DNA of 64,000 nt, from positions 3,348,001 through 3,412,000 of the forward strand of contig NC_018014.1 of assembly GCF_000265425.1 (NCBI RefSeq), in the 5' to 3' direction. The notes beneath the pieces were generated by a model. The model saw nothing but the letters and a program-made list of their open reading frames with translations, was not told where the DNA came from and searched no databases. The stretch comes from Terriglobus roseus DSM 18391 (lineage in GTDB: Bacteria > Acidobacteriota > Terriglobia > Terriglobales > Acidobacteriaceae). Numbering within the stretch: position 1 is the first letter of the stretch; the number at the start of each line of letters is the position of its first letter. The position numbers and the translations under genes were made by a program. Positions 1 through 64,000 of this stretch are shown here, piece by piece.

Positions 1-2
1 CC

Positions 3-371
3 GCCGACGGCACGTATGGATGGGCTGGTGCTGATTACAGCCTTTGGTCCAAGGGCGAGCTAATTGCGATCGACTATCGCACGGGCAAGCCGCGCTGGAC
101 GCATCCACTGGGCCGTCGTGCCGGATCTGGTGTGATGACGACTGCGTCCGGCCTGACCTTCTCGGGCGATGCTTCGGGTAACTTCCTGGCGCTGGATACG
201 GCGACCGGCAAGACGCTGTGGCATGCGGGCACGGGCGGGAACATCGCATCGACACCGATCACGTATGAGCTGGACGGCCACCAGGTGGTTCTGTTGAGCA
301 GCGGCAGCATCCTGTATGCCTTTACCCTGCCGGAGCATCACGCGGCGGCAGTGAAGACGGCGAAGAAGTAA
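3..371 (+). CDS. PQQ-type beta-propeller dehydrogenase, C-terminal part (5' truncated by window)
   Basis: The reading frame is open from the left edge to a TAA stop and gives about 122 C-terminal residues. Two blade-like repeats are visible, each with an 'ID/LD-x-TGK-x-x-W' pattern (AIDYRTGKPRW and ALDTATGKTLW), typical of the tryptophan-docking motifs of quinoprotein propellers. The stretch GNIASTPITYELDGHQVV resembles the end of the eighth blade of membrane or periplasmic PQQ-dependent dehydrogenases. The likely role is periplasmic oxidation of a sugar or alcohol. A BamB-like non-enzymatic propeller cannot be excluded because the catalytic part lies outside the window. A ThuA-like gene follows after about 30 bases. 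Confidence 0.7.
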   Translation, partial: ADGTYGWAGADYSLWSKGELIAIDYRTGKPRWTHPLGRRAGSGVMTTASGLTFSGDASGNFLALDTATGKTLWHAGTGGNIASTPITYELDGHQVVLLSSGSILYAFTLPEHHAAAVKTAKK

Positions 372-402
372 GTAAGAGCATTCGTACGATCCGGGGGCGG
401 TT

Positions 403-1437
403 ATGAAGCGTTTTGCGTTGGCAGTTACAGGTGGCATGTTGTTTCTGCAGAGTGCGAGCGCGATGGCCGCGCCCCGTATCCACGTCCTTCTGCTCGATGG
501 TGAGAGCGCGGCTCCGTACCATAACTGGGCCGCGATCACGCCGATCCTGAAGAAGGAGCTGGACGAGACGGGCCTGTTCGACACCGAGGTGATGACTGCT
601 CCGCCGAAGGATGGCGACTTTTCGCAGTTTCATCCGGCCTGGAGCAAGTACCAGGTGGTGGTGTTGAACTACGACGCTCCGGACGAACGCTGGGGCGCGG
701 ATGTGAAGGAAGGCTTCGAGACGTTCATGAAGAACGGCGGCGGGCTGGTCACCGTCCATGCTGCGGACAATGCCTTCCCGAAGTGGAAGGCCTTCAACGA
801 GATGATCGGGGTCGGTGGCTGGCGCGGTCGCGATGAGAAGTCCGGACCGCACTGGTACTACCAGAACGGTAAGCTGGTCTCCGACGATAAGCCGGGCCGG
901 GCTGGCATGCATGGCCCGCGTGCTCCCTTCAAAGTGACGGTGCAGGACACGACAAACAATCCCATCCTGAAGGGTCTGCCGAAGACCTGGATGCATCAGG
1001 GCGACGAACTGTACGCGAATCTGCGCGGACCGGGCGGCATGACGGTACTGGCGACGGCTTACTCCGATCCCACGAATCGTGGAACGGGCTTTGAAGAGCC
1101 GATGGTGATGGTCTCGCAGTTTGGCAAGGGTCGCGTCGTTCATGCGGCCTGGGGACACGATGGTGTCGCACTCAGCTCTGTCGATGCCGTGACGATCTTT
1201 CAGCGTGGTGTGGAGTGGGCTGCGACCGGCAAGGTGACGCAGCCGGTGCCTTCGAACTTCCCTACCGCGAATACGGTGAGCTATCGCGCGGACCTGGAGG
1301 CGATGGATCCGAATGCGAAGAAGGGCCTGAATCCGCTGGATATGACGATGCCTGCACCGCCTGCCCGGCCTGGCTTTGCTCCCGTTTCGGGCGCTGGCGC
1401 CCCTCCCGTGACACGCCCAGTGGGTCCGACGCAGTAA
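403..1437 (+). CDS. ThuA-domain secreted protein (class I glutamine-amidotransferase-like fold)
   Basis: 344 residues with a signal peptide (residues 1-22, ending ASAMAA), so it is probably periplasmic. Residues 26-270 form a ThuA-like domain: IHVLLLDGESAAPYHNW at the start, GGGLVTVHAADNAFP in the centre, and a conserved HQGDELYANLRG segment followed by GKGRVVHAAWGHD. The last 60 residues are rich in proline and alanine and look unstructured. ThuA proteins accompany 3-keto-sugar and disaccharide catabolism, and the downstream isomerase and Gfo/Idh/MocA oxidoreductase fit that setting. The exact reaction is not established for this family. It is probably cotranscribed with the flanking genes. 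Confidence 0.8.
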   Translation: MKRFALAVTGGMLFLQSASAMAAPRIHVLLLDGESAAPYHNWAAITPILKKELDETGLFDTEVMTAPPKDGDFSQFHPAWSKYQVVVLNYDAPDERWGADVKEGFETFMKNGGGLVTVHAADNAFPKWKAFNEMIGVGGWRGRDEKSGPHWYYQNGKLVSDDKPGRAGMHGPRAPFKVTVQDTTNNPILKGLPKTWMHQGDELYANLRGPGGMTVLATAYSDPTNRGTGFEEPMVMVSQFGKGRVVHAAWGHDGVALSSVDAVTIFQRGVEWAATGKVTQPVPSNFPTANTVSYRADLEAMDPNAKKGLNPLDMTMPAPPARPGFAPVSGAGAPPVTRPVGPTQ

Positions 1438-1491
1438 GATGTCCCGCGGGAGACACATCGTGACTCCACTCGCACCAACGCAAGGATAGAC

Positions 1492-2559
1492 ATGAAGACG
1501 ATCAAGGGACCAGGTATCTTCCTGGCGCAGTTTGCCGGCGATGTTGCGCCGTTTAACACGCTGGATAACATTTGCCACTGGGCCGCATCGCTCGGCTATA
1601 AGGGCGTTCAGATCCCGAGCTGGGACAAGCGTCTGTTCGATCTGCAGAAGGCTGCAGAGAGCAAGACCTACTGCGACGAGCTGCTGGGTACTGTAGCCTC
1701 ACACGGGCTTGCGATCACGGAGCTTTCGACGCACCTGCAGGGACAATTGGTCGCCGTGCATCCGGCGTACGATCTGCTGTTCGACAACTTTGCACCGGCC
1801 TCCGTCCACAACGCACCGGCGGCACGGACCGCATGGGCGGTGGAGCAGTTGCACTTCGCCGCGCGCGCCTCAAAGAACCTGGGCCTGAAGCAGCATGCGA
1901 CCTTCTCTGGCGCGCTGGCGTGGCCTTATCTCTACCCGTGGCCGCAGCGTCCTGATGGTCTCGTCGAGACGGCGTTCCGTGAGTTGGCTAATCGCTGGCT
2001 GCCGATCCTGGATGTCTTTGACGAGAATGATGTGGACCTTTGCTACGAGGTGCATCCGGGCGAAGACCTGCATGACGGCGCGTCGTTCGAGATGTTCCTG
2101 GATCTGGTGGATGAGCACGCGCGTTGCAACCTGCTCTACGATCCGAGCCATTTCGTGCTGCAGCAGCTGGACTACCTGGAGTACATCGACCTGTATCACG
2201 ACCGGATCAAGATGTTCCATGTGAAGGATGCAGAGTTCCGGCCGACGGGACGGCAGGGTGTGTACGGCGGATTCCAGTCGTGGGCAAACCGCGCGGGACG
2301 TTTCCGTTCGCTGGGTGATGGCCAGGTGGACTTCGGGGCGATCTTCTCAAAGCTGACGCAGTACGGGTTCGATGGCTGGGCGAATATGGAGTGGGAGTGC
2401 TGCATCAAGAGCAGCGAACAGGGTGCTCGTGAGGGTGCGCCGTTCATTGCGAAGCACATCATCCAGACCGCAGATAAGGCCTTCGATGATTTCGCGGATG
2501 CGACGACGGATCACAGCGTTCTGCGCCAGTTGCTGGGATTGAAGGAAGAAAAAGCATGA
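1492..2559 (+). CDS. Sugar phosphate isomerase/epimerase family TIM-barrel protein
   Basis: 355 residues of the xylose-isomerase-like/AP-endonuclease-2 TIM barrel. Likely metal-binding positions are visible in order: Glu in CYEVHPGEDLHDG, Asp and His in LLYDPSHFVLQQ, His in KMFHVKDAEFRP, and Glu in WANMEWECC. There is no signal peptide, so it acts in the cytoplasm. An AAGGA ribosome site lies six bases before the ATG. The stop overlaps the start of the next oxidoreductase gene (ATGA), implying translational coupling. This pairing is common for pathways that oxidise and then isomerise or cleave uncommon sugars or inositols. The substrate cannot be read from sequence. Confidence 0.85.
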   Translation: MKTIKGPGIFLAQFAGDVAPFNTLDNICHWAASLGYKGVQIPSWDKRLFDLQKAAESKTYCDELLGTVASHGLAITELSTHLQGQLVAVHPAYDLLFDNFAPASVHNAPAARTAWAVEQLHFAARASKNLGLKQHATFSGALAWPYLYPWPQRPDGLVETAFRELANRWLPILDVFDENDVDLCYEVHPGEDLHDGASFEMFLDLVDEHARCNLLYDPSHFVLQQLDYLEYIDLYHDRIKMFHVKDAEFRPTGRQGVYGGFQSWANRAGRFRSLGDGQVDFGAIFSKLTQYGFDGWANMEWECCIKSSEQGAREGAPFIAKHIIQTADKAFDDFADATTDHSVLRQLLGLKEEKA

Positions 2560-3710
2560 GCACGAAGCTAAATCGCAGACTGCGGCTTGGCATGGTGGGC
2601 GGTGGTCCCGGAGCCTTTATCGGCGCCGTCCACCGCGCCGCTGCGCGACTGGACGACCGCTTTGAGCTGGTGGCAGCGGCGCTGTCGTCCGATGCGGAGA
2701 AGTCACGCGCTTACGCGAGCGAGCTGCGTATCCCTCGTGTGTACAGCAGCTTTCAGGAGATGGCGGATGCCGAGGCAAAGCATCCGGAACCGATCGATGT
2801 GGTCGCCATCGTGACACCAAATCACATGCACCATCCGATTGCGAAGGCGTTTCTCGCTGCGGGTATTCACGTAATGTGTGACAAGCCGCTGACGACGAAC
2901 CTGACCGATGCGGATGACCTGGCCGCGGCGGTTGCGTCGACCGGATTGATTTTCGGTGTGACGCAGAGCTACTCGGGTTATCCGATGGTTCGGCAGATGC
3001 GCGAGATCGTGACGACTGGCGGCATTGGCGCGGTGCGGATGATCCAGGCGGAGTACGCGCAGGGCTGGCTGGCAACGAAGCTGGAAGACACCGGAGCAAA
3101 GCAGGCTGCGTGGCGCACCGATCCTGCGAAGAGCGGACCGGCGGGCTGCCTGGGCGATATTGCGACGCATGCCTTCCATACCGCGTGCTTCATCACGGGA
3201 TTGAAGCCGAAGGAAGTTGCTGCGGATCTTTCCACGTTTGTGGAGGGGCGACGACTGGATGACAATGTCCAGGCGATGCTGCACTTCGAGGGTGGAGCGA
3301 AGGCGAGCCTTTGGTCGTCGCAGATTGCGATTGGTGAAGAGAACAATCTGAACATACGGGTGTACGGCGAGAAGGGTTCGCTGACGTGGCACCAGGAGAA
3401 TCCCAACTACGTGCAGCATGCACCGCTGGGCGAGCCGACGCGGATCCTGACGCGTGGCGGCGCTGGCGTTACGGCTTCGCCGGCTGCCGGGACACGGTTG
3501 CCGACGGGACATCCTGAGGGTTACTTCGAAGCTTTTGCGACGCTGTACAGCGATATTGCGGAGCAGATTGTGGCGAGGCTTGAAGGGCGCGAGGCGGATG
3601 CTTCATCGCGGCTGCTGCCGACCGTTGCCGATGGTGTTGCGGGTGTTCGGTTTATTGAGGCGGTGCTGAAGTCATCAGCGAATGCCTCTGCCTGGACTCC
3701 ACTTTCGTAG
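2556..3710 (+). CDS. Gfo/Idh/MocA family NAD(P)-dependent sugar oxidoreductase
   Basis: 384 residues. The N-terminal Rossmann fold has the motif MVGGGPGAFIGAVH, the family's lysine motif appears as CDKPLTTN near residue 110, and the C-terminal half contains GDIATHAFHTACF, the position of the conserved catalytic histidine. Such enzymes reversibly oxidise a hydroxyl of a sugar or polyol with NAD(P). The four-base ATGA overlap with the upstream isomerase/epimerase indicates one operon and probably one pathway. Together with the ThuA gene this resembles 3-keto-sugar processing clusters, which is inference. Confidence 0.88.
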   Translation: MSTKLNRRLRLGMVGGGPGAFIGAVHRAAARLDDRFELVAAALSSDAEKSRAYASELRIPRVYSSFQEMADAEAKHPEPIDVVAIVTPNHMHHPIAKAFLAAGIHVMCDKPLTTNLTDADDLAAAVASTGLIFGVTQSYSGYPMVRQMREIVTTGGIGAVRMIQAEYAQGWLATKLEDTGAKQAAWRTDPAKSGPAGCLGDIATHAFHTACFITGLKPKEVAADLSTFVEGRRLDDNVQAMLHFEGGAKASLWSSQIAIGEENNLNIRVYGEKGSLTWHQENPNYVQHAPLGEPTRILTRGGAGVTASPAAGTRLPTGHPEGYFEAFATLYSDIAEQIVARLEGREADASSRLLPTVADGVAGVRFIEAVLKSSANASAWTPLS

Positions 3711-3835
3711 TTTCAGCATTCACTGACGCTTCGAATGAAATCGCGTATCGTTGCGCGCAGGGTTGACGAGGTCGCCGCGGTAGTCTCCACTTCGCGGCGG
3801 TCTTGTCGTACCATTGGCGAGAGTTAGCCACAACG

Positions 3836-5107
3836 ATGAGCGAACGAACACACGAGCCATCCCGCAACGACCGAACGCGTGGCATTCGCCGGATCGACCT
3901 CGCTTCTGTTCAGCCTGTGTCCAGCGATATTGCGCGGGACATCAATCGCGACATCATTCTTGAGCTGATCCGTTTCAACCAGCCGCTGGCCCGCGCGGAT
4001 CTTTCGCGCCTGTCCGGTCTGCGGCCGAGCACTGTCTCCGCCATTGTCGAACAGCTTATCCAGGAGAACTGGGTGCGCGAAGGTGCTGTCATCAAGGCAG
4101 CGCGCGGACGCCCGTCGACGATGCTGTCTGTGAACAGTGCGATGGTGACGTTTGCGCTGGACCTGCGGCCGGACCGGGCGATCCTGGCCGTGGTGGACCT
4201 GAGTGGCCGCTTCCTTTCCCGCGAGATTATTCCCAGCTCCAGCGATCTGCGGCGGACGGTATCGCAGATCGGTAAGCGGATGCGTGCGCTGCGTGCGGAG
4301 CATGCTGGCAAGTCGTTTGAGGGTGTGGGCGTGAGCATCCAGGGCCGCGTGCATCCGGTGACGCAGCGCGTGTTGCTGGCGCCGAATATGAAGTGGCAGG
4401 ACTTTGACCTGAGGGCTGCGCTGGAGCGCGAGTCAGAGCTGCAGGTGGAGCTGGACAACGATGCGAACGTCTGCCTGCTGTCTGAGCTTTGGTATGGCCG
4501 TCTGCATGGTGCGAAGAACGTTGTGCTGGTTGCGGTGGCCGAGGGCGTTGGAACGGCGATTTTGGCGGGTGGTGTGATGCAGTCCGGCTTCAACGGCCTG
4601 GCGGGTGAGTTCGGCCATGTGTCAGTGGATCCTGCGGGTCCGCTGTGCCAGTGCGGGCAGAAGGGTTGCTGGGAGATGGTGGCGTCGTCGCGTGCGCCGA
4701 TTCGCAACTTTAATGCAGCGGGCCGGCGCAAGGTGGGGGACATCTACGAGCTGATGCGGCTGGCGGAGGATGGCGACGCGACTGCGATCAAGGCCATTAC
4801 CGAGCAGGCAGTTGCACTGGGGCGTGGTCTGCGGATGATTACGGCGGCGCTGTCGCCGGAACTGATCCTGGTGGTGGGCGATATTACTGCCGCATGGGAG
4901 CGTTGTGGGCCGATTGTGTGGAAGGAGCTTGCTTCGTCGATGCTGGCGGGTGAGGCTCCTCGTCTGCACGCCGCGGGCGATGCGGAGCTGGCTCGGCTGA
5001 GTGGTTCCGCTGCCATGCTGATGCAGCGCCATGCGAGTTATCACCGGTCGACTCACGATGAGTCGAGTCCTCGGCCTTCAATGATTGCGGCATCGCACTC
5101 GTCCTGA
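3836..5107 (+). CDS. ROK-family transcriptional regulator (XylR/NagC type)
   Basis: 423 residues from the ATG; a TTG eleven codons upstream (3803) is an alternative start. A winged helix-turn-helix covers about residues 25-85 (ADLSRLSGLRPSTVSAIVEQ). The ROK sugar-kinase fold follows, with LDNDANVCLLSE and the zinc motif CQCGQKGCWE. It is probably a repressor that releases DNA on binding a sugar. The xylulokinase and xylose isomerase genes lie directly downstream in the same direction, so xylose control is the most likely job. A short intergenic stretch with small inverted repeats separates it from xylulokinase. Confidence 0.88.
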   Translation: MSERTHEPSRNDRTRGIRRIDLASVQPVSSDIARDINRDIILELIRFNQPLARADLSRLSGLRPSTVSAIVEQLIQENWVREGAVIKAARGRPSTMLSVNSAMVTFALDLRPDRAILAVVDLSGRFLSREIIPSSSDLRRTVSQIGKRMRALRAEHAGKSFEGVGVSIQGRVHPVTQRVLLAPNMKWQDFDLRAALERESELQVELDNDANVCLLSELWYGRLHGAKNVVLVAVAEGVGTAILAGGVMQSGFNGLAGEFGHVSVDPAGPLCQCGQKGCWEMVASSRAPIRNFNAAGRRKVGDIYELMRLAEDGDATAIKAITEQAVALGRGLRMITAALSPELILVVGDITAAWERCGPIVWKELASSMLAGEAPRLHAAGDAELARLSGSAAMLMQRHASYHRSTHDESSPRPSMIAASHSS

Positions 5108-5153
5108 CGCGCTGCCCTGTTTCGATTCGTTACTGTCGGTAAATCCTGCTGAA

Positions 5154-5262
5154 GTATTGTGGCTAATACCGTGCCGCAGTATGGCGGGTTGTCACGGCTA
5201 CAGATCACGCCTGTTTGCATTGACAGCCGCACATCGCAGCAATATAGTTTGGGCCATAAACT
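5154..5262. promoter_or_regulatory. Candidate operators before xylulokinase (weak inverted repeats)
   Basis: Two short inverted repeats lie in the 229-base gap between the ROK regulator and xylulokinase: GTATT-N6-AATAC (5154-5169) and AGTTT-N7-AAACT (5246-5262). The second resembles the AGTTTG...CAAACT core of known XylR operators in other phyla. Five-base arms are short and could occur by chance. The position directly upstream of a xylose gene and downstream of a ROK regulator is the main support. Confidence 0.25.
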
Positions 5263-5336
5263 TAATGCCGTTTGCGAATCATCTGAAGCGCAAAAAGCAC
5301 CACGCAGGCGACGGCTGCCGATGCATAGGACATGGA

Positions 5337-6848
5337 ATGATGAAGCCCGATCTGTACCTGGGTATTGATTGTGGGACCCAGGGTACGAAGGCACTCCTGA
5401 TCGGCGACGATGGCACGGCCCATGGCCGCGGCTATGCCAAGCATGACCTGATCGAACGCGCGAACGGCGCCCGGGAACAGCAGCCGCAGTGGTGGGTGGA
5501 TGCGTTGCGCACGACTGTGCTGCAGGCTGCCGGGAATGATGGCGCACAGGTAAAGGCGATCGGCGTGTCAGGCCAGCAGCATGGGCTGGTTGTGCTGGAC
5601 GAGAACAAAGAAGTCATCCGTCCTGCAAAGCTGTGGAATGACACAGAGACTGCGCCGCAGAATGCCGAGCTGGTGAAGTTGCTGGGCGGGAAGAGCGAGG
5701 CGATCCGTCGCTTTGGGATTCTGCCGTTGACGGGTTACACGGTGTCGAAGCTGCTTTGGTTGCGGGAGATGGAGCCTGAGAACTTTGCGCGGGTTCGGCA
5801 TATCCTGCTGCCGCATGAGTATCTGAACTTCTGGCTGACTGGCGAGATCTTTGCGGAGTACGGCGATGCTTCCGGCACGGCGTTCTTCGATGTGCGGACA
5901 CGCGGCTGGATCGGCGAGATTCTGGACCTGATCGACGGTGGTACGGGGCAGTTGAAGGCTGCGTTGCCGCCCTTGTTGACGGTGGATCAGATCGTCGGCA
6001 AGGTGAAGGCTGATGTAGCTGCGGAGCTGGGATTGTCGACCGATTGCGCTGTTTCGAGCGGCGGTGGAGACAACATGATGGGCGCCATCGGCACGGGCAA
6101 TGTGCGCGAGGGTGTGGTGACGCTGAGCCTGGGTACGTCATCAACGGTCTACTCGTTCCGCGAGGCGCCGTTGCAGCACCCGGATAGTAGCGTGGCTCCG
6201 TTCTGTTCGTCATCGGGTGGGTGGTTGCCGCTGGTGTGCACGATGAATGCGACGAACGTTGTGACGCAGACTCTGCACCTGCTGGGATGGACCGTCGACC
6301 AGATCGATCCGACGCTGGAAGATACGGTGCCGGGCGCCGAAGGTATTACTTTCCTGCCGTTCCTGAATGGCGAGCGGACGCCGGATCTGCCGGGCGCTCG
6401 CGGCAGCATCGTTGGGCTGAATGCAACGAACTTTACGCCAGCAAACCTGGTGCGCAGTGCGATTGAGGGCGTGACGTTCGGCATTCTGAATGGGCTGGAC
6501 CTGATCCTGGAGGGCAAGGCTGCGACGAAGATCCTGGTGATCGGCGGCGGTGCGCGGTCGAGCGGTTGGCGCCAGATGCTGGCGGATGCTACGGGCGCGA
6601 CCATCCAGGTGCCTCTCGAAGAAGAGGCGGGCTGCCTGGGCGCGGCGATCCAGGCGATGTATGCCTTTGGGCAGCAGAGCGGCCGTGCGACGACCTTTGC
6701 AGAGTTGACCGAGCGGCTGGTGCAGGTGGATGAGACTAAGTCCGCCAGCGGCCGGCCGGAATTTTTAGCGCTTTATCAAGCAGCGCGGCAGACGTATAAC
6801 GCCGTTCTGCACGACCAATACCCCGAACTTCGCCTGGCCACGACTTAG
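5337..6848 (+). CDS. xylB: Xylulokinase (FGGY carbohydrate kinase)
   Basis: 504 residues when read from the first of two adjacent ATG codons (5337, 5340), with AGGA six bases upstream. The longer open frame from 5085 has no supporting start. The FGGY kinase features are present: [18 protein letters not shown] at the N terminus, [11 protein letters not shown] (xylulokinase-type motif), [24 protein letters not shown] and [15 protein letters not shown] in the ATP-binding half. It would phosphorylate D-xylulose to xylulose 5-phosphate in the cytoplasm. Xylose isomerase follows immediately, so the two consecutive steps are encoded together. Confidence 0.92.
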
Positions 6849-6913
6849 CGTCACGTCAATCCTTCCCCGGCCCGGCACCGAATTCACTTCACGCAAGATT
6901 TGGAGAACTTACA

Positions 6914-8236
6914 TTGGCTAACACTGTTTTCAGCAACTTTCCGGCAGTGAAGTTTGAGGGCGCGGACAGCGCCAATCCCCTGGCTTACCAGTATTACGAC
7001 GCAGAGCGCGTTGTAATGGGCAAGCCGCTGGGCGAGCATCTGCGCTTTGCCGTCGCTTACTGGCACAGCTTCGCGATGTCCGGCAGCGACCCGTTTGGTG
7101 GAGCGACGATCGATCGGCCGTGGATGGCTGCGGGCGACCCGATTGCGCTGGCAAAGGTGAAGGCGGATGCTGCGTTCGACTTCTTCCGCGTGCTTGGACT
7201 TCCCTTCTTCTGCTTCCACGATGCGGACATTGCGCCGGGCGGCGAGACGTTGAAGGAGACGCTGGGGAACTTTCATACCATCGTCGATTACCTGGAAGAG
7301 AAGATGGCGAGCAGCAGCACGAAGCTGCTGTGGGGCACGGCGAACCTGTTCTCGCACCCGCGATTCATGGCCGGTGCTTCCACGAACCCCGATCCGGATG
7401 TCTTTGCGTGGTGCGCGGCGACCGTGAAGCATTGCATGGATGCGACGAAGCAGCTCGGCGGATCGAACTATGTTCTGTGGGGCGGTCGTGAGGGCTACGA
7501 GACGCTGCTGAACACCAACATGAAGCAGGAGCTGGACCAGATGGGCCGCTTCCTGTCGCTGGTGGTGGACTACAAGCACAAGATCGGTTTCGATGGTCAG
7601 ATCCTGATCGAGCCGAAGCCGAAGGAGCCGACGGCGCACCAATATGACTTCGATACGGCGACGGTGTATGGCTTCCTGAAGAAGTACGGCCTGGAGAACG
7701 AGGTTCGCGTGAACCTTGAGGCGAACCATGCGACGCTGGCTGGTCACAGCTTCGAGCATGAGATTGCAACGGCGGGAGCGCTTGGCATCCTGGGTTCGCT
7801 GGATATCAACCGTGGCGATGCGCTGCTGGGCTGGGATACCGACCAGTTCCCGAACGACCTGTGGACGATGACGATGTCGATGTATCACGTCATCAAGGCG
7901 GGCGGCCTGGGCAAGGGTGGCTGCAACTTTGACGCGAAGGTTCGTCGTCAGAGCTTTACCGAGGAAGACCTGGTTGCCGCTCATGTGGGCGGTGTGGACA
8001 TGTGCGCTCGTGCTTTCCTTTCGGCTGCGAAGCTGGTTGAAGAGGGCAAGTACGATGCCCTGCTGGATGACCGGTATGCGGGCTGGAAGACGCCTGAGGC
8101 TCAGGCGATGCTGACCGGCAAGGTGTCGTTGGATGAGATCGCAGCGAAGGCGGAGTCTTCGGCGATCAATCCGCAGCCACGCAGTGGCAAGCAGGAGCAG
8201 ATTGAGAATATGCTTGCGCGCAGGATCTACTCGTAG
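6914..8236 (+). CDS. xylA: Xylose isomerase, class II
   Basis: 440 residues, the usual length of class II xylose isomerases. The start is a TTG with GGAG eight bases upstream. Family motifs are clear: [46 protein letters not shown] and [20 protein letters not shown], which together carry the metal-binding Glu, Asp and His residues and the catalytic His. It converts D-xylose to D-xylulose in the cytoplasm. It probably forms one operon with xylulokinase and perhaps the downstream symporter, though a hairpin follows its stop codon. Confidence 0.96.
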
Positions 8237-8255
8237 TTCGAACTGTTGTGAAATG

Positions 8256-8287
8256 AGGCGCTGTTCCCGGCAATGGGGGCAGCGCCT
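8256..8287 (+). terminator. Possible terminator or attenuating hairpin after xylA
   Basis: Perfect eight-base arms AGGCGCTG (8256-8263) and CAGCGCCT (8280-8287) enclose a loop whose CCC and GGG runs can extend the stem. Only a short T stretch follows, so termination may be partial and the symporter could be read through. Confidence 0.45.
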
Positions 8288-8320
8288 TGCATTACCCATG
8301 CCGCCCGGAATCGCGGTCAT

Positions 8321-8348
8321 GTAGATACCTTTTCGTAGATACCTTCTT
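8321..8348. repeat. 14-base tandem duplication before the symporter
   Basis: GTAGATACCTTTTC is followed directly by GTAGATACCTTCTT: two copies with two differences. The second copy ends just before the AAGGG ribosome site of the symporter at 8361. It looks like a local slippage duplication in the leader. Confidence 0.6.
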
Positions 8349-8360
8349 TAAGGGCCAACC

Positions 8361-10100
8361 ATGCCGCTGCCGTTTCTGTTTTTCGCCCTGCCCGAACGGG
8401 CTTCCCTGACGCATCTCGCACCGCTCGACATCCTGATCCTGGTGCTGTACTTCTGCGTCGTGGTGTTTGTCGGCTTCTATGTGAAGGGCTCGACGAATAC
8501 CAGCGAAGAGTTCTTCCTGGCCGGTCGCGAGATGACGGCGTGGATCGCGGGACTGAGTTTCGTTTCAGCGAACCTTGGTTCACTGGAACTAATGGGCTGG
8601 GCCGGATCGGCTTACCAGTACGGCATCCTGGCGATGCATTGGTACTGGGTTGGCGCCATCCCCGCGATGCTGTTCCTGGGCATCGTGATGATGCCGTTCT
8701 ATTACATCTCCAAGACGCACTCGGTTCCCGGATATCTGAAGCTGCGCTTTGGTGAGGGTGCTCGCGGCCTGGCTGCTGCCAGCTTTGGCATGATGACGAT
8801 TCTGATGTCGGGCGTGAACATGTATGCCATGGCCGTGGTGATGCATACGGTGCTGGGCTGGAACATGACGTTCTCAATCTGGGTGGGTGCTGCGACGGTT
8901 GCGCTGTACGTCATGCTGGGCGGTCTACGTTCCGCCATCATCAACGAGGTGCTGCAGTTCGTACTGATCTGGGCGGGTGCCGGACTTATCCCCATCCTTG
9001 GCCTGATCGAGGCGGGTGGGTGGACGAACCTGAAGGCGCAGATTGCGCGCAACGTTGGATCGACCGACTACACGCACATGTGGTCGACACTGGGTCACTT
9101 CAATACCAACCCGATGGGCATTCACTGGACGGGCATCGTCTTCGGCCTGATGGGTGTAATCAGTTTCGGTTACTGGACGACCGACTTCCTCGTCGTCCAG
9201 CGCGTGCTGTCCGCGAAGGATCTGCGTGCGGCAAAGATGGCCCCGGTGATCGGTGCTGCGTTCAAGATGGCAGTGCCTTTGATCGTCATCATCCCCGGCC
9301 TGATCGCGCTGGCCGTATTGAAGAATGGCGATGGATCGCTGATGCACCTGGTGCCTTCGGACGTGGCTGCAGCGCACCCCGGCATGCATGCCTATGACGA
9401 AGTGCTGCCGCTAATGCTGGTTCGCTACTGCGGACCGGGATTGCTGGGGCTTGGCATTACGGCGCTGGTCGCGGGCTTTATGAGCGGCATGGCCGGCAAC
9501 GTGTCTGCCTTCTCGACGGTGTGGACGTACGACCTGTACGGCGCGTACATGAACAAGAAGGCCAGCGACAAGCAACTGGTGTCGATGGGCCGTATGTCGA
9601 CGGTGGTCGGCATGCTTGTCTCGATCGGTACGGCGTACCTGGTGGCGCACGCGAGTTCGATCATGGACTACGTTCAGGCTCTGTTCAGCTTCTTTATCGC
9701 GCCCCTGTTCGGCACGGTGATCCTGGGCATGCTGTGGAAGCGTGCGACGGCTGCGGGCGGCTTCTGGGGCCTGCTGGCCGGCACGCTCAGCTCGATCGGC
9801 ATGTTTGCGTACGTGCAGACGGGCGGCCGTGCTGCGCTGGCACACATTGCACTCTCTGCCGATGCGCAGCCGATGGCCGAGAACATGTATCGCGCACTGT
9901 GGAGCTGGTTGATCTGTGTGCTGGTCACGGTTGTGGTCAGCCTGATGACGAAGCCGAAGTCTGAGGCGGAGCTGAACGGCCTGGTCTACGGTGCGACTGT
10001 GATTCCCGATGATGGTGCGCGCGGCCTGATGCAGAAGCCGGTGTTCTGGGCCTGCGTCGTGATGGTTGCGCTGATCGCCTTCAACATCTACCTGTTCTAA
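8361..10100 (+). CDS. Sodium:solute symporter (SSS/SGLT family), probable xylose transporter
   Basis: 579 residues with about 13-14 hydrophobic helices. The N-terminal segment after the first helix, STNTSEEFFLAGREM, followed by GLSFVSANLGSLELMGW, is characteristic of SSS sugar transporters. The central part has the family's 'GYWTTDFLVVQRVLSAKD' element. AAGGG lies six bases before the ATG. It is an inner-membrane, sodium-coupled importer. The position behind xylB and xylA makes xylose the best guess for the substrate, but inositol, glucose or galactose are possible for this family. The small membrane protein that follows is probably cotranscribed. Confidence 0.88.
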   Translation: MPLPFLFFALPERASLTHLAPLDILILVLYFCVVVFVGFYVKGSTNTSEEFFLAGREMTAWIAGLSFVSANLGSLELMGWAGSAYQYGILAMHWYWVGAIPAMLFLGIVMMPFYYISKTHSVPGYLKLRFGEGARGLAAASFGMMTILMSGVNMYAMAVVMHTVLGWNMTFSIWVGAATVALYVMLGGLRSAIINEVLQFVLIWAGAGLIPILGLIEAGGWTNLKAQIARNVGSTDYTHMWSTLGHFNTNPMGIHWTGIVFGLMGVISFGYWTTDFLVVQRVLSAKDLRAAKMAPVIGAAFKMAVPLIVIIPGLIALAVLKNGDGSLMHLVPSDVAAAHPGMHAYDEVLPLMLVRYCGPGLLGLGITALVAGFMSGMAGNVSAFSTVWTYDLYGAYMNKKASDKQLVSMGRMSTVVGMLVSIGTAYLVAHASSIMDYVQALFSFFIAPLFGTVILGMLWKRATAAGGFWGLLAGTLSSIGMFAYVQTGGRAALAHIALSADAQPMAENMYRALWSWLICVLVTVVVSLMTKPKSEAELNGLVYGATVIPDDGARGLMQKPVFWACVVMVALIAFNIYLF

Positions 10101-10150
10101 CGTCGCGGCGTTTCATTCGCAGCATGCAATAAGGCCGAAGGAGGCCGCAC

Positions 10151-10381
10151 ATGGCAGAAGGTACAGGCAGGGGCGAGGCACTAAGCATATGGTTCTTCGT
10201 GGGCATCATGACGCTTGCGTATGGGCTGGCGCTGGTCCCGTATGGAGTCTGGGCGTGGATGACCGGCAACGAGGCACCGACCGTTTTGCATGAATTGCAC
10301 CCCACGGTTTGGTGGGGTCTTCTGCTCACGGTGTTTGGTGGGTTTTATACGATCAAGTATCGGCCTGGTTCCGGGAAGTAA
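10151..10381 (+). CDS. Small two-helix membrane protein
   Basis: 76 residues with a near-ideal ribosome site (AAGGAGG six bases before ATG). Two hydrophobic segments are visible, about residues 11-36 and 55-70, separated by a short polar loop, with a basic C-terminal tail (KYRPGSGK). I do not recognise a named family. Small membrane proteins of this kind sit next to sodium:solute symporters in several genomes, so an accessory or stabilising subunit of the transporter is possible but unproven. Confidence 0.7.
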   Translation: MAEGTGRGEALSIWFFVGIMTLAYGLALVPYGVWAWMTGNEAPTVLHELHPTVWWGLLLTVFGGFYTIKYRPGSGK

Positions 10382-10472
10382 TTTCCCGGGCTTGTGGCGT
10401 TCGTGCTTCGCGCGAACACTTTTGCTTCATTGCCCCCATTGTGAATGCTTTGGTGGGCCGGCACACATGCAG

Positions 10473-10495
10473 ATCCCTCCGCTTCGCTGCGGGAT
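10473..10495. repeat. REP-like hairpin in the gap after the small membrane gene
   Basis: ATCCC (10473-10477) and GGGAT (10491-10495) flank a GC-rich loop (CTCCGCTTCGCTGC region). The surrounding stretch 10382-10545 has no gene. This type of short palindrome in non-coding DNA resembles dispersed repetitive extragenic elements. Only one copy is present in this window, so the repeat nature is inferred. Confidence 0.35.
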
Positions 10496-10545
10496 GACAA
10501 GTTTGAGAGGGGTGCGGATGCCACCCTCAAGACAGTCCAAGTAAG

Positions 10546-10579
10546 AAAGGAAGGCAGCGCTGTAGCGCTGCCTTCCTTT
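10546..10579. terminator. Bidirectional terminator between convergent genes
   Basis: A perfect 15-base stem (AAAGGAAGGCAGCGC / GCGCTGCCTTCCTTT) with a four-base loop TGTA. It is followed by T-rich sequence on the plus strand and preceded by A-rich sequence that becomes a T run on the minus strand. It lies between the rightward symporter unit and the leftward rhamnose isomerase gene and can serve both. Confidence 0.88.
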
Positions 10580-10599
10580 TTCTCTCTATCCGTAGCCGA

Positions 10600-11784
10600 T
10601 CAGGCGTAGCTGGAAACGCTGCCTGCGTTCTTTGCTCCGCGGGCGGCAGCTGCCTTCTCGACGTAGCCGCTTTCCTTCAGGGAGAGGAGCGGGCTGGCGG
10701 GCAGACCGCGGTCTTCGCGCCAAGCCTTTACGGCGGGGCGGACATCGGTCCAGAAGGCGTCGCGGAAGCATTCTTCGGCTTCGACGAGGGCGCAGTTGTC
10801 CTGCAGGGTTGCGAGCGTTGCGCGGTCGACTAATGCGGCACGTGCAAAGAGCTCCTGGGCGGTGACGACGCTCTGCACCATTGCTTCCATCTTGCCCTTC
10901 AGGTTGTGGCTTTGGTCGATCATGTAGGCAACGCCCTCGGTTGCTGCTGCGGGTGCGCTGAGGATCTCGTGAAAGATTCGGAAGACCTGGTAGGGATCGA
11001 TGGAGCCGATCGTCAGGTCATCGTCCGCGTACTTGCGGTCGTTGAAGTGGAAGCCTCCGAGCGCGTCGACGTGCAGCAGCCAGGCGACGATCTGTTCGAT
11101 GTTGGTACCGAGTGCGTGGTGGCCAGTGTCGACGAGCACCTTGGCGCGTGGGCCAGCTTTCCGAGCGAGGTGCAATGCCATACCCCAATCGGCGATGTCC
11201 GTGTGATAGAAGGCGGGCTCGAAGGGCTTGTATTCGATCAGCAGGCGTTGGTCTTCGCTGGTGGCTTCGTGAGCGGTGACGAGGATCTCCTCAAGCCACT
11301 CGATGCGGCGCTTGATGGATTGCGTGCCGGGGTAGTTGGAGCCGTCGGCGTCCCAGATGGAGATGTCGCGTGAGCCGAGCGCCTTTGCGATCTCAATGGA
11401 CTCAAGCAGGTGATCGAGTGCGTGGCGGCGGATCGCCGGGTCCGGGTTCGACATGGAGCCGAACTTGTACTCCTGCGCCTGGAAGAGATTGGGATTGATG
11501 GAGCCGGCCTTCACGCCGTAACGCTGCTCCAGTTCGCGGATCTTAGGCACGTCGGCGACGCCGTTCGGCATGTCCCACAGGACGTGGAGCGCAACCGTCG
11601 GGCTGGCGCCAGTGAGCGCGTGGACCTGGCCTGCGTCGGCGAACTTCTCTTCGATGGATGTGGCGGCCGCGGCCTGCGCGAACTTGCCGAAGCGCGTACC
11701 CGTGTTGGCGAAGCCCCAGGAAGGCACCTCGATACGGAAGCCGTCCAATGCCGTGGTCAGTGCCTGCGATGCCATGTACGTCAC
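10600..11784 (-). CDS. rhaI: L-rhamnose isomerase (RhaI type, TIM barrel)
   Basis: 394 residues if started at GTG 11784, which has AAGGG five bases upstream; ATG 11775 and TTG 11787 are alternatives. The TIM barrel carries probable metal ligands in LLIEYKPFEPAFYHTD (Glu), KVLVDTGHHALG (Asp/His) and GGFHFNDRKYADDDLT (His/Asp). The length and the substrate-loop sequences match the Pseudomonas-type RhaI group rather than the E. coli RhaA group. It would convert L-rhamnose to L-rhamnulose; related enzymes accept other aldoses. The divergently transcribed RhaT transporter strongly supports rhamnose. Confidence 0.85.
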   Translation of the reverse strand: MTYMASQALTTALDGFRIEVPSWGFANTGTRFGKFAQAAAATSIEEKFADAGQVHALTGASPTVALHVLWDMPNGVADVPKIRELEQRYGVKAGSINPNLFQAQEYKFGSMSNPDPAIRRHALDHLLESIEIAKALGSRDISIWDADGSNYPGTQSIKRRIEWLEEILVTAHEATSEDQRLLIEYKPFEPAFYHTDIADWGMALHLARKAGPRAKVLVDTGHHALGTNIEQIVAWLLHVDALGGFHFNDRKYADDDLTIGSIDPYQVFRIFHEILSAPAAATEGVAYMIDQSHNLKGKMEAMVQSVVTAQELFARAALVDRATLATLQDNCALVEAEECFRDAFWTDVRPAVKAWREDRGLPASPLLSLKESGYVEKAAAARGAKNAGSVSSYA

Positions 11785-11796
11785 CAATTCCCTTCG

Positions 11797-11822
11797 ATGG
11801 GCGACCGCTACGGGACGCCCAT
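11797..11822. promoter_or_regulatory. Inverted repeat in the rhaI-rhaT divergent region
   Basis: ATGGGCG (11797-11803) and CGCCCAT (11816-11822) form a perfect seven-base inverted repeat with a 12-base spacer, just upstream of the rhaI start. It is a candidate operator for the regulator at 13108 or a structured 5' leader. No clear sigma-70 promoter was identified in the 160-base gap. Confidence 0.35.
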
Positions 11823-11944
11823 CACACTGTACCGAAGCTGCATGACGAAGTTCAATAGAGAGTTATTTTCCTATTTGGATTGCGGTGCGGTAGAGTGGGA
11901 CGCATCCGGCCGGCATTCGGCACACTGCACCAACGCGAGGCATT

Positions 11945-13087
11945 ATGGGCTCCAATCCTTTTATCGGCATTCTTTATCACTGGATCGGCGGCTTCGCGTC
12001 GGCTACGAATTTCATCCCGTTCCGTGGTATCAAGCGCTGGTCGTGGGAGATCTACTGGATTGTGCAGGGCGTTGCCGCGTGGATCATTGCTCCGTTGGTG
12101 ATCGCTTCCCTGTTCGTACCGCACTTTCTGTCGATCATCCAGGCCGCGCCGCATCGTTCGATCGGCTTTGCCGTGCTCTTCGGGATGCTGTGGGGTGTTG
12201 GTGGACTTACCTTTGGGTTGTCGATCCGGTATCTCGGTATTGCGCTTGGGTACGCGGTTTCTCTGGGGCTGTGCACGGCCTTCGGCACATTGATTCCGCC
12301 GATTTATGCGGGCGAGATGCACACGATCCTGAGCGAGCGTTCCGGACAGGTGATCCTGCTGGGCATCCTGGTGTGTCTGATTGCAGTTGCGATCAACGGC
12401 GCAGCAGGCTGGTCGAAGGAAAACGAGATCACCGAAGAAGAGAAAGCTGAAGCGGGTGAGACGGATTTCTCACTGGGCCGAGGTCTGCTGGTGGCCGTGT
12501 TTGCGGGCATCATGAGTTCGTTCTTTGCGTTTGGTCTCGCGGCGGGTGCGCCGATTGCTGCGATTGCGAAGGAGCGGCTATTGGCCGAGGGTCACCTGGA
12601 CCTGTGGCAGAACCTGCCGGTGCTGGTGGTGGTGCTGTGGGGCGGCTTTGTGACGAACTTTGTGTGGTCGGTGGTGCTGATCCTTCGTAACAAGTCCGCA
12701 CGGCAGTTTACCGGTGCGACGGGCGTCAATCCCATGCAGGCTGCGCAGCATGCCGGGAGCATGGCGGATGCGGACACAGTGGACGGACGACTGACCGCAT
12801 CGCGGCTGGCAAAGAACTACTTGTTCGCAGCGCTTGCGGGCGTGGTGTGGTACTTCCAGTTCTTCTTCTACTCGCTGGGCCAGACGAAGATGGGCAAGTA
12901 TGACTTCTCATCCTGGACGCTGCATATGGCTTCGATCATTATCTTTGCTACGTTGTGGGGCATCTTCCTGAAGGAATGGACGGGCACGTCACGCCGTACG
13001 AAGACGCTGGTGGCGCTGGGCCTGACGTTGCTGATTGGATCGACATTGATCGTGGGCTATGGCAACTACCTGAAGTCGATTCAGTAG
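11945..13087 (+). CDS. rhaT: L-rhamnose/proton symporter RhaT
   Basis: 380 residues with about ten hydrophobic helices. The N terminus has the RhaT-type sequence NPFIGILYHWIGGFASATNF followed by P-x5-WSWEIYW, and helix 3 carries FGMLWGVGGLTFGLSIRYLG, both hallmarks of this drug/metabolite-related transporter. It imports L-rhamnose with protons across the inner membrane. A cytoplasmic loop rich in Glu and Lys (around residues 155-180) lies mid-protein. The regulator gene starts about 20 bases downstream, so transporter and regulator are probably cotranscribed. Confidence 0.93.
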   Translation: MGSNPFIGILYHWIGGFASATNFIPFRGIKRWSWEIYWIVQGVAAWIIAPLVIASLFVPHFLSIIQAAPHRSIGFAVLFGMLWGVGGLTFGLSIRYLGIALGYAVSLGLCTAFGTLIPPIYAGEMHTILSERSGQVILLGILVCLIAVAINGAAGWSKENEITEEEKAEAGETDFSLGRGLLVAVFAGIMSSFFAFGLAAGAPIAAIAKERLLAEGHLDLWQNLPVLVVVLWGGFVTNFVWSVVLILRNKSARQFTGATGVNPMQAAQHAGSMADADTVDGRLTASRLAKNYLFAALAGVVWYFQFFFYSLGQTKMGKYDFSSWTLHMASIIIFATLWGIFLKEWTGTSRRTKTLVALGLTLLIGSTLIVGYGNYLKSIQ

Positions 13088-13107
13088 GCGGATCACTCGG
13101 AGCGACC

Positions 13108-14199
13108 GTGGCGAAGGCACAGAAAAATCTCTACCTGATCCCTGTGCTCTCAAAGAGCCTGGACATTCTGGAGTTGTTGCAGGCGGAGTCGCGTGCGATG
13201 ACGCTGGACGAGGTGCATCGGCGGACCGGGACTTCGAAGGCGACCGTCTATCGCGCGCTGAATACGTTGGTGCATCGCGGGTACCTGGCGAAGACGTCGG
13301 AGGGCGCCTATCGGCATGTGGCGCGGCCGAGCAAGCTGACGTTTGGATTTGGATCGCAGAGTGAAGAGCTGCAGTTTTCGAATGAGGTGAAGAAGAGCCT
13401 GGTGGCAGCGGCTGCGAGTGCGGGCGTGAACCTGGTGATTTTAGATAACAAGTATGACGGCGCTACGGCGGTCCACAACGCGGAGACGTTCGTTGAGAAG
13501 CGCGTGGACCTGGTGATCGAGTTCCAGGTGGAGCATGAGGTCGCGGCGATCATCGGCGACAGGATTGCGGCGGCCGAGATTCCGTTTATTGCAATTGATA
13601 TTCCTCATCCGAATGCTACGTTCTTTGGCGTGGATAACTACCGCGTCGGCATGGCTGCGGGTGACCTGCTGGTGAGTTATGCGACCGACGTGTGGGGCGG
13701 AAAAGTAGAGGCGGTGCTGGGGCTGGATCTGCCGGAGGCTGGGCAGTTGGTGCAAGGGCGGATCCTGGGTGCGTTTGAGGCGATCCGCGCGCAGTGGCCG
13801 GACCTTCCGCAGGAGGCGTATGCGCGCATGGATGGTCGTGGCCTGCGCGAACGGAGCGACCGCCTGGTGACTGCTTATCTTGAGAAGAATGCGAAGCTGC
13901 GGCACATACTGATCGCTGCGGCGACGGATGCGAGTGCGCTGGGTGCGATCGATGCGGCGCGGCGGCTGAAGCGGGAGCGGCATATCGCGATTGCCGGACA
14001 GGATTGCATTCCCGATGCGGTGACGGAGATGAAGCGGCGGACGTCGCCGATGGTGGGGTCTGTATCGCATGAGCCGGCGAGCTATGGCCCTGCGCTGATC
14101 AGCCTGGGGATGGCACTGCTGCGCGGGCAGACGGTGGCTCCGTATAACTATGTGAATCATCGCGTGGTGACACGGGCTTCGCTGCTGCGTAAGGATTAG
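13108..14199 (+). CDS. Regulator with IclR-type HTH fused to a LacI/periplasmic-binding-type sugar domain
   Basis: 363 residues from GTG 13108, with GGAG five bases upstream; the open frame extending back into rhaT is not used. Residues 12-70 form an IclR-like winged helix (LDILELLQAESRAMTLDEVH, then TSKATVYRALNTLVHRGYL). Residues 95-363 form a type I periplasmic-binding fold as in LacI/RbsB proteins (VDLVIEFQVEH, FGVDNYRVGMAAGDLL, IAIAGQDCIPDA). The usual LacI headpiece is absent. It probably senses rhamnose or a derivative and controls rhaT and rhaI. Activator versus repressor cannot be decided. Confidence 0.85.
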   Translation: MAKAQKNLYLIPVLSKSLDILELLQAESRAMTLDEVHRRTGTSKATVYRALNTLVHRGYLAKTSEGAYRHVARPSKLTFGFGSQSEELQFSNEVKKSLVAAAASAGVNLVILDNKYDGATAVHNAETFVEKRVDLVIEFQVEHEVAAIIGDRIAAAEIPFIAIDIPHPNATFFGVDNYRVGMAAGDLLVSYATDVWGGKVEAVLGLDLPEAGQLVQGRILGAFEAIRAQWPDLPQEAYARMDGRGLRERSDRLVTAYLEKNAKLRHILIAAATDASALGAIDAARRLKRERHIAIAGQDCIPDAVTEMKRRTSPMVGSVSHEPASYGPALISLGMALLRGQTVAPYNYVNHRVVTRASLLRKD

Positions 14200-14219
14200 G
14201 CATTGGTGGTTTGCAACAA

Positions 14220-14252
14220 GCGAAGGCCCTGACGCATTGTCAGGGCCTTCGC
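14220..14252. terminator. Strong hairpin between convergent genes
   Basis: Perfect 14-base arms GCGAAGGCCCTGAC (14220-14233) and GTCAGGGCCTTCGC (14239-14252) with a five-base loop. There is no long T run; flanking GCAACAA and TTGTTGC sequences extend the symmetry. It is probably a bidirectional terminator for the rhamnose regulator and the PQQ sugar dehydrogenase. Confidence 0.75.
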
Positions 14253-14275
14253 TGTTGCTTGTTGCATAGGACGAC

Positions 14276-15502
14276 TCACTTGGGAGTTACGCGATAGACG
14301 CCGCCGGGGTTGGCGTCTTCGAGGATCCACAGAGCGCCGTCGGGTGCCTGCTCTACGTCGCGGGCGCGTAGCTTGCCGAGGTCGTAACGTTCGGCCGGCG
14401 TTGCGCCGCCCTTGCCGTCGAAGGTGATGCGATTAAGCGTATGGGTGGCCATGCCGCCCATGAGTGCGGAACCCTTCCACGCCGGGAACATGCTGCCGGT
14501 GTAGAACATGATGTTGCCGGGCGCGATGATGGGCGTCCAGTAGATGACGGGCTTCACGAGGTCCGGGCGGGTGTCCGGGCTGGGGATGGGCACGCCGTTG
14601 TAGTTGGTGGCGTAGGAGGCGAGGGGCCAGCCGTAGTTCTTGCCGGGCTGGATGAGGTTAAGTTCATCGCCACCCTTGGGGCCGTGCTCGACCTCCCACA
14701 GCTTGCCGTCGGGCGAGAAGGCCAGGCCGTAGGGCGTGCGGTGTCCCATGCTCCAGGTCTCAGAGGGCGTCATGTTGGCCCCGGGGAAAGTGTAGGTGCG
14801 GACGACCGCTGCGGTCTTGGCTGCTTCGGTGTCAGAGGGCGGGTCGATGACGGGAACGGTGGGTGTTCCCTTCTTGCCTGCCATGGGGTTGCCGGGAGCG
14901 GGCTTGCCGTCCAGCGTGAGGCGGAGGATCTTGCCGAGGGGCTGGTTCGGGTCCTGCGCGGGCGTGAAGCGCTGGCGATCGCCGGAGGTGAGGTAGAGGT
15001 ACTTGCCGTCGGGCGAGAAGGCTACGGCTGCGCCGAACTGGCCGCCGAGGCCGCGTTCACCGTCGCGCCAGATGACTTTGAGGTCGTCGAGGCTTGCGGT
15101 GCCGTTGCCGAGCGTGAGCTTGGCACGGGCTAGAGCGAGGCTGGAGCCGCTGGGTTCGCCGGGTTCAGAGTAGGCGAGGTAGACGGAATGATCGGTAGCG
15201 TACTTCGGCGAGAGATAGACGCCGAGCATGCCGCCCTGTCCCTTGGCGAGAACCGCGGGGACGTTGGCAACGGCGGTCTTTTCGCCCTGCTGCGTGACAA
15301 GCCAGACGGGGCCGACTTTTTCCGTGATCAGCATGCGGCCGTCGGGCAGGAAGGCGATGCGCCAGGGCAGATTCAGCGTGGTGACCTGCGTCATCGTGAA
15401 CGGCAGGTTGGCGTCGGACTTCTGCTCGCCTGCATTGATCTGCGCGTGTGCCTGTGTGGCGGCCATGGCCACAAACAGACCCGCGATCATCATGTGCTTC
15501 AT
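14276..15502 (-). CDS. Secreted PQQ-dependent aldose sugar dehydrogenase (YliI/soluble GDH family)
   Basis: 408 residues with a signal peptide (about residues 1-20, ending AQA) and AAGGGAG seven bases before the ATG. The six-bladed propeller signature is clear: LNLPWRIAFLPDGRMLITEK near the start, then GHRTPYGLAFSPDGKLWEVE, GPKGGDELNLIQPGKNYGWP and a C-terminal WILEDANPGGVYRV. These proteins oxidise aldoses to lactones in the periplasm using PQQ. The divergent SMP-30-like gene could act on a lactone product. Confidence 0.9.
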   Translation of the reverse strand: MKHMMIAGLFVAMAATQAHAQINAGEQKSDANLPFTMTQVTTLNLPWRIAFLPDGRMLITEKVGPVWLVTQQGEKTAVANVPAVLAKGQGGMLGVYLSPKYATDHSVYLAYSEPGEPSGSSLALARAKLTLGNGTASLDDLKVIWRDGERGLGGQFGAAVAFSPDGKYLYLTSGDRQRFTPAQDPNQPLGKILRLTLDGKPAPGNPMAGKKGTPTVPVIDPPSDTEAAKTAAVVRTYTFPGANMTPSETWSMGHRTPYGLAFSPDGKLWEVEHGPKGGDELNLIQPGKNYGWPLASYATNYNGVPIPSPDTRPDLVKPVIYWTPIIAPGNIMFYTGSMFPAWKGSALMGGMATHTLNRITFDGKGGATPAERYDLGKLRARDVEQAPDGALWILEDANPGGVYRVTPK

Positions 15503-15731
15503 CTTTGTCTCTCCCTTGGTCGGTGCTTTCTTTTACGTTATCTCGCTTTGATATCGGTGCGCACATCGTTACGTGCGTCGATAGGCGAAATCCCGTATCG
15601 GCAATGGCGATGCAGAAAAGTTGGATGCGCTGCAACGCATGATGCCGCGCGTAAATTACTATGGCTTCCGTTCCTGCAACGGTGTAACAACGCGGTCTGA
15701 AGAAGCGACTTTGGTCGCCAAGGGGATGTGC

Positions 15732-16622
15732 ATGGTTATCGCAACTGTTCGGCGTGTTGGAGTCTGTGTCGCGCTGCTGGTCGGCATGGGGCAATCTGTG
15801 CTGATGGCGCAGATTCTGATCGGCGATGCGAAGTCGCAGCCGGAGAGCCTAACGGTTGCGCCGGGCGGTGTGTTGCTGGTGGGCAGCGCGAGTTCTCCCT
15901 TTGTCTATAAGGTTCCTGCAGGCGGGACGGCTGCGGAGAAGTTTGTGGATGCTACCGCGGACGGCCCGGGTACGTTCTTCCTTGGCATGCTTGCCGATCC
16001 TTCGAGCAAGACGCTGTGGGCGTGTGAGCTGGCGCCTGTGCCGCAGAGCACGCCTGCGAAGCGTCATTCGGCTCTGCGTGGTTATGACCTGACGACTGGC
16101 GCGCCAAAGCTGCGGTGGGATCTGCCGGGCGAAAACACGACCTGCAATGACTTTGCGCTTGGTGCCGATAAGGCGCTTTACATAACCGACACGGCGATGG
16201 GCCGCATCTATCGGCTGCCTGCGGGCGCATCAGCGGCAGAGTTGTTCCTGGAGCACCGTGTCCTGGTGGGCGTGGATGGCATTACGTTCCTGGATGGGGT
16301 GCTGTACGTGAACAATGTCATCTTCAACAAGCTGTATCGGATTCCGGTGGATGCTGCGGGCAAGCCTGGGCAGCCGGTGGACATCTGGATGGATCAGCCA
16401 GTGAAGGGCGTGGATGGTATGCGCGCGGCGAGTGGCAAGCTGTTCGTTGCTGAGAACGGCAGCGGCAAGATCTCGGCACTTACTGTGAACGGTGAGAGAG
16501 CCAGTGTGACGGTGCTGAAGGAAGGGCTGAAGACGCCGACCGCAGTGGAGCCTGCAGGTGATGTGCTCTGGATCGCGGAGCGCGGCGCGGGGAATGCGGT
16601 ATCGATCCCGATGCCGAAGTAG
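15732..16622 (+). CDS. Secreted SMP-30/NHL-type beta-propeller protein, possible lactonase
   Basis: 296 residues from ATG 15732, which has AAGGGG six bases upstream; the frame is open from 15621 but those extra codons have no ribosome site. An N-terminal hydrophobic signal segment covers about residues 6-26. The rest reads as propeller strands: PESLTVAPGGVLLVGSASS, ITDTAMGRIYRLPAG, GVDGITFLDGVLYVNNVIFN and AVEPAGDVLWIAERGAGNAV. This fits gluconolactonase-like or Vgb-like propellers. The divergent PQQ sugar dehydrogenase makes hydrolysis of sugar lactones a reasonable guess, but metal-ligand residues could not be assigned with confidence. Confidence 0.65.
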   Translation: MVIATVRRVGVCVALLVGMGQSVLMAQILIGDAKSQPESLTVAPGGVLLVGSASSPFVYKVPAGGTAAEKFVDATADGPGTFFLGMLADPSSKTLWACELAPVPQSTPAKRHSALRGYDLTTGAPKLRWDLPGENTTCNDFALGADKALYITDTAMGRIYRLPAGASAAELFLEHRVLVGVDGITFLDGVLYVNNVIFNKLYRIPVDAAGKPGQPVDIWMDQPVKGVDGMRAASGKLFVAENGSGKISALTVNGERASVTVLKEGLKTPTAVEPAGDVLWIAERGAGNAVSIPMPK

Positions 16623-16655
16623 CTTGTTGCAGTACTTTATAAATCTCGCAGCTTA

Positions 16656-16671
16656 TGGCAGCCAACTTGCT
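16656..16671 (+). promoter_or_regulatory. Sigma-54 promoter upstream of the first exopolysaccharide genes
   Basis: TGGCAG-N5-TTGCT with the GG and GC dinucleotides exactly ten bases apart, matching the -24/-12 consensus (TGGCAC-N5-TTGCW) except at one position. The predicted start of transcription is near 16682. The next gene starts at 16961, leaving a long leader. Confidence 0.65.
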
Positions 16672-16681
16672 TCTTGATCCC

Positions 16682-16960
16682 GCGTGACTTACAGCATTTT
16701 CCGATCGGGCGGGGAGAAATAAGACTTAGTGTGAACGCCGATCAGTGCCATTGCGTGGTCTGATCGTTTGCGGCGATGCATACTGAGTACATTCCATGAG
16801 TTCAGCGCAGAGATTCCGGGTGATCAGTACCCCGTTTGTAGAATCGTGCCAAAGAGCAGCCTCGGCTGCTGGTCGCTGCTTTGCGCCTTGCGAAGGCGCG
16901 CTCGTTGATCGGGAATCCGCGTTTCGACATCATGCCGATCCTGAGGCCAGACACTAGGCC
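16682..16960 (+). other. Structured 279-base leader with no convincing gene
   Basis: No supported coding frame. Three perfect inverted repeats occur: CGATCAG...CTGATCG (16739-16766), AGCAGC-CTCG-GCTGCT (16855-16870) and GCGCCTT-GCG-AAGGCGC (16883-16899). It lies between the predicted sigma-54 start point and the acetyltransferase-like gene. It may be a regulatory leader or contain a small RNA. Confidence 0.4.
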
Positions 16961-18061
16961 ATGCTTCCGACGACAGCGAGTATCCGCGGTATTTCTACGC
17001 GAGTGGATGATGCATGGCGTGCAGTGGAGGCAGATACCCTCCGCTCCGGTACACTTTTGCCGCTGTGGCATCGCGCGGCGTGGGCGGCGACTCAGCCGCA
17101 GAATTCCTCTTTCCTTGTCGATGTACCAACACCCACTGGTCCGAAGACATCGGTGGTGGTGCAGCGGGATAGCAGCCGCAGCCTGCCCGGCCACGTGTTG
17201 CTGCGCGTGCAGCGTTTCGGTCACGGCTGGCCGACAGACACTTGGGAGTCGACGATCCGTCAACTCTCTGAGATTGCACGATCTGACAAGAGCGTCCTGC
17301 GCCTGAACCTGGAGATCTTTCTTCGGGGTGATCAGGAGTCGATGCGGGAGATCCTGCGGGCAAAGGGTTTCGTACCGGCACCGCCGCGCAGCTATCACCA
17401 CACGTTGACGCTGCCGGTCGATCAGTCGGACGAGGTCCTGCTGTCAACGCGGAAGTCGTTGCGCAAGCGTTTGCGCGATGGGGAGAAGTTTGGCGTGGTG
17501 GTTCGTGCACTGACCGACACCCAGTTCGCAGGGGCGCTGACGGCATTGCAGCAGAAGGCCATGGAGCGGAGTGGAGGAAGTTTCCGCATACCCGACTGGC
17601 CGGCGATCCTGAAGTTTTCCGTTGAGAATCCGGCGCTTTCGCGCGTGATTGGTCTATTTCCCTCGGCCGAAGAAGTTGAGGCGCAGAACATGCTGGGCTT
17701 CGCGTGGGGATGCATGCACGGCGACCATGCGGAGTACCGTGCGGCGGGATCGGCTGACCTACGCCCGGAGCACCGCAGTCTCTCGATCAGCCACCCGCTG
17801 CTGTGGGATCTGGTTCGGTGGACACGCGACAGCGGCGGGACCTGGTTCGATATGGGTGGCGTTACGGTGAGCGAGGGCGGAGACGATCCTTTGGCGGGTA
17901 TCTCTGCGACCAAACGGATCCTGAGCGACACCGTGGAAGAAGTCGGTGAGGAGTGGATGCTGGAACCGCAGGTGTGGAAGAGCCGGCTGGCAAAGAGCCT
18001 TGGCAGCCTGGCAGGCAAGGCTGCGTCACTGGCCAGGCCGCGAACGGGGAGCGCCCGATGA
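16961..18061 (+). CDS. FemAB/GNAT-like acyltransferase of the exopolysaccharide locus
   Basis: 366 residues without signal peptide or membrane helices. The pattern resembles FemAB-related GNAT proteins common in exosortase/exopolysaccharide loci: an N-terminal half with WHRAAWAATQ, a central basic stretch STRKSLRKRLRDGEKFGV that fits the ordered double-GNAT linker, and a C-terminal SISHPLLWDLVRWTRDSGG followed by FDMGGVTVSEGGDDPLAGI. Such enzymes transfer acyl or aminoacyl groups to sugar or peptide precursors. The stop overlaps the next glycosyltransferase start (ATGA), so they are cotranscribed and presumably decorate the same polymer. Confidence 0.65.
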   Translation: MLPTTASIRGISTRVDDAWRAVEADTLRSGTLLPLWHRAAWAATQPQNSSFLVDVPTPTGPKTSVVVQRDSSRSLPGHVLLRVQRFGHGWPTDTWESTIRQLSEIARSDKSVLRLNLEIFLRGDQESMREILRAKGFVPAPPRSYHHTLTLPVDQSDEVLLSTRKSLRKRLRDGEKFGVVVRALTDTQFAGALTALQQKAMERSGGSFRIPDWPAILKFSVENPALSRVIGLFPSAEEVEAQNMLGFAWGCMHGDHAEYRAAGSADLRPEHRSLSISHPLLWDLVRWTRDSGGTWFDMGGVTVSEGGDDPLAGISATKRILSDTVEEVGEEWMLEPQVWKSRLAKSLGSLAGKAASLARPRTGSAR

Positions 18062-19122
18062 GCGGACAACTGGTGAGCATCCTGGTACCGACGTACAACC
18101 GTGCGGATTGCCTGCTGGAGACGCTTGATTGCGTGCTCGCGCAAACGCACAAGGACTGGGAACTCATCCTCATCGATGACGGCTCGACCGACGGGACAGG
18201 CGACCTGGTGGCAGCTCACTTCCACGGCGACACCCGGTTGCGTTACATCTACCAGCAGAACGCCGGCGTTTCGCACGCGAGAAATACGGGATTACGCGCA
18301 GCCAAGGGCGACTTCATTACGTTCCTGGATTCTGACGATCTTTGGATGCCCTGGAAGCTGGAGGCACAGCTCGCCTGCATGGCCGCACGGCCAGAGGTCG
18401 GCATGGTGTGGACGGACATGGAAGCCATCGATCACGAGGGCCATCTGCTGGAATCCAGGCACCTGCGCACGATGTATAGCGCCTATCGCTATCACCACAT
18501 GGAGACGCTGTTCGAAGGCAATCTGCCTGCAGCCGCTGTACCAGGGATGCCTGCGGCAGCGTACCAGCAGGAGACGCCCGTGCGCCTCTACTTTGGGGAC
18601 ATCTTCGCGCCGATGATCCTTGGCAGCCTGGTGCACACGTCGACTGTGATGCTGCGGCGGGAGCGTGCCCTGCTTGTTGCTGGCTTCGACGAGACACTCA
18701 AGCGCTCGGGTGAGGATTATGACTTCCACTTGCGCACCTGCAAGGAAGGCCCGGTCGCGCTACTGGACGCGCCTGCCATTCGGTACCGTAAGGGCCGAGC
18801 GGATCGCCTGACCCGCCACACGGACGCCAGCGCGATCAACTTTCTGGCTACCGTTGAAAAGGCAGTGGCAAGCGATACGGAAGGCCGCCTGCGCAAGCAG
18901 GATGTGGAGCTGGTACGGCGCGAGGCGAATGAGTGGATCGCTGAAGAGAAGTTCAAGCTGCGCGATGGCCGAGGTGTTCGTCAACACGTGTTCCGGGCGC
19001 TCCGGCGCAATCCGCGGAAGCGCCGTCTGGTCGTTCTGGTGGTGTTGAGTTACATCCCGCCGGCGTTGCTCGACCTGGTGCTGCGGAGCTATCGCTCCGC
19101 AAAGGCCAAACTGCGAGGCTAA
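18058..19122 (+). CDS. Glycosyltransferase family 2
   Basis: 354 residues starting at the ATG inside the ATGA overlap. The GT-A fold is clear: VSILVPTYNRADCLLETL, DDGSTDGT (nucleotide site), SHARNTGLRAAKGDFITFLD and the DxD-like DSDD that binds metal and sugar nucleotide. A family-2 acceptor region follows with HTSTVMLRRERALLVAGFDE and GEDYDFHLR. An insertion of about 40 residues (LPAAAVPGMPAAAYQQ region) sits before the acceptor motif. There are no membrane helices, so it is a cytoplasmic or peripheral enzyme adding a sugar to the lipid-linked repeat unit. Donor and linkage are unknown. Confidence 0.88.
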   Translation: MSGQLVSILVPTYNRADCLLETLDCVLAQTHKDWELILIDDGSTDGTGDLVAAHFHGDTRLRYIYQQNAGVSHARNTGLRAAKGDFITFLDSDDLWMPWKLEAQLACMAARPEVGMVWTDMEAIDHEGHLLESRHLRTMYSAYRYHHMETLFEGNLPAAAVPGMPAAAYQQETPVRLYFGDIFAPMILGSLVHTSTVMLRRERALLVAGFDETLKRSGEDYDFHLRTCKEGPVALLDAPAIRYRKGRADRLTRHTDASAINFLATVEKAVASDTEGRLRKQDVELVRREANEWIAEEKFKLRDGRGVRQHVFRALRRNPRKRRLVVLVVLSYIPPALLDLVLRSYRSAKAKLRG

Positions 19123-19165
19123 ATTCGCTGGTAATTGCCGGGTTCTGTCGTATGCTGGCCAACAG

Positions 19166-19209
19166 TGGTCACCTTCTGGCTGCACTATGGTCACCTGCTG
19201 GCTGCACTA
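19166..19209. repeat. Perfectly adjacent 22-base tandem duplication upstream of the deacetylase
   Basis: Units 19166-19187 and 19188-19209 differ at one base (TGGTCACCTTCTGGCTGCAC versus TGGTCACCTGCTGGCTGCAC, each followed by TA). Each unit has a GG-N10-GC spacing similar to a -24/-12 promoter, but the -12 part is TGGCT rather than TTGCT. The second unit ends five bases before ATG 19215. Confidence 0.7.
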
Positions 19210-19214
19210 CGCCC

Positions 19215-20213
19215 ATGTCCAAACGCCTGTTGCTGTCACGCATTCTGAAGAGGTCGGGTGTCTTCGCCCTTCTTGACGCCCTGCCGTCTCGTCCGGGTGT
19301 CATCGTGCTGAATCACCATCGGATCGGCGATGCCAGCAAGACCCGTTATGACCGGGGCGTCTTCAGCCAGACGGCCGAGGGGCTCGGGGAACAGGTCCGT
19401 TTCCTGCAGAAGCGTATGCCGATCGTTGCGGGCGAGGAGCTGGAAGAGTTGCTGACCGGTAAGCGCCCGCTGGACCGCACCTACGCGGCGATTACCTTTG
19501 ATGACGGCTACCTGGACAACTACACCAACGCCTTTCCTGTCCTGCGGAGTCTGGGTGCTCCCGGCATCTTCTTTCCCGTGATTGAATACGCAGGAAGCGA
19601 TGCCGTTCCATGGTGGGATGAGATCGCCTATCTGGTGCGGAACACGGACCGCCCGGTGCTGGAAGTAAGTACGCCCGTTCCCTTGCGGGTGCAGGTGGGA
19701 TCAGACCGTGAGGCCGCGATCCGCCCCTTCCTTCGCCACTACAAGAGGCCGGAGAACCAGGACAGCGCCCGGTTCCTGCAGGAGCTGCGTGAGAGTGCCG
19801 GTTGCAGCCTGCCCGAGCCAGGACGCAGGTTCCTGAACTGGGGCGAGGCACGCGAGATGGTGGCGGCAGGCATGGAATTTGGCTCACACACCTGCTCCCA
19901 CACGATTCTGAGCCAGCAGAGCGCGGAGCAGCAGCGTTGGGAGCTGACGGAGTCTCGCCGCATTCTGGAGAAAGAGCTTGGCCTGCGGATTCATTCGCTC
20001 GCCTACCCGGTCGGTTCCTCGAGCGCATTCACCGATGAGACGGAGAAGATCGCGATCGATGCTGGATTCTCGTTAGCGTTTGCGTTTCAGGGCGGGTGGA
20101 ATCGGTCAGGGTCGATCCGTCCGTCCCATGTGCAGCGTATTTCTCCTGCGCCGATGATGGTGTCACTGGAATCCCAGGTCTTCGGTTTGACGAGGGCAAT
20201 TTGGACGCCTTAA
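19215..20213 (+). CDS. Polysaccharide deacetylase (NodB homology)
   Basis: 332 residues from ATG 19215; the upstream ATG at 19152 would translate the tandem duplication and is less likely. The NodB motif 1 is AAITFDDGYLDNYTNAFP with the two catalytic/metal aspartates, and motif 2 is FGSHTCSHTILS with the HxxxH metal histidines. Downstream LAYPVGSSSAFTDE is the usual motif 3 region. It removes N- or O-acetyl groups from sugars. No signal peptide is apparent, so it may act in the cytoplasm or peripherally on precursors. It follows the GT2 gene and is probably in the same unit. Confidence 0.88.
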   Translation: MSKRLLLSRILKRSGVFALLDALPSRPGVIVLNHHRIGDASKTRYDRGVFSQTAEGLGEQVRFLQKRMPIVAGEELEELLTGKRPLDRTYAAITFDDGYLDNYTNAFPVLRSLGAPGIFFPVIEYAGSDAVPWWDEIAYLVRNTDRPVLEVSTPVPLRVQVGSDREAAIRPFLRHYKRPENQDSARFLQELRESAGCSLPEPGRRFLNWGEAREMVAAGMEFGSHTCSHTILSQQSAEQQRWELTESRRILEKELGLRIHSLAYPVGSSSAFTDETEKIAIDAGFSLAFAFQGGWNRSGSIRPSHVQRISPAPMMVSLESQVFGLTRAIWTP

Positions 20214-20323
20214 TCACACGAAAGTTGTGGCATTAAATTACCACTATGTTCTAGACAAGTACCAATGCTGGTCCTAGGATCACGGTAATCCCTCCTATAG
20301 CAAGGATGGATACGAGGTCCCCA

Positions 20324-20725
20324 ATGCGCCAAGCGATTGTCTGTGCTGCCACGATCCTGTTCTCTCTTTCCGCTGTTGCCCAGACCAAGGTCTGCATGGG
20401 CGGCAATCTCGATTCGATGTCGAGCACAGAACGTCATTCCTGCGAAAAGCAGGTGCAAATGACGCGTGAAGCCGCGGTAGATGCGAAGGTGTCGGGCGAT
20501 TGGCACTTTGTAGTGGTCTGCGGCGAGGACGGATGGAAAGACTACATGGCCTTCTCGCAGCAGGGTGAGGCTCCGCTTCGCACTGCCACCTCGGATACGG
20601 ATGTTGCAGCCAAGACCATATACCTTCGCGGGACACGGCTGGAGTCTGCGGATGCGGCTGTGCAAATTATTGCGAACTCTTTGCGCAAACCAGCTGGCGA
20701 CGACATTGTGCTCGCCCGGAACTAA
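20324..20725 (+). CDS. Small secreted protein of unknown function
   Basis: 133 residues from ATG 20324, chosen because GAGG lies six bases upstream; ATG 20306 has the ribosome site touching the start. Residues 1-20 form a signal peptide ending AVAQ. The mature part has three cysteines (TKVCMGG, HSCEKQ, VVVCGEDG), so a disulfide is possible, and a C-terminal alpha/beta-looking tail (IYLRGTRLESADAAVQIIAN). I do not recognise the family. It is bounded by a gap upstream and a terminator downstream, so it may be monocistronic. Confidence 0.65.
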   Translation: MRQAIVCAATILFSLSAVAQTKVCMGGNLDSMSSTERHSCEKQVQMTREAAVDAKVSGDWHFVVVCGEDGWKDYMAFSQQGEAPLRTATSDTDVAAKTIYLRGTRLESADAAVQIIANSLRKPAGDDIVLARN

Positions 20726-20743
20726 CGGCTTCGAAAGAAAGAC

Positions 20744-20768
20744 GGGCCACCCTCGATCCGGGTGGCCC
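20744..20768. terminator. Bidirectional terminator
   Basis: GGGCCACCC (20744-20752), loop TCGATCC, GGGTGGCCC (20760-20768), followed by TTTCC. The nine-base perfect stem lies between two convergent genes and fits intrinsic termination in both directions. Confidence 0.88.
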
Positions 20769-20786
20769 TTTCCATTGCGGGTGAGG

Positions 20787-21821
20787 CTACTTCAGCTTTG
20801 CGTCGGGGTCGACCTTGCCGGAGTTCGGCACATATTCGAGATCGGCGATGGCGCTCATGCTGACGACCTCAAAGTCGGTGAAGGTGACCTTGCCGAGATT
20901 GTGGAGGTCGTCATCATCCCAGCGCACATCAGGCGTTCCCGAGAGGAAGAGCGGAGAGCCGTTGTCGGCAAGGATGGCTCCGTACGTTTTCAGCGCGTTC
21001 AGGATCGCCTGGTTCTTCTGCGAGTAGCCAGCGGTGTTGAAGCTGGCCTTGAGGCGGATACGTGCGCCCATGGGCAGCAGGGTGTTGCTGGCGTTGCTGC
21101 TGGCGTAGTGACGCGCGGGCCATACGAAGGCCGAGCGGGTGACGGGAAGAGTGAAACGAAGCGCATGGTTGATCTGCCCGGAGGCGGCTTCGTCATAGCG
21201 GACGAGGGCAGGCATGATCTCGAGGCCGGCCGCGTCGGCAGAGTTCAGACCCATCGGCGAGTTGGGCGGAAGCGCGCGCAGCTGGTTGCTGGTGAGGTCG
21301 ACGTAATTGCCCGAGTACGCCTGGATAGTGCCGTTCGACTTGCGACCCACTGTGCCACCGGAAGTGATGGGGCTGACGTTGTACATCTCGTAGAGCACGC
21401 ACTTGGGAGCGGAGACTACGGTGAGGAAGTGGTGATCATCGCCGGACTTTGGATTCGGTCCACCCTCGACGAGCGCATTGGCGCTGGAGCCTACGGGATA
21501 CGGTCCTTTGTCGCTGTCATCCTTGTCTTCGAAGGTGGTCTTGACCTTGGTGGCCTTGCCGTCGACGACGTTGATGGGCATGCCGTTGGAGGCTTCGCGG
21601 CCGAAGTCGGGGTGCAGGGCGTAGCCCTTACCAATGGTGTTGATGAAGACAGCGGAGTCCTGATCGACCGGAAGGCCGTTGATGGGAGTGTTCCAGATAT
21701 TGTCAGCGGGATAGATCATGCAGCCGCCAACCATGCGAGCCTGGGCGGGCGTGAGTGTCTGAGCCTGGAGCGCGCCGGCAACGGCCAGCGACGCAAGGGC
21801 AAGGGCAAGAAGCTGTTTCAT
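20787..21821 (-). CDS. Exported protein of an unrecognised family, paralog 1 of 3
   Basis: 344 residues from ATG 21821; the frame is open to 22148 but the upstream codons precede a clear signal peptide (residues 1-21, ending LQAQ). The mature protein shares an ordered set of motifs with the products at 26417 and 53516: YPADNIWNTPINGLP, ALHPDFG, VEGG, CVLYEMY, SADAAGL, LVRYDEAASGQINHALRF, VWPARHYAS, GARIRLKASF, YGAILADNG, SGTPDVRWDDDDLHNL and FEVV. The many invariant Asp, His, Arg, Asn and Trp residues suggest an enzyme or carbohydrate-binding protein. I cannot name the family. This copy faces a membrane glycosyltransferase across a palindromic intergenic region. Confidence 0.75.
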   Translation of the reverse strand: MKQLLALALASLAVAGALQAQTLTPAQARMVGGCMIYPADNIWNTPINGLPVDQDSAVFINTIGKGYALHPDFGREASNGMPINVVDGKATKVKTTFEDKDDSDKGPYPVGSSANALVEGGPNPKSGDDHHFLTVVSAPKCVLYEMYNVSPITSGGTVGRKSNGTIQAYSGNYVDLTSNQLRALPPNSPMGLNSADAAGLEIMPALVRYDEAASGQINHALRFTLPVTRSAFVWPARHYASSNASNTLLPMGARIRLKASFNTAGYSQKNQAILNALKTYGAILADNGSPLFLSGTPDVRWDDDDLHNLGKVTFTDFEVVSMSAIADLEYVPNSGKVDPDAKLK

Positions 21822-21927
21822 AATCACCTGCGAAAATGGGTAGGGCCTGGAGAGAGCCGAACTGGTCTGGGGATGAGAGAGCGTAACAAGATGCAATGCG
21901 CATGTTTTTGCGGACTTTCTTGCCGAC

Positions 21928-21949
21928 TCAAGGCGAATATTCGACTTGA
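21928..21949. promoter_or_regulatory. 22-base near-perfect palindrome between divergent genes
   Basis: TCAAGGCGAATATTCGACTTGA: ten of eleven base pairs match, centred on GAATATTC. It lies between the leftward exported protein and the rightward GT39-like gene, so a dimeric repressor or activator site is the simplest reading. No regulator can be assigned. Confidence 0.5.
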
Positions 21950-22041
21950 AATCGTCATCCCAATCTGCTGTTACGGCGCCGCGCGGAAGATAGTACATAA
22001 CTGGGCAGAACGTTCCCGGTAGAACGAGTGCCTGACTTTCA

Positions 22042-23595
22042 GTGGAGCGCTTGCTGCCGCTGGCCACCTGGAGATTTTTGTTGAGCTTTGCATCTGCCGT
22101 AGACACATCGACTGGAACGAACGACCACCGCACCACTTCCTTATTCAAGAACTGGAAGTGGCTGCTGCTCGCCGTGCTGACCCTGCTGGTGCAGGTGCTG
22201 CCTTACCTGTCCCACCGCTGGGTTACGGACGAGAGCTGGTATACGGGGCCGGGCTTTTCGATTGCACATGGGCATGGCGTTGCGGATCCGGCGATTGGTC
22301 CGAACGACATTGAGAATCACTTCGACGCGAGGCCACCCGGCACAGCGCTGGTGATCTCCGGCTTCTTCCGCGCCTTTGGTACGGGGCAGGTGCAGGCTCG
22401 CATGGGGTCTGTGGTTGCTGCGGCGATCGTGCTGCTTGCCGTGTACTGGATTGGGATGGAGGTACTGGGCAGGCGTGGCGCGGTGGTTGCCGTGCTGGTT
22501 GCTGCTACTGATAATTTCCTGGTGGCGAGTGCGCGCACTGCGCGACCCGAAGCGCTGACGACGATGGCGGTGGTGCTGAGTCTATGGGCGATGGTTCGGT
22601 ATGCGCGGGCCCCGGGGCGCGTGACCTGGGCCGTGGCGTCGGGACTGCTGATTGCGCTCGCTGCGATGTTCCACATTACCGTGCTCGGATTTGTGATTTC
22701 GTTTGGGCTGCTGGCTATCGTGATCGATCGCCGCAGTGGCCGCTTTCCTCTGCGGGGCGCGCTGCTTTACACGGTTGGTTTTGTGGCGGGACTGGTTCCC
22801 TTTGCGGTCTGGATCCTGACGAATCCGTTGGGCAAGACGGGCTTCCGTGCGGAGTATCTTGCGCGTACGCATGAAGCGCTGGCGATGAAGCTGGTGCATG
22901 AAGGTAAGCGTTACGGTGACATGCTGGGCTTGCATCAATTGCACGGGCATGGGCTGGAGTGGGTGCCGGTTCGACTGGTAATTCCTGCATGCTTTGCGAT
23001 CGCAACGTTCCTGCTATGGCGGTATCGGCGGTCGTGGCTTTGGCTGGAACTGCTGCTGGTGGTTCCGACGATCTTTTGGTTTATCGAGACTGCGAATAAG
23101 TCGTCTCGCTACTTTGCGCTTGCGGCGCCTTTCATTGCGCTGACGGTCGGTGCCTGCGCGGCTGCGACGGTGGATCGACCGCGCTGGCGCAAGGCGGTGG
23201 TGTGTGGCATTTCGCTCTTGGTGGTGATGCAGTTTGCCTCGAACCTTGTTCTGCTGCGCGCGGCCAGCCGTGCCGACTACAACAAAGTAGCCGATGAGTT
23301 GAACAGTGTGGTGCCTGCGGGCGAGCCTGTTTACGGCACGATTACCTTCTGGCTGGCGATGCATCAGCATCCGTATCTCTCGTATGAGCGGACGACACCG
23401 CGGATGGCGCAGGAGCGGTTTGGTGTGCGTTACTTTGTGCTCGGTGACCGGATGATGACGCAGGGTGAGCCGTGGGATGCTGAGTTCTACGCGGACATGA
23501 ACCAGTACCTGGCGGACCTTGTGCATCGAAGCACGTTGGTCGGTCATTTCCCTGATCCTTACTACGGGGATCTGACTGTTTACCGGACGCGATAG
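22042..23595 (+). CDS. ArnT/PMT-like membrane glycosyltransferase (GT39/GT83 superfamily)
   Basis: Up to 517 residues from GTG 22042; the true start may lie downstream, near the first helix (WKWLLLAVLTLLVQVLPYLS). About eleven hydrophobic helices. After helix 1 the periplasmic loop contains DESWYTGPGFSIAHG and DIENHFDARPPGT, the acidic region typical of polyprenyl-phosphate-sugar-dependent transferases. Such enzymes move a sugar from undecaprenyl phosphate onto a lipid, glycan or protein on the periplasmic face. Two further polysaccharide genes follow in the same direction. Confidence 0.8.
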   Translation: MERLLPLATWRFLLSFASAVDTSTGTNDHRTTSLFKNWKWLLLAVLTLLVQVLPYLSHRWVTDESWYTGPGFSIAHGHGVADPAIGPNDIENHFDARPPGTALVISGFFRAFGTGQVQARMGSVVAAAIVLLAVYWIGMEVLGRRGAVVAVLVAATDNFLVASARTARPEALTTMAVVLSLWAMVRYARAPGRVTWAVASGLLIALAAMFHITVLGFVISFGLLAIVIDRRSGRFPLRGALLYTVGFVAGLVPFAVWILTNPLGKTGFRAEYLARTHEALAMKLVHEGKRYGDMLGLHQLHGHGLEWVPVRLVIPACFAIATFLLWRYRRSWLWLELLLVVPTIFWFIETANKSSRYFALAAPFIALTVGACAAATVDRPRWRKAVVCGISLLVVMQFASNLVLLRAASRADYNKVADELNSVVPAGEPVYGTITFWLAMHQHPYLSYERTTPRMAQERFGVRYFVLGDRMMTQGEPWDAEFYADMNQYLADLVHRSTLVGHFPDPYYGDLTVYRTR

Positions 23596-23632
23596 GAGCG
23601 ATCGATGGCCAGGAGAGCGTGGATGAGGGTGC

Positions 23633-24928
23633 ATGATCGCAAGGCTTAGGATCGAGGCGGAGGACTTCCTCCGCTACAACCCCGTCGTCCGTAATTCTCT
23701 TGCCCGGTACAAGATTCTGCGCGCGGCGAAGGCTGATGCGAGCAGCACTGGGGCGGCTGTCGATGTGTTGCGCGAGCTTTGCGCGGCGGCGCGGCTTGCG
23801 AGCGATGATGCGCTTGTTATGCGTGCTGAGGCTGAGATTGCGCGCGTTTTGAATCGAATCAATCCATCGGAGGTTCGCTGGGAGACGCTTTTGCCGGATC
23901 CGACCTCGCGGCGGATCACCAAGGGCATTATTTTGAAGCCCTATGTCAGCGATCGGGAGAAGGGTGTCGTCTTCGTCTCGTTCGAAAACCAGATGGCGCG
24001 GATGGCGTTGGCGACGGACCTGGCACGGTTTGCGAGCCGGTACACGCTGGTGGTGTCGCCTTCGTGGTGCCCGCCGCATTCGGTTTTTACGTACCTGTTC
24101 CCGCGGGTGTACCCGGACAAGATCATTTCGCTGATCAGTAACCGGAAGGATCTGATGTACTTTCCGCGGATGGACTCGAAGTACAGCATGGTGCCGTTGT
24201 ATGCCTCGAACTGGGTGGACGATCATGAGTTCCGGCCGGTGCCGAAGGCTGAGAAGACGATCGACATCTTTATGCTGGCGAACTTTGCGAAGTACAAGCG
24301 GCATCATGCTTTCTTCCGGGCGCTGCAAGATGTGCCGCGGAACTTTCGCATTGTGCTGAATGGGCAGAGTGAGCCGGGGCGGTCTCGCGAGACGATTTTG
24401 AATGAGGCGGGTGCTTATGGTGTTCGCGACCGCTTTGAGTTGCGCGAGAATGTGACAGACCAGGAGTTGCACGACAACCTGGTGGGAGCGAAGACGAGCG
24501 TGATCCTGTCGGTGCGGGAAGGGTCGTGCGTGGCGGTGGTGGAGGCGATGTTTGCGAATACGCCGGTGGGGATGCTGGAAGATGCCGAGATCGGGTCGCG
24601 CGTCTTCATTACGCCGCAGACCGGGCGGCTGCTGCGGCATGCTGGGCTTGGAGCGCAGATTACGGATTTCGTGAACAACGCGCACACCTATGAGCCGCGG
24701 CGCTGGGTGGAAGACAACGGTGTGGGATGTGTGGCCAGTTCTGCCGTGCTGAATGATGCTTTGAAGGAAGAGGCTTTGGTCGCGGGGCGCGATTGGACCG
24801 AAGACATTGCGACGTTGCGGTGGCGTCCGAATCCGCAGTACTACCGGCCGGAGGATGCGGCACGGATGCAGGAGGCGCACGCGGATATTGCAGCTTGCGG
24901 ACTGCTGATGGGACTCGAGGCCCGATGA
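23633..24928 (+). CDS. Glycosyltransferase, GT4-like (GT-B fold)
   Basis: 431 residues without signal peptide. The C-terminal half has a Rossmann-like donor domain: FMLANFAKYKRHHAFFRALQ, then FRIVLNGQSEPGRS and VILSVREGSCVAVVEAMFAN, where Glu and the following E-x7-E-like spacing match GT4 donor binding. The N-terminal 100 residues are weakly conserved and helical. It probably adds a sugar from a nucleotide donor to the growing repeat unit. It lies between the membrane glycosyltransferase and the polymerase-like gene in one apparent operon. Confidence 0.75.
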   Translation: MIARLRIEAEDFLRYNPVVRNSLARYKILRAAKADASSTGAAVDVLRELCAAARLASDDALVMRAEAEIARVLNRINPSEVRWETLLPDPTSRRITKGIILKPYVSDREKGVVFVSFENQMARMALATDLARFASRYTLVVSPSWCPPHSVFTYLFPRVYPDKIISLISNRKDLMYFPRMDSKYSMVPLYASNWVDDHEFRPVPKAEKTIDIFMLANFAKYKRHHAFFRALQDVPRNFRIVLNGQSEPGRSRETILNEAGAYGVRDRFELRENVTDQELHDNLVGAKTSVILSVREGSCVAVVEAMFANTPVGMLEDAEIGSRVFITPQTGRLLRHAGLGAQITDFVNNAHTYEPRRWVEDNGVGCVASSAVLNDALKEEALVAGRDWTEDIATLRWRPNPQYYRPEDAARMQEAHADIAACGLLMGLEAR

Positions 24929-24960
24929 CCGCCTTACCCAGAGATTGGTGGAGCTGAGCC

Positions 24961-26415
24961 TTGGCCTTTTTCTTTACGCTGCTCTATATCTTGACGGCGT
25001 TTGTCAGCCCGCCTGTGCTCTTCGGCGACTTGCATGTCTATCACATTGAGCTGATCGTGGCACTGCTGGCGCTGGCCACTACCCTGCCCGGTGTCGGGCC
25101 GTCGAAGTTGTTTCAACAGCCGCAAACATGGGCGATCTTTGCGCTATGGATCCTGATCGGCGTTTCTGTCGGCATCAACGCGTCCATCCGTGAGGGCGCT
25201 ACGGCGTTCTATGGATTTCTGCCGGTGATGTTCGCGTACTTTCTGACTGCGGTGAATTGCAGGTCGAAGCGGCACCTGCAACTGATGTTCCTGGCGCTTT
25301 TCCTGGGCAGCTTTTACTTCATCGTGCATGGCTTCCTGGACCTGCGCGCGAATGTTTCGCCGAGTCTTTATCTGTATGGCGAGGGCGCTCTTCGCCGGTT
25401 GCGCGGTCTTGGGCTGATCAACGATCCCAATGACTTCTCGCAGATGATGGTGAGCTTGATCCCGTGCGTCTTCCTGTTCCGACGCCGGAGTGCTTTCCTA
25501 AACATTTTTGTGATCGGGATCCCGGTGGCGGCGCTGGTGACGGGCCTCTACCTGGCGCACTCGCGTGGTGCGGCGGTTGGGTTGATGGCGATTGTGATCC
25601 TGTCAGCGCGGCGCAAGATCGGAACGGTGCCGGCGATTGTGGTGGCGGGCGCGCTGTTTGCGGGATCGCTGGCGTTTGGCTGGTCGGGCGGTCGCGATGT
25701 CTCTGTGGAGGCGGGTGCTGACCGGCTGGATGCTTGGGTGATGGGCATCGAGTTCATCAAGACGCATCCGCTGCTTGGAATCGGGAACGACCGGTTCGGC
25801 GAGTTGAATTACATTACCGCGCACAACTCGATCATTCAGTGTGCTGCGGAGGATGGTTTCGTTGGATTCACCTGCTGGGTGATGTTCATCTTCGTGAGTA
25901 TGCGGACGGCCGTCCGTTTGAGTTCCGCGGGGAGTGGCTCGGGTGAGGATGAAGATGAGCCGGCCGTCGCGGCTGCTGCTGTGCCCGCCTCGCCGAAGGA
26001 CGCCTGGGCCATGATGCTGGCTCGAGCGAAGGAGCCAGCGGCGGAGAGCGTCAGTGCTCGCCCGGCCGTTGCGGCTCCCTCACTTGGTACCGGCGCCGCC
26101 CTCCGTTGGGGAGCGGTCAACCAAGGTATCGACATGGTTGGCGATCCGCGGGAGATCCAGACGATGGCTCGGCTGCTGCTGCTGGCGCTGACGGGATTTC
26201 TGACGGCAGGCTGGTTCCTTTCGCGGGCCCTGTCGCCATGGATGTTCATGTATGGCGGCCTGCTGTTCGCGCTGGAGCGCATGGCCGCGAGCCGGCAGAT
26301 TGTCCTGAAGAAGGACCCCTTCTCCTTTGTGCTGAAGTGGTCCGTCATCATTGGGCTTTCGCTGCTGACGCTGGTCTATATCACCCTGAAGGTCCGGTCG
26401 AAGATGGGTCAGTAG
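24961..26415 (+). CDS. O-antigen ligase/Wzy-like polysaccharide polymerase
   Basis: 484 residues from a TTG start (GGAG nine bases upstream). About eleven hydrophobic helices with the large periplasmic loop and LYLAHSRGAAVGLMAIV region that mark the Wzy_C/O-antigen-ligase family. A low-complexity insert rich in Ala, Pro, Glu and Asp (about residues 325-380) interrupts the last helices; it is unusual and probably a flexible loop. It would polymerise flipped repeat units in the periplasm. It ends one base before the convergent exported-family gene, with no terminator between them. Confidence 0.82.
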   Translation: MAFFFTLLYILTAFVSPPVLFGDLHVYHIELIVALLALATTLPGVGPSKLFQQPQTWAIFALWILIGVSVGINASIREGATAFYGFLPVMFAYFLTAVNCRSKRHLQLMFLALFLGSFYFIVHGFLDLRANVSPSLYLYGEGALRRLRGLGLINDPNDFSQMMVSLIPCVFLFRRRSAFLNIFVIGIPVAALVTGLYLAHSRGAAVGLMAIVILSARRKIGTVPAIVVAGALFAGSLAFGWSGGRDVSVEAGADRLDAWVMGIEFIKTHPLLGIGNDRFGELNYITAHNSIIQCAAEDGFVGFTCWVMFIFVSMRTAVRLSSAGSGSGEDEDEPAVAAAAVPASPKDAWAMMLARAKEPAAESVSARPAVAAPSLGTGAALRWGAVNQGIDMVGDPREIQTMARLLLLALTGFLTAGWFLSRALSPWMFMYGGLLFALERMAASRQIVLKKDPFSFVLKWSVIIGLSLLTLVYITLKVRSKMGQ

Positions 26416-26416
26416 G

Positions 26417-27466
26417 CTACCGTGTCGATGCCGAGAGTGGATCGGCGCGGGCAGAGTCATCGAGCATCTGCAGGCTGGTCTCGTCCACGGCTTCGAAGTC
26501 GGAGGCCTTGATGTTGGTGAGTTTGTGCAGCTCGTCGTCGTTCCAGCGCTTGTCCGGGACACCACTGATGAACATGTCGCCACCGTTGTCGGCGAGAAGC
26601 ATGCCGTACTTTTTCAAGGCGGTGATGATGACCTTGTCGGCCGCGGGGTAGCCGGAGGCGTCGAAGTCTGCGCGGAGACGGAAGCGTTCGCCCATGGGCG
26701 GGAAGTTGGCGTCCCGATGCGGTGAGGCGAAGTGCCTGGCAGGCCAGACGTACGCTGCCTGGGTGCGTGTGGTGGTGAAGCGCAGCGCGTGCCGGATCTC
26801 TCCGGACGCTACCTCTTCATAGCGGACGAGGCCCGGAAGGATGGGAAGTCCTGCGGCGTCTGCCGAGGTCTTGTCGAGCGGGCGGAGCGAGTTACTTTCC
26901 AGATCCATGCGGATGCCCGAGGCCGCCTTCCACTTCCCATCCGACAGCTTCTTTGCGGAGAAGAGCTCGTAGAGCATGCACCGCTGTGCTTCGATCACGA
27001 TTACGTGGCGGTCTCCGTCGTCTTTCGGGTGTGCGCCGCCCTCGATGGGTGCGTCTGGCGGAATCGGGTAATTCCCGAGGTCACTGTCATCGTGATATTC
27101 AAAGTCGATGGGGATGCGGCGTGTCGTGGGAGGCACCACCGTGAAGGGAATGCCGTAAGAAGAATCGGTCCCGAAGTCGGGGTGCAGACGGCTGATGGGG
27201 CGCATGACTTCAAGATAGGCGGCTGAGCGGGGATCCTTTGGTAACGCGTCGATGGGCGTGTTCCAGACATTGGAGGCAGGAAATACCGGACAGCCGTCGA
27301 TGGTGGGGCCGGTGGCTTCCCTGCCGGATTGCTTCTGAGCCAGCACGATTGAGCCGTGGTCACCCATCTCAAACGGGGGAAGTTTGCGTTGCAGGAGGAA
27401 ATAGAGGGCCACTACGGCCGCGAGGCCGAGGACGAAAGTTTGGCTGGAACTCAGTTTCGATGGCAA
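26417..27466 (-). CDS. Membrane-anchored exported protein of an unrecognised family, paralog 2 of 3
   Basis: 349 residues from a TTG start with GAGG ten bases upstream. A single N-terminal hydrophobic helix (about residues 10-25, VLGLAAVVALYFLL) followed by a basic residue suggests an uncleaved anchor with the rest in the periplasm. Shared family motifs: CPVFPASNVWNTPIDALP, RLHPDFG, IEGG, CMLYELF, SADAAGLPILPGLVRYEE, EIRHALRF, VWPARHFAS, RFRLRADF, YGMLLADNGG, SGVPDKRWNDDELHKL and FEAVDE. The gene sits back to back with the PEP-CTERM gene and convergent with the polymerase, so a role in assembling or modifying the polymer is inferred. Confidence 0.75.
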   Translation of the reverse strand: MPSKLSSSQTFVLGLAAVVALYFLLQRKLPPFEMGDHGSIVLAQKQSGREATGPTIDGCPVFPASNVWNTPIDALPKDPRSAAYLEVMRPISRLHPDFGTDSSYGIPFTVVPPTTRRIPIDFEYHDDSDLGNYPIPPDAPIEGGAHPKDDGDRHVIVIEAQRCMLYELFSAKKLSDGKWKAASGIRMDLESNSLRPLDKTSADAAGLPILPGLVRYEEVASGEIRHALRFTTTRTQAAYVWPARHFASPHRDANFPPMGERFRLRADFDASGYPAADKVIITALKKYGMLLADNGGDMFISGVPDKRWNDDELHKLTNIKASDFEAVDETSLQMLDDSARADPLSASTR

Positions 27467-27505
27467 CGGTGCTGCACCTCAATGGCTTTACTGAAGGATA
27501 GAATG

Positions 27506-27532
27506 CAAATGCGATTTCGCACACCGCATTTG
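27506..27532. promoter_or_regulatory. Inverted repeat upstream of the PEP-CTERM promoter
   Basis: CAAATGCG (27506-27513) and CGCATTTG (27525-27532) are perfect eight-base arms with an 11-base spacer. It overlaps a TGCAA half-site at 27504 and lies about 20-45 bases before the sigma-54 promoter match at 27551. A binding site for the sigma-54 activator or for a separate repressor is plausible. Confidence 0.45.
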
Positions 27533-27550
27533 GGCATCTGGATGACTGAT

Positions 27551-27566
27551 TGGCCACTTGATTGCA
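27551..27566 (+). promoter_or_regulatory. Sigma-54 promoter of the PEP-CTERM gene
   Basis: TGGCCA-N5-TTGCA with exact GG-N10-GC spacing. The predicted start is near 27577, giving a 20-base leader that contains AAGAGG six bases before ATG 27597. The geometry of promoter, leader and start codon is self-consistent. Confidence 0.7.
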
Positions 27567-27596
27567 AACATAACCGTAGTATAAGAAGAGGTCTAC

Positions 27597-28367
27597 ATGC
27601 GTAATCCCGCCTTGATCACCGCAGTACTATTCATCGCCGTCGGCGGTTGTGCGGAGAGCATCTCCAATTCGCCGGAGTGCGAGCGGTGGATTGCCGATTA
27701 CAGCCATAAGCTGGCCGAGTCGCAGCCGGTTCAGGAGATCACCCGGCAGAAGCGGACGATTAAGCAGTATGTCCACCGCACGATTGGTACAGTAAGTCCA
27801 AAGCCAAAGATGGTGCGGACGGTATCCCCGATCGATCCGCTGCGCCCGGGACTGACGCCGAAGCAGATGATGCGCCGTTTCCAGGTGCTGTGTGGCGATC
27901 TGCCGCCGGTTGCCACGGCCATGTTGCTTCCGCCCGTGACGCCTCCCGCACCGGCCACGCCTGCGATGATCCCCGGCACGTTTGTACCGAGTACCCCTGC
28001 TTCCACTCCCCCCCTGACACCAGCGACACCAGGTAGCCCGATTATTCCTGGTGGGACCGGCCCCGGTTCGCCGACCAACCCAGGTGGCGGCATACCGCCG
28101 ACTCCCTCTACGCCTACTACTCCGACGACTCCTACCACTCCGACGACACCCACTACACCCACTACGCCGACGACACCCACGACGCCGACGACCCCGACGA
28201 CGCCAACCACTCCTACGGAGCCCACTCCGCCTGAGTTGCCCCCGACGACTCCGCCGGAGGGTCCGCCCGCACCGCCGGTGCCCGAGCCTGCGACGTTGAC
28301 GCTGATGCTGTCTGGTTCATTGGTCGCAATCGGTTACGCCGTCCGCCGTAGAGCCCTAACCGCGTAA
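27597..28367 (+). CDS. PEP-CTERM exosortase substrate with Thr-Pro-Thr repeat stalk
   Basis: 256 residues. The N terminus (LITAVLFIAVGGC) is a signal segment that also resembles a lipobox. A short folded-looking region (residues 25-110) has cysteines and basic residues. Residues 110-225 are almost entirely Pro, Thr, Gly and Ser, including a run of PTT triplets (169-207). The C terminus is a textbook PEP-CTERM sorting signal: VPEPATLTLML, a hydrophobic helix, then three arginines. Exosortase would cut at the PEP motif and release or attach the protein at the cell surface, where the Thr-rich stalk may be glycosylated. The exosortase gene is in this window at 33477. Confidence 0.92.
   Translation: MRNPALITAVLFIAVGGCAESISNSPECERWIADYSHKLAESQPVQEITRQKRTIKQYVHRTIGTVSPKPKMVRTVSPIDPLRPGLTPKQMMRRFQVLCGDLPPVATAMLLPPVTPPAPATPAMIPGTFVPSTPASTPPLTPATPGSPIIPGGTGPGSPTNPGGGIPPTPSTPTTPTTPTTPTTPTTPTTPTTPTTPTTPTTPTTPTEPTPPELPPTTPPEGPPAPPVPEPATLTLMLSGSLVAIGYAVRRRALTA
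28101..28217 (+). repeat. Nine-base degenerate repeat encoding (Thr-Pro-Thr)n
   Basis: Thirty-nine codons of TPT-type repeat (residues 169-207 of the PEP-CTERM protein). Third positions vary between copies (ACT, ACG, ACC, ACA; CCG, CCC, CCT, CCA), so the peptide pattern is maintained while the DNA has diverged. It forms an extended stalk. Confidence 0.85.
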
Positions 28368-28383
28368 AAAGTTTGCCATAGGT

Positions 28384-28431
28384 GGTAATGTTTTGCCCTA
28401 TACGGAGGGCGAACATTGCCGCCTTCTTTTT
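28384..28431 (+). terminator. Terminator after the PEP-CTERM gene
   Basis: GGTAATGTTTTGCCC (28384-28398) pairs with GGGCGAACATTGCC (28407-28420) with one bulge and GU pairs, followed by CTTCTTTTT. The stem and T run fit rho-independent termination shortly after the stop at 28367. Confidence 0.7.
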
Positions 28432-28439
28432 GGCCTACC

Positions 28440-28455
28440 GATCCGAGCTCGGATC
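28440..28455. other. Perfect 16-base palindrome GATCCGAGCTCGGATC
   Basis: Perfectly self-complementary. It lies in the gap between the PEP-CTERM gene and the mini-protein gene, about 115 bases before the sigma-54 promoter at 28570. It may be a protein-binding site; nothing else in the window matches it. Confidence 0.4.
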
Positions 28456-28518
28456 CGGGTGAAATTTTCCCAAATCGGGTCATTTCTTCCATGCCTAACA
28501 TAGCCCGCGTGCAGAATA

Positions 28519-28532
28519 TGCAGAGATTTGCA
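28519..28532. promoter_or_regulatory. Candidate activator site upstream of the mini-protein promoter
   Basis: TGCAGAGATTTGCA fits TGCAA-N4-TTGCA with one mismatch. It begins 52 bases before the GG of the downstream sigma-54 promoter. The same motif occurs perfectly at 34424 and 49573. Confidence 0.35.
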
Positions 28533-28569
28533 CTGTGCGCAGCTAAATCGCTTGGATTTTTTCGAGCTT

Positions 28570-28585
28570 TGGTCACGCAAGTGCA
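28570..28585 (+). promoter_or_regulatory. Sigma-54 promoter of the mini-protein gene
   Basis: TGGTCA-N5-GTGCA with exact GG-N10-GC spacing. Both elements deviate by one base from consensus. The predicted first transcribed base (about 28596) coincides with the base of a perfect ten-base-pair hairpin, which independently supports the assignment. Confidence 0.6.
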
Positions 28586-28594
28586 ATGACATAG

Positions 28595-28617
28595 ACGAAC
28601 GCGAGTGTCGCGTTCGT
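28595..28617 (+). other. Perfect 5'-end stem-loop of the mini-protein transcript
   Basis: ACGAACGCGA-GTG-TCGCGTTCGT: ten uninterrupted base pairs with a three-base loop, placed between the predicted transcription start and the GGAG ribosome site (28618-28621). Such a 5' terminal stem-loop would protect the mRNA from decay. Confidence 0.6.
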
Positions 28618-28627
28618 GGAGACCACA

Positions 28628-28870
28628 ATGTTGAATAAATGGACGATGGCCGTAACGCTCGCAACTTGCTCGATCGCACCTGCTGTCGCACAGCAGCATG
28701 TCCGTTCGGCTGTTACGGCACCGGCAGTCGCAGTACGTTCTGCCAATCCAATGACGAGTGAGACCAGTGCAGTCTTCTCTCGCAATCCTGAGTTTGGCAT
28801 GCTGCTTTGCCTTGGCGCTGTCTTTGTTGGATCTGCAGCTCTCTTCTCGGCGCGTCGCTCCGAGCTGTAA
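28628..28870 (+). CDS. 80-residue exported protein with a PEP-CTERM-like tail
   Basis: Start at ATG 28628, with GGAG six to seven bases upstream. Residues 1-21 are a signal peptide (SIAPAVAQ). The mature part is only about 58 residues: a Val/Ala/Thr-rich linker, then NPEFGMLLCLGAVFVGSAALFSARR, which is broken here as NPEF, helix (residues 57-74) and Arg-Arg at 76-77. The order 'short PE-containing motif, helix, arginines' copies a PEP-CTERM signal, though the motif is NPEF rather than PEP. It is next to the true PEP-CTERM gene and has its own sigma-54 promoter match. A miniature exosortase substrate is the best guess; a plain small membrane protein is the alternative. Confidence 0.65.
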   Translation: MLNKWTMAVTLATCSIAPAVAQQHVRSAVTAPAVAVRSANPMTSETSAVFSRNPEFGMLLCLGAVFVGSAALFSARRSEL

Positions 28871-28901
28871 CCAAATCCGGCTGACGCCGGCGTCCCCTCC
28901 C

Positions 28902-30446
28902 TTAGGGCAGTTCTTCCACAATGGTGACGCGGCGCAGCAGCCAGGAATAGGTCATTTGGACCGGAGCGGCAAGGACGGTAGGACTCGCGTCCACCAGAAC
29001 CTTGAGCCGCTCAAGATCTTCCCTCTCTAACCAGCGAAATAGCCAGGCGCAGCCCAATAGGAGCACGCCTGCTACTCCTGTTCCCGCAAGTAATCCGGGC
29101 AGCGGCGGCAACACGCGTGCGACCGCGTAGGCGCAGATTGCAGCAAAAGTGCTGCCGATCGTTACCTTACCCAAAAACAGCCAAGGCATGCGGATGCGGT
29201 AGCGCGAGATGGCCAGCGCCCAAAGTGCCGTGACTGCAATGAGTTGCGCAACGCCGCTACCGATGGTGGCTCCGACGGCGCCGTGTTGCGGGATGAGCCA
29301 CCATGCGACGGCCACATCGACCACGGATGCGAAGAGTGTGGCCCAAATGAAGTATTTCTGCCGTTCGACTGCCTCAAAGAGCGTTTGTACAGGTGTCAGG
29401 AATGCCTTGGGCAGGCAGGTAAGCGGCGCCATGGTGGCGACGAGGATCGCGCCGCGGTACTGATCGCCATACATGGCAACAAGTAACGACCCGGCCAGCG
29501 CGGTGGTAACGATGTGGAGCGGCAGGGACGTGAGTCCGAGGTAACGAGCGGACGACGCGGTCATGGCCGGGATGCGGCTGCGGTCCCGGCCGTATTGTGC
29601 GAAGACCGTGGCGCCGGTGGCGGAGGCGAAGACGGTCGGGAAGATCAGGAGCTTCTCGGCGAGGCTAAAGGCTACGGAGTAGAAGGCGATCTGCCGTACG
29701 TCCGGCGACATGTGCTTGAGAAGAAAGATCTCAGACCGATCCCAGACGATGAGCGTGAGCATCATGCCGGTGATGCTTTGCCATGCGAAGTGGAACATGC
29801 GCGGGCGGAGATCAGGCGGGAGCGAGACGTTGTCTGAGGGCCAGCTTCGCACTTTGCGGACGGTCGGGAAGAAGCGGACGGCGAAGTCGACGATGCGCAT
29901 GCCAAGCATGGCCGAGGCGATGCCGACGACGCCCCAGTGGAGGACGACGGCCAGAACGGTAAGGACGAAGAAGGTCGCGGTGCTGGCGACGGAGGCGGGG
30001 AGGTTCGCGGAGAGATCTTCCGAGGCGACGTTGGCCTGCGCGGAGATGAAGTTGACCATGGACGGCCAGACGCCGATGACGAGCAGGAGCGCGGCGAGGC
30101 GAAACTCAGTGGGCGAGTTCCAGAGCACCCAGACGATGGAGGCCGCAGTCATGACGGTGGCCATGCCGATCTGGATGTAGAGCGTGCGGAAGTAGATGAA
30201 GCGGGCGGTGGACTGCTGGCCCGATCCCAGGTATTCCGCCATGTATTTGCGAGTCGTGGCCGGGATGCCGATGCTGCCAAAGCTGCTGGCGATGTTGGCC
30301 ATCCACATCACGTAAATGATGTAGCCCATGCGGGATGGGCCGAGCGCCCGCGCAACGAGGACCGAGGTGATCAGCGACGCCAGGAAACTGATGAGGTTTT
30401 CGAGACCGTACCAGAGCGTGTTGCGAAGAATGGTTTTGCTGTTCAC
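28902..30446 (-). CDS. Wzx-like polysaccharide flippase (MATE/MVF superfamily)
   Basis: 514 residues from a GTG start, with about 12-14 hydrophobic helices throughout. Typical features of lipopolysaccharide/exopolysaccharide flippases are the N-terminal TLWYGLENLISFLASLITSV followed by LGPSRMGYIIYVMW, and the central WDRSEIFLLKHM segment. It would move undecaprenyl-linked repeat units across the inner membrane for the Wzy-like polymerase at 24961. It is the last gene of the leftward exosortase unit, 42 bases after the TPR lipoprotein gene. Confidence 0.85.
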   Translation of the reverse strand: MNSKTILRNTLWYGLENLISFLASLITSVLVARALGPSRMGYIIYVMWMANIASSFGSIGIPATTRKYMAEYLGSGQQSTARFIYFRTLYIQIGMATVMTAASIVWVLWNSPTEFRLAALLLVIGVWPSMVNFISAQANVASEDLSANLPASVASTATFFVLTVLAVVLHWGVVGIASAMLGMRIVDFAVRFFPTVRKVRSWPSDNVSLPPDLRPRMFHFAWQSITGMMLTLIVWDRSEIFLLKHMSPDVRQIAFYSVAFSLAEKLLIFPTVFASATGATVFAQYGRDRSRIPAMTASSARYLGLTSLPLHIVTTALAGSLLVAMYGDQYRGAILVATMAPLTCLPKAFLTPVQTLFEAVERQKYFIWATLFASVVDVAVAWWLIPQHGAVGATIGSGVAQLIAVTALWALAISRYRIRMPWLFLGKVTIGSTFAAICAYAVARVLPPLPGLLAGTGVAGVLLLGCAWLFRWLEREDLERLKVLVDASPTVLAAPVQMTYSWLLRRVTIVEELP

Positions 30447-30488
30447 CGCGCCTGCGTCACTTGCTGAAAGAAACCCATGGAGTCCATG

Positions 30489-32783
30489 TTAGATGCCTTT
30501 ACCGGAGAGTTTTGCCAGGGATTGCTGCGCCTGGAGGGAGAGTGGAGTGCCGGGCGCGAGGGTGGCCACGCGGTTGAGGTGGACGGCGGCTTCGGCCTGT
30601 CGGCCGAGCGAGGCCAGGACGACACCGAGGTGGTACTGAACGGAGGCGTCCGAGTCGTCGAGCGCTGCGGCCTCCTGGAGGGGTTGAAGGCCGGAGGCGG
30701 GCAGGCCTTTGCGGTAGTAGATCCAGCCAAGAGCGTCTGCGGCGGCGACGGATGCCGGCCGGGCACGGTAGGCGGCCTGAGCGGTGGAGAGGGCGACGTC
30801 GAGATTGCCGCCGGCCTCCGCGGTCAGGGCCGCGATGCTGGCGGAGACTTCGGGCTGGTCGGCCTTGAGATTCAGTGACTTGCGATAGAAGTCGAGCGCT
30901 GCCTTGTTGTCTCCAGAGGACTCGTACAACATGCCGAGGGCGGCGGGTGCCTGGGGATCGGTGGGGTGTGCTGCGGCCCAGCGGTTCCAGAGATCGACCG
31001 CGGGCGCCAGTTGGCCAGTGCCGAGGATTACGCTTGTGAAGGTCTGGGCGGCGCTGCGGTTGTCGGGGTCGAGTTCGGTGGCGCGCTTTGCACTCGCTAG
31101 GGCTGAGGATGTGTCCGCGGCGGCGAGCTGCGCCTGTGCGAGCTGGTCGTAGAGTTCGGCGGAGGCGGGCGCGCGCTGGAGCTGCTGCCGAACACGCTGG
31201 ACGGCGGCGGCGGGCTGATGGGCGCGGACGTCGAGGGTTGTGAGTTCGGCGATGGCGGCGGGATCGGGCGAGAGCTGGAGCGCGTGTTCGAAGGCTTCCC
31301 TCGCCTTTGCTGCATTTCCCTGGGCAGCCTGCGCGCGGCCGAGTTGGACCAGCGCGAAGCCGTTGGCTGGCTTGAGCTTGAGGGCCATTTCGAGGTCGGC
31401 GATGGCGGCTGCGCTGGCATTGGACTGGAGGTTTGCGACGCCTCGCCAGAGATAGCCGTCGGCGAGATTGGGGTGGGCGAGGAGCATCTGCCGCGCGGAC
31501 TCTTTCATGTCGGCGGCGTCGCCGCGGCGGTAGGCGAGGTCGGCCAGGCCGGACTGGGCTTCGAGGTTGGAGCGGTCGCTGCGCAGGACTTTGCGGTAGG
31601 TGTCTGCGGCCTTCTGCTGGTCGCCGAGGCGGTCCTGCGCCCTTGCGAGGAGAATGCCGAGGTCGACGCTGTCAGGCTCGTTCTTGCTGGCGGTTTGCAG
31701 CAGTTGCAGGGCGGCTTCGTTCTTGCCGTCGTGCATGAGGAGGTAGGCGTTGAGGAGGATTACGCCGGGGTCGGTCTCGTGCTGCTGGACGAGGTCCTCG
31801 ATCATGGGGCGGGCGCGGTCGAGGCTGCCGGCGTCGATGAGGACTCGGATATAAGTGAGCTTCAGGGAGAGGCTGCCCGGGTGACGCTGGACGAGCGCGG
31901 CGTAGGTCTGCTGCGCCTGGGCCGTGTTGCCGGTTTCTTTGTAGAAGCGCTCGAGAAGGGGCGCGGCGGCTGGGTCGTTTGAGAGGTCGTCGGTTGCCTT
32001 TTGCAGGGTGGCTTCGGCCTTGGCGCGGTCGCCGGCATGGATGTAGAGGGCGGCGAGGTCAGCGCGGGCTGGGACGCTCTGCGGGACGAGGAGGATGGCT
32101 TCCTGCATCTGCTGCTCTGCGCCCTTGATGTCGCCTCGGCGTTCGAGGATACTTGCGAGACTGAAGCGGGCGCTTACGTCTTTTGAATTGAGCAGGATGG
32201 CCTGTTGAAGTTCACGCATTGCTTCGGGCTGTTTTGAGGGGTCGGCTGCGAGGAGCTGGCCGAGGGCAGTGTGGAAGTCTGCACGGTTTGGTGCGAGGGC
32301 TAGTGCTGCCTGGATTGCCTGCATGGCGGCGGACCGGTTGCCGGAGGCTGCGGAAGAGGCGGAGAGAAGGGCTTGGGCGTCTGCGTTGGTTGGCTGCTTG
32401 TAGACGACCCAGCGAGCCTGCGCGGCTGCGGCTTCGGTCTGGCCGGTCTGCAGGAGGAGCCTTCCGACGTCGACGCGGGCGTTCATGTTGGCGGGCGCGA
32501 GTTGAAGGACCTGGCCGAGTTCGTAGATGGCGAGCTGGATGGAGCCGCTCTCCTGGTAGGCCTTGCTGAGTTCGTAGTGGCCGTCAACGGAAGAGGCGTT
32601 GAGGCGGATCGCGTTCGAGAACTGGATGGCGGCTTCGCGCGGTTTGCCTTCGCGCTCGTACTGGCGACCGCTCTCCATGTAGGCGAGTTCACGGCTCTTT
32701 GCGCTACGGCAGCCGCCCAGGAGCGACAGCGATAACAGCAGAGCTGCGGCGGCGCTTCTTCGGCTTGTACGTGCGATCGGCAG
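30489..32783 (-). CDS. TPR-repeat lipoprotein of the exosortase system (PrsT-like), probable CTG start
   Basis: The first ATG in frame (32678) would miss the export signal. The frame stays open upstream, and residues encoded at 32679-32783 read RRSAAAALLLSLSLLGGC then RSAKSRE: a clear lipoprotein signal with LGGC lipobox. No ATG, GTG or TTG is available there; CTG at 32783 has GAGG seven bases upstream, giving 764 residues. The rest is about 20 tetratricopeptide repeats (for example REAAIQFSNAIRLNASSVDG). PrsT proteins of this design accompany exosortase loci and probably scaffold envelope assembly. EpsI and exosortase genes lie directly upstream. Confidence 0.8.
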   Translation of the reverse strand: MPIARTSRRSAAAALLLSLSLLGGCRSAKSRELAYMESGRQYEREGKPREAAIQFSNAIRLNASSVDGHYELSKAYQESGSIQLAIYELGQVLQLAPANMNARVDVGRLLLQTGQTEAAAAQARWVVYKQPTNADAQALLSASSAASGNRSAAMQAIQAALALAPNRADFHTALGQLLAADPSKQPEAMRELQQAILLNSKDVSARFSLASILERRGDIKGAEQQMQEAILLVPQSVPARADLAALYIHAGDRAKAEATLQKATDDLSNDPAAAPLLERFYKETGNTAQAQQTYAALVQRHPGSLSLKLTYIRVLIDAGSLDRARPMIEDLVQQHETDPGVILLNAYLLMHDGKNEAALQLLQTASKNEPDSVDLGILLARAQDRLGDQQKAADTYRKVLRSDRSNLEAQSGLADLAYRRGDAADMKESARQMLLAHPNLADGYLWRGVANLQSNASAAAIADLEMALKLKPANGFALVQLGRAQAAQGNAAKAREAFEHALQLSPDPAAIAELTTLDVRAHQPAAAVQRVRQQLQRAPASAELYDQLAQAQLAAADTSSALASAKRATELDPDNRSAAQTFTSVILGTGQLAPAVDLWNRWAAAHPTDPQAPAALGMLYESSGDNKAALDFYRKSLNLKADQPEVSASIAALTAEAGGNLDVALSTAQAAYRARPASVAAADALGWIYYRKGLPASGLQPLQEAAALDDSDASVQYHLGVVLASLGRQAEAAVHLNRVATLAPGTPLSLQAQQSLAKLSGKGI

Positions 32784-32829
32784 GAGGTGACCTCGTTATG
32801 GGGATGCGCTCGCGGCGCGAGCGAGTTTC

Positions 32830-33480
32830 TCAGTCTGGTAGATAGGTTGAAAGTAACGGGTTAAGGCTCGCGGTGAAGCTTACAGCACGGGCTCGAGCGG
32901 CGGACTGCGGTTCGCCGGGGGCGATGGGTGTCATGATGCGCAGGAGTGCACCGTCTGTCCGGCGGTCGCGGATGGATTGGAGCAGGAGGTAGCCCTTGGC
33001 GGCGTAGTCGCTTGCGATGTCGCGGCCCTGGCTGCGGTACCAGTAGAGGACTTCGTACCTTGCGGTGCCGTTGGTGACGACGTACTCGGCGACGTGGTGG
33101 GGCTTGCCGGTGGTATCGGTGAGATCGAGTTGGCCACCGGCTTCAAAGGTCCAGCCGGCGCCGGGGAGGCAGTTTTGTGGCGAGTGAATGCTCTGGCCGC
33201 TGCGTTGGGTGGGAAAGTAAGCGATGAGAAGGTCGATGGGCGGGGCCGCCGTTGCGGCTTCGCGGTAGTTGCGGTTGAGGAAGCTGCCGTCGCCGAGGAC
33301 CTGCAGGACGTCTGGCGCCATGGGCAGATCGGTTCCCTGCCATTTGCCGATTGTTGTTGAGAGATCCTGCAGCGGCGTGGCGGGGATCACCAGATCGCCC
33401 TCGCCCCGGATGCGGAGTGTGAGGGCGGTGGCTGCGAGGAGCAGGACGAGGGTGGTTGCCTTCCAGTTCACGCGGCTCAT
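32830..33480 (-). CDS. epsI: EpsI-domain protein of the exosortase locus
   Basis: 216 residues with an N-terminal hydrophobic anchor (about residues 8-20). The EpsI family signature is visible: W-x-G-x-D near residue 50 (IGKWQGTDLPM), DLLIAYFPTQRSGQSIHSP and NCLPGAGWTFE, and a C-terminal LYWYRSQGRDIASDY. In many genomes this domain is fused to, or follows, exosortase and is needed for exopolysaccharide production; its molecular function is not settled. The ATG overlaps the exosortase stop (ATGA), so the two are translationally coupled. Confidence 0.9.
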   Translation of the reverse strand: MSRVNWKATTLVLLLAATALTLRIRGEGDLVIPATPLQDLSTTIGKWQGTDLPMAPDVLQVLGDGSFLNRNYREAATAAPPIDLLIAYFPTQRSGQSIHSPQNCLPGAGWTFEAGGQLDLTDTTGKPHHVAEYVVTNGTARYEVLYWYRSQGRDIASDYAAKGYLLLQSIRDRRTDGALLRIMTPIAPGEPQSAARARAVSFTASLNPLLSTYLPD

Positions 33481-34397
33481 GTGGGGCGGCTCGCGCGGGC
33501 AGATATTACGGAGTGCAGGACCAGCAGCAGCAGCAGCGAGAAAACGAACATGAGCAGGCCGGAGAACTCGTGGAAGAAGCCCAGTGCCGTCTCTGGGCCG
33601 CTGTGCTGGACGAGCAGGCCAGTGCCGACGATACGGAGCATGTTGGCGCAGACGGCGACGGGAACGCTGCAGGCGATCACGAGCCAACGTCGGGCGGGGC
33701 TGCGTTCCGCAAAGTAGCTGTAGAGGACCGCGAGGGTGAAGAGGCTCATGAGCGAGCGGATGCCGCTGCATGCCTCGGCGACCTCGAGGGAGATGGCGGG
33801 CAGTCGGATGATGTTGCCCTCGCGGAGGACCGGCACGTGGAAGAGCGGCAGGATGAAGCCGGCCGCGGCGGAGGCGAGGAGTTGGAGCGGCAGCGCGATC
33901 TGGTTGAAGAGGACCTGCGGGATGGGGATGGCGAGCAGGCTGACAGCGAGCGGGAGGCGGAGGTGCAGAAGCATCTGGCGGCCGCAGAGGAACCAGATGA
34001 TGCCGGCGGCGACGAAGAGGAACGAGATGCGGGCGAGAAAGAGCTCGGAACCGAGAACGCCGAGGAGCAGAAGTGCCAGACCGGGGAGAAGCAGCCAGAG
34101 TCCCGACCAGGAGGGAGCCGGGACGATCTGCCGAAGTTCCGTTTTACGGGACCATACGAGGTAAGTAATGAAAAACGGGATCAGGAAGCCGTGCGAGAAG
34201 TCTGGAAGGATGTACCAGTCGTGGACGAGCTTAACCAGAACGCTGAAGTAGAGGCTGGCGAGTAGAAAGAGTGTCAGGGCGGCGAGTGCCTTATCCGGAG
34301 TCGACAGCGCACCGATGCTCTCCGCAGACGCTATGGCCGGGGCGTTAAGAGGTAAATATTTGCCTTTTCCGAGCATCTTGAGTATTAATTCCCGCAA
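33477..34397 (-). CDS. xrt: Exosortase (EpsH/Xrt family membrane transpeptidase)
   Basis: 306 residues from TTG 34397, or 299 from ATG 34376; neither start has a strong ribosome site. About eight hydrophobic helices. All three catalytic positions are present: Cys in VAEACSGIRSLMSL, Arg in CANMLRIVGTGLL, and His in LGFFHEFSGLLMF. Exosortases cleave PEP-CTERM signals in the periplasmic leaflet, and the substrate at 27597 is nearby. It heads the leftward unit exosortase, EpsI, TPR lipoprotein, flippase, and is divergent from the export genes. The subtype cannot be assigned from sequence alone. Confidence 0.93.
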   Translation of the reverse strand: MRELILKMLGKGKYLPLNAPAIASAESIGALSTPDKALAALTLFLLASLYFSVLVKLVHDWYILPDFSHGFLIPFFITYLVWSRKTELRQIVPAPSWSGLWLLLPGLALLLLGVLGSELFLARISFLFVAAGIIWFLCGRQMLLHLRLPLAVSLLAIPIPQVLFNQIALPLQLLASAAAGFILPLFHVPVLREGNIIRLPAISLEVAEACSGIRSLMSLFTLAVLYSYFAERSPARRWLVIACSVPVAVCANMLRIVGTGLLVQHSGPETALGFFHEFSGLLMFVFSLLLLLVLHSVISARASRPT

Positions 34398-34423
34398 CTT
34401 ACTTTTTATCAGCCCTTACTCGT

Positions 34424-34437
34424 TGCAAACGATTGCA
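34424..34437. promoter_or_regulatory. TGCAA-N4-TTGCA inverted repeat between exosortase and export units
   Basis: TGCAAACGATTGCA, a perfect five-base inverted repeat with four-base spacer. It begins 47 bases before the GG of the sigma-54 promoter at 34470 and lies about 30 bases from the exosortase start. An activator bound here could serve both directions. Confidence 0.45.
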
Positions 34438-34469
34438 TTACGTATTTGAGATGAACTTACACGTTCCTT

Positions 34470-34485
34470 TGGCATTCGCATTGCT
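34470..34485 (+). promoter_or_regulatory. Sigma-54 promoter of the main export/assembly operon
   Basis: TGGCAT-N5-TTGCT, one base from consensus, GG-N10-GC exact. Predicted start near 34496. The leader then contains TGCGC...GCGCA (34497-34517), a small hairpin just before the AGGA ribosome site of the export gene at 34527, echoing the 5' hairpin at 28595. Confidence 0.78.
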
Positions 34486-34526
34486 CTAAAACAAGATGCG
34501 CACGAACAAGGAGCGCACAGGATCTC

Positions 34527-35153
34527 ATGAAGTATTTTCACTTTCTGCCGTGCATTTCGCTTTCCATCGCTGTTGGCCTAGCCACAGCGCAGCAGGTCCA
34601 ACCCGTGGTACCGGCGCGTCCGCATGACGCAGCGGTGGCCCCCGTCACAAGCGCTGCGGTCGTTGTTCCTCCTGCGGGCTACCGCATCGGGAACGAGGAT
34701 GCGCTGCAGGTCAGCGTCTGGAAAGAGCCGACGCTGTCCGGTCCTTTGCCGGTTCGGCCGGACGGGATGATCTCGCTGCCGCTGGTTGGCGATATCGCCG
34801 CTGCTGGCAAGACGCCGCAGGAACTGTCGGAGGCGATCCAGGACCGGCTGAAGAAGTACATCCAGGATCCGCTGGTGACCGTAGTGGTTACGGCTGCGAA
34901 CAGCCAGAAGATCTACGTGCTGGGCGAGGTGCTACACGTGGGCCAGGTACCGCTGACAAACGGGCTTTCCGTATTGCAGGCGATTGCCGCCTCGGGCGGG
35001 CTTACCGCCTACGCCAATGCAAAGAAGATGTATATTCTGCGGACCGAAGCTGGTAAGCAGGTCAAGATCCCCTTTGACTACCGGAAGGTCGTCAAGGGCG
35101 AGGGTGGCCCACCCCCTTCGCTGCTGGCCGGCGACACGATCGTGGTGCCGTAG
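34527..35153 (+). CDS. Polysaccharide export outer-membrane protein (Wza/EpsE-like, SLBB domain)
   Basis: 208 residues with a signal peptide (residues 1-21, ending ATAQ). The Poly_export domain covers about residues 50-130 (YRIGNEDALQVSVWKEP, then VRPDGMISLPLVGDI). One SLBB domain follows (KIYVLGEVLHVGQVPLTNG, ASGGLTAYANAKKMYILR). It is much shorter than E. coli Wza (about 380), as is usual for exosortase-associated export proteins. It lines or organises the outer-membrane exit channel. It is the first gene of a tightly packed operon running to 42329, and its stop overlaps the next start by one base. Confidence 0.9.
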   Translation: MKYFHFLPCISLSIAVGLATAQQVQPVVPARPHDAAVAPVTSAAVVVPPAGYRIGNEDALQVSVWKEPTLSGPLPVRPDGMISLPLVGDIAAAGKTPQELSEAIQDRLKKYIQDPLVTVVVTAANSQKIYVLGEVLHVGQVPLTNGLSVLQAIAASGGLTAYANAKKMYILRTEAGKQVKIPFDYRKVVKGEGGPPPSLLAGDTIVVP

Positions 35154-36457
35154 TGATAAAGACCACGATGCTTCTTCCCACAATTCTTTCCCTTACCTGT
35201 GTGACCGCGATGCACGCACAGGCGGCACCGAGCGTTACGCCCACGATCTCTGCTCCTGGTACCGTGCCGAGCCTTTCCACAGCTCCCATTGCCGGCGAGT
35301 TCTCGTACTCGCTGACGGGATCCGAGTCGTACGTCACGGGCTACCAGGGCACTTCGAACTCAGGATCCTCTACCAACATTTCGGGCCAGGCGACGTATGT
35401 CTCGAACAGCGAGACGCATCCCCTGAGCCTGATCTACTCCGGCGGTTACTTCTTCGGGAATGGCGGCGACCTGAACTCGTCTTCGTATCAGAACGTTGGC
35501 GTGTCTCAGCTTTTGATTTCGCGCCGCTGGCGACTGGGCATTGCGGATACGATCACGTTCCTGCCGTCGTCGCCGCTGTACGGCGTCTCCGGTGTTCCCT
35601 TCTCGGGCGATATCGGCACGACGCCGATCACGACGGGCGGAATCCCGACGCAGTCGATCCTGACGAACTATGGCCAGCAGGTGAGCAACACGGTCAGCGG
35701 CAGTGTCTCCCGTGACATTACGGGCAAGACGTTTGTCGAAGGTTTCGGTTCGTACACCGTGCAGCGTTTTTTGCAGACGGGTCTGAACAACAACAGCGTG
35801 GGTGCTTCCGCTTCGCTGGGTCACCACTTCAGCGCGCGGGACACGGTGTCGGGCAGCTACACGTATGCGAAGTACAGCTTCTCGACGCCCGTCTCCGGCT
35901 TCAACAACTTTGCTTTTTCGTCGAACGGCGTCAGCGCGAGCTACAGCCACGCATTCAATCGCAAGCTGAGTCTGCAACTGTCGGCGGGTCCGCAGTGGAT
36001 CAGCAGCAATCAGCCGGCGCTGATCCCGGATCGCGTCCTGTTCGCGAGCGCTGTTTCGATCGGCTACCAGGGCGAGCGGACGCGCACGACCATCAGTTAC
36101 AACCGGTCGCCGAACATTGGATCGGGCGTATTGCTGGGCGCGCTTTCGGACAATATCAACGTGACAGCGCAGCGTAACTTCTCGCGTAACTGGACGGGCG
36201 GCATCACGGCGAACTATGGCCGCGCCTCCGGCCTGGCGGCAGTGCCGGGAGAGAACATCCAGACCAAGAGTTTTTATGGCGGCGTGCAGGCGACGCGGCG
36301 ACTGGGTGAGAACTTCTCCGCCTTCGGTAGTTACAGTGCAGCCACGCAGTCTTCATCCGGCCAGGCAATCGCCCGCAACGCTTTTGATGGGACGGCTCAC
36401 ATTGTGACGGTTGGCCTTACCTTTGCGCCGCGCTCCATGCGCTTCGGCCGTCCCTAA
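35153..36457 (+). CDS. Outer-membrane beta-barrel protein of the exopolysaccharide operon
   Basis: 434 residues from GTG 35153 (ATG 35168 is an alternative), with a signal peptide of about 22 residues. The remainder shows alternating polar and hydrophobic residues with frequent Tyr, Phe, Ser and Thr, for example TVSGSYTYAKYSFSTPV and GVSASYSHAFNRKLSLQLSA, as expected for 14 or more beta strands. Barrel proteins at this operon position are typical of exosortase loci and may form the porin for the polymer together with the export protein. No catalytic motifs are seen. Confidence 0.75.
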   Translation: MIKTTMLLPTILSLTCVTAMHAQAAPSVTPTISAPGTVPSLSTAPIAGEFSYSLTGSESYVTGYQGTSNSGSSTNISGQATYVSNSETHPLSLIYSGGYFFGNGGDLNSSSYQNVGVSQLLISRRWRLGIADTITFLPSSPLYGVSGVPFSGDIGTTPITTGGIPTQSILTNYGQQVSNTVSGSVSRDITGKTFVEGFGSYTVQRFLQTGLNNNSVGASASLGHHFSARDTVSGSYTYAKYSFSTPVSGFNNFAFSSNGVSASYSHAFNRKLSLQLSAGPQWISSNQPALIPDRVLFASAVSIGYQGERTRTTISYNRSPNIGSGVLLGALSDNINVTAQRNFSRNWTGGITANYGRASGLAAVPGENIQTKSFYGGVQATRRLGENFSAFGSYSAATQSSSGQAIARNAFDGTAHIVTVGLTFAPRSMRFGRP

Positions 36458-36466
36458 GGAAACAGA

Positions 36467-37978
36467 ATGCTTGGACATCGCCCCCTGAAGTTGGAAGATT
36501 ACGTAGCGATCGTGAAGCGTCGCGCGCTGTTGATTGCAGCGCCGGCGATTCTTCTGCCGATCCTTGCGTTGTTGGTCTCTGCGACGATCCCGCCGCAGTT
36601 CGTATCGCAGACGCTGGTGCTGATCGAACAGCAGAAGGTGCCGGATGAGTATGTGAAGCCGGTGGTTTCATCGGACCTGGATCAGCGGCTGGCCTCGATG
36701 AAGGAGCAGATCCTGAGCCGCTCGCGTATTGAGCCGATCATTCAGCGGTTCAATCTGTTCCCGGGCGCGACCGCTGACGATCGTCTGGACCATGTACGGA
36801 AGAACATCGAGATCAAGCCGATCAAGTCAGAGATTGCTGGTGCGGGTGCTCTGCCGGGCTTCTTCATCTCGTACCGCGCATCCGATGCGCACACGGCACA
36901 GCAGGTGTGCGGTGAGATCACCTCGCTGTTTGTGAATGAGAACCTGCGTGCTCGGGAACAGTCGGCGCAGGGCACAACTTCATTCATTGAGAGCCAGCTT
37001 GCAACAGCGAAGGCCAATCTGGATCAACAGGATGCAAAGCTCGCAGATTTCCAGCGTAAGTTCATTGGCCGGCTGCCGGGTGAAGAGAACACGAACCTGA
37101 ACATGTTGAACAGTGTGAACTCGCAGCTGGCGGCGGCGACGCAGGCGTTGTCACAGTTACAGCAGCAGAAGGCTTACCAGGAATCGATGCTGACGCAGAT
37201 GACGCATGACGTGTCGCTGACTGCGCCGGTCGCGAGCAAAGCCGCACCGGATGAGCGTCAGACACAGTTGAATGCATTGCAGGCACAGGCAGATGACCTG
37301 AGCACGCGTTACACGCCGGACTATCCCGATTTGATCGCGGTGCGCCGCAAGATTGCGGATTTGCGCCGCGAGATCGGCCGGTCCCCTGCTTCGGCAGCGA
37401 GCGCGGCGGGACGTGTTGCGGACCCGGCGGGTGTGCAGCAGCTTCGTGCACAGATCCAGGCGACGAACCAGGGCATCAGCGCGAAGCAGTCGGAACAGGC
37501 ACAGTTGCAGGGCGCGATCAATGGCTACCAGGGACGCCTGCAGGCTTCGCCACAGGTGGAAGAACAGTACAAGGCACTGACCCGCGATTATCAGACCGCA
37601 CAGAAGTTTTATGACGAACTGCTGGCGAAGATGAACCAGTCCAAGATGGCGACGGACCTGGAGCATCGTCAGCAGGGCGAGCAGTTCCGCGTGATGGATG
37701 AGCCGAATCTGCCGAACAGCCCGGAGTATCCGAAGCGCAGCCGCTTCCTGCTGGTTGGATTGGCAGCGGGACTGTTGCTGGGTCTTGGCGTGTCGGCTCT
37801 GCTGGAGTATCGCGATACCGCAATCCAAACGGAAGACGATGTCTTTGCTTTTACAAAGCTGCCCACGCTTGCCGTCATCGCGCGGTCCGATAGTGCCGCG
37901 GATGCGGACGAGGTGAAGATCCCCGCGTGGAAGTTCTGGATTAATCAGAATGCCCCGTTGCCGGAAAAGAGGGGCTGA
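36467..37978 (+). CDS. Wzc/GumC-like chain-length determinant (polysaccharide co-polymerase)
   Basis: 503 residues with AAGGA upstream of the ATG. A Wzz-type N terminus (LKLEDYVAIVKRRALLI), the first membrane helix at about residues 20-42, a long periplasmic region with coiled-coil heptads (residues 160-400, e.g. FIESQLATAKANLDQQDAKL), and a second helix (FLLVGLAAGLLLGLGVSALL) before a short cytoplasmic tail. The kinase domain is separate and encoded two genes downstream. It sets chain length and links the inner membrane machinery to export. It matches the chain-length protein of exosortase-type loci. Confidence 0.9.
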   Translation: MLGHRPLKLEDYVAIVKRRALLIAAPAILLPILALLVSATIPPQFVSQTLVLIEQQKVPDEYVKPVVSSDLDQRLASMKEQILSRSRIEPIIQRFNLFPGATADDRLDHVRKNIEIKPIKSEIAGAGALPGFFISYRASDAHTAQQVCGEITSLFVNENLRAREQSAQGTTSFIESQLATAKANLDQQDAKLADFQRKFIGRLPGEENTNLNMLNSVNSQLAAATQALSQLQQQKAYQESMLTQMTHDVSLTAPVASKAAPDERQTQLNALQAQADDLSTRYTPDYPDLIAVRRKIADLRREIGRSPASAASAAGRVADPAGVQQLRAQIQATNQGISAKQSEQAQLQGAINGYQGRLQASPQVEEQYKALTRDYQTAQKFYDELLAKMNQSKMATDLEHRQQGEQFRVMDEPNLPNSPEYPKRSRFLLVGLAAGLLLGLGVSALLEYRDTAIQTEDDVFAFTKLPTLAVIARSDSAADADEVKIPAWKFWINQNAPLPEKRG

Positions 37979-37981
37979 CGC

Positions 37982-38881
37982 ATGTATCGCGATTTCTTTC
38001 AGCTTGAGAAGTTTCCGTTCAATAACAACCCGGACCCCAGCTTTCTTTGCATGTTGCCGCATGCGCGCGAAGCGCTCGCCTGCCTGGAGTATGGCGTCGC
38101 TGCGCGCAAGGGTTTCCTTGTGTTGCTGGGCGAAGTTGGTACGGGTAAGACGACGCTGCTGCGTAGTGCGTTGAATACGCTGCGTGGCACGGCGGTGCAC
38201 ACGTCGTTCATCTTTAATCCGCGGCTGGAGACACTGGAATTTCTGCAGTTCATGCTGTCGGACTTCGGCCTGACTCCTGTCAACGATACGAAGGCCGGGA
38301 TGCTGCTGCAGTTGAATCGCTGGCTTGTGGAGCGGTTCGCTGCAGGCGATACGTGCGTGCTGATTGTGGATGAGGCGCAGTCGCTTTCGTCGGAGTTGCT
38401 GGAAGAGATCCGGTTGTTGACGAACCTGGAGACGGACACGCAGAAGCTGTTGCAGATTGTGCTGTCTGGTCAGCCGGAGTTGGAGACGAAGCTGCGCGAG
38501 CCGGGTCTGCGGCAGTTGCGGCAACGCATCTCGCTGTGGTGCAGGACGCAGGCGTTGTCGCAGGAACAGACGGGCGAGTATATCGAGCAGCGCCTATCGA
38601 TTGCGGGCGCGAAGGAAACGATCTTTCTGCCGGACACGATCAAGACGATCTATGAGTTCAGCCGCGGTATTCCCCGCCTGGTGAACCTGCTGTGCGAACA
38701 CTCGTTGATTCTGGCCTATGTAGAGAAGCTGAAGCAGGTACCGGCATCGCTGGTGTTTGCGGTTGCTGTGGATCTGGATCTGGATAATGGACTGGGGGCC
38801 GCGGCAGGGATTACTGCCGGGTCAAGGCGTAGCGAAGTGCCTGTGGTGGCTTCATCGCCCGAAGGAAAGGGGCGCGAATGA
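37982..38881 (+). CDS. ExeA-like AAA ATPase of the exosortase/exopolysaccharide locus
   Basis: 299 residues. It starts YRDFFQLEKFPFNNNPDPSF, the signature beginning of the ExeA/GspA-like ATPases found in exosortase loci. Walker A is LLGEVGTGKTTLL and Walker B VLIVDEAQSL. There is no peptidoglycan-binding domain. It is cytoplasmic and probably energises or regulates assembly of the export complex. The last codons overlap the start of the tyrosine kinase (ATGA). Confidence 0.88.
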   Translation: MYRDFFQLEKFPFNNNPDPSFLCMLPHAREALACLEYGVAARKGFLVLLGEVGTGKTTLLRSALNTLRGTAVHTSFIFNPRLETLEFLQFMLSDFGLTPVNDTKAGMLLQLNRWLVERFAAGDTCVLIVDEAQSLSSELLEEIRLLTNLETDTQKLLQIVLSGQPELETKLREPGLRQLRQRISLWCRTQALSQEQTGEYIEQRLSIAGAKETIFLPDTIKTIYEFSRGIPRLVNLLCEHSLILAYVEKLKQVPASLVFAVAVDLDLDNGLGAAAGITAGSRRSEVPVVASSPEGKGRE

Positions 38882-39813
38882 GCAAGATTTATGAGGCGCT
38901 GCTGCGTGCGGAGTTAGAGCGACTTACTCCGGAAGAGCAGGCAGAGTACGAGCGCGATCCCGAATCGTTTCCGAGCATTGCTTCCATCCTGGGACGCGCG
39001 CAGGAGCCGTCGGCTATCGACTCGCTGCGCGAAGAAGCGAACGTGGTGCGCGAGCACAATCGTGCGTTGCGTGAACTGGGTGAGGTTAAGCGGACGACGT
39101 GGAGTCCTGATCTGGAGAAGCTGCCGGCGCTACAGAGTCGCAGTGCGTTCACGGAGCAGTTCCGCAGCCTGCGTTCGCGGCTCTATGAGTATCGCGGCTT
39201 CAACAAGCTGAAGACGATCCTGGTGAGCAGCGGCATGCCGAAGGAAGGCAAGACGTTTGTGGCCGCGAACCTTGCGCTGAGCCTGGCGCGGTACAAGAAC
39301 AATCGCGTTCTGCTGATCGACGCGGATTTGCGCCGTAACTCGCTGCATACGTTACTGGGTTGTTCTGCATCGCCGGGTCTGTCGACTTACCTGACCGGCA
39401 ATGCGACGGCGCTTGAAGTGATGCAGCGGTCTGACCTGGAGCCGGATCCGAATGCCGAGCATCCGCCGGTGTTGAACAACATCACGTTTATCGCGGGTGG
39501 CGCGGGCGGTGAAGCTGCGGCTGATCTTTCCGGCAACTCGCGCTTTGCCGAGTTGATTCGCTATGTGTCGCCGCACTTCGACTGGATCATCGTCGACTCA
39601 TCGCCGGTGAATGTTGTTTCGGACGCAGTGAATCTGGCACCGGCTTGCGATGGTGTTTTGCTGGTAGTTCGTGGCGGTCAGACGCCGTACGAGAGTGCAC
39701 AGCGCGCGCAGAAGGAATTCGCTACGGCCAATCTGCTGGGCGTTGTTTTGAACGGTGTTGTGGATGTGCCGCACCAGGCCTACTACGGGTATGGAACGGA
39801 GCCCGAGAAGTAA
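38878..39813 (+). CDS. CpsD/Wzc-type tyrosine autokinase
   Basis: 311 residues. The BY-kinase motifs are Walker A ILVSSGMPKEGKTFVAANLA, Walker A' VLLIDADLRRNSLH and Walker B DWIIVDSSPVNVV. The C terminus (HQAYYGYGTEPEK) has only a few tyrosines, fewer than classical Wzc tails but still available for phosphorylation. The N-terminal 80 residues are acidic and helical. It should work with the chain-length protein two genes upstream, cycling phosphorylation to control polymerisation. It abuts the sugar transferase gene without a gap. Confidence 0.9.
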   Translation: MSKIYEALLRAELERLTPEEQAEYERDPESFPSIASILGRAQEPSAIDSLREEANVVREHNRALRELGEVKRTTWSPDLEKLPALQSRSAFTEQFRSLRSRLYEYRGFNKLKTILVSSGMPKEGKTFVAANLALSLARYKNNRVLLIDADLRRNSLHTLLGCSASPGLSTYLTGNATALEVMQRSDLEPDPNAEHPPVLNNITFIAGGAGGEAAADLSGNSRFAELIRYVSPHFDWIIVDSSPVNVVSDAVNLAPACDGVLLVVRGGQTPYESAQRAQKEFATANLLGVVLNGVVDVPHQAYYGYGTEPEK

Positions 39814-41178
39814 ATGATCCGGTTCCTGAACGTCTACTACCCCACACGCTCGGTGCTTCAGTTATTGTCTGAGGCTTTCATCATCTGCTGCTGCTACCTG
39901 GCGGCGGCGGGACTGGTGCTGCGTTCCGACACGGTTAAGGTTCTGACGTATGAGCATAACCTGGCGAAGGTGTTTGGGCTGACGCTGGTCACTGTTGCTA
40001 TTGCCTACTACTGCGATCTGTATGAACCGCAGATGATCTCAGGGCCTGGTGAAACCCACTTCCGCATCCTGCTGGTGCTGGGGCTTGTCAGCTTTCTGGC
40101 GTCGGCGGTGCTGTATCTGTTCCCTTCGTTCGGGATTGCGCGTTACATCACTTCGGCCGGAATCATCCTGATTGCCGTTGCGCTGATCGTCTGGCGGCAG
40201 GTCTTTGAGTGGATGCAGGAACGGGAGATGTTCCGCGAGCGCGTGGTGATCTTTGGCAGTGGCACGTATGCGCAGGGATTGGCAAACCTGATCAATAGCC
40301 GCCGCGATGTTGGCATGGAACTGCTGCGACCGATGGACGCGGATGGAAATCCGTTGAGCGCAGGCGCGATCGTCGATTGGATCGAGGCCTATCCAGAGCC
40401 GATTCATCGCATTATTGTTGCGATGGAAGATCGTCGTGGCGGGCTGCCTGTGGATGAGTTGCTGGCGGTTCGTTTTCGCGGGATCCAGGTGGAAGAGGCG
40501 AGTGCGCTGTTTGAGCGGCTCTCCGGCAAGATTGAGTTGAGCAGTTTGCGGCCCAGTAGCTTTTTGTACAGCGAAGGCTTCCGGATTCAGCCGTCGCAAC
40601 TGGTGACCCGGCGACTTGCCTCCGTGCTGGCCGCGGGTCTGGGACTTCTGACGTTCGCTCCCTTCTTTCCGCTGGTCGCACTGCTGGTCAAACTGACCTC
40701 GCCCGGTCCTCTCTTCTTCAAGCAGATACGGGTTGGCGAGGGAGGAAAGCCGTTCAACGTGTACAAGTTTCGCAGCATGCGGACGGATGCGGAGAAGGGT
40801 GGCGCGCGCTTTGCGAGCAAGAACGATCCTCGCGTGACGAAGATCGGCATGTTCATGCGGAAGACGCGCATCGACGAAGTGCCGCAGCTATGGAATGTGC
40901 TGCGCGGTGACATGGGTTTTGTGGGACCGCGGCCTGAGCGGCCGGAGTTTGTGCCGTGGCTTGCGGAGCAGTTGCCGTACTACAATTTGCGGCACCTGAT
41001 TCGTCCGGGGCTGACTGGCTGGGCGCAGGTTCGCTACGGCTATGGCGCGACGCTGGAAGAGAGCCGCGAGAAGCTGCAGTACGACCTCTACTATGTGAAG
41101 CACTCATCCCTGGGGCTTGATCTGCTGATCATGTTCGAGACGATCAAGATCATTCTGCGTCGCCGGGGAGCTCAGTGA
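39814..41178 (+). CDS. Priming polyprenyl-phosphate sugar-1-phosphate transferase (WbaP/WcaJ type)
   Basis: 454 residues. Four N-terminal helices, a CoA-binding-like cytoplasmic domain (VVIFGSGTYAQGLANLI), a fifth helix (around residues 265-290), and the catalytic bacterial sugar transferase domain: LTSPGPLFFKQIRVGEGGKP, NVYKFRSMRTDAE, KTRIDEVPQLWNVLRGDM, GFVGPRPERPEFV and RPGLTGWAQVRYGYG. It links the first sugar phosphate to undecaprenyl phosphate to start each repeat unit. The architecture matches the transferase of exosortase loci. Its stop overlaps the next glycosyltransferase start. Confidence 0.94.
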   Translation: MIRFLNVYYPTRSVLQLLSEAFIICCCYLAAAGLVLRSDTVKVLTYEHNLAKVFGLTLVTVAIAYYCDLYEPQMISGPGETHFRILLVLGLVSFLASAVLYLFPSFGIARYITSAGIILIAVALIVWRQVFEWMQEREMFRERVVIFGSGTYAQGLANLINSRRDVGMELLRPMDADGNPLSAGAIVDWIEAYPEPIHRIIVAMEDRRGGLPVDELLAVRFRGIQVEEASALFERLSGKIELSSLRPSSFLYSEGFRIQPSQLVTRRLASVLAAGLGLLTFAPFFPLVALLVKLTSPGPLFFKQIRVGEGGKPFNVYKFRSMRTDAEKGGARFASKNDPRVTKIGMFMRKTRIDEVPQLWNVLRGDMGFVGPRPERPEFVPWLAEQLPYYNLRHLIRPGLTGWAQVRYGYGATLEESREKLQYDLYYVKHSSLGLDLLIMFETIKIILRRRGAQ

Positions 41179-42329
41179 GAACGCTGTTCTTCGTCTCGCT
41201 CGCGATGGTGGTCTACACCTACGCGGGCTATCCCCTGCTCATTGCACTGATGGCGCGACTGCGGCCCAAGCCGTGGATTCACGGAGGGGACACGCGTTCT
41301 GCGAGTGTGATTCTGCCGGTGCATAACGGGCTACGGTTGCTGCCGTGGAAGATTAACAGCCTGCTGGCGATGGACCCCGCTGTCATCAAAGAAGTCATCG
41401 TTGTGCTGGACGGCTGCACCGACGACTCCGCGGCATGGCTTGCGACGTTGAACGATCCGCGTCTTCGGCCGGTAGTGATGACGGAGCATGGGGGCAAGGC
41501 TGCTGCGCTGCGTCGCGGTATGTCTGTGGCGACCGCTGAGCTGTTGCTGTTCGTGGACATTCGTCCGGAGGTTACGGAGGAGTCGGTGCGGCAACTGTTT
41601 CAGAACTTTGCCGATCCTGCCGTGGGTTGCGCTGCGGGTGAGTTAAGGATTCGCGTGGATGCGGGCCACGCACAGGCAGCCTCTGCCGTGGGTGGACTGT
41701 ACTGGAAGTATGAGCAGTGGATCCGTAACTCGGAGGCTGCGTATGACTCGCCGGTGGGGGTCTATGGCGGCTTCTATGCGATTCGCCGTGAGCTGGCATG
41801 TGATCCGCCGAATGGTCTGATCCTGGACGATATGTTCCAGCCGCTGAACATCATCCGGCAGGGCTATCGCAGTGTGGTGGATCGCGAGGCGCTGGTCTAC
41901 GATCGTTGGCCGGCGACTGCGACCGGAGAGTTTCAGCGCAAGGTGCGTACGCTGGCCGGGAATTTTCAACTGGTTGCTGAGAATTCGTGGACGCTGTCTG
42001 CGAAGAACCGTGTGCTGTTCCAACTGATCTCGCACAAGCTGATGCGGCTGGTAGTTCCCTACTGCCTGCTGGCGATGCTTCTGAGTGCGGGCAGCCTTGC
42101 GATGCACTCCGCGGGATGGGCCTTCGTCGCGATCGCCGAGGCTGCGCTGCTGCTGGTTGCGTTGCTGGGACTTCGGATGCGCCTGCCGCTCGTCGGCAAG
42201 GTCTCAGCGGCGCTCAGCGCCCTGCTGTTGCTCAATGCGGCCGCCGTGCAGGCATTGTGGACATACGCATTCACGCGCGGGCCGCTCTGGAAGATATGGA
42301 ACGCGACAGCGATCCCGGACCAGCGCTAG
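41175..42329 (+). CDS. Membrane glycosyltransferase family 2
   Basis: 384 residues from GTG in the GTGA overlap. One helix at the N terminus, a GT-A catalytic domain (SVILPVHNGLRLLPWKINSL, VVLDGCTDDS, LLFVDIRPE in the metal-binding DxD position, and DDMFQPLNIIRQGYR in place of the usual EDxxL), and three to four C-terminal helices. The arrangement resembles processive or membrane-bound GT2 enzymes. It probably adds the second sugar after the priming transferase. It is the last gene of the export operon and overlaps the convergent GT4 gene by four bases. Confidence 0.87.
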   Translation: MRTLFFVSLAMVVYTYAGYPLLIALMARLRPKPWIHGGDTRSASVILPVHNGLRLLPWKINSLLAMDPAVIKEVIVVLDGCTDDSAAWLATLNDPRLRPVVMTEHGGKAAALRRGMSVATAELLLFVDIRPEVTEESVRQLFQNFADPAVGCAAGELRIRVDAGHAQAASAVGGLYWKYEQWIRNSEAAYDSPVGVYGGFYAIRRELACDPPNGLILDDMFQPLNIIRQGYRSVVDREALVYDRWPATATGEFQRKVRTLAGNFQLVAENSWTLSAKNRVLFQLISHKLMRLVVPYCLLAMLLSAGSLAMHSAGWAFVAIAEAALLLVALLGLRMRLPLVGKVSAALSALLLLNAAAVQALWTYAFTRGPLWKIWNATAIPDQR

Positions 42330-43420
42330 GGCCTCTCGTCGTCCGTAAGAGGGCGCCGGCCGGAGCGATAGAGCCTCGCGTAGGCGGATTCCATCTGTTC
42401 CAGCGTAAATTCGGTGCGGTAGGTCTCGCTGGCATTGGTGCCGAGTTGTGCTCGCAGAACGGGATCTTCGATTAAGCGGAGGATCGATCCTGCCATGGTG
42501 GCTGGATCGCCCACCGGCGACATCAAGCCGCCGCCGGAGAGATCGACGATCTCCTTCATGCCGCCGACTGCGGTTACAACAGCCGGCAGTCCGAGCGACA
42601 TGCCCTGCAGTAGGGACATGGGCAGACCTTCCGAGGTGGAGGACATCGCTACGGCGTCAGCCGCGTTGAAGAAGCGCTCCGTCTGCATCTGCTCGCCCCA
42701 GAAGGTGACGACATCCGACAGGTGCAAGTCGCGCGCGATGGACTCCAGGGAGGCGCGTACGGGACCGTCTCCGACGATCCAGAGGCGAAGGCGCGGTTCC
42801 TTCGTGTGGGCGATGGAGACGGCCTTCAGCAGTGTGCCGAGGTCCTTGATGGCGGCGACGCGGCCAACGAAGAGCAGGGTGAAGAAGTTGTCGTCGCGCA
42901 GGACGGAGGCGGAGGTCTGCACGGGGGCTGCGCCGTTGTAGACGCGGACGATTTGATCGAGGCGAGCGAGCGGTGCTCCACGAAGGTTGTTGCAGGTGAT
43001 GTCGCAGATGCCGACGATCCAGTCGAGGCATCGCGCGACGAGGTTGAACTTGATCTCGGCCGCAGTGTCGTAGGGAGGCGAGACGAGGCTGTGACGCGTT
43101 GCCAGGACACACGAGGCGCCTGCGAGGCGGGCACCCAGCGCCGCCTGCAGTGTCGGTGCGGGATTGTGGCAGTGCACTACATCCGGTCGCATCTTGCGGA
43201 AGAGCCGAAGGTATCGTAAGACTGTCTTTGCGGGATGCGCCTCACCCATGACATGGGTGTTGATGCCATCCTCAATGAGTCGTTCACCGAGGATTCCGAG
43301 CTTGCTGTAGGCGCATACTGTTACATCGTGGCCTTTTTTTTGCTGAAGGCGGCTTAGCTGCGCAACCAGCATCTCTGCTCCGCCCATCTCCATGCTGTAG
43401 ACAACGTGCACGATCTTCAT
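42326..43420 (-). CDS. Glycosyltransferase family 4
   Basis: 364 residues from ATG 43420; the frame is open far upstream but those codons lie opposite the divergent deacetylase-like gene. GT-B features: MKIVHVVYSMEMGGAEMLVA at the start (Gly-Gly-Ala-Glu), VVHCHNPAPTLQ, LLFVGRVAAIKDLGTLLKAV and the donor-binding SEGLPMSLLQGMSLGLPAVV with E-x7-G/E spacing. It probably adds a sugar from a nucleotide donor to the repeat unit. Confidence 0.9.
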   Translation of the reverse strand: MKIVHVVYSMEMGGAEMLVAQLSRLQQKKGHDVTVCAYSKLGILGERLIEDGINTHVMGEAHPAKTVLRYLRLFRKMRPDVVHCHNPAPTLQAALGARLAGASCVLATRHSLVSPPYDTAAEIKFNLVARCLDWIVGICDITCNNLRGAPLARLDQIVRVYNGAAPVQTSASVLRDDNFFTLLFVGRVAAIKDLGTLLKAVSIAHTKEPRLRLWIVGDGPVRASLESIARDLHLSDVVTFWGEQMQTERFFNAADAVAMSSTSEGLPMSLLQGMSLGLPAVVTAVGGMKEIVDLSGGGLMSPVGDPATMAGSILRLIEDPVLRAQLGTNASETYRTEFTLEQMESAYARLYRSGRRPLTDDERP

Positions 43421-43468
43421 CGGTAGTCTTGACGATACGCGAGCGAGACGACGCCAATGGATGAGTGA

Positions 43469-44545
43469 ATGAAACTTCCGAAGCATGCCGAGCTGTGGCT
43501 TGCGCCGTATCTGCGAAATCGTTTGGAACACGCTTTGAACCGCACGCCGGCGAAGCGGTTGTGGGTTGCTCTGACGGACCACTGGGAACCGTGGGGCGGC
43601 AAGGCCAGCGAGGCAACCGCGACTGCGCGCGTGAAGGCGTGGACGGATCATTGGCCGCAGATCGCGTGGGGGGCGCCGCCGGACGATACGGGACGGCCTC
43701 CCTGCTACACCTTCTTCTACCCGCAGGAGGAGTATCACCCAAAGACGCTCAGCGCGCTGGAGCCCATGGTTGCAGATGGTGTTGGAGATGTGGAAGTACA
43801 CATCCACCACGAGCACGATACGGCCGAGACCTTCACCGAGAAAATCGTCCACTACTGCAAGCAGCTACGGTATGAACACAACATGCTGCGCGAGCGGGAT
43901 GGCCGGATCATCTTTGGCTTCATCCACGGCAACTGGGCGCTGGACAACTCTTACCCCGACGGACGGCTGTGCGGCGTGAATGGTGAGATCTCCGTGCTGT
44001 CGAAGCTGGGCTGCTATGCCGACTTCACCATGCCTTCCCTGCCGTCGGTGACGCAGGGTCGCATCGTGAATGAGGTCTACTGGGCCACGGGATCGCCTGA
44101 CCGCAGCAAGAGCTACGATCGTGGCGTTCGCGCGACAGTTGGAGGCGGGCGGCAGGGAGAGCTGATGCTGGTGACGGGGCCGCTGGGCATCCGGTATCGC
44201 GGACGGGTGATGCCTCGGCTCGAGACCGGCGAGATCGCGGTCTACGACCCGCCAACGGCGTACCGCGTCGAGCGTTGGCTGGACCTGGCTCCGCGCATTG
44301 GCGAGGACATCTTCCTGAAGCTGCACGGGCATGGCGCGCGCGAGGATAACGCTCGCGCGCTGCTGGGCACGGCCGGCCTTGCACCGATGTTCCGGTGGTT
44401 GAGGCAGGCCGCTGACCGCCGCGGCATTGAGCTGCGATGGGCCAGCGCCTTTGAGATGGCCTCAGCGGTGGAGCGGCTCACGAACGCCGCTCCTACTGCT
44501 AATTCGCCGCTTGTGGACGTGCCGGCTTCAACGAGAGCTTTGTAA
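43469..44545 (+). CDS. NodB/glycoside-hydrolase-like deacetylase-family protein of the polysaccharide locus
   Basis: 358 residues without signal peptide. The core reads as a deacetylase-type barrel: LWVALTDHWEPWGG (a candidate metal aspartate and histidine), VEVHIHHEHDTAETF (histidine cluster), FGFIHGNWALDNSYPDG and a C-terminal KLHGHGAREDN. It lacks the standard TFDDG NodB motif. Relatives of this kind occur in exosortase polysaccharide loci as uncharacterised members. Hydrolysis or deacetylation of a glycan precursor is likely; the substrate is unknown. Its 3' end overlaps the convergent dehydrogenase gene by 47 bases. Confidence 0.65.
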   Translation: MKLPKHAELWLAPYLRNRLEHALNRTPAKRLWVALTDHWEPWGGKASEATATARVKAWTDHWPQIAWGAPPDDTGRPPCYTFFYPQEEYHPKTLSALEPMVADGVGDVEVHIHHEHDTAETFTEKIVHYCKQLRYEHNMLRERDGRIIFGFIHGNWALDNSYPDGRLCGVNGEISVLSKLGCYADFTMPSLPSVTQGRIVNEVYWATGSPDRSKSYDRGVRATVGGGRQGELMLVTGPLGIRYRGRVMPRLETGEIAVYDPPTAYRVERWLDLAPRIGEDIFLKLHGHGAREDNARALLGTAGLAPMFRWLRQAADRRGIELRWASAFEMASAVERLTNAAPTANSPLVDVPASTRAL

Positions 44546-45797
44546 GATCCAGCACGGGTAGACCGCTGTTGCGGATGGCCGCGGCGGTCTCTGCCGTGGG
44601 CTTCTGCGCGATCACGATGGCATTGACGCCAGCGAGGAGATCGCTGAGCGAGCGTTCCATGAGGCGACCGATGTGCGGCAACGCTGAGACTACGAAGCTA
44701 AGGTTGCTGCCGTAGATCTCATCGAGGCGGATGTGCGGATCGAATATGCGCGTCTCGCGGCCCTTGCCCAGCAGGTGCTCGACGATGGTGATGACGGGGC
44801 TCTCTCGGAGATCGTCGGTGTCTTCCTTAAATGCGAGACCGAAGATACCGATGCGCTTGCCTGGCAGCGCGAAGATATCGCGGATGCTGCGGCGAAGATG
44901 CTCATCATTCGCCGGCAGGACGGACTCCAGCATAGGTAGCTTCACATCCAGGCGCGATGCACGGAAGGTAAGTGCTCGCAGGTCCTTCGGAAGGCATGAG
45001 CCGCCGAAGGCAAACCCGGGCTTCATGTAGGCGGGCGAGATATTCAGTTTCACGTCCCTGCACATGGTTTCCATGACCTGCATAGGATCCACGCCAAGTT
45101 CCGAGGCCAGCGATCCGATCTCGTTGGCAAAACCGATCTTCACGGCGTGGAAGGCGTTGCAGGCGTACTTGATCATCTCTGCCGTACGGAGTGAGACTAC
45201 AGCGCCTTCGATGGGCAGACTGTCATAGAGACCCGCTACGAGCTGTGCGGCGGCCTCTGTGGTGCCTCCAACGACGAGCAGTGAGGGTTCCAGGAAGTCC
45301 TTGACCGCCGTGCCCTCGCGCAGGAACTCAGGGTTCGAAGCGACGGCAACGTTCGCGTGCGACGCGAAGATGGTCTCCTGCAGGCTTTCGCATGTGCCGG
45401 GGAAGACGGTGCTGCGCACTGTGACGACGAGCGGACGATCGCGCGGCTGCATGAGCTCAGCGATTTCGGCGCAGACGCGGCGCAGTTGGCTGAGATCGAT
45501 GTTGCCGTTCGCCTGCGAGGGTGTACCGACGCAGAGCAGAACTACGTCAGCGTCTGCGATCGCCTGGGCATCGAGCGAGCCCGCGCGGAGGCGACCTGCT
45601 GCTACATTCTGCTGAATGAGCTCTTCGAGACCGGGCTCGTAGAAAGGTGAACGCTGCTGATTGATGGTGGAGACTTTGTATTGGTCACGGTCAACACCAA
45701 GGACCTTATGACCAAGTGATGCGAGACACGCCGAGCTGACGCAGCCAACATAACCAAGTCCCATCACGATTACATTTTTAGGTGAAGCGCTTTCCAT
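44499..45797 (-). CDS. Nucleotide-sugar 6-dehydrogenase, GDP-mannose (AlgD)-like
   Basis: 432 residues from ATG 45797, which has AAGG six bases upstream; ATG 45803 would give 434. The NAD site is VIVMGLGYVGCVSSACLA. The family motifs VVTVRSTVFPGT, NPEFLREGTAVKDF, AEMIKYACNAFHAVKIGFAN and FGGSCLPKDLRALT (catalytic cysteine) follow the AlgD pattern more closely than typical UDP-glucose dehydrogenase. It would oxidise a nucleotide sugar to a uronic acid, making the polymer acidic. GDP-mannose is favoured by sequence but UDP-sugars cannot be excluded. Confidence 0.88.
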   Translation of the reverse strand: MESASPKNVIVMGLGYVGCVSSACLASLGHKVLGVDRDQYKVSTINQQRSPFYEPGLEELIQQNVAAGRLRAGSLDAQAIADADVVLLCVGTPSQANGNIDLSQLRRVCAEIAELMQPRDRPLVVTVRSTVFPGTCESLQETIFASHANVAVASNPEFLREGTAVKDFLEPSLLVVGGTTEAAAQLVAGLYDSLPIEGAVVSLRTAEMIKYACNAFHAVKIGFANEIGSLASELGVDPMQVMETMCRDVKLNISPAYMKPGFAFGGSCLPKDLRALTFRASRLDVKLPMLESVLPANDEHLRRSIRDIFALPGKRIGIFGLAFKEDTDDLRESPVITIVEHLLGKGRETRIFDPHIRLDEIYGSNLSFVVSALPHIGRLMERSLSDLLAGVNAIVIAQKPTAETAAAIRNSGLPVLDLTKLSLKPARPQAAN

Positions 45798-45881
45798 GAA
45801 CATCCTTGCTGCGGCCGCATAAGCAGCGAACGCACGTAAGTGTTATACGTAAAAAGGTTTGAAGGAGTTGTGCCGTCAGTT

Positions 45882-47075
45882 ATGAAGATCCTCTGGGTCA
45901 GTCCCTTCTTCCTTCATCCCACAGATCGCGGCGGGCAGATCAGGACCTTAGGCACTCTTAAAGAGTTGCACAAACGCCATGAGGTCCATTTCTGCGCGCT
46001 CAACGCGTCGAGCAATACTGAGGGTCCAGCACGCGCGGTTGAGTACTCCACACGCTCCTTTGTTGTTCCGCACGATCCTGTTCCACGAACATCGTTTCGG
46101 ATCATTCCTCAGGTCCTGCAGGCAATTCTTTCGCCATTGCCACTGGCTGTGTCACGTTACCGTTCCGTTGCCTTGCAAAAGCTTATTTCGCAAAGGCTGA
46201 AGAATGAGCGGTATGACTCGATTGTCTGTGACTTTCTAGCGTGTGCGCCGAACTTTTCAGAGATGGCGCCCGTCGTGCTATTTCAGCACAATGTGGAAAC
46301 AACCATATGGCAACGCCACGCGGAACAAAGCACTTCTTTTCTGCGCAAGCGCTTCTTTGCCATGCAGGCAAAGAAGATGGCCGCCTATGAGGCCGAGACA
46401 TGCCGACGGTCGCGGTTTGTGATCGCGGTGTCGGGTATGGATGCGCGTCGCATGCGGGAGGACTTCTCGGTTGAGCGCGTTGCCAGCGTTTCCACGGGTG
46501 TCGATGTCGAGAGCCTGGCACCGCCGCCCCATGCGGAAGCCGTTGGGGACCTGATCTTCTCCGGGTCGATGGACTGGCTGCCGAACATCGATGCCATGGA
46601 ATACTTCCTTCGCGAGATCCTGCCCTTGATACGGGAAGAGTTGCCAGCGACCACGCTGACGATCGCAGGCCGAGCGCCTGACCCGCGAGTGGTGCGGGCG
46701 GCACAGGGTATGGAAGGCATCACCATCACGGGCAGCGTTCCAGATATGCGTCCGTATTTATGGGGATCGAAGGTTTCGATCATTCCACTTCGCATTGGCG
46801 GCGGAACCCGCCTGAAGGTGTACGAGAGCATGGCTTCGGGCGTGCCAATTGTATCGACGAGTATTGGAGCTGAGGGCTTGTCGTATACGCCCGGGCATGA
46901 CCTGCTGGTTGGCGATACACCGCGCGAGTTTGCGCAGCAGTGCGTGCGGATGCTGCGCGATGCGCAGGACCGAAAGGCTGTGGCGGACCATGCGATGAAG
47001 CTGGTCCGCGACAACTTCTCGTGGGCTGCTGTAACCGAAGGATTTGAAGCGATCCTGCAGGACAACCGCCTGTGA
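45882..47075 (+). CDS. Glycosyltransferase family 4
   Basis: 397 residues from ATG 45882 (MKILWVSPFF, a typical GT4 start); GTG 45870 is closer to the AAGGAG site and is an alternative. N-terminal domain with RGGQIRTLGTLKELHKRHEV, C-terminal donor domain with LIFSGSMDWLPNIDAMEYFL, TLTIAGRAPDPRV, ITGSVPDMRPYL and IPLRIGGGTRLKVYESMASG containing the donor-binding Glu. It belongs to the group of sugar transferases that use nucleotide hexoses. It overlaps the next GT4 gene by four bases. Confidence 0.9.
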   Translation: MKILWVSPFFLHPTDRGGQIRTLGTLKELHKRHEVHFCALNASSNTEGPARAVEYSTRSFVVPHDPVPRTSFRIIPQVLQAILSPLPLAVSRYRSVALQKLISQRLKNERYDSIVCDFLACAPNFSEMAPVVLFQHNVETTIWQRHAEQSTSFLRKRFFAMQAKKMAAYEAETCRRSRFVIAVSGMDARRMREDFSVERVASVSTGVDVESLAPPPHAEAVGDLIFSGSMDWLPNIDAMEYFLREILPLIREELPATTLTIAGRAPDPRVVRAAQGMEGITITGSVPDMRPYLWGSKVSIIPLRIGGGTRLKVYESMASGVPIVSTSIGAEGLSYTPGHDLLVGDTPREFAQQCVRMLRDAQDRKAVADHAMKLVRDNFSWAAVTEGFEAILQDNRL

Positions 47076-48274
47076 GAGAGGAAAACCTAGGCATGAAGGA
47101 ATCGACGCGGCGGAAGCTGCGAGTCGCGGTGATCACGGACTACTTCCCTACATCTGTACAGCCCTGGGCTGGGCACTCTGCCTACCAGACGTTGCTGGAG
47201 TTGGCTCATCGCTGCGAGATTGAGGTCTTCTATCCCGAGTCGGTGTACCCGAAGATGCTGACGCCGCGCAGCCGCACCTACTCGTCGATGGACCGAACGT
47301 ATGAGCCGCCGGGGATCAAGACGCACTACCTCCCTTTCTGGGCGATGCCGGTTATATCGCGGCCTTTGAATGGATGGCTTGCTGCACGTGCAATACGGAG
47401 GAGTGTCGCCGCCTATCAGCCGGATGTGATCCTGAGCTACATCGTGTACCCTGCCGGCTTTGCGGCGGTTCGTGTCGGCAGGCACATTGGTGTGCCTGCG
47501 GTGCTGACTGCGATTGGGTCGGACCTGAACCGGATCAGCGGTTCTGTCGTTCGACGCATGACGCGGTATGCTCTGCGCCATGCTGCGGGCGTGGTGACGG
47601 TAAGCCGCGATCTGCTGCGGACTGCGCTGATGCTGGGCGCTCGCGCGGATCGTAGTGTCGCAATCCTGAACGGATGTGACACAAAGAAGTTCCGGCCACG
47701 GGATCGCATTGCTGCACGCGGGATGCTGGATGTTCCCCTGCAACAGGAGATCGTGCTGTACGTTGGCCGACTGGACCTGCGAAAGGGCCTGATCGAGCTG
47801 GTCGAAGCGGTGGCTCTGCTGCGTCAGCGTCGTCCGAAGGTGCATTGCTACATCGTGGGTGAGGGATCGGACCGCACCGTTCTGAACGATTGCGTTGCGC
47901 GGTGTGGCATGGAGTCACACATCACGTTTGTGCCGTCGTGCGCTACGGAGCGTGTGGCGACATGGATTGCTGCCTCGGATTTGCTTACGCTTCCTTCTTA
48001 TAAGGAAGGGTGTCCTAATGTGATTCTGGAGAGTCTTTGCTCTGGGCGGCCGGTGGTTGCAACGGATGTTGGCGGGATTCCGGAGTTGATGGATGAGGCG
48101 AGCGGTAAGCTGGTTAAGCCTAAGAATGTAGAGGAGTTAAGCCGGGCTTTGGACGAGGTGCTGTCGCGGCGATGGAATGCGGATTCGCTTGCGGACAAGC
48201 ATCACCGGAGCTGGCAGGACGTCAGCGACGACCTATACGAGGTGCTGGCGAGGGCTGCCGATTCCAATTCCTGA
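47072..48274 (+). CDS. Glycosyltransferase family 4
   Basis: 400 residues from GTG 47072 in a GTGA overlap; ATG 47093 is an alternative. GT-B fold: LRVAVITDYFPTSVQPWAG, DVILSYIVYPAGFAAV, AIGSDLNRI, VGRLDLRKGLIELVEAVALL and SYKEGCPNVILESLCSGRPV with the E-x7-E donor signature. It resembles colanic-acid/capsule WcaL-type transferases. Translationally coupled to the preceding transferase; it ends just before the convergent regulator gene. Confidence 0.9.
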   Translation: MREENLGMKESTRRKLRVAVITDYFPTSVQPWAGHSAYQTLLELAHRCEIEVFYPESVYPKMLTPRSRTYSSMDRTYEPPGIKTHYLPFWAMPVISRPLNGWLAARAIRRSVAAYQPDVILSYIVYPAGFAAVRVGRHIGVPAVLTAIGSDLNRISGSVVRRMTRYALRHAAGVVTVSRDLLRTALMLGARADRSVAILNGCDTKKFRPRDRIAARGMLDVPLQQEIVLYVGRLDLRKGLIELVEAVALLRQRRPKVHCYIVGEGSDRTVLNDCVARCGMESHITFVPSCATERVATWIAASDLLTLPSYKEGCPNVILESLCSGRPVVATDVGGIPELMDEASGKLVKPKNVEELSRALDEVLSRRWNADSLADKHHRSWQDVSDDLYEVLARAADSNS

Positions 48275-48289
48275 GGGAAATGAATCGAT

Positions 48290-49339
48290 TCAGTAGTTTG
48301 CAGCGCGCAGTGCGCTCGAAGGTATGGTGTGGACCTTGGACTGGTTGTCCTGGGCCGCACCGAAGTCGCTGAGCTTGTAGAGCAGCGACCGGTAGCTGAT
48401 GCTGAGCCACTTGGCGGTCTTCTGGCGGTTCCAGCCGTTTGCCTGCAGCACTTTGAGGATGATCTGGCGTTCCAGGTCCTGGGTGACCTGCCGGGTGATC
48501 TCTTTGAGTGCGACGGGGTGGCTGACGTCCACTTCATCGAGGGCCCAATTGCGTGTGACACCATTTCTGGAGTCCATGAGTTCGCGGGTGATGACCTCTT
48601 CCGAGCCCATGATGACGAAGTTGCGGAGCAGGTTATCCATCTGCCGGATGTTGCCGGGCCAGTAGTAGCCCTCCATCATCTGCAACACGTCCTGGGACAG
48701 CAGCGGCCGGGAACGCATGGCTTCACGGGAGTGCTTTTCCAGGAAGAACTCGACGAGGCCCAGGATATCTTCGGAACGTTCGCGCAGGGGCGGCAACATC
48801 ACCTTGACGGCGTTGATGCGGTAGAGGAGGTCGATGCGGAACTTTCCGGCATCGATCAGGCCCTGCAGATCGACCGTGGTGGTTGAGATGACGCGGACAA
48901 ATGTGCCACCGACAGAGCCCGTGTCGTACTGCTTGAGGACGATCAGGAGCTTGGACTGGGACGGAAGGTCGAGTTCGTGGATGCCATCGAGCAGGAGGGT
49001 GCCCCCCTCGCGAAGGAGCGTTGCGAGTTCGGACTCTACCGCGTCGCCTTCGAGGAGACCGTCGAGGAGGCTATCGAGCACGGAGGTAATTTCTTCCGGT
49101 GAGACACAGCTGAGCTTGGCAAGACGGCCCGGGTTGCGGGACTGGAGATGAAGCAGCTCTGCCACTACATCTTTTCCCGTCCCGCACTCTCCCTCGAGCA
49201 GCACGGGGAGGTCTGTCTGCGCCAAAAGCTCAAGATTCCGCCGGATCTGCTGCATGTGCAGGGTCCTGCCGAAAAATGAGCTCGCGAACGTAGACGAGGG
49301 CGAAAGAAATGGCCGCTTTGCGGGATTCAATAGTGTCAT
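48290..49339 (-). CDS. Degenerate NtrC-family AAA+ regulator without GAFTGA loop or receiver
   Basis: 349 residues. No receiver domain. Walker A is intact (GECGTGKD, 50-57). In place of the 'ELFGYEQGAFTGA' loop there is a divergent acidic stretch (residues 80-105), and the Walker B motif reads GTLLLDGIHEL, with Gly119 where the catalytic Glu should be. The Arg-finger region (LLYRINAVKVMLPPLRER) and a C-terminal Fis-type helix-turn-helix (LERQIILKVLQANGWNRQKT) remain. It should still bind DNA but probably cannot open sigma-54 holoenzyme by itself. It is divergent from the intact activator at 49679 and may antagonise or hetero-oligomerise with it. Confidence 0.88.
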   Translation of the reverse strand: MTLLNPAKRPFLSPSSTFASSFFGRTLHMQQIRRNLELLAQTDLPVLLEGECGTGKDVVAELLHLQSRNPGRLAKLSCVSPEEITSVLDSLLDGLLEGDAVESELATLLREGGTLLLDGIHELDLPSQSKLLIVLKQYDTGSVGGTFVRVISTTTVDLQGLIDAGKFRIDLLYRINAVKVMLPPLRERSEDILGLVEFFLEKHSREAMRSRPLLSQDVLQMMEGYYWPGNIRQMDNLLRNFVIMGSEEVITRELMDSRNGVTRNWALDEVDVSHPVALKEITRQVTQDLERQIILKVLQANGWNRQKTAKWLSISYRSLLYKLSDFGAAQDNQSKVHTIPSSALRAANY

Positions 49340-49361
49340 CGTTACTGCCTAAAAACTGTTG

Positions 49362-49377
49362 TGCACATGAACAGCCA
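49362..49377 (-). promoter_or_regulatory. Sigma-54 promoter of the degenerate regulator gene
   Basis: Read on the minus strand: TGGCTG-N5-GTGCA with exact GG-N10-GC spacing. The predicted start is near 49352, only about a dozen bases before ATG 49339. The same -12 variant (GTGCA) is seen at 28570. Confidence 0.55.
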
Positions 49378-49471
49378 TTCGCGCTGAAGTGCAAAGACGG
49401 CGTCACAAACCGCCAATTTGCGCATTAGACTAGGATGATTAGTGCTACCTGACTTCCCATTTTGCCGACTT

Positions 49472-49489
49472 AGGGTAAAAAGTTACCCT
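49472..49489. promoter_or_regulatory. Perfect hairpin/operator between the two regulator genes
   Basis: AGGGTAA-AAAG-TTACCCT, seven perfect base pairs with a four-base loop, followed by TTTT on the plus strand. It lies near the middle of the 339-base divergent region, so an operator is more likely than a terminator. Confidence 0.5.
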
Positions 49490-49572
49490 TTTGGTGATTA
49501 TTTGCCCCCTTCGATGCATCTGTCAGGGATTTTTGAGCATTGACCTTTCGAGGCGGTGAACAGGCTCTTTTG

Positions 49573-49586
49573 TGCAACGCATTGCA
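49573..49586. promoter_or_regulatory. TGCAA-N4-TTGCA inverted repeat upstream of the intact activator
   Basis: TGCAACGCATTGCA has the same perfect half-sites and spacing as the site at 34424. It lies about 95 bases before the TTG start at 49679. No sigma-54 promoter follows it, so it could be an autoregulatory site. Confidence 0.45.
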
Positions 49587-49678
49587 GGTATTGAATATCT
49601 AAGAATTAGGCGGTACTTTGTGAACACTCGACGCCGCCCGTAGCGATCCATTTACCACTTCTCTTCCCCGGAGTTACC

Positions 49679-51145
49679 TTGTCCACATCCGCACTGCTCC
49701 CGCAGACCCGACGGTCACCCGTACTCGCTCAGATCGTTGTGTTTGATCCCAACGTTCTGTTGCTGGAGTACATTCGCGAAACGCTTGGCGACGCCTACAA
49801 TTTGCATCTTTTCTCGGAAAAAACTTCCCTGTGGCGAGAATTGACGTCGGACCGCAAGCCGGACATGCTGATGTTCTCCTGGGATAGTTCGCACCGTTCT
49901 CTGCCCATGCTGCAGCAGGTGATGGGCCAGGCCGGATCGGTGCCGGTGCTTGTGCTCGCATGTACTCCCGATGCACACGAGATGCGCCTGATGATGACGA
50001 TGGGCGTTCGCGCGGTGGTTCTGAAGCCGTTTGACCAGGAAGATCTTCAGCAGGTGATCGAGAAGCATCTGCGTCCGGCCGGTCCGGAGACGCCGTACCT
50101 GATGTCGCAGCAGAAAGACGTTGAGATCGCCCTGGGCGACGACCGCTACTTTGTCCGCTCAAGTCCTGCAATGCGTGCGCTTGAACAGCAGGCCATGGTT
50201 ATCGGTGGCTCGGATATCCCGGTGCTCGTGCTTGGAGAGAGCGGTACTGGTAAAGAAGTGCTGGCGCTCTTCCTTCATAAGAGTTCCCTACGCAGCAAGC
50301 AGACCTTTCTGAAGGTGAACTGCGCGGCCATGCCTGCGGACTTGTTGGAGAGCGAACTGTTTGGCTACGAGCAGGGCGCGTTTACCGGCGCAGCGAAGGC
50401 CAAGCCCGGCAAGTTCGAGATCTGCAATGGCGGCACGATCTTTCTGGATGAGATTGGTGAGATGCCTGCATCCCTGCAGGCTAAGTTGCTGCATGTGCTG
50501 CAGGACGGCACGTTCACACGGCTGGGTGGCAAGACACCGCAGAAGGTGGATGTTCGTGTCATCGCAGCGACCAACATCAATATCAAACAATCGATTGCAG
50601 AGAAGAGCTTCCGCGAAGATCTGTATTACCGCCTGAATGGCTTCTCACTGACGCTGCCGCCGCTGCGCGAGCGTAGAGAAGAGATCCAGTTGCTGTCCGA
50701 CTACTTCATGCGGCGGGCTGCTGCGAAGTACAGCCGTGCCACGCTGCCGTTCACGGAGCGCATGAAGCAGGCGATGACGGAGTATTCGTGGCCGGGCAAT
50801 CTGCGTGAGTTAGAAAACATTGTTTCTCGCTACCTGATCCTCGGCGACGAGGCTTCCATCCTGTCTGAGTTGCAGCCGATCGCTTCGGTGCCGCACGTCC
50901 ATGCACTGCCCCAAGTGGTTGAGGTTGCTGCACCTGTCGTTGAGGTGCCACGTACAACGCATACTCCCGGCGAAGGCCTGAAGAGCCTGGTGAAGAGTCT
51001 GAAGGGTGATGCGGAGGCGATGGCCATACTGGAAGCTCTTGAAGCGAATCGCTGGAACCGGAAGGCAGCGGCGAAGAATCTGCAGATCAGCTATAAGGCG
51101 CTGTTGTATAAGATCAAGAACTACAACCTTGGTGCAACGAAGTAA
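49679..51145 (+). CDS. Sigma-54-dependent activator (NtrC family, PrsR-like) with atypical receiver
   Basis: 488 residues from TTG with GGAG six bases upstream. Receiver-like domain at 15-125: only one of the two acidic-pocket Asp is seen (VVFDPN, D23), and the phospho-acceptor position reads Ser67 in PDMLMFSWD, with the switch Thr and Lys116 (LKPFD) kept. The AAA+ domain is complete: GESGTGKE Walker A, ELFGYEQGAFTGA sigma-54 loop, GTIFLDEIGEM Walker B, LPPLRERREEI sensor region. A Fis-type HTH ends the protein (NRWNRKAAAKNLQISYKAL). It is the likely activator of the -24/-12 promoters in this window. Confidence 0.93.
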   Translation: MSTSALLPQTRRSPVLAQIVVFDPNVLLLEYIRETLGDAYNLHLFSEKTSLWRELTSDRKPDMLMFSWDSSHRSLPMLQQVMGQAGSVPVLVLACTPDAHEMRLMMTMGVRAVVLKPFDQEDLQQVIEKHLRPAGPETPYLMSQQKDVEIALGDDRYFVRSSPAMRALEQQAMVIGGSDIPVLVLGESGTGKEVLALFLHKSSLRSKQTFLKVNCAAMPADLLESELFGYEQGAFTGAAKAKPGKFEICNGGTIFLDEIGEMPASLQAKLLHVLQDGTFTRLGGKTPQKVDVRVIAATNINIKQSIAEKSFREDLYYRLNGFSLTLPPLRERREEIQLLSDYFMRRAAAKYSRATLPFTERMKQAMTEYSWPGNLRELENIVSRYLILGDEASILSELQPIASVPHVHALPQVVEVAAPVVEVPRTTHTPGEGLKSLVKSLKGDAEAMAILEALEANRWNRKAAAKNLQISYKALLYKIKNYNLGATK

Positions 51146-51603
51146 TGGCAGAGCCTAACAAGATCGTAATTAAGTTACCTGACGGACCTGTCAAAGGTTA
51201 TCTAGCAGAAGATTCACTCCAGAGCCTGCGTGCTGCTTCGGAAGAGCCCGACGTGGTGACAGTTCAACTCGCTGAGAACGGCGATGCCCTGGAAGTTTCC
51301 CTGCAGGACGCGAAGGGAATTTTCTTCGTGAAGGATTTTGATGGCAGGGTCGATCATGCGGATCTGCGCTTTCACGATTCGACGACTCCCGCACAGTTTC
51401 TCTGGGTGCGGTTGACGTTCCTAGATGGCGAGGTCCTGGAAGGCATGATCCAGAATGCCTGCTCCTACGTCATTTCGAAGGGCATCTGGATCACGCCGAC
51501 CGATCCGACCGGCAACAACCTGCTGATCTACGCTTCGAAGTCCCACTTACGTCACTTCGAAGTGCTAGGTCTTCGCCAGAAGTCGCACCGCAGGGCTACT
51601 TAG
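51145..51603 (+). CDS. Conserved hypothetical protein after the activator gene
   Basis: 152 residues, one-base overlap with the activator stop (TAATG), so coexpressed. No signal peptide or helices. Beta-rich sequence: GIFFVKDFDGRVDHADLRFHD, LWVRLTFLDGEVLEGMIQN and GIWITPTDPTGNNLLIYAS, ending HFEVLGLRQKSHRRAT. The pattern 'LTFLDGEVLEG' resembles small Sm-like or PilZ-like beta barrels, and similar unnamed domains occur in Acidobacteriota next to regulators. I cannot assign a function. Since the upstream activator has a non-canonical receiver, a partner that senses a ligand such as c-di-GMP is an attractive but untested idea. Confidence 0.75.
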   Translation: MAEPNKIVIKLPDGPVKGYLAEDSLQSLRAASEEPDVVTVQLAENGDALEVSLQDAKGIFFVKDFDGRVDHADLRFHDSTTPAQFLWVRLTFLDGEVLEGMIQNACSYVISKGIWITPTDPTGNNLLIYASKSHLRHFEVLGLRQKSHRRAT

Positions 51604-52526
51604 CCCTTGCGGAGCATCTTTCCGAGACCATCCTCAAAGCTTACGGTGACGCGATAGCCCAGTTCGTCCTGCGCGCGTGCGATGTCCGCCACGGAGTGGC
51701 GGATGTCGCCTTCGCGCTCGGGCTGGTACTGTGGTTTGCCCTCGAAGCCCATGATGCGGCCGATGGTTGCGAAGGCATGATTCAGAGTCACGCGGTGCCC
51801 CGTGGCAACGTTGTAGACGCGGCCTGAGACATGGGCCGGAGCGCTGGCTGCGAGCAGGTTCGCCTGCACGACGTTGTCGACGTGAGTGAAGTCGCGACTG
51901 GTCTCACCATCGCCAAAGATGGTTGGGCATTCGTTCTTCGCCATGAGCGAGATGAAGCGAGCGAGGACACCCGAGTACTGGCTGGTCGGATCCTGCCGCA
52001 CGCCGAAGATATTGAAGTACCGCAGTGCAACTGTCTGAAGACCGAAGACCTGCGCATAGCTACCCATGTAGAGCTCGCTGGCGACCTTCTGCACGGCGTA
52101 GGGCGAGACCGGCTCCGGGATCATATCTTCGCGCTTGGGGAGCACGGGATTGTTGCCATATGCGGCGGAGGATGCGGCGAAGATGAAACGCTTGACGCCT
52201 GCTTTGCGTGCGGACTCCAGCATTTGAAGGGTGCCGCGCAGGTTTGGGCTGTCTGTGCCCAAGGGATCCGCTACCGACTTCGGGACCGATGGTATGGCTC
52301 CTTCGTGGAAGACGTAGTCTACATCGCGGCAGGCTGCTGCCGTTGCTTCTGCATCCTGCACGTCACCCTGGATGAACTCAATGCGGTCGCGCACAGCTGC
52401 GAGGTTTTCCATGTTGCCTGAGCTGAGATTGTCGAATGCTCGAACCTGCGCACCCTCTTCTACAAAGCGATGGACCAGATGCGAACCGATGAATCCGGCC
52501 CCACCCGTAATCAACACACGTGACAT
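51600..52526 (-). CDS. NAD-dependent nucleotide-sugar 4-epimerase (GalE/WbpP type SDR)
   Basis: 308 residues from ATG 52526 (AGGAG just upstream); the longer frame covers non-coding sequence. Extended SDR motifs: LITGGAGFIGSHLV (NAD site), GDVQDAEAT, SSAAYG with catalytic Ser, and SPYAVQKVASELYM with YxxxK. The active site region NIFGVRQDPTSQYSGVLARF matches UDP-glucose/UDP-N-acetylglucosamine 4-epimerases and related epimerases. It supplies an epimerised sugar nucleotide for the polymer. It overlaps the convergent hypothetical gene by four bases. Confidence 0.9.
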   Translation of the reverse strand: MSRVLITGGAGFIGSHLVHRFVEEGAQVRAFDNLSSGNMENLAAVRDRIEFIQGDVQDAEATAAACRDVDYVFHEGAIPSVPKSVADPLGTDSPNLRGTLQMLESARKAGVKRFIFAASSAAYGNNPVLPKREDMIPEPVSPYAVQKVASELYMGSYAQVFGLQTVALRYFNIFGVRQDPTSQYSGVLARFISLMAKNECPTIFGDGETSRDFTHVDNVVQANLLAASAPAHVSGRVYNVATGHRVTLNHAFATIGRIMGFEGKPQYQPEREGDIRHSVADIARAQDELGYRVTVSFEDGLGKMLRKG

Positions 52527-52622
52527 CTTGCTCCTGTCGTTCCCATTGTTCGGAAGCTCAAAACCAAATACCGGATCACGATACCATTTACGTGCGGTAC
52601 GGCAGAATGCCGCGTCCGGGGC

Positions 52623-53519
52623 ATGGAGGGAGCATCTTTGGGCGTCAGCGTCGTGATACCGGCTTACAACGCAGAGCCTTACCTGGAGGATTGCCTGCGC
52701 AGCGTTCTTTCGCAGACGCACCCAGTTGAGGAAGTGCTTGTCGTTGATGATGGCTCCACAGATGGCACCAAGCGCATCGTTGAGTCGTTTGGATCTCCGG
52801 TACGTTTGCTGGAACAGAAACAGGGCGGGCCAGCGCGCGCGCGGAACCTGGCAGTGAGCCAGGCGCGTGGCGAATGGATTGCGTTTCTGGATGCCGACGA
52901 CATGTGGGTTCCGGAGAAGGTGCAAAAACAACTGGACGCACTGGCTGCGAATCCTGACGCTGTGTTTTGCTATACGGGCCTGCTGGCCCTGAAGCTGGAC
53001 GGATCGCGAGTGCCGGTGCCGCCGCCGGCGCTGGCACACGTTGATGCCATGCTGTCGCTTACGAATGTTGGGATACCACCGTCTGCCGTGATGCTACGTC
53101 GCGAGACCTTGTTGCAGGTCGGCGGCTTCAACGAGATACAGCGTGGCTGCGAAGATTGGGACCTTTGGTTTCGACTGCGTAAGCTGGGAACGTTTTGCGA
53201 GGTTCCGGAGGCGCTGACGGTTTACCGTGAGTCGCTGGGTGGGCTTAGCTCAAATGCCGAGCACATGTACCAGGATTTCCTGCGGATGCTGGATCGCGTT
53301 CTGCTGGCAGACAAACACGGGTGGAAGCGTTCGCTGTGGCGTCGCAGGATCATGAGCTACCAGCAGTACAAGGCTGCGATGACGGCACGGCACGCCGGGC
53401 AGACGGCGGTGGAGCGGAAGTTTCTGGCCGCGTCCCTGCAAACGTGGCCATCGCCGCTGTGGCATCCAGAGCGGTTTGCTGCTTCGCTGGTCCATCTTCG
53501 GCGATCGTTGTCGTCCTAG
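52623..53519 (+). CDS. Glycosyltransferase family 2
   Basis: 298 residues from ATG 52623; TTG 52638 is better placed behind GGAGGGAG and would shorten it by five residues. GT-A fold: VSVVIPAYNAEPYLEDCLRS, VVDDGSTDGT, GPARARNLAVSQARGEWIAF, LDADDMW (DxD), then PPSAVMLRRETLLQVGGFNE and GCEDWDLWFRL. No membrane helices. It adds one sugar of the repeat unit. The end overlaps the convergent exported-family gene by four bases. Confidence 0.9.
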   Translation: MEGASLGVSVVIPAYNAEPYLEDCLRSVLSQTHPVEEVLVVDDGSTDGTKRIVESFGSPVRLLEQKQGGPARARNLAVSQARGEWIAFLDADDMWVPEKVQKQLDALAANPDAVFCYTGLLALKLDGSRVPVPPPALAHVDAMLSLTNVGIPPSAVMLRRETLLQVGGFNEIQRGCEDWDLWFRLRKLGTFCEVPEALTVYRESLGGLSSNAEHMYQDFLRMLDRVLLADKHGWKRSLWRRRIMSYQQYKAAMTARHAGQTAVERKFLAASLQTWPSPLWHPERFAASLVHLRRSLSS

Positions 53520-54541
53520 CGGGTGAAGCCGCCAGGATTGACGCGGCCGGAGTCTGGGAGCAGGCGCAATGCTGACTCATCGACTGCTTCGAAGTCTTCA
53601 GCCTTGATCTGCGAGAGCTTATGCAGATCGTCGTCGCTCCAGCGTGAGTCGGGGACGCCGCTGAGATAGAGCGCGCCACCGTTGTCGGCTAGGATCATGC
53701 CGTATTGCTTGAGCGCCGTAGCGATGACGCGCGCCTGCGGCGGCAGCCGCTGTACATCGAAGCTGGAGCGTAGACGGAATCGCTGACCGAGTGGCGCGTA
53801 GTTGGTTGAGACAAGCTTCGAAGCAACGTGGCGTGCGGGCCAGACGTAGGCTGCCTGCGTCTGCGGCAGGGTGAAGCGGATGGCGTGGCGTATCTCGCCA
53901 GTGGATAGTTCGTCGTAACGCACAAGGCCGGGCAGGATGGGCAAGCCTGCAGCGTCCGCAGAGGTCTTGTGCTCGGGACGCAGGGCGTTGCTGGTCATAT
54001 CAACGACGATGCCGGAGCCTGCCTTCCATCCATCCCCCTTTCGCTGCGCCGCGAAGATTTCATAGAGGACACAGCGGCTCTCATCGACAAGAAGTATGTG
54101 GCGGTCACCCATACCCTGCAGGCCGCCTTCAATGCGCGGATCTGCGGGAATGGGATAGGGCACATTGTCACTCTCTTCCGCGTAGTCGAAGGTGACGGTC
54201 TGGCCCACGGTGCCTGCGGGGATCGGCGTGACAGGGATGCCGCTGATGTCTGAGGTGCCGAAGTCCGGATGCACGCTGTGCAGTGGGCCGATGCTGTCGA
54301 TGTAGGACTGCGACAGTGGTGCCCTTGGTAGTTTGTCGATGCGGGTGTTCCAGACGTTGTCGGCAGGAAGCACAGGGCAGGAGCCAAACATCGGGCCGCC
54401 TGCAGCGGCTGTGTACTGCACGGAACCTGTGGGGGTGGTGGTGCGTGTGACAGATTTCGGCTGGAGGAGCACGTAGACCAACAGGAGGACGGCAGCGATG
54501 ACGCCGAGGCCGATCCAGTTCATCTTTCGCTGTGATGTCAT
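53516..54541 (-). CDS. Membrane-anchored exported protein of an unrecognised family, paralog 3 of 3
   Basis: 341 residues with an N-terminal hydrophobic anchor (about residues 9-24, IGLGVIAAVLLLVYVLL). Shared motifs: CPVLPADNVWNTRIDKLP, VHPDFG, IEGG, CVLYEIF, SADAAGLPILPGLVRYDE, EIRHAIRF, VWPARHVAS, RFRLRSSF, YGMILADNGG, SGVPDSRWSDDDLHKL and FEAVDE. It is closer to paralog 2 than to paralog 1 in anchor type and in the ...IKAxDFEAVDE ending. It lies 11 bases downstream of the diguanylate cyclase gene on the same strand, so c-di-GMP metabolism and this protein may be coexpressed. Confidence 0.75.
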   Translation of the reverse strand: MTSQRKMNWIGLGVIAAVLLLVYVLLQPKSVTRTTTPTGSVQYTAAAGGPMFGSCPVLPADNVWNTRIDKLPRAPLSQSYIDSIGPLHSVHPDFGTSDISGIPVTPIPAGTVGQTVTFDYAEESDNVPYPIPADPRIEGGLQGMGDRHILLVDESRCVLYEIFAAQRKGDGWKAGSGIVVDMTSNALRPEHKTSADAAGLPILPGLVRYDELSTGEIRHAIRFTLPQTQAAYVWPARHVASKLVSTNYAPLGQRFRLRSSFDVQRLPPQARVIATALKQYGMILADNGGALYLSGVPDSRWSDDDLHKLSQIKAEDFEAVDESALRLLPDSGRVNPGGFTR

Positions 54542-54552
54542 GCTCTCTTGTA

Positions 54553-55788
54553 TCAGGCTGCGGTCAGGATGCAGTTACGTCCAGCTTCTTTCGCTGCGTA
54601 GAGCGCGCGATCAGCACGGTCGAACATGTCCTCGATGGTATCTTCTCCACCGCGATAGCTTGTGATGCCCAGGCTGACTGTGATGCGGCAAAGCTTCTCT
54701 TCGCCACGCACCTTCAACTTGATGGGTTCCTCGATGTTCCTGCGGATGCGTTCCGCGACGAGTTCCGCGGCGTCGACCGTGGCGCGCGGAAGAAGTGCGA
54801 CGAACTCTTCCCCGCCCCAGCGGCCAAGGACGTCGATGCCTCGGACGGAGTCCTGCATGCGCTCAACGCAGACGCGGATGACTTCATCCCCGGCGTTATG
54901 CCCCATGGTGTCATTCACCCGTTTGAAGTGGTCGAGATCGACGATCAGCAACGAAAACGGAACGCCGGTACGGAGGCTTCGAAGATGCTCCCGTTGCATC
55001 CATTCGCGGAAGACGCGGCGGTTGGCGAGGCGTGTGAGCGGATCGGTGCCGGCCATGTTCTCCAGCTTCGATGTGAGCTGCAACGTCGTAAGCCAGAAGA
55101 AGCCGGAGATCACCCAGAGAGAACACAGCAGATAGCAGAAGAGCGAGATGTTGTCATACCAGTTGCCGGTGAGCGGGCTGCGCGGCACCCAGTAGTGCAC
55201 CATGATGACGATCTTGACCGCCTGAAAGACGGCAGACAGAAACATGCCGACCAGGGTGAATCGCAGGACATGACGCAGGTGCAGCTTCTTGAGACTCCAG
55301 AGGAGCCACGCATTGCGGCTGATCTGCGCCAACATCATGGCGCTAAGGAAGGTCGCCCTCAGGCGGTAGTCGGCATGTTCGTAAGTGACAAAGGGCAGCG
55401 CCAGCATGCTGAGCGCGACGATGGCCAGGTTGAACTTTGGTATGCGGGCTTCGTTTTCGAGCAGTTCGATGAGCGATAGCTCGATGAGAACGTTTGAGAG
55501 CAGTTTGAGTTCGCCCGCAAGTACGACGGAGAGAATGAGCGGCAGCGGGCCATAGCAGGCACTGAGAAAGAGGCCACCACCGCTGAGCGCGGCAGCGCCG
55601 GAGAGCCATCCGAGGCCGCGCAGGGACGAACTACTGAGTCGAACGGCGAGCAGCCACAAGCTGCCGCTTAGCAGCAGGATCGCGGCGAAGATAAACAACA
55701 CCCGCATCTCAATTTGGGGGCCGGAGCCAAAGATCAGTTGATAAATGTCAGACCTGCCTGGGAACGGACACCCTGGAACCATATTCAT
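54553..55788 (-). CDS. Membrane diguanylate cyclase (GGDEF domain)
   Basis: About 411 residues from ATG 55788; 55782 and 55707 are alternative starts. Six to seven hydrophobic helices occupy the N-terminal half (for example RVLFIFAAILLLSGSLWLLA and FCYLLCSLWVISGFFWLTTL). The GGDEF domain follows: DPLTRLANRRVFREWM, LLIVDLDHFKRVNDTMGH, the active-site GGEEF (in LGRWGGEEFVALLP) and a C-terminal ADRALYAAKEAGRN. It should make c-di-GMP, a usual activator of exopolysaccharide production. No obvious inhibitory RxxD site was noted. Confidence 0.93.
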   Translation of the reverse strand: MNMVPGCPFPGRSDIYQLIFGSGPQIEMRVLFIFAAILLLSGSLWLLAVRLSSSSLRGLGWLSGAAALSGGGLFLSACYGPLPLILSVVLAGELKLLSNVLIELSLIELLENEARIPKFNLAIVALSMLALPFVTYEHADYRLRATFLSAMMLAQISRNAWLLWSLKKLHLRHVLRFTLVGMFLSAVFQAVKIVIMVHYWVPRSPLTGNWYDNISLFCYLLCSLWVISGFFWLTTLQLTSKLENMAGTDPLTRLANRRVFREWMQREHLRSLRTGVPFSLLIVDLDHFKRVNDTMGHNAGDEVIRVCVERMQDSVRGIDVLGRWGGEEFVALLPRATVDAAELVAERIRRNIEEPIKLKVRGEEKLCRITVSLGITSYRGGEDTIEDMFDRADRALYAAKEAGRNCILTAA

Positions 55789-55837
55789 GCAGACCCGTGT
55801 CTTCTTCTCATGACACGAGAGGGTCAGCTCGATGTAA

Positions 55838-56314
55838 CTAAGGTTGGAGTGGCTCGAGCATCTCGTCATTCACGGCAGCGAGATCCACTTCCTGCCAATC
55901 GCCACGTTCAATGCCGGAACGGATCTGTGCAATGGTCTTGCCTGCGCGATGCTGCTGGTAGGCGTATGCCGCCTCAGACATACAGGTGGTGCATACGGCG
56001 GCGTGGGAGCCCTCAAAGCACGAGTGAAGGCTTTTGTGCCCCATGGCGCGATCACAACGGCAGTAGCAGGGCATCTGATAGAGGACTTCGGGAATGGCGT
56101 CGGCCATCTTGTAGCTGGCGGTCTGGTAGGGACGCGAGAAGTAGACGCCATTACGCTCGGCGTCTGCAAAGAGTTTCGGCATAGGGCTGCGTGATGGATT
56201 GGCGTGGTAGGCGGGGATGTCGGGCTTTGCCCACTGCGCTGTTGCGGCAAGCGTCAACAGGGCGAGCGATGCAACGCCGAATCCTCGGTAGATATGGTCT
56301 TTACTGAATCGCAT
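55838..56314 (-). CDS. Exported CYCGC-motif-like cysteine-rich protein
   Basis: 158 residues from ATG 56314, with GAGG six bases upstream. An N-terminal signal or anchor helix (about residues 12-27) is followed by a mature domain with the motif PCYCRCDRAMGHKSLHSCF and a second pair VCTTCMSEA, giving five or more cysteines. This resembles the PCYCGC family of exported proteins, with CR in place of CG. The cysteines and histidine may bind a metal or haem-related centre. The role in the locus is unknown; it may be an independent gene. Confidence 0.7.
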   Translation of the reverse strand: MRFSKDHIYRGFGVASLALLTLAATAQWAKPDIPAYHANPSRSPMPKLFADAERNGVYFSRPYQTASYKMADAIPEVLYQMPCYCRCDRAMGHKSLHSCFEGSHAAVCTTCMSEAAYAYQQHRAGKTIAQIRSGIERGDWQEVDLAAVNDEMLEPLQP

Positions 56315-56381
56315 ACTGGCCTCGCCCTTATCTTGCATTTTGACAGCCAATTGGCCAGTTAGCTGCATACTGAATGGTTGT

Positions 56382-56933
56382 ATGAATGGGAACTCAAACT
56401 CCGCTAATCCTGAAACCCAGATGTATTCTGCCGAGCGTTTACAGGCGGATCCATTCGAGCGAGCTCAGGCCGGCCTGCGGACGATACTTGCGGCGCATTT
56501 CCACGCGAACCGGCGTCAGTGGGGCCTTACGACGCTCTGCCGTCAACGTATTGTGATCTCGCCAAAAGAGAGCACCATTTGCGATATCTGCATCCTTGGA
56601 CCGGATGCCCCACTGGAGCGCGTTGTGCGTTCTCCGCCTATGATTTGCATTGACGTCATGTCGGAAGAGCCGCTGGCGCTGGTCCAGTCGCGTGCGGATC
56701 TGTATGAGAGTATGGGCGTCAAGCATATCTGGTTGCTGGATCCAGCTTATCGTGCGGCATGGCGGGCTACGTCTGCAGGTCTGTTTCAGGTTCGGGATGA
56801 TCAAATGATGATCTCCGGCACTTCGATCGGGTTCCGACTCAGCGGGGTTTTTGATGAGCTGGAAGAGCTTTTGCGTCCACCGCAAAGGCTATCAGTATCA
56901 TCAGCGATTGAACGGACACGCAACCGATCGTAA
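56382..56933 (+). CDS. Uma2-family (DUF820) PD-(D/E)XK nuclease-fold protein
   Basis: 183 residues from ATG 56382. The restriction-endonuclease-like core is visible: ICDICILGPDAPLERVV, ICIDVMSEEPLA and DLYESMGVKHIWLLDPAYRA, in the order seen in Uma2 proteins, including the Asp and Glu positions of the PD-(D/E)XK fold. The expected lysine after the Glu is not evident, so activity is uncertain. These small proteins are abundant in Acidobacteriota and Cyanobacteria without known function. No link to the polysaccharide genes is obvious. Confidence 0.75.
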   Translation: MNGNSNSANPETQMYSAERLQADPFERAQAGLRTILAAHFHANRRQWGLTTLCRQRIVISPKESTICDICILGPDAPLERVVRSPPMICIDVMSEEPLALVQSRADLYESMGVKHIWLLDPAYRAAWRATSAGLFQVRDDQMMISGTSIGFRLSGVFDELEELLRPPQRLSVSSAIERTRNRS

Positions 56934-56960
56934 AAGTGTTTTCGGATATGATTTCTTAAA

Positions 56961-56985
56961 TTTGCGCAAACAGGGAAAACTGTTT
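56961..56985. promoter_or_regulatory. Overlapping inverted repeats just before the fusion gene
   Basis: TTTGCGCAAA (56961-56970) is a perfect ten-base palindrome. AAACAG-N6-CTGTTT (56968-56985) is a perfect six-base inverted repeat ending five bases before ATG 56991. No good ribosome site is present, so the second hairpin could influence translation or serve as an operator. Confidence 0.4.
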
Positions 56986-56990
56986 CCAAT

Positions 56991-59453
56991 ATGAGCAAGA
57001 GTTTTTCCTTTCAGCTTGGCATAGTCGGTGCTGGACCTGGAGGTCTTGCACCTCTCTTTGCCGCCGCACGGTACGGGAGACTCGCCGAACTGCTGTTGGG
57101 CGGAGTTCTGATCGTTGAAAAGGCGTCTGCCATTGGTGCAGGACGGCTGGATGGGTACACGATCCCATCGGACAGCCCCGCCGAAGCGTTTCTGGATGCG
57201 GTCGAAAAGTCTGCCGAGCCGGAGTTGCGCGAACTGCTGGAAGATCCGACGGCCAGGGCGCTGGCTGAGCTGCGCGGGCAGACGGTACCGCTCCGAATGG
57301 CGGCGGAGTTCCTGTCTGTCGCTTCGCAGCGGCTTTGCTCGTTGGTTGCGCGGTCTCCGGGGAGCGCTGTCCTGCTGGAGCACGAGGTCGTTTCCGTCCA
57401 GCAGAGCGGCGACCGCTTGTGGAAGGTCTGCGTGCGCGACTTGCAGACTGGCCGCGAGCAGGTGTTCCGGTGCCGTTCCGTCCATATGGCTACCGGAGCT
57501 CATCAGCCTGCCGATCGTCTGTATACCGAGCCGGTAGGCGATGCGCCTCTGTCGCCTCGCTTTTCGGACAAGCTGATGCAGTCGGGCGTGTTGTTTTCGC
57601 CGCGTGGCATGGAAGAGGTGCGGGAGCGGCTACGCGAAGCGGAGAGTCCGCAGATCGTGATCGTCGGCGGCTCGACGAGCGCGGGAGCGGCGGCCGTGCA
57701 GCTTCTGCGGCAGGATGCCGTTCCACTGCAGGCTGGGAGCGTCGCATTGCTGCATCGCAGTCCCCTGCGGCTGTTTTATGCGTCGGCTGAGGATGCAATC
57801 GCCGATGGCTACTCCGACTTTGAGCCAGAGGACGTCTGTCACATCAGCGGTCGCGTCTTTCGGTTGTCGGGCTTTCGATTTGAAGCGAAGGACCTGTTCC
57901 GCGGTGCACTTGGACTGCCGGGGCGCACGCCTGACCCACGGCTGAAGCTGATCGCATTGAAGAGCGAAAGAGCGACGGCGGAAGAGGCTCTTGAGCGAGC
58001 GGACCTGATCATTGCGGCGATGGGATACCGTCCGCGCATGTGTTCCGTGCTGGATGGCGATGGCATGCAGATCCCGCTGCACGAGCCTGTCTCAGGCGAC
58101 TGGGCAACGGTGGATCAGCGTTGCCGGGTGCTGAACGTGGACAAGAAGCCATTGGCCGGGCTCACGGCGATGGGCCTTGCCGTGGGACCAGCGGCGAGCC
58201 ATGCGCTTGGTGGCGAGGCCAACTATCGCGGCCAGGTGAACAGCCTCTGGCTATGGCAGAACACGCTTGGGCTGCGGGTGGTGGAAGAGGTTCTGAAGCG
58301 GACGACTGCGACGACTTTGCCGCTGATGCGTCCGTACGTCCCTACTCTCAGCCGGCACCTGACCGAGTTGCAGGCGATCGAGGAGTCAGGGACCTATTCC
58401 AACTTCGGTCCGGTGAACACACGCTTTGAGCAACAGATTGTGTCTTCTCTCTTCGATGGCGAAGGTCATTGCCTGACGGCTTGCAACGCTACGCTGGCAC
58501 TGATGCTGGCGATAAAGAATGCGATCGGCGAGGCATCGCCCGCAAAGCGCTACGCACTGATGCCGTCGTTCACCTTCGCCGCGGCCGCGCAGGCTGCACT
58601 GTGGTGCGGTCTGACTCCGCTGTACTGCGATATCGAGCCGGGAACGTGGCTGCCCTCCCGCGAGAGTGAGATGTCGTTGCTTCAGGAATACGCGGGAGAG
58701 ATTGCTGTCATTGTGCCGAATGCGACGTTTGGCAACAACCTGAGCCTGGAGCATTACGAAGCGATCTCAGAGAGCACGGGCATTCCGATCGTGGTCGATG
58801 CGGCTGCTTCCCTTGGCTCGCTCAACTGCCGTGGCGAGGCATTTGGCAAGGGGTCTTCCTTTCCCATCGTGTTCTCAATGCATGCGACCAAGAGCTTTGC
58901 GACGGGCGAAGGCGGACTGCTGTATTGCTCGCAGGCGAGCACCATTGAGCGGCTGCGCACGATGGCCTCGTTCGGTTTTGGAGAGCGCCGCACCGCCACC
59001 ATGCCCGGCCTGAACGCAAAGATGTCCGAGGTTGCTGCGCTGACGGCTTCGCTGCAGTTGCAGGCATTCCCAGAGCTAATGCTGGAGCGTGAGGCGATCT
59101 CGCGGCGGTACGCGACGGAATTACAGGGCCGTGTGGAACGCCAGGTCACGTGTGGAAAGCGACAGGCGAGAACCTTCGAGAGCGTTTTGCTGCCGCAGCA
59201 CCTGGCGCCCTTCCGGTCGCAGATCATGTCACTGCTGCAGGAGCAGGGCGTGATGACCGGATCGTACTTCTGCCCGCACCTTGCGCAGCAGGTCTACCTG
59301 CGGGAACGGTCCGTGTGCCCGCCGCTGCCAGTCAGTGACGATATCGCCTCTCGTGTCCTGTCCCTGCCGCTGCTGCATGGAATGACGGCGATGGATGTGG
59401 GCGCGGTGGTGGAGACCCTGTTTCAGGCTATCGATACCTTCGCTTGGACGTGA
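56991..59453 (+). CDS. Fusion: FAD/NAD(P)-dependent oxidoreductase plus DegT/DnrJ/EryC1/StrS aminotransferase
   Basis: 820 residues in one uninterrupted frame. Residues 1-445 form a flavoprotein with GAGPGGLAPL (FAD Rossmann), ATGAHQPADRL, a second nucleotide site IVGGSTSAGAAAVQLL (225-235) and IAAMGYRP, the layout of lysine/ornithine N-hydroxylase-like and related monooxygenases. Residues 465-820 are a PLP sugar aminotransferase: YSNFGPVNTRFEQ, TACNATLALMLA, PSFTFAAAAQAALWCGL, VVDAAASLGSL and HATKSFATGEGG with Lys634 as the probable Schiff-base lysine. One chain could aminate and oxidise a sugar or sugar nucleotide. Substrate unknown. A GT2 gene follows. Confidence 0.85.
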   Translation: MSKSFSFQLGIVGAGPGGLAPLFAAARYGRLAELLLGGVLIVEKASAIGAGRLDGYTIPSDSPAEAFLDAVEKSAEPELRELLEDPTARALAELRGQTVPLRMAAEFLSVASQRLCSLVARSPGSAVLLEHEVVSVQQSGDRLWKVCVRDLQTGREQVFRCRSVHMATGAHQPADRLYTEPVGDAPLSPRFSDKLMQSGVLFSPRGMEEVRERLREAESPQIVIVGGSTSAGAAAVQLLRQDAVPLQAGSVALLHRSPLRLFYASAEDAIADGYSDFEPEDVCHISGRVFRLSGFRFEAKDLFRGALGLPGRTPDPRLKLIALKSERATAEEALERADLIIAAMGYRPRMCSVLDGDGMQIPLHEPVSGDWATVDQRCRVLNVDKKPLAGLTAMGLAVGPAASHALGGEANYRGQVNSLWLWQNTLGLRVVEEVLKRTTATTLPLMRPYVPTLSRHLTELQAIEESGTYSNFGPVNTRFEQQIVSSLFDGEGHCLTACNATLALMLAIKNAIGEASPAKRYALMPSFTFAAAAQAALWCGLTPLYCDIEPGTWLPSRESEMSLLQEYAGEIAVIVPNATFGNNLSLEHYEAISESTGIPIVVDAAASLGSLNCRGEAFGKGSSFPIVFSMHATKSFATGEGGLLYCSQASTIERLRTMASFGFGERRTATMPGLNAKMSEVAALTASLQLQAFPELMLEREAISRRYATELQGRVERQVTCGKRQARTFESVLLPQHLAPFRSQIMSLLQEQGVMTGSYFCPHLAQQVYLRERSVCPPLPVSDDIASRVLSLPLLHGMTAMDVGAVVETLFQAIDTFAWT

Positions 59454-59513
59454 AGCGCGTGTGCCGCACGCATGACAGAGGATGTAGTCTGAGGCCCTGA
59501 GGCGAAGGAAGAC

Positions 59514-60461
59514 ATGACGTCGTTCGAGACCGGTGGAGTGCGCACAGCAACGCTAGCGATCGTGATCCCTGTCTATAACGGCAGGAAGCATCTTGAAGAG
59601 ACGCTGCGGAGCTGCCTGGACCAGGTGTGCACGGCCGATGAAATCATTGTGGTCGAGGATGGATCGCCGATGCCGTCGCGCGACATCGTGGAGAAGATGC
59701 CGGGCGTGCGGTATGTTCTGCAGGCAAACGGAGGCGTTTCAAGCGCGAGAAACCATGGGGCATCTTTGGCAACGGCCGACTGGATCTGCTTTCTGGATCA
59801 GGATGATGTCCTATCACCGGATCATCTGGAACAGTTCTCGCAGGCGATTCAGGCAGGTGTGAAGGCGGATCTGTTTTACGCGCCGCGGCTGGTGCTTTCC
59901 TGCACCGACGGTGTCTGGACAACGCGTCCCGCTTCCGCCCCGACGACACCGGCGGAGCTGTCGCGGGTGTTGCCGACTCGTTGCCCCTTTCCACCGAGCG
60001 GGATCTGTGTCCGCAAAGCAATCTTTGACGATGCGGGTGGATTCCGGTCACGATACGACCTTGCCGAGGATTGGGAGTTCTGGCTGCGGCTGACCGCTTT
60101 TGGAGCCAGGTTTCATCTGCTGCCGAATGCGACTGTCTGTTACCGCGTCCACCTGGAAAGCAACAGTCACAGGCCGATCCCGATCCTGACCGCAAACCTG
60201 CGTGTGATCCGGGAGCAGATTGTTCCGAATCTTTCCTTCTGGAAGAAGCTTTGGATGGGGAGGCGCCTGATCAGTGCGCAGGAGGCAGATGCAGCGATCC
60301 TGTTGCGGCAGATGCGCCAGAAAGGCGCGACACGACTGCTGGTGCAATCGATTGTGCGCTTCCCGACCGGCGGCTGGCGCCGCTACAAGATTGCGACTCA
60401 TATGATTACGCGCAATGTCGAAGGGATGCTGCGACGCAGGAGTCGGAGGGCTCGCGCCTGA
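59514..60461 (+). CDS. Glycosyltransferase family 2
   Basis: 315 residues. GT-A motifs: LAIVIPVYNGRKHLEETLRS, VVEDGSPMP, GVSSARNHGASLATADWICF, LDQDDVL (DxD), then PPSGICVRKAIFDDAGGFRS and AEDWEFWLRL. No helices. It lies 60 bases downstream of the flavoprotein-aminotransferase fusion and is a natural candidate to transfer the sugar made by that enzyme, which is inference from position. Confidence 0.9.
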   Translation: MTSFETGGVRTATLAIVIPVYNGRKHLEETLRSCLDQVCTADEIIVVEDGSPMPSRDIVEKMPGVRYVLQANGGVSSARNHGASLATADWICFLDQDDVLSPDHLEQFSQAIQAGVKADLFYAPRLVLSCTDGVWTTRPASAPTTPAELSRVLPTRCPFPPSGICVRKAIFDDAGGFRSRYDLAEDWEFWLRLTAFGARFHLLPNATVCYRVHLESNSHRPIPILTANLRVIREQIVPNLSFWKKLWMGRRLISAQEADAAILLRQMRQKGATRLLVQSIVRFPTGGWRRYKIATHMITRNVEGMLRRRSRRARA

Positions 60462-60462
60462 C

Positions 60463-61014
60463 TTACTTTGCTGCAGCCGCCTTCAGATGGATGTGAAGGG
60501 CCTGCAGCTTGTTCGTCAGAGCTTCCGTGTCGATGAACGATTCATCGGGCGTGCCGATGTTGGTGATGTTTCCTGAGCCGAAGTGAATGCTGTAGTCGGA
60601 CGGATGGTATTCACCGTTTCGCTGTATTGAGAATGCGGGCGCGACGCCATGAAGCGTGACACTCTTCTCCCCAGCGCTGATCGACGCCTGCACTACGCCG
60701 AGTGTGGCGATCAGGTGAAGATCTTCTTCCGGTTGCTTGCTCTTTACCTTACGCGCCAGCGTGATGTCTAGCTGCGCCGCGCCTAGATTGATCGCGATGG
60801 TTGGGTGCAGTGGCACGGCGATCCGGAAGCGTTCGCCCGGTTCGAGTGTGAGGACACCTGACGCGTCCAGATCCTTCTCCGCCGGTGCTGCTGCGTCGGC
60901 CTTGTTCGTGTTTTCAGCCGGCCTGGCCGGTGATACCTGCGCGGCGAGCGAACTGCAGCCAATACAGAGGAGCAGAGCGAAGGCACTTGTGTAACTGTGT
61001 CGATCAATTCGCAA
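60463..61014 (-). CDS. Secreted protein of unknown function
   Basis: 183 residues from a TTG start that lies inside the end of the HD-GYP gene (11-base overlap). Residues 7-26 form a signal peptide (SAFALLLCIGCSSLAAQ); the IGCSS part also looks like a lipobox. A charged Ala/Glu/Lys linker precedes a beta-rich domain (VLTLEPGERFRIAVPLHPTI, SIHFGSGNITNIG). No named family was recognised. Translational coupling to the HD-GYP gene suggests a shared function in envelope or c-di-GMP control. Confidence 0.65.
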   Translation of the reverse strand: MRIDRHSYTSAFALLLCIGCSSLAAQVSPARPAENTNKADAAAPAEKDLDASGVLTLEPGERFRIAVPLHPTIAINLGAAQLDITLARKVKSKQPEEDLHLIATLGVVQASISAGEKSVTLHGVAPAFSIQRNGEYHPSDYSIHFGSGNITNIGTPDESFIDTEALTNKLQALHIHLKAAAAK

Positions 61015-61651
61015 TGAGAGCTCCCGACATTTCCAGCTTCAGAAATCGTTGTGCGCTAAATGCAAGTTCTGCCACGCCCTCCGCGAAGACTCCGAAGAGC
61101 GGCCCGTCGAGCTCTGATGTCATGACACTCATGATTTCAAGCGGTCTTCGGGGACTGGGTCTGTAGCTTCGTTCTTCAATCAGCGCGGAGAATACGTCAC
61201 ACAGTGTCACCATTCGGACAAGCCTGCCAATCTTCTCTGCGTGAAATCTGTGAGGATATCCTGACCCGTCCAGCCTCTCATGGTGGAGGTGAACGAGTTC
61301 CAGTATTGCAGGGTCCCAGCCATCTTCCTTGAGTAGCCGATACCCAAACTCTGGATGTCGTTCCAGTTCGATGCGCTCGGCAGAGGTGAGGGGGCCATTT
61401 TTTTGAAGGATAAGTCTATCGATCAAGACCTTGCCGACATCGTGGAGAAGCGCGCCGGTAACGAGGAGTAGCTCGTCCCCTGTCGACAGAGAGACCGAAC
61501 GGGCAAAGACGGACGCGATTGCGCCTGCAAGCAGGCTGTGCTGGAACAATTGCAGATCATGCGACTGCATTTTGTTGAGCCAGTACTCGATGCGCGGAGT
61601 CTGCCTCGTTTTCTGGAAGAGACACAGCCCCAGTTCTAGCTCGCAAGACAT
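61004..61651 (-). CDS. HD-GYP domain protein, probable c-di-GMP phosphodiesterase
   Basis: 215 residues from ATG 61651; GTG 61669 would add six. The HD motif is GALLHDVGKVLIDRLIL, followed by HPEFGYRLL, VHLHHERLDGSGYPHR (the HHE and GYP elements) and LVRMVTLCDVFSALIEERSY. All key residues of the metal site are visible. It is short, with no membrane or receiver domain. It would hydrolyse c-di-GMP, opposing the cyclase at 54553, so the locus encodes both synthesis and breakdown. Confidence 0.88.
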   Translation of the reverse strand: MSCELELGLCLFQKTRQTPRIEYWLNKMQSHDLQLFQHSLLAGAIASVFARSVSLSTGDELLLVTGALLHDVGKVLIDRLILQKNGPLTSAERIELERHPEFGYRLLKEDGWDPAILELVHLHHERLDGSGYPHRFHAEKIGRLVRMVTLCDVFSALIEERSYRPSPRRPLEIMSVMTSELDGPLFGVFAEGVAELAFSAQRFLKLEMSGALIAN

Positions 61652-62138
61652 ATAGAGAAATGGTTGCACGTTCCTGGAAGAAAAAGAGCAATTTTGTTTC
61701 TGTTGTGTCGAAAATTATCGTCACTATGTCGGGAATAATGCATTGTGGAAACTTTGCGTGAAGTTTCGCACAGGTGCTGGTCACCCGCAGGATGAAAATG
61801 CCTGCGGATTGCTGATGGGATTTACCGGCGTTCCGCCGCTTAGTAAGAGACAGTCTGCGTATCCGGAGCGCGCTACCGCGGGGCGCAGAAGCACGCACAC
61901 CGGGCCCGACATCCTGAGATGTGGCCAGTCGTTAGGAAAATACGTGGTGACTTTTCCGGGCGCAGTCGATGAGCCGATACAGCAATGCCCCCTTGCGGGG
62001 AATGCGCGACAGTGACCGATCTGGCATTTCTGGCTTTGTTTGAGATGGATGGACTACCGGATTGCGGCGAGGGGCTTTGGCTCCTGAAGCAGTGGGTCCA
62101 GAGCGACGGGATTCGGCTTCCGTTGCTGTGAGTCATCC

Positions 62139-62344
62139 TGGCGGCTGAAGCCGCGTGGGCTGGAAGGCTGTGATTTTATCTCGGCGGCTGAAGCCGTGGC
62201 TTTGGAACTTGGCTTTCTATCTCGGCGGCTGAAGCCGCTTGATCGGCGAAGATTGAGAGCCATCCCGGTCTGCTATCTCGGCGGCTGAAGCCGCTTGATC
62301 GGCGAAGATTGGGAGCTATCCCGGTCTGCTATCTCGGCGGCGAG
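62139..62344. repeat. REP-like GCGGCTGAAGCCGC palindromes in 56-base tandem units
   Basis: Four copies of the imperfect palindrome GGCGGCTGAAGCCG occur at about 62139, 62182, 62222 and 62279, plus a truncated fifth at 62334. Two complete tandem units of 56 bases (62217-62272 and 62273-62328) differ at only a few positions, and a third starts at 62329 (CTATCTCGGCGG) before diverging. Each palindrome can fold as GCGGCT-GA-AGCCGC. Confidence 0.85.
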
Positions 62345-62583
62345 GCCTGGTCCTTTCCGGGCACCCTACAGATTCTGCTGCCGCGGCCTGAATGGCTGAA
62401 CGTGGGAACGTTGCGCCGCAAAGGTAATCCTGTATTCCTAAAGTTCCTGGAGCACACAGTGTCGAGTGCTGACTGCAACCGCGTGTCGATGCAGTTCCCT
62501 GAGCCACCGCCAACGAAGCGGGTGCCGTTGGTGTTTGGGCCCAGAGTCTGATCCGTTCGACCGGGGCGCACGCAGCAAAAGTA

Positions 62584-62622
62584 ATGGGCAGGCCAGCGAA
62601 GAATTCGCATGAGCCTGCCCAT
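62584..62622 (-). terminator. Hairpin terminator for the leftward isomerase gene
   Basis: ATGGGCAGGC (62584-62593) and GCCTGCCCAT (62613-62622) are perfect ten-base arms around a 19-base loop. On the minus strand it follows the stop at 62644, and the sequence after it reads CTTTTGC. Confidence 0.65.
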
Positions 62623-62643
62623 GACCTGTTTGAGACTAAGTGC

Positions 62644-63795
62644 TTAGAGCGCTGCCATGACCTCGCGGTAGAGGTACTGTGCGCCTTCGATGCCGTCCCA
62701 CGGACCGTCTTCATACTCGAGCGCGAAGACACCTTCGTAGCCGCTGTTGAGCATGATGCGGACGTTGCGCTGGACGTCCGGGTTCTCCCAGCGATCCCAG
62801 AACTTTGCGTGGCAGGTGGTGTGTGCGTAGGGAGCCAGGTCTGCGAGTGCGTGGTACAGCAGGTACTTATGCTCCCAGTTGCAGAAGTCTGGCGAGGCTT
62901 CGCAGTACGGGTTGTTGACTTCGTCGACGATGATCTTAATGTTGATCGGGTTTGCCGTCAGGCCCCAGTGGTTTTCGAGGGTGACCTTCACGCCGAGTTT
63001 CGCTCCGTATTCCGCCATCTCCTGGAAGGACTCGATGCACTTGGTGAGGTATTCCTCGATCTTGGGGTTCTTGGGATAGCTGGTCTCGTTGGGTTCCGGC
63101 CACGGCGCAATGCGCGGGCCGCCGCTGTTTACACGCATGCTCTTTGCACCGATGATGGCAGCGCCGTCGAGCCACTTCTTGGCGACTTCAACGCCGGCAC
63201 GACGCTTTGTCTCATCCAGTTCGCAGATGTCGCGCGGTGCGTTGTTGGAGATGTGATGACAGAAGACACCTTCCGCCTTCTGCTTTGCCGCCATGCGCTC
63301 GAGCCATTTGCGGGAGTTCGGCTTGGAGGGATCAAACTCTGTGATGTCGCGCGGCTTGCCGTCGTACCCGTAGATGGTCGACTTTACATACTGGCTTTCA
63401 TCGTTGGCGTCACCGAAGAGGCTGGACCACATATCCATCTTGGTGACGCCTTCGAAGGTCTTCTTGGTGAAGGCAGGAAAGTCGAGCATGGTGATGCTGC
63501 CGTACTTTGCCTGCATCTTGTCGACGGTGGGCTTGTCGCCGACGTTGCCACGGTTCTTGAAGATCCAGCGAATGGGATAGCTGTTCGACGCGATGCGGGC
63601 GACCTTCTCGCGGTCGCTGAGTGCACGCTTTACACCGGCGTGCGTGATGGGCTCAGGCGTGCCGCCCTTCGGCAAGTTCTGCGCTGCTGCTTCTGCCGCG
63701 GTACCGGCGAGCAGAGTGGCTGCAACTGCGCCACCTGCTCCCCGAAGAAAGTTACGGCGGTCGAGGCCGTTCGTCATCTCAGTGCGTGAACTCAT
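62644..63795 (-). CDS. Tat-exported sugar phosphate isomerase/epimerase family protein
   Basis: 383 residues from ATG 63795, chosen because AAGGGAG lies six bases upstream; ATG 63822 is the far alternative. A twin-arginine signal is visible (DRRNFLRGAGGAVAATLLAG), so the protein folds in the cytoplasm and is exported. The TIM-barrel core has likely metal ligands in VTLENHWGL (Glu/His), a Glu-Asp pair in VFALEYEDGPWDG and histidines in TTCHAKFWDRW. The substrate is unknown; such periplasmic isomerase-like proteins are frequent in Acidobacteriota and Planctomycetota sugar loci. The gene downstream of the right edge is of the same superfamily. Confidence 0.8.
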   Translation of the reverse strand: MSSRTEMTNGLDRRNFLRGAGGAVAATLLAGTAAEAAAQNLPKGGTPEPITHAGVKRALSDREKVARIASNSYPIRWIFKNRGNVGDKPTVDKMQAKYGSITMLDFPAFTKKTFEGVTKMDMWSSLFGDANDESQYVKSTIYGYDGKPRDITEFDPSKPNSRKWLERMAAKQKAEGVFCHHISNNAPRDICELDETKRRAGVEVAKKWLDGAAIIGAKSMRVNSGGPRIAPWPEPNETSYPKNPKIEEYLTKCIESFQEMAEYGAKLGVKVTLENHWGLTANPINIKIIVDEVNNPYCEASPDFCNWEHKYLLYHALADLAPYAHTTCHAKFWDRWENPDVQRNVRIMLNSGYEGVFALEYEDGPWDGIEGAQYLYREVMAAL

Positions 63796-63837
63796 GTGTT
63801 TCTCCCTTGCCAGATCGTTCATTTGGGTACCACGCGT

Positions 63838-64000
63838 TTAGGCGAGTGCTTGTTTCCACTCGCGGAGCCGCTTCACTCCGAGCTCGATGTCCGCCTTCCG
63901 CTTTGCAGCATCTGGCTCCTCACGCTCGATGGTCAGCAGGCCCGTATAGTTCATTCTCTTGAGAAGTTTTAAGAAGCCCGGGAAGTCGACTTCGCCTTCG
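63838..64000 (-). CDS. Sugar phosphate isomerase/epimerase, C-terminal end (truncated by window)
   Basis: About 53 residues plus a TAA stop are readable from the right edge: EGEVDFPGFLKLLKRMNYTG, then LLTIEREEPD and a basic helical tail ending in REWKQALA. The VDFPGFLK-x-L-x-x-x-x-YxG-x-L-x-IE-x-E pattern is the C-terminal strand and metal Glu of AP-endonuclease-2/xylose-isomerase-like TIM barrels. It is upstream of, and in the same direction as, the Tat-exported relative, so the two probably form one unit. Confidence 0.75.
   Translation of the reverse strand, partial: EGEVDFPGFLKLLKRMNYTGLLTIEREEPDAAKRKADIELGVKRLREWKQALA

Follow-up and report, generated by a model that had tools for sequence, protein, structure and literature searches.

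Control of PEP-CTERM genes by sigma-54 has been predicted, and partly tested, in proteobacteria. According to Haft 2006 (PMC1569441), the promoters of these genes carry an upstream activator motif that ends in TTTACA, at an average distance of 63 bp (range, 32 to 92). The locus described here lies in a 64,000-nucleotide stretch of Terriglobus roseus DSM 18391 (the window; coordinates are counted from its first letter) and resembles the PrsK/PrsR/PrsT system of that report in its NtrC-type activator, its sigma-54 sites before PEP-CTERM genes with an activator motif upstream, its exopolysaccharide neighbourhood and its TPR protein. Unlike that system, it has no adjacent kinase, a degenerate receiver, a DUF6982 protein, another motif, an additional EBP that lacks the loop and has a sigma-54 promoter of its own, a site at the export operon itself and a single PEP-CTERM gene over the cut-off. 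Similarly, in the case of the RpoN-dependent pepA of Aquincola tertiaricarbonis (PMC9850573), a PEP-CTERM gene has an RpoN-type promoter; the mapped start is that of pepA, and the strain, unlike Terriglobus, has PrsK/PrsR. In Burkholderia cenocepacia (PMC5552954), a sigma-54 activator, BerB, drives a second regulator gene for biofilm exopolysaccharide, as would be the case here; binding of c-di-GMP is reported for BerB and a response to c-di-GMP for BerA, whereas the Terriglobus activators are known from sequence alone. Finally, Caulobacter and Rhodobacter NtrC (PMC10274813) lack GAFTGA and share with one of the Terriglobus bEBPs a deletion in loop 1. The retained function is that of NtrC, which has a phosphorylated receiver, whereas the Terriglobus protein (EBP2) has none and stands beside an intact paralog.

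In the literature searched, we found no paper that links sigma-54 and PEP-CTERM to Acidobacteria, no paper on DUF6982, and none that connects Terriglobus with both exopolysaccharide and sigma-54; a search combining exosortase, sigma-54, exopolysaccharide and regulon returned one paper, on Geobacter. We consider it likely that sigma-54 and rewired activators control exopolysaccharide and an exosortase-anchored protein as a regulon in this acidobacterium. For the matrix of a soil acidobacterium, this would give promoters that are defined, together with candidates for the operator and the regulators. A sigma-54-controlled exosortase/exopolysaccharide locus had been suggested by the first-pass annotation, and it is supported by an activator in the locus and by a single rpoN gene in the genome (one PF04552 match, 197.5 bits, in an open 548-aa frame). 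The exosortase (33477..34376, minus strand) scores 186.5 bits against TIGR02602 (cut-off, 105.55) and narrowly misses the XrtA/exosortase A cut-off (TIGR03109, 201.9 versus 208). It is accompanied by an EpsI-like partner (32830..33480, minus) and a PrsT-like TPR protein (30489..32678, minus). The exopolysaccharide operon (34527..42329, plus) encodes an export protein, a 434-aa protein without a family match, a chain-length protein, an ATPase, a tyrosine kinase, an EpsB sugar transferase and a GT2 protein.

Five -24/-12 sites had been proposed, and all five strings are present at their coordinates with GG-N10-GC spacing. Four look like genuine sigma-54 promoters, because their spacing is exact, each lies between genes and close to a gene start, and the closest relative (G005) has kept them as islands in diverged DNA. 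They were ranked within 2.064 Mb of the genome (39% of it: the window and 100 stretches, each 20 kb long) by a weight matrix trained on 19 sites of relatives, the close kin G005 included; since 11 of the 19 are EBP2 promoters, the matrix leans towards that promoter. The first site, TGGCCACTTGATTGCA (27551..27566, plus; TGGCCATCCGATTGCA in G005), ranked 21st overall and 9th among intergenic sites. It lies 30 bp before the gene of a 256-aa PEP-CTERM protein (27597..28367, plus), the only TIGR02595 match over the cut-off in the whole genome, which makes this genome a simple place to test the regulon. The second, TGGTCACGCAAGTGCA (28570..28585, plus; TGGCTACGCAAGTGCA in G005), rests on pattern, alignment and matrix (score 12.8; 97th overall, 21st intergenic). 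It is followed by a gene (28628..28870, plus) for an 80-aa protein that looks secreted and carries a PEP-CTERM-like tail (NPEFGMLLCLGAVFVGSAALFSARRSEL); the protein has no Pfam or NCBIfam match and has an ortholog in G005 behind the conserved site. The promoter of the exopolysaccharide operon, TGGCATTCGCATTGCT (34470..34485, plus), ranked 15th overall and 6th intergenic, and a strict site precedes the orthologous export gene in four of the five relatives with this gene in view (G005, G002, G007 and G035, not G006). The EBP2 promoter, TGGCTGTTCATGTGCA (49362..49377, minus), was the top-scoring site of the 2.064 Mb; it matches strictly in 11 of 15 relatives, and the other four have a loose TGG-N9-TGC near the same place. 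The fifth site, TGGCAGCCAACTTGCT (16656..16671, plus), did not hold up as a promoter. It is weak (737th overall, 107th intergenic), lies 289 bp from the next listed ORF (16961; the gene may start there or at 17153) and is not kept in the G005 alignment, and it is probably a chance match.

A palindrome, TGCAR-N4-YTGCA, is found upstream of three of the four accepted sites, the exception being 27551. These candidate activator sites are TGCAGAGATTTGCA (28519..28532, plus; kept in G005 as TGCAGAGGTTTGCA), 37 bp before the -24 element, TGCAAACGATTGCA (34424..34437, plus; not kept in the G005 alignment), 32 bp before it, and, between EBP2 and EBP1, TGCAATGCGTTGCA in minus-strand reading (49573..49586). 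The last lies 195 bp before the -24 element of EBP2, reads TGCAAAACGTTGCA in G005 and has an imperfect TGCA-N6-TGCA counterpart at 215 bp in G007 and G010.

Two putative regulators are encoded at the locus. EBP1 (49679..51145, plus) combines a degenerate receiver with an intact AAA+ domain and has all the hallmarks of a bEBP (Walker A, GAFTGA, Walker B DE and a Fis-type helix). It would bind the palindrome and open the promoters of the export operon, of both PEP-CTERM-type genes and of EBP2. EBP2 (48290..49339, minus; start codon at 49339 or 49255) consists of an AAA+ domain and a Fis-type helix without a receiver. Its GAFTGA loop is deleted and its Walker B DE has become DG, so that it lacks what a bEBP able to act on sigma-54 carries. 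The helix ISY(K/R)xLLYK(I/L) is common to EBP1, EBP2 and the EBP of a second exopolysaccharide locus and differs from the helices of four of the nine other EBPs, those that could be read. With nearly the same recognition helix as EBP1 but no sigma-54-contact loop, EBP2 would most likely act at the sites that EBP1 uses, either by competing with EBP1 or by mixing into it. Being made from the best-matching sigma-54 promoter, it would thus exert negative feedback, and we propose that it is a feedback regulator.

Alternatively, EBP2 could regulate sigma-70 promoters, positively or negatively, as NtrC proteins without GAFTGA do in the precedents cited in PMC10274813. We regard this as rather unlikely, since EBP1 and EBP2 have similar recognition helices and the palindromes were found at sigma-54 promoters. 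Decay of EBP2 into a gene that no longer has a role would fit the loss of GAFTGA and of the Walker B Glu, to which the G006 frame, as read, adds the loss of the helix. However, the EBP2 frame is open, and its dN between G000 and G005 is as low as that of EBP1 (0.072 versus 0.078; dS saturated for EBP2 and 1.39 for EBP1). The loop is lost, yet EBP2 is still under purifying selection and still has both its DNA-binding helix and its sigma-54 promoter; we regard decay as distinctly unlikely.

Ordinary PrsK/PrsR control as in proteobacteria would account for the shared gene neighbourhood, the PrsT-like TPR protein, the sigma-54 sites before PEP-CTERM genes and the activator motif upstream, which Haft 2006 (PMC1569441) also describes. 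The first-pass annotation had indeed invoked a PrsR activator, a designation that could not be kept. EBP1 scores 307.9 against TIGR02915 (PrsR; cut-off, 502.6), the TPR protein scores 251.9 against TIGR02917 (cut-off, 312.2), and no gene of the genome passes TIGR02916 (PrsK; best 103.5 versus 300). Furthermore, the motif here is not one ending in TTTACA, and EBP1 has neither an adjacent kinase nor the phospho-Asp: its receiver (18.5 bits against PF00072; cut-off, 30.2) has DP in place of DD and S in place of D, and keeps the Lys. Such control is therefore very unlikely. A non-adjacent kinase may serve EBP1, given 46 kinase-like matches in the genome. In a scan of genome contigs with EBP1, where a generic AAA+ peptide filled the listing, no close ortholog was among the matches listed, the best of which reached 50% over part of the protein.

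EBP1 stands next to a histidine kinase in related genera, where its receiver is intact; a kinase adjoins EBP1 in 40 of the 67 loci counted. Here, EBP1 is instead followed by a DUF6982 (PF22478) protein (51145..51603, plus), whose start overlaps the EBP1 stop. DUF6982 adjoins EBP1 in only 2 of the 40 kinase loci (G116 and G221) versus 26 of the 27 kinase-less ones, G218 having neither (Fisher, 4e-15). Among the loci read, all 19 with a kinase have intact receiver residues, and 6 of the 8 without one no longer have the phospho-Asp; G034 and G035 keep it despite DUF6982. Likewise, the GAFTGA of EBP2 is intact in 9/9 kinase genomes versus 1/7 kinase-less ones (Fisher, 0.0009), although both Fisher values overstate independence, because kinase absence is clustered on the tree (three changes at fewest over 30 rows). 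The 67 loci comprise 27 of the 30 EBP1 loci of a first set (G042 was cut by a contig; G051 and G043 have no receiver region) and 40 of 149 matching genomes, picked mainly from the top of the list and not at random. For these 40, only coordinates served to place kinase and DUF6982, and because a kinase was recognised by its similarity to a single kinase (E, 1e-45), divergent ones may have escaped.

The related genomes thus range from kinase, intact receiver and intact EBP2, through two genomes with both kinase and DUF6982, to kinase-less loci, most of them with a damaged EBP2 loop, a natural series that may record how a two-component bEBP exchanges one input for another. With neither phospho-Asp nor adjacent kinase left, EBP1 is probably no longer phosphorylated, and the DUF6982 neighbour would be its likeliest new input or partner. 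The predicted DUF6982 model, built with a PilZ fold in question, is weak (mean pLDDT 67.3, pTM 0.55); it had no PDB match at E 0.001, and the best 50 listed were mostly Sm/Hfq-like barrels with E of at least 0.05. More tentatively, the locus could be a phosphorelay-free sigma-54 biofilm switch, with EBP1 as a pseudo-receiver protein read by DUF6982; in step with this change, EBP2 would have lost its loop and turned from a bEBP into a feedback brake, a dedicated repressor of the same promoters. We consider this full version possible, though doubtful.

The excess of sites over chance, which the first-pass annotation had left to be checked, was confirmed. The pattern TGG[CT]N7[TG]TGC[AT] has 11 matches in the window, of which the five intergenic ones are exactly those proposed. 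At N10 spacing, the 2.064 Mb contained 43 sites between genes, and 29 of these had a same-strand gene starting no more than 400 bp downstream. Control spacings N7, N8, N9, N11, N12 and N13 gave 18, 25, 25, 14, 17 and 27 intergenic sites, of which 9, 15, 13, 5, 6 and 12 (mean, 10) lay upstream of a gene (Poisson p against the control means, 2e-5 intergenic and 8e-7 upstream). The window holds 5 of the 43 versus 1.2 expected from the rest (p 0.008). Only three of these five were called upstream, because the gene caller missed the gene at 28628 and set a later start after 16656. Gene calls in the relatives and beyond the window come from a custom hexamer-based caller that had this genome as its training set and overlooked genes in some relatives. 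The loci of 15 relatives had 36 upstream sites at the right spacing versus 7 to 17 at control spacings. It is highly improbable that most of the matches arose by chance and that other sigma factors serve the locus: strict sites do occur inside genes (6/11 in the window, 151/194 in the 2.064 Mb) and 16656 behaves like chance, but the spacing controls, the G005 conservation, the cross-genus EBP2 promoter and the genome-wide palindrome pairs argue against it.

These pairs, a palindrome with a site at 20 to 110 bp, occur at four places in the whole 5.23-Mb genome (reversed-pattern control, 0), all before exopolysaccharide or PEP-CTERM-type genes. Palindrome enrichment inside the window is partly circular, since the motif was first noticed in these very promoters; outside it, only one of the nine intergenic palindromes in the 2.064 Mb is followed by a site within 260 bp (p 0.15). 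Eleven further palindrome-site matches were found outside this genome and G005. Two of the four pairs lie here and two in the second exopolysaccharide locus (1446-1484 kb), which has six upstream strict sites and an EBP with the same recognition helix. The regulon is therefore not confined to the 16656-49377 locus, contrary to what had been supposed, and a sister regulon under an EBP of the same helix type would run the second locus. A third cluster (2025-2042 kb) has three strict sites and no palindrome.

We also considered whether c-di-GMP might be an input to EBP1, since a further sigma-54-like site is followed by a GGDEF (diguanylate-cyclase) gene (54553-55707); the idea found no support, the FleQ-type motif having been compared by eye only. 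Between this site (56334..56349, minus) and the GGDEF gene lies a gene for a secreted PCYCGC-family protein (55838-56314), which starts 19 bp from the site. The site forms a divergent pair with 56352 (plus) that is absent from the first-pass annotation; neither is a strict match, and the matrix scores are 14.2 and 11.1, the former above that of 28570.

All five -24/-12 strings reported by the first-pass annotation were found in the window, at 16656, 27551, 28570, 34470 and, on the minus strand, 49377. They are exactly the intergenic members of the 11 window matches to TGG[CT]N7[TG]TGC[AT] (strict sites, GG-N10-GC spacing). As a chance control, the spacing of the pattern was varied across 2.064 Mb of this genome (the window plus 100 stretches of 20 kb). 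Upstream of genes, N10 gave 29 sites vs 9, 15, 13, 5, 6 and 12 for N7, N8, N9, N11, N12 and N13, an excess over the mean of these six controls (p 8e-7) that made N10 the only spacing standing out among those compared. The automatic gene caller scored three of the five window sites as upstream, because it missed an 80-aa gene at 28628 and set a later start after 16656. A weight matrix trained on 19 sites from relatives, 11 of them promoters of the putative activator gene EBP2, ranked the EBP2 site (49377) 1st and 16656 737th in the 2.064 Mb. The check for rpoN was positive: the genome has one such gene, at 3305796-3306272, some 42 kb ahead of the window. There are 18 sigma-54-activator matches over the cut-off, the last three of them weak. 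Two lie divergently in the locus: EBP1 (49679-51145, plus strand; receiver-like region, AAA+ domain and helix) and EBP2 (48290-49339, minus strand; AAA+ domain and helix). Several other strict sites in the genome were located within a few kilobases of activator genes.

Compared with G005, the nearest relative found (EBP1 identity, 87%), the proposed set of sites held up in part: four of the five lie in short conserved islands amid diverged intergenic DNA, and 16656 is without counterpart. In the loci of 15 relatives, called-intergenic strict sites numbered 36 at N10, compared to 13, 17, 10, 11, 9 and 7 at N7, N8, N9, N11, N12 and N13. A strict site precedes EBP2 in 11 of the 15, and a looser TGG-N9-TGC was found near the same place in G006, G035, G024 and G022. 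In four of the five relatives with the export gene in view, a strict site precedes it, the distance to the called start ranging from 38 to about 320 bp. A PEP-CTERM-tailed protein lies behind a strict site in G005 (two, NPEF tail included), G006 and G002; our script gave none in G007. In several genomes with a kinase next to EBP1, another loose TGG-N9-TGC match lies about 460-590 bp ahead of the EBP2 frame, and small minus-strand genes were called between EBP2 and the kinase in G021, G023 and G027.

Three of the sites have a candidate operator ahead of them, the palindrome TGCAR-N4-YTGCA, at distances of 37 bp (28570), 32 bp (34470) and 195 bp (EBP2 site). In the 2.064 Mb, the 4-bp spacer occurred in 12 intergenic copies and spacers of 1-3 and 5-8 bp in 1-4 each; 4/12 of the former and 0/18 of the latter lay at most 260 bp upstream of a site. 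Since the motif was first noticed in this window and, with the window left out, only one of nine spacer-4 palindromes preceded a site (not significant), outside support was required. Two of the three window palindromes are kept in G005, an imperfect one precedes EBP2 in G007 and G010, and palindromes were found ahead of a site in G021 (95 bp) and G032 (80 bp). In the whole 5.23-Mb genome, a palindrome followed by a site at 20-110 bp was found at four places (reversed-pattern control, 0): 28570 and 34470 in the window, and 1471234 and 1446646, ahead of genes for an export protein and an aminotransferase, respectively. The 20-50 bp form gave 14 matches in 12 of 61 genomes (reversed control, 4); the genes behind them were looked at in this genome and G005.

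The places at 1471234 and 1446646 belong to a second exopolysaccharide locus, and the proposal that the regulon is laid out in one locus thus did not hold. In this second locus (about 1446-1484 kb), Pfam identifies export, chain-length and sugar-dehydrogenase genes; further genes resemble glycosyltransferase and flippase genes from sequence only, and there are six upstream strict sites. The activator of this locus has the recognition helix ISYRTLLYKI, of the same type as EBP1 (ISYKALLYKI) and EBP2 (ISYRSLLYKL) and different from four additional activator helices that could be read, our script having yielded no helix for another five activators. In a third cluster (2025-2042 kb), three strict sites without palindrome accompany export, ligase and glycosyltransferase genes. 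Both loci are denser in matrix sites, with 12 and 9 in their best 35 kb vs 6 for the present locus.

EBP1 and EBP2 appear, judging from their sequences, to be rewired activators. A histidine kinase, identified by Pfam domains in two cases and by similarity in the others, precedes EBP1 in 19 of 30 EBP1 loci. In all 19, the acidic pair, the Asp and the Lys of the EBP1 receiver are present, and no DUF6982 gene was seen within the 1.5 kb examined. In the eight kinase-less loci with a receiver region (six of this genus, G034 and G035), DUF6982 directly follows EBP1, as at 51145-51603 here, and the phospho-Asp is gone in six. By coordinates, 40 further genomes comprised 21 with the kinase, two of them also with DUF6982 (G116 and G221), and 19 without it, 18 of which had DUF6982 (exception, G218). 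DUF6982 is present in 53 of 61 relatives and in two copies in nine, the second copy being the one beside EBP1 in 8/9. On the tree, kinase absence needs at least three changes, and the six genomes of this genus group with G035 on one supported side, which argues for a few events, not dozens. The sigma-54 contact loop GAFTGA of EBP2 is kept in 9/9 kinase genomes and G002, reads GAFNGA in G007 and G010 and is absent in G035, G006, G005 and this genome. EBP2 nevertheless changes as slowly as EBP1 (dN vs G005, 0.072 and 0.078).

In the model we propose, EBP1 is no longer tied to a neighboring kinase, may be under the control of DUF6982, and would bind the palindromes to activate EBP2, the PEP-CTERM-type genes and the export operon. 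Lacking its sigma-54 contact loop, EBP2 would in turn damp these promoters. The predicted action of EBP1 on the palindromes and these genes is well supported by sequence; the DUF6982 input and the damping by EBP2 we infer. According to PMC10274813, NtrC proteins without GAFTGA act on sigma-70 promoters, and PMC5552954 describes a sigma-54 activator driving a second exopolysaccharide regulator (BerB/BerA). In its working, the locus resembles the scheme of Haft and colleagues (PMC1569441), who predicted, in proteobacteria, sigma-54 sites and an upstream activator motif ahead of PEP-CTERM genes, alongside PrsK, PrsR and PrsT, and also pepA, reported as RpoN dependent with a determined start (PMC9850573). 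Unlike that system proper, it reached none of the PrsK, PrsR and PrsT cut-offs, so that PrsR-type control, as first annotated, was not borne out. PMC3162934 argues for a general connection between sigma-54 and the cell exterior.

One PEP-CTERM match in the genome exceeded the cut-off, and the model also misses the 80-aa protein; the exosortase may therefore serve only one or two clients. The exosortase and EpsI genes (32830-34376) have a 4-base overlap and each match one half of the fused XrtD/XrtW models. Three locus proteins (35153-36457, 43469-44545 and 26417-27466) have no Pfam match at E 0.01 and have orthologs in G005. Two divergent, non-strict sigma-54-like sites, at 56334 (minus) and 56352 (plus), adjoin genes for a secreted PCYCGC-family protein and a diguanylate cyclase (54553-56367) and may connect the locus to c-di-GMP.

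Among the 18 activator matches, three pairs lie 460.5 kb apart. Matches at about 2.32-2.72 Mb of the contig have counterparts at 2.78-3.18 Mb, always displaced by about 460.5 kb, and three pairs of 3.5-kb loci with this displacement showed 0 base differences. The pattern points to a large duplication with identical copies, either in the assembly or in the strain, which, if present, would explain the 13.79% CheckM contamination with identical markers given for T. roseus in PMC5900883.
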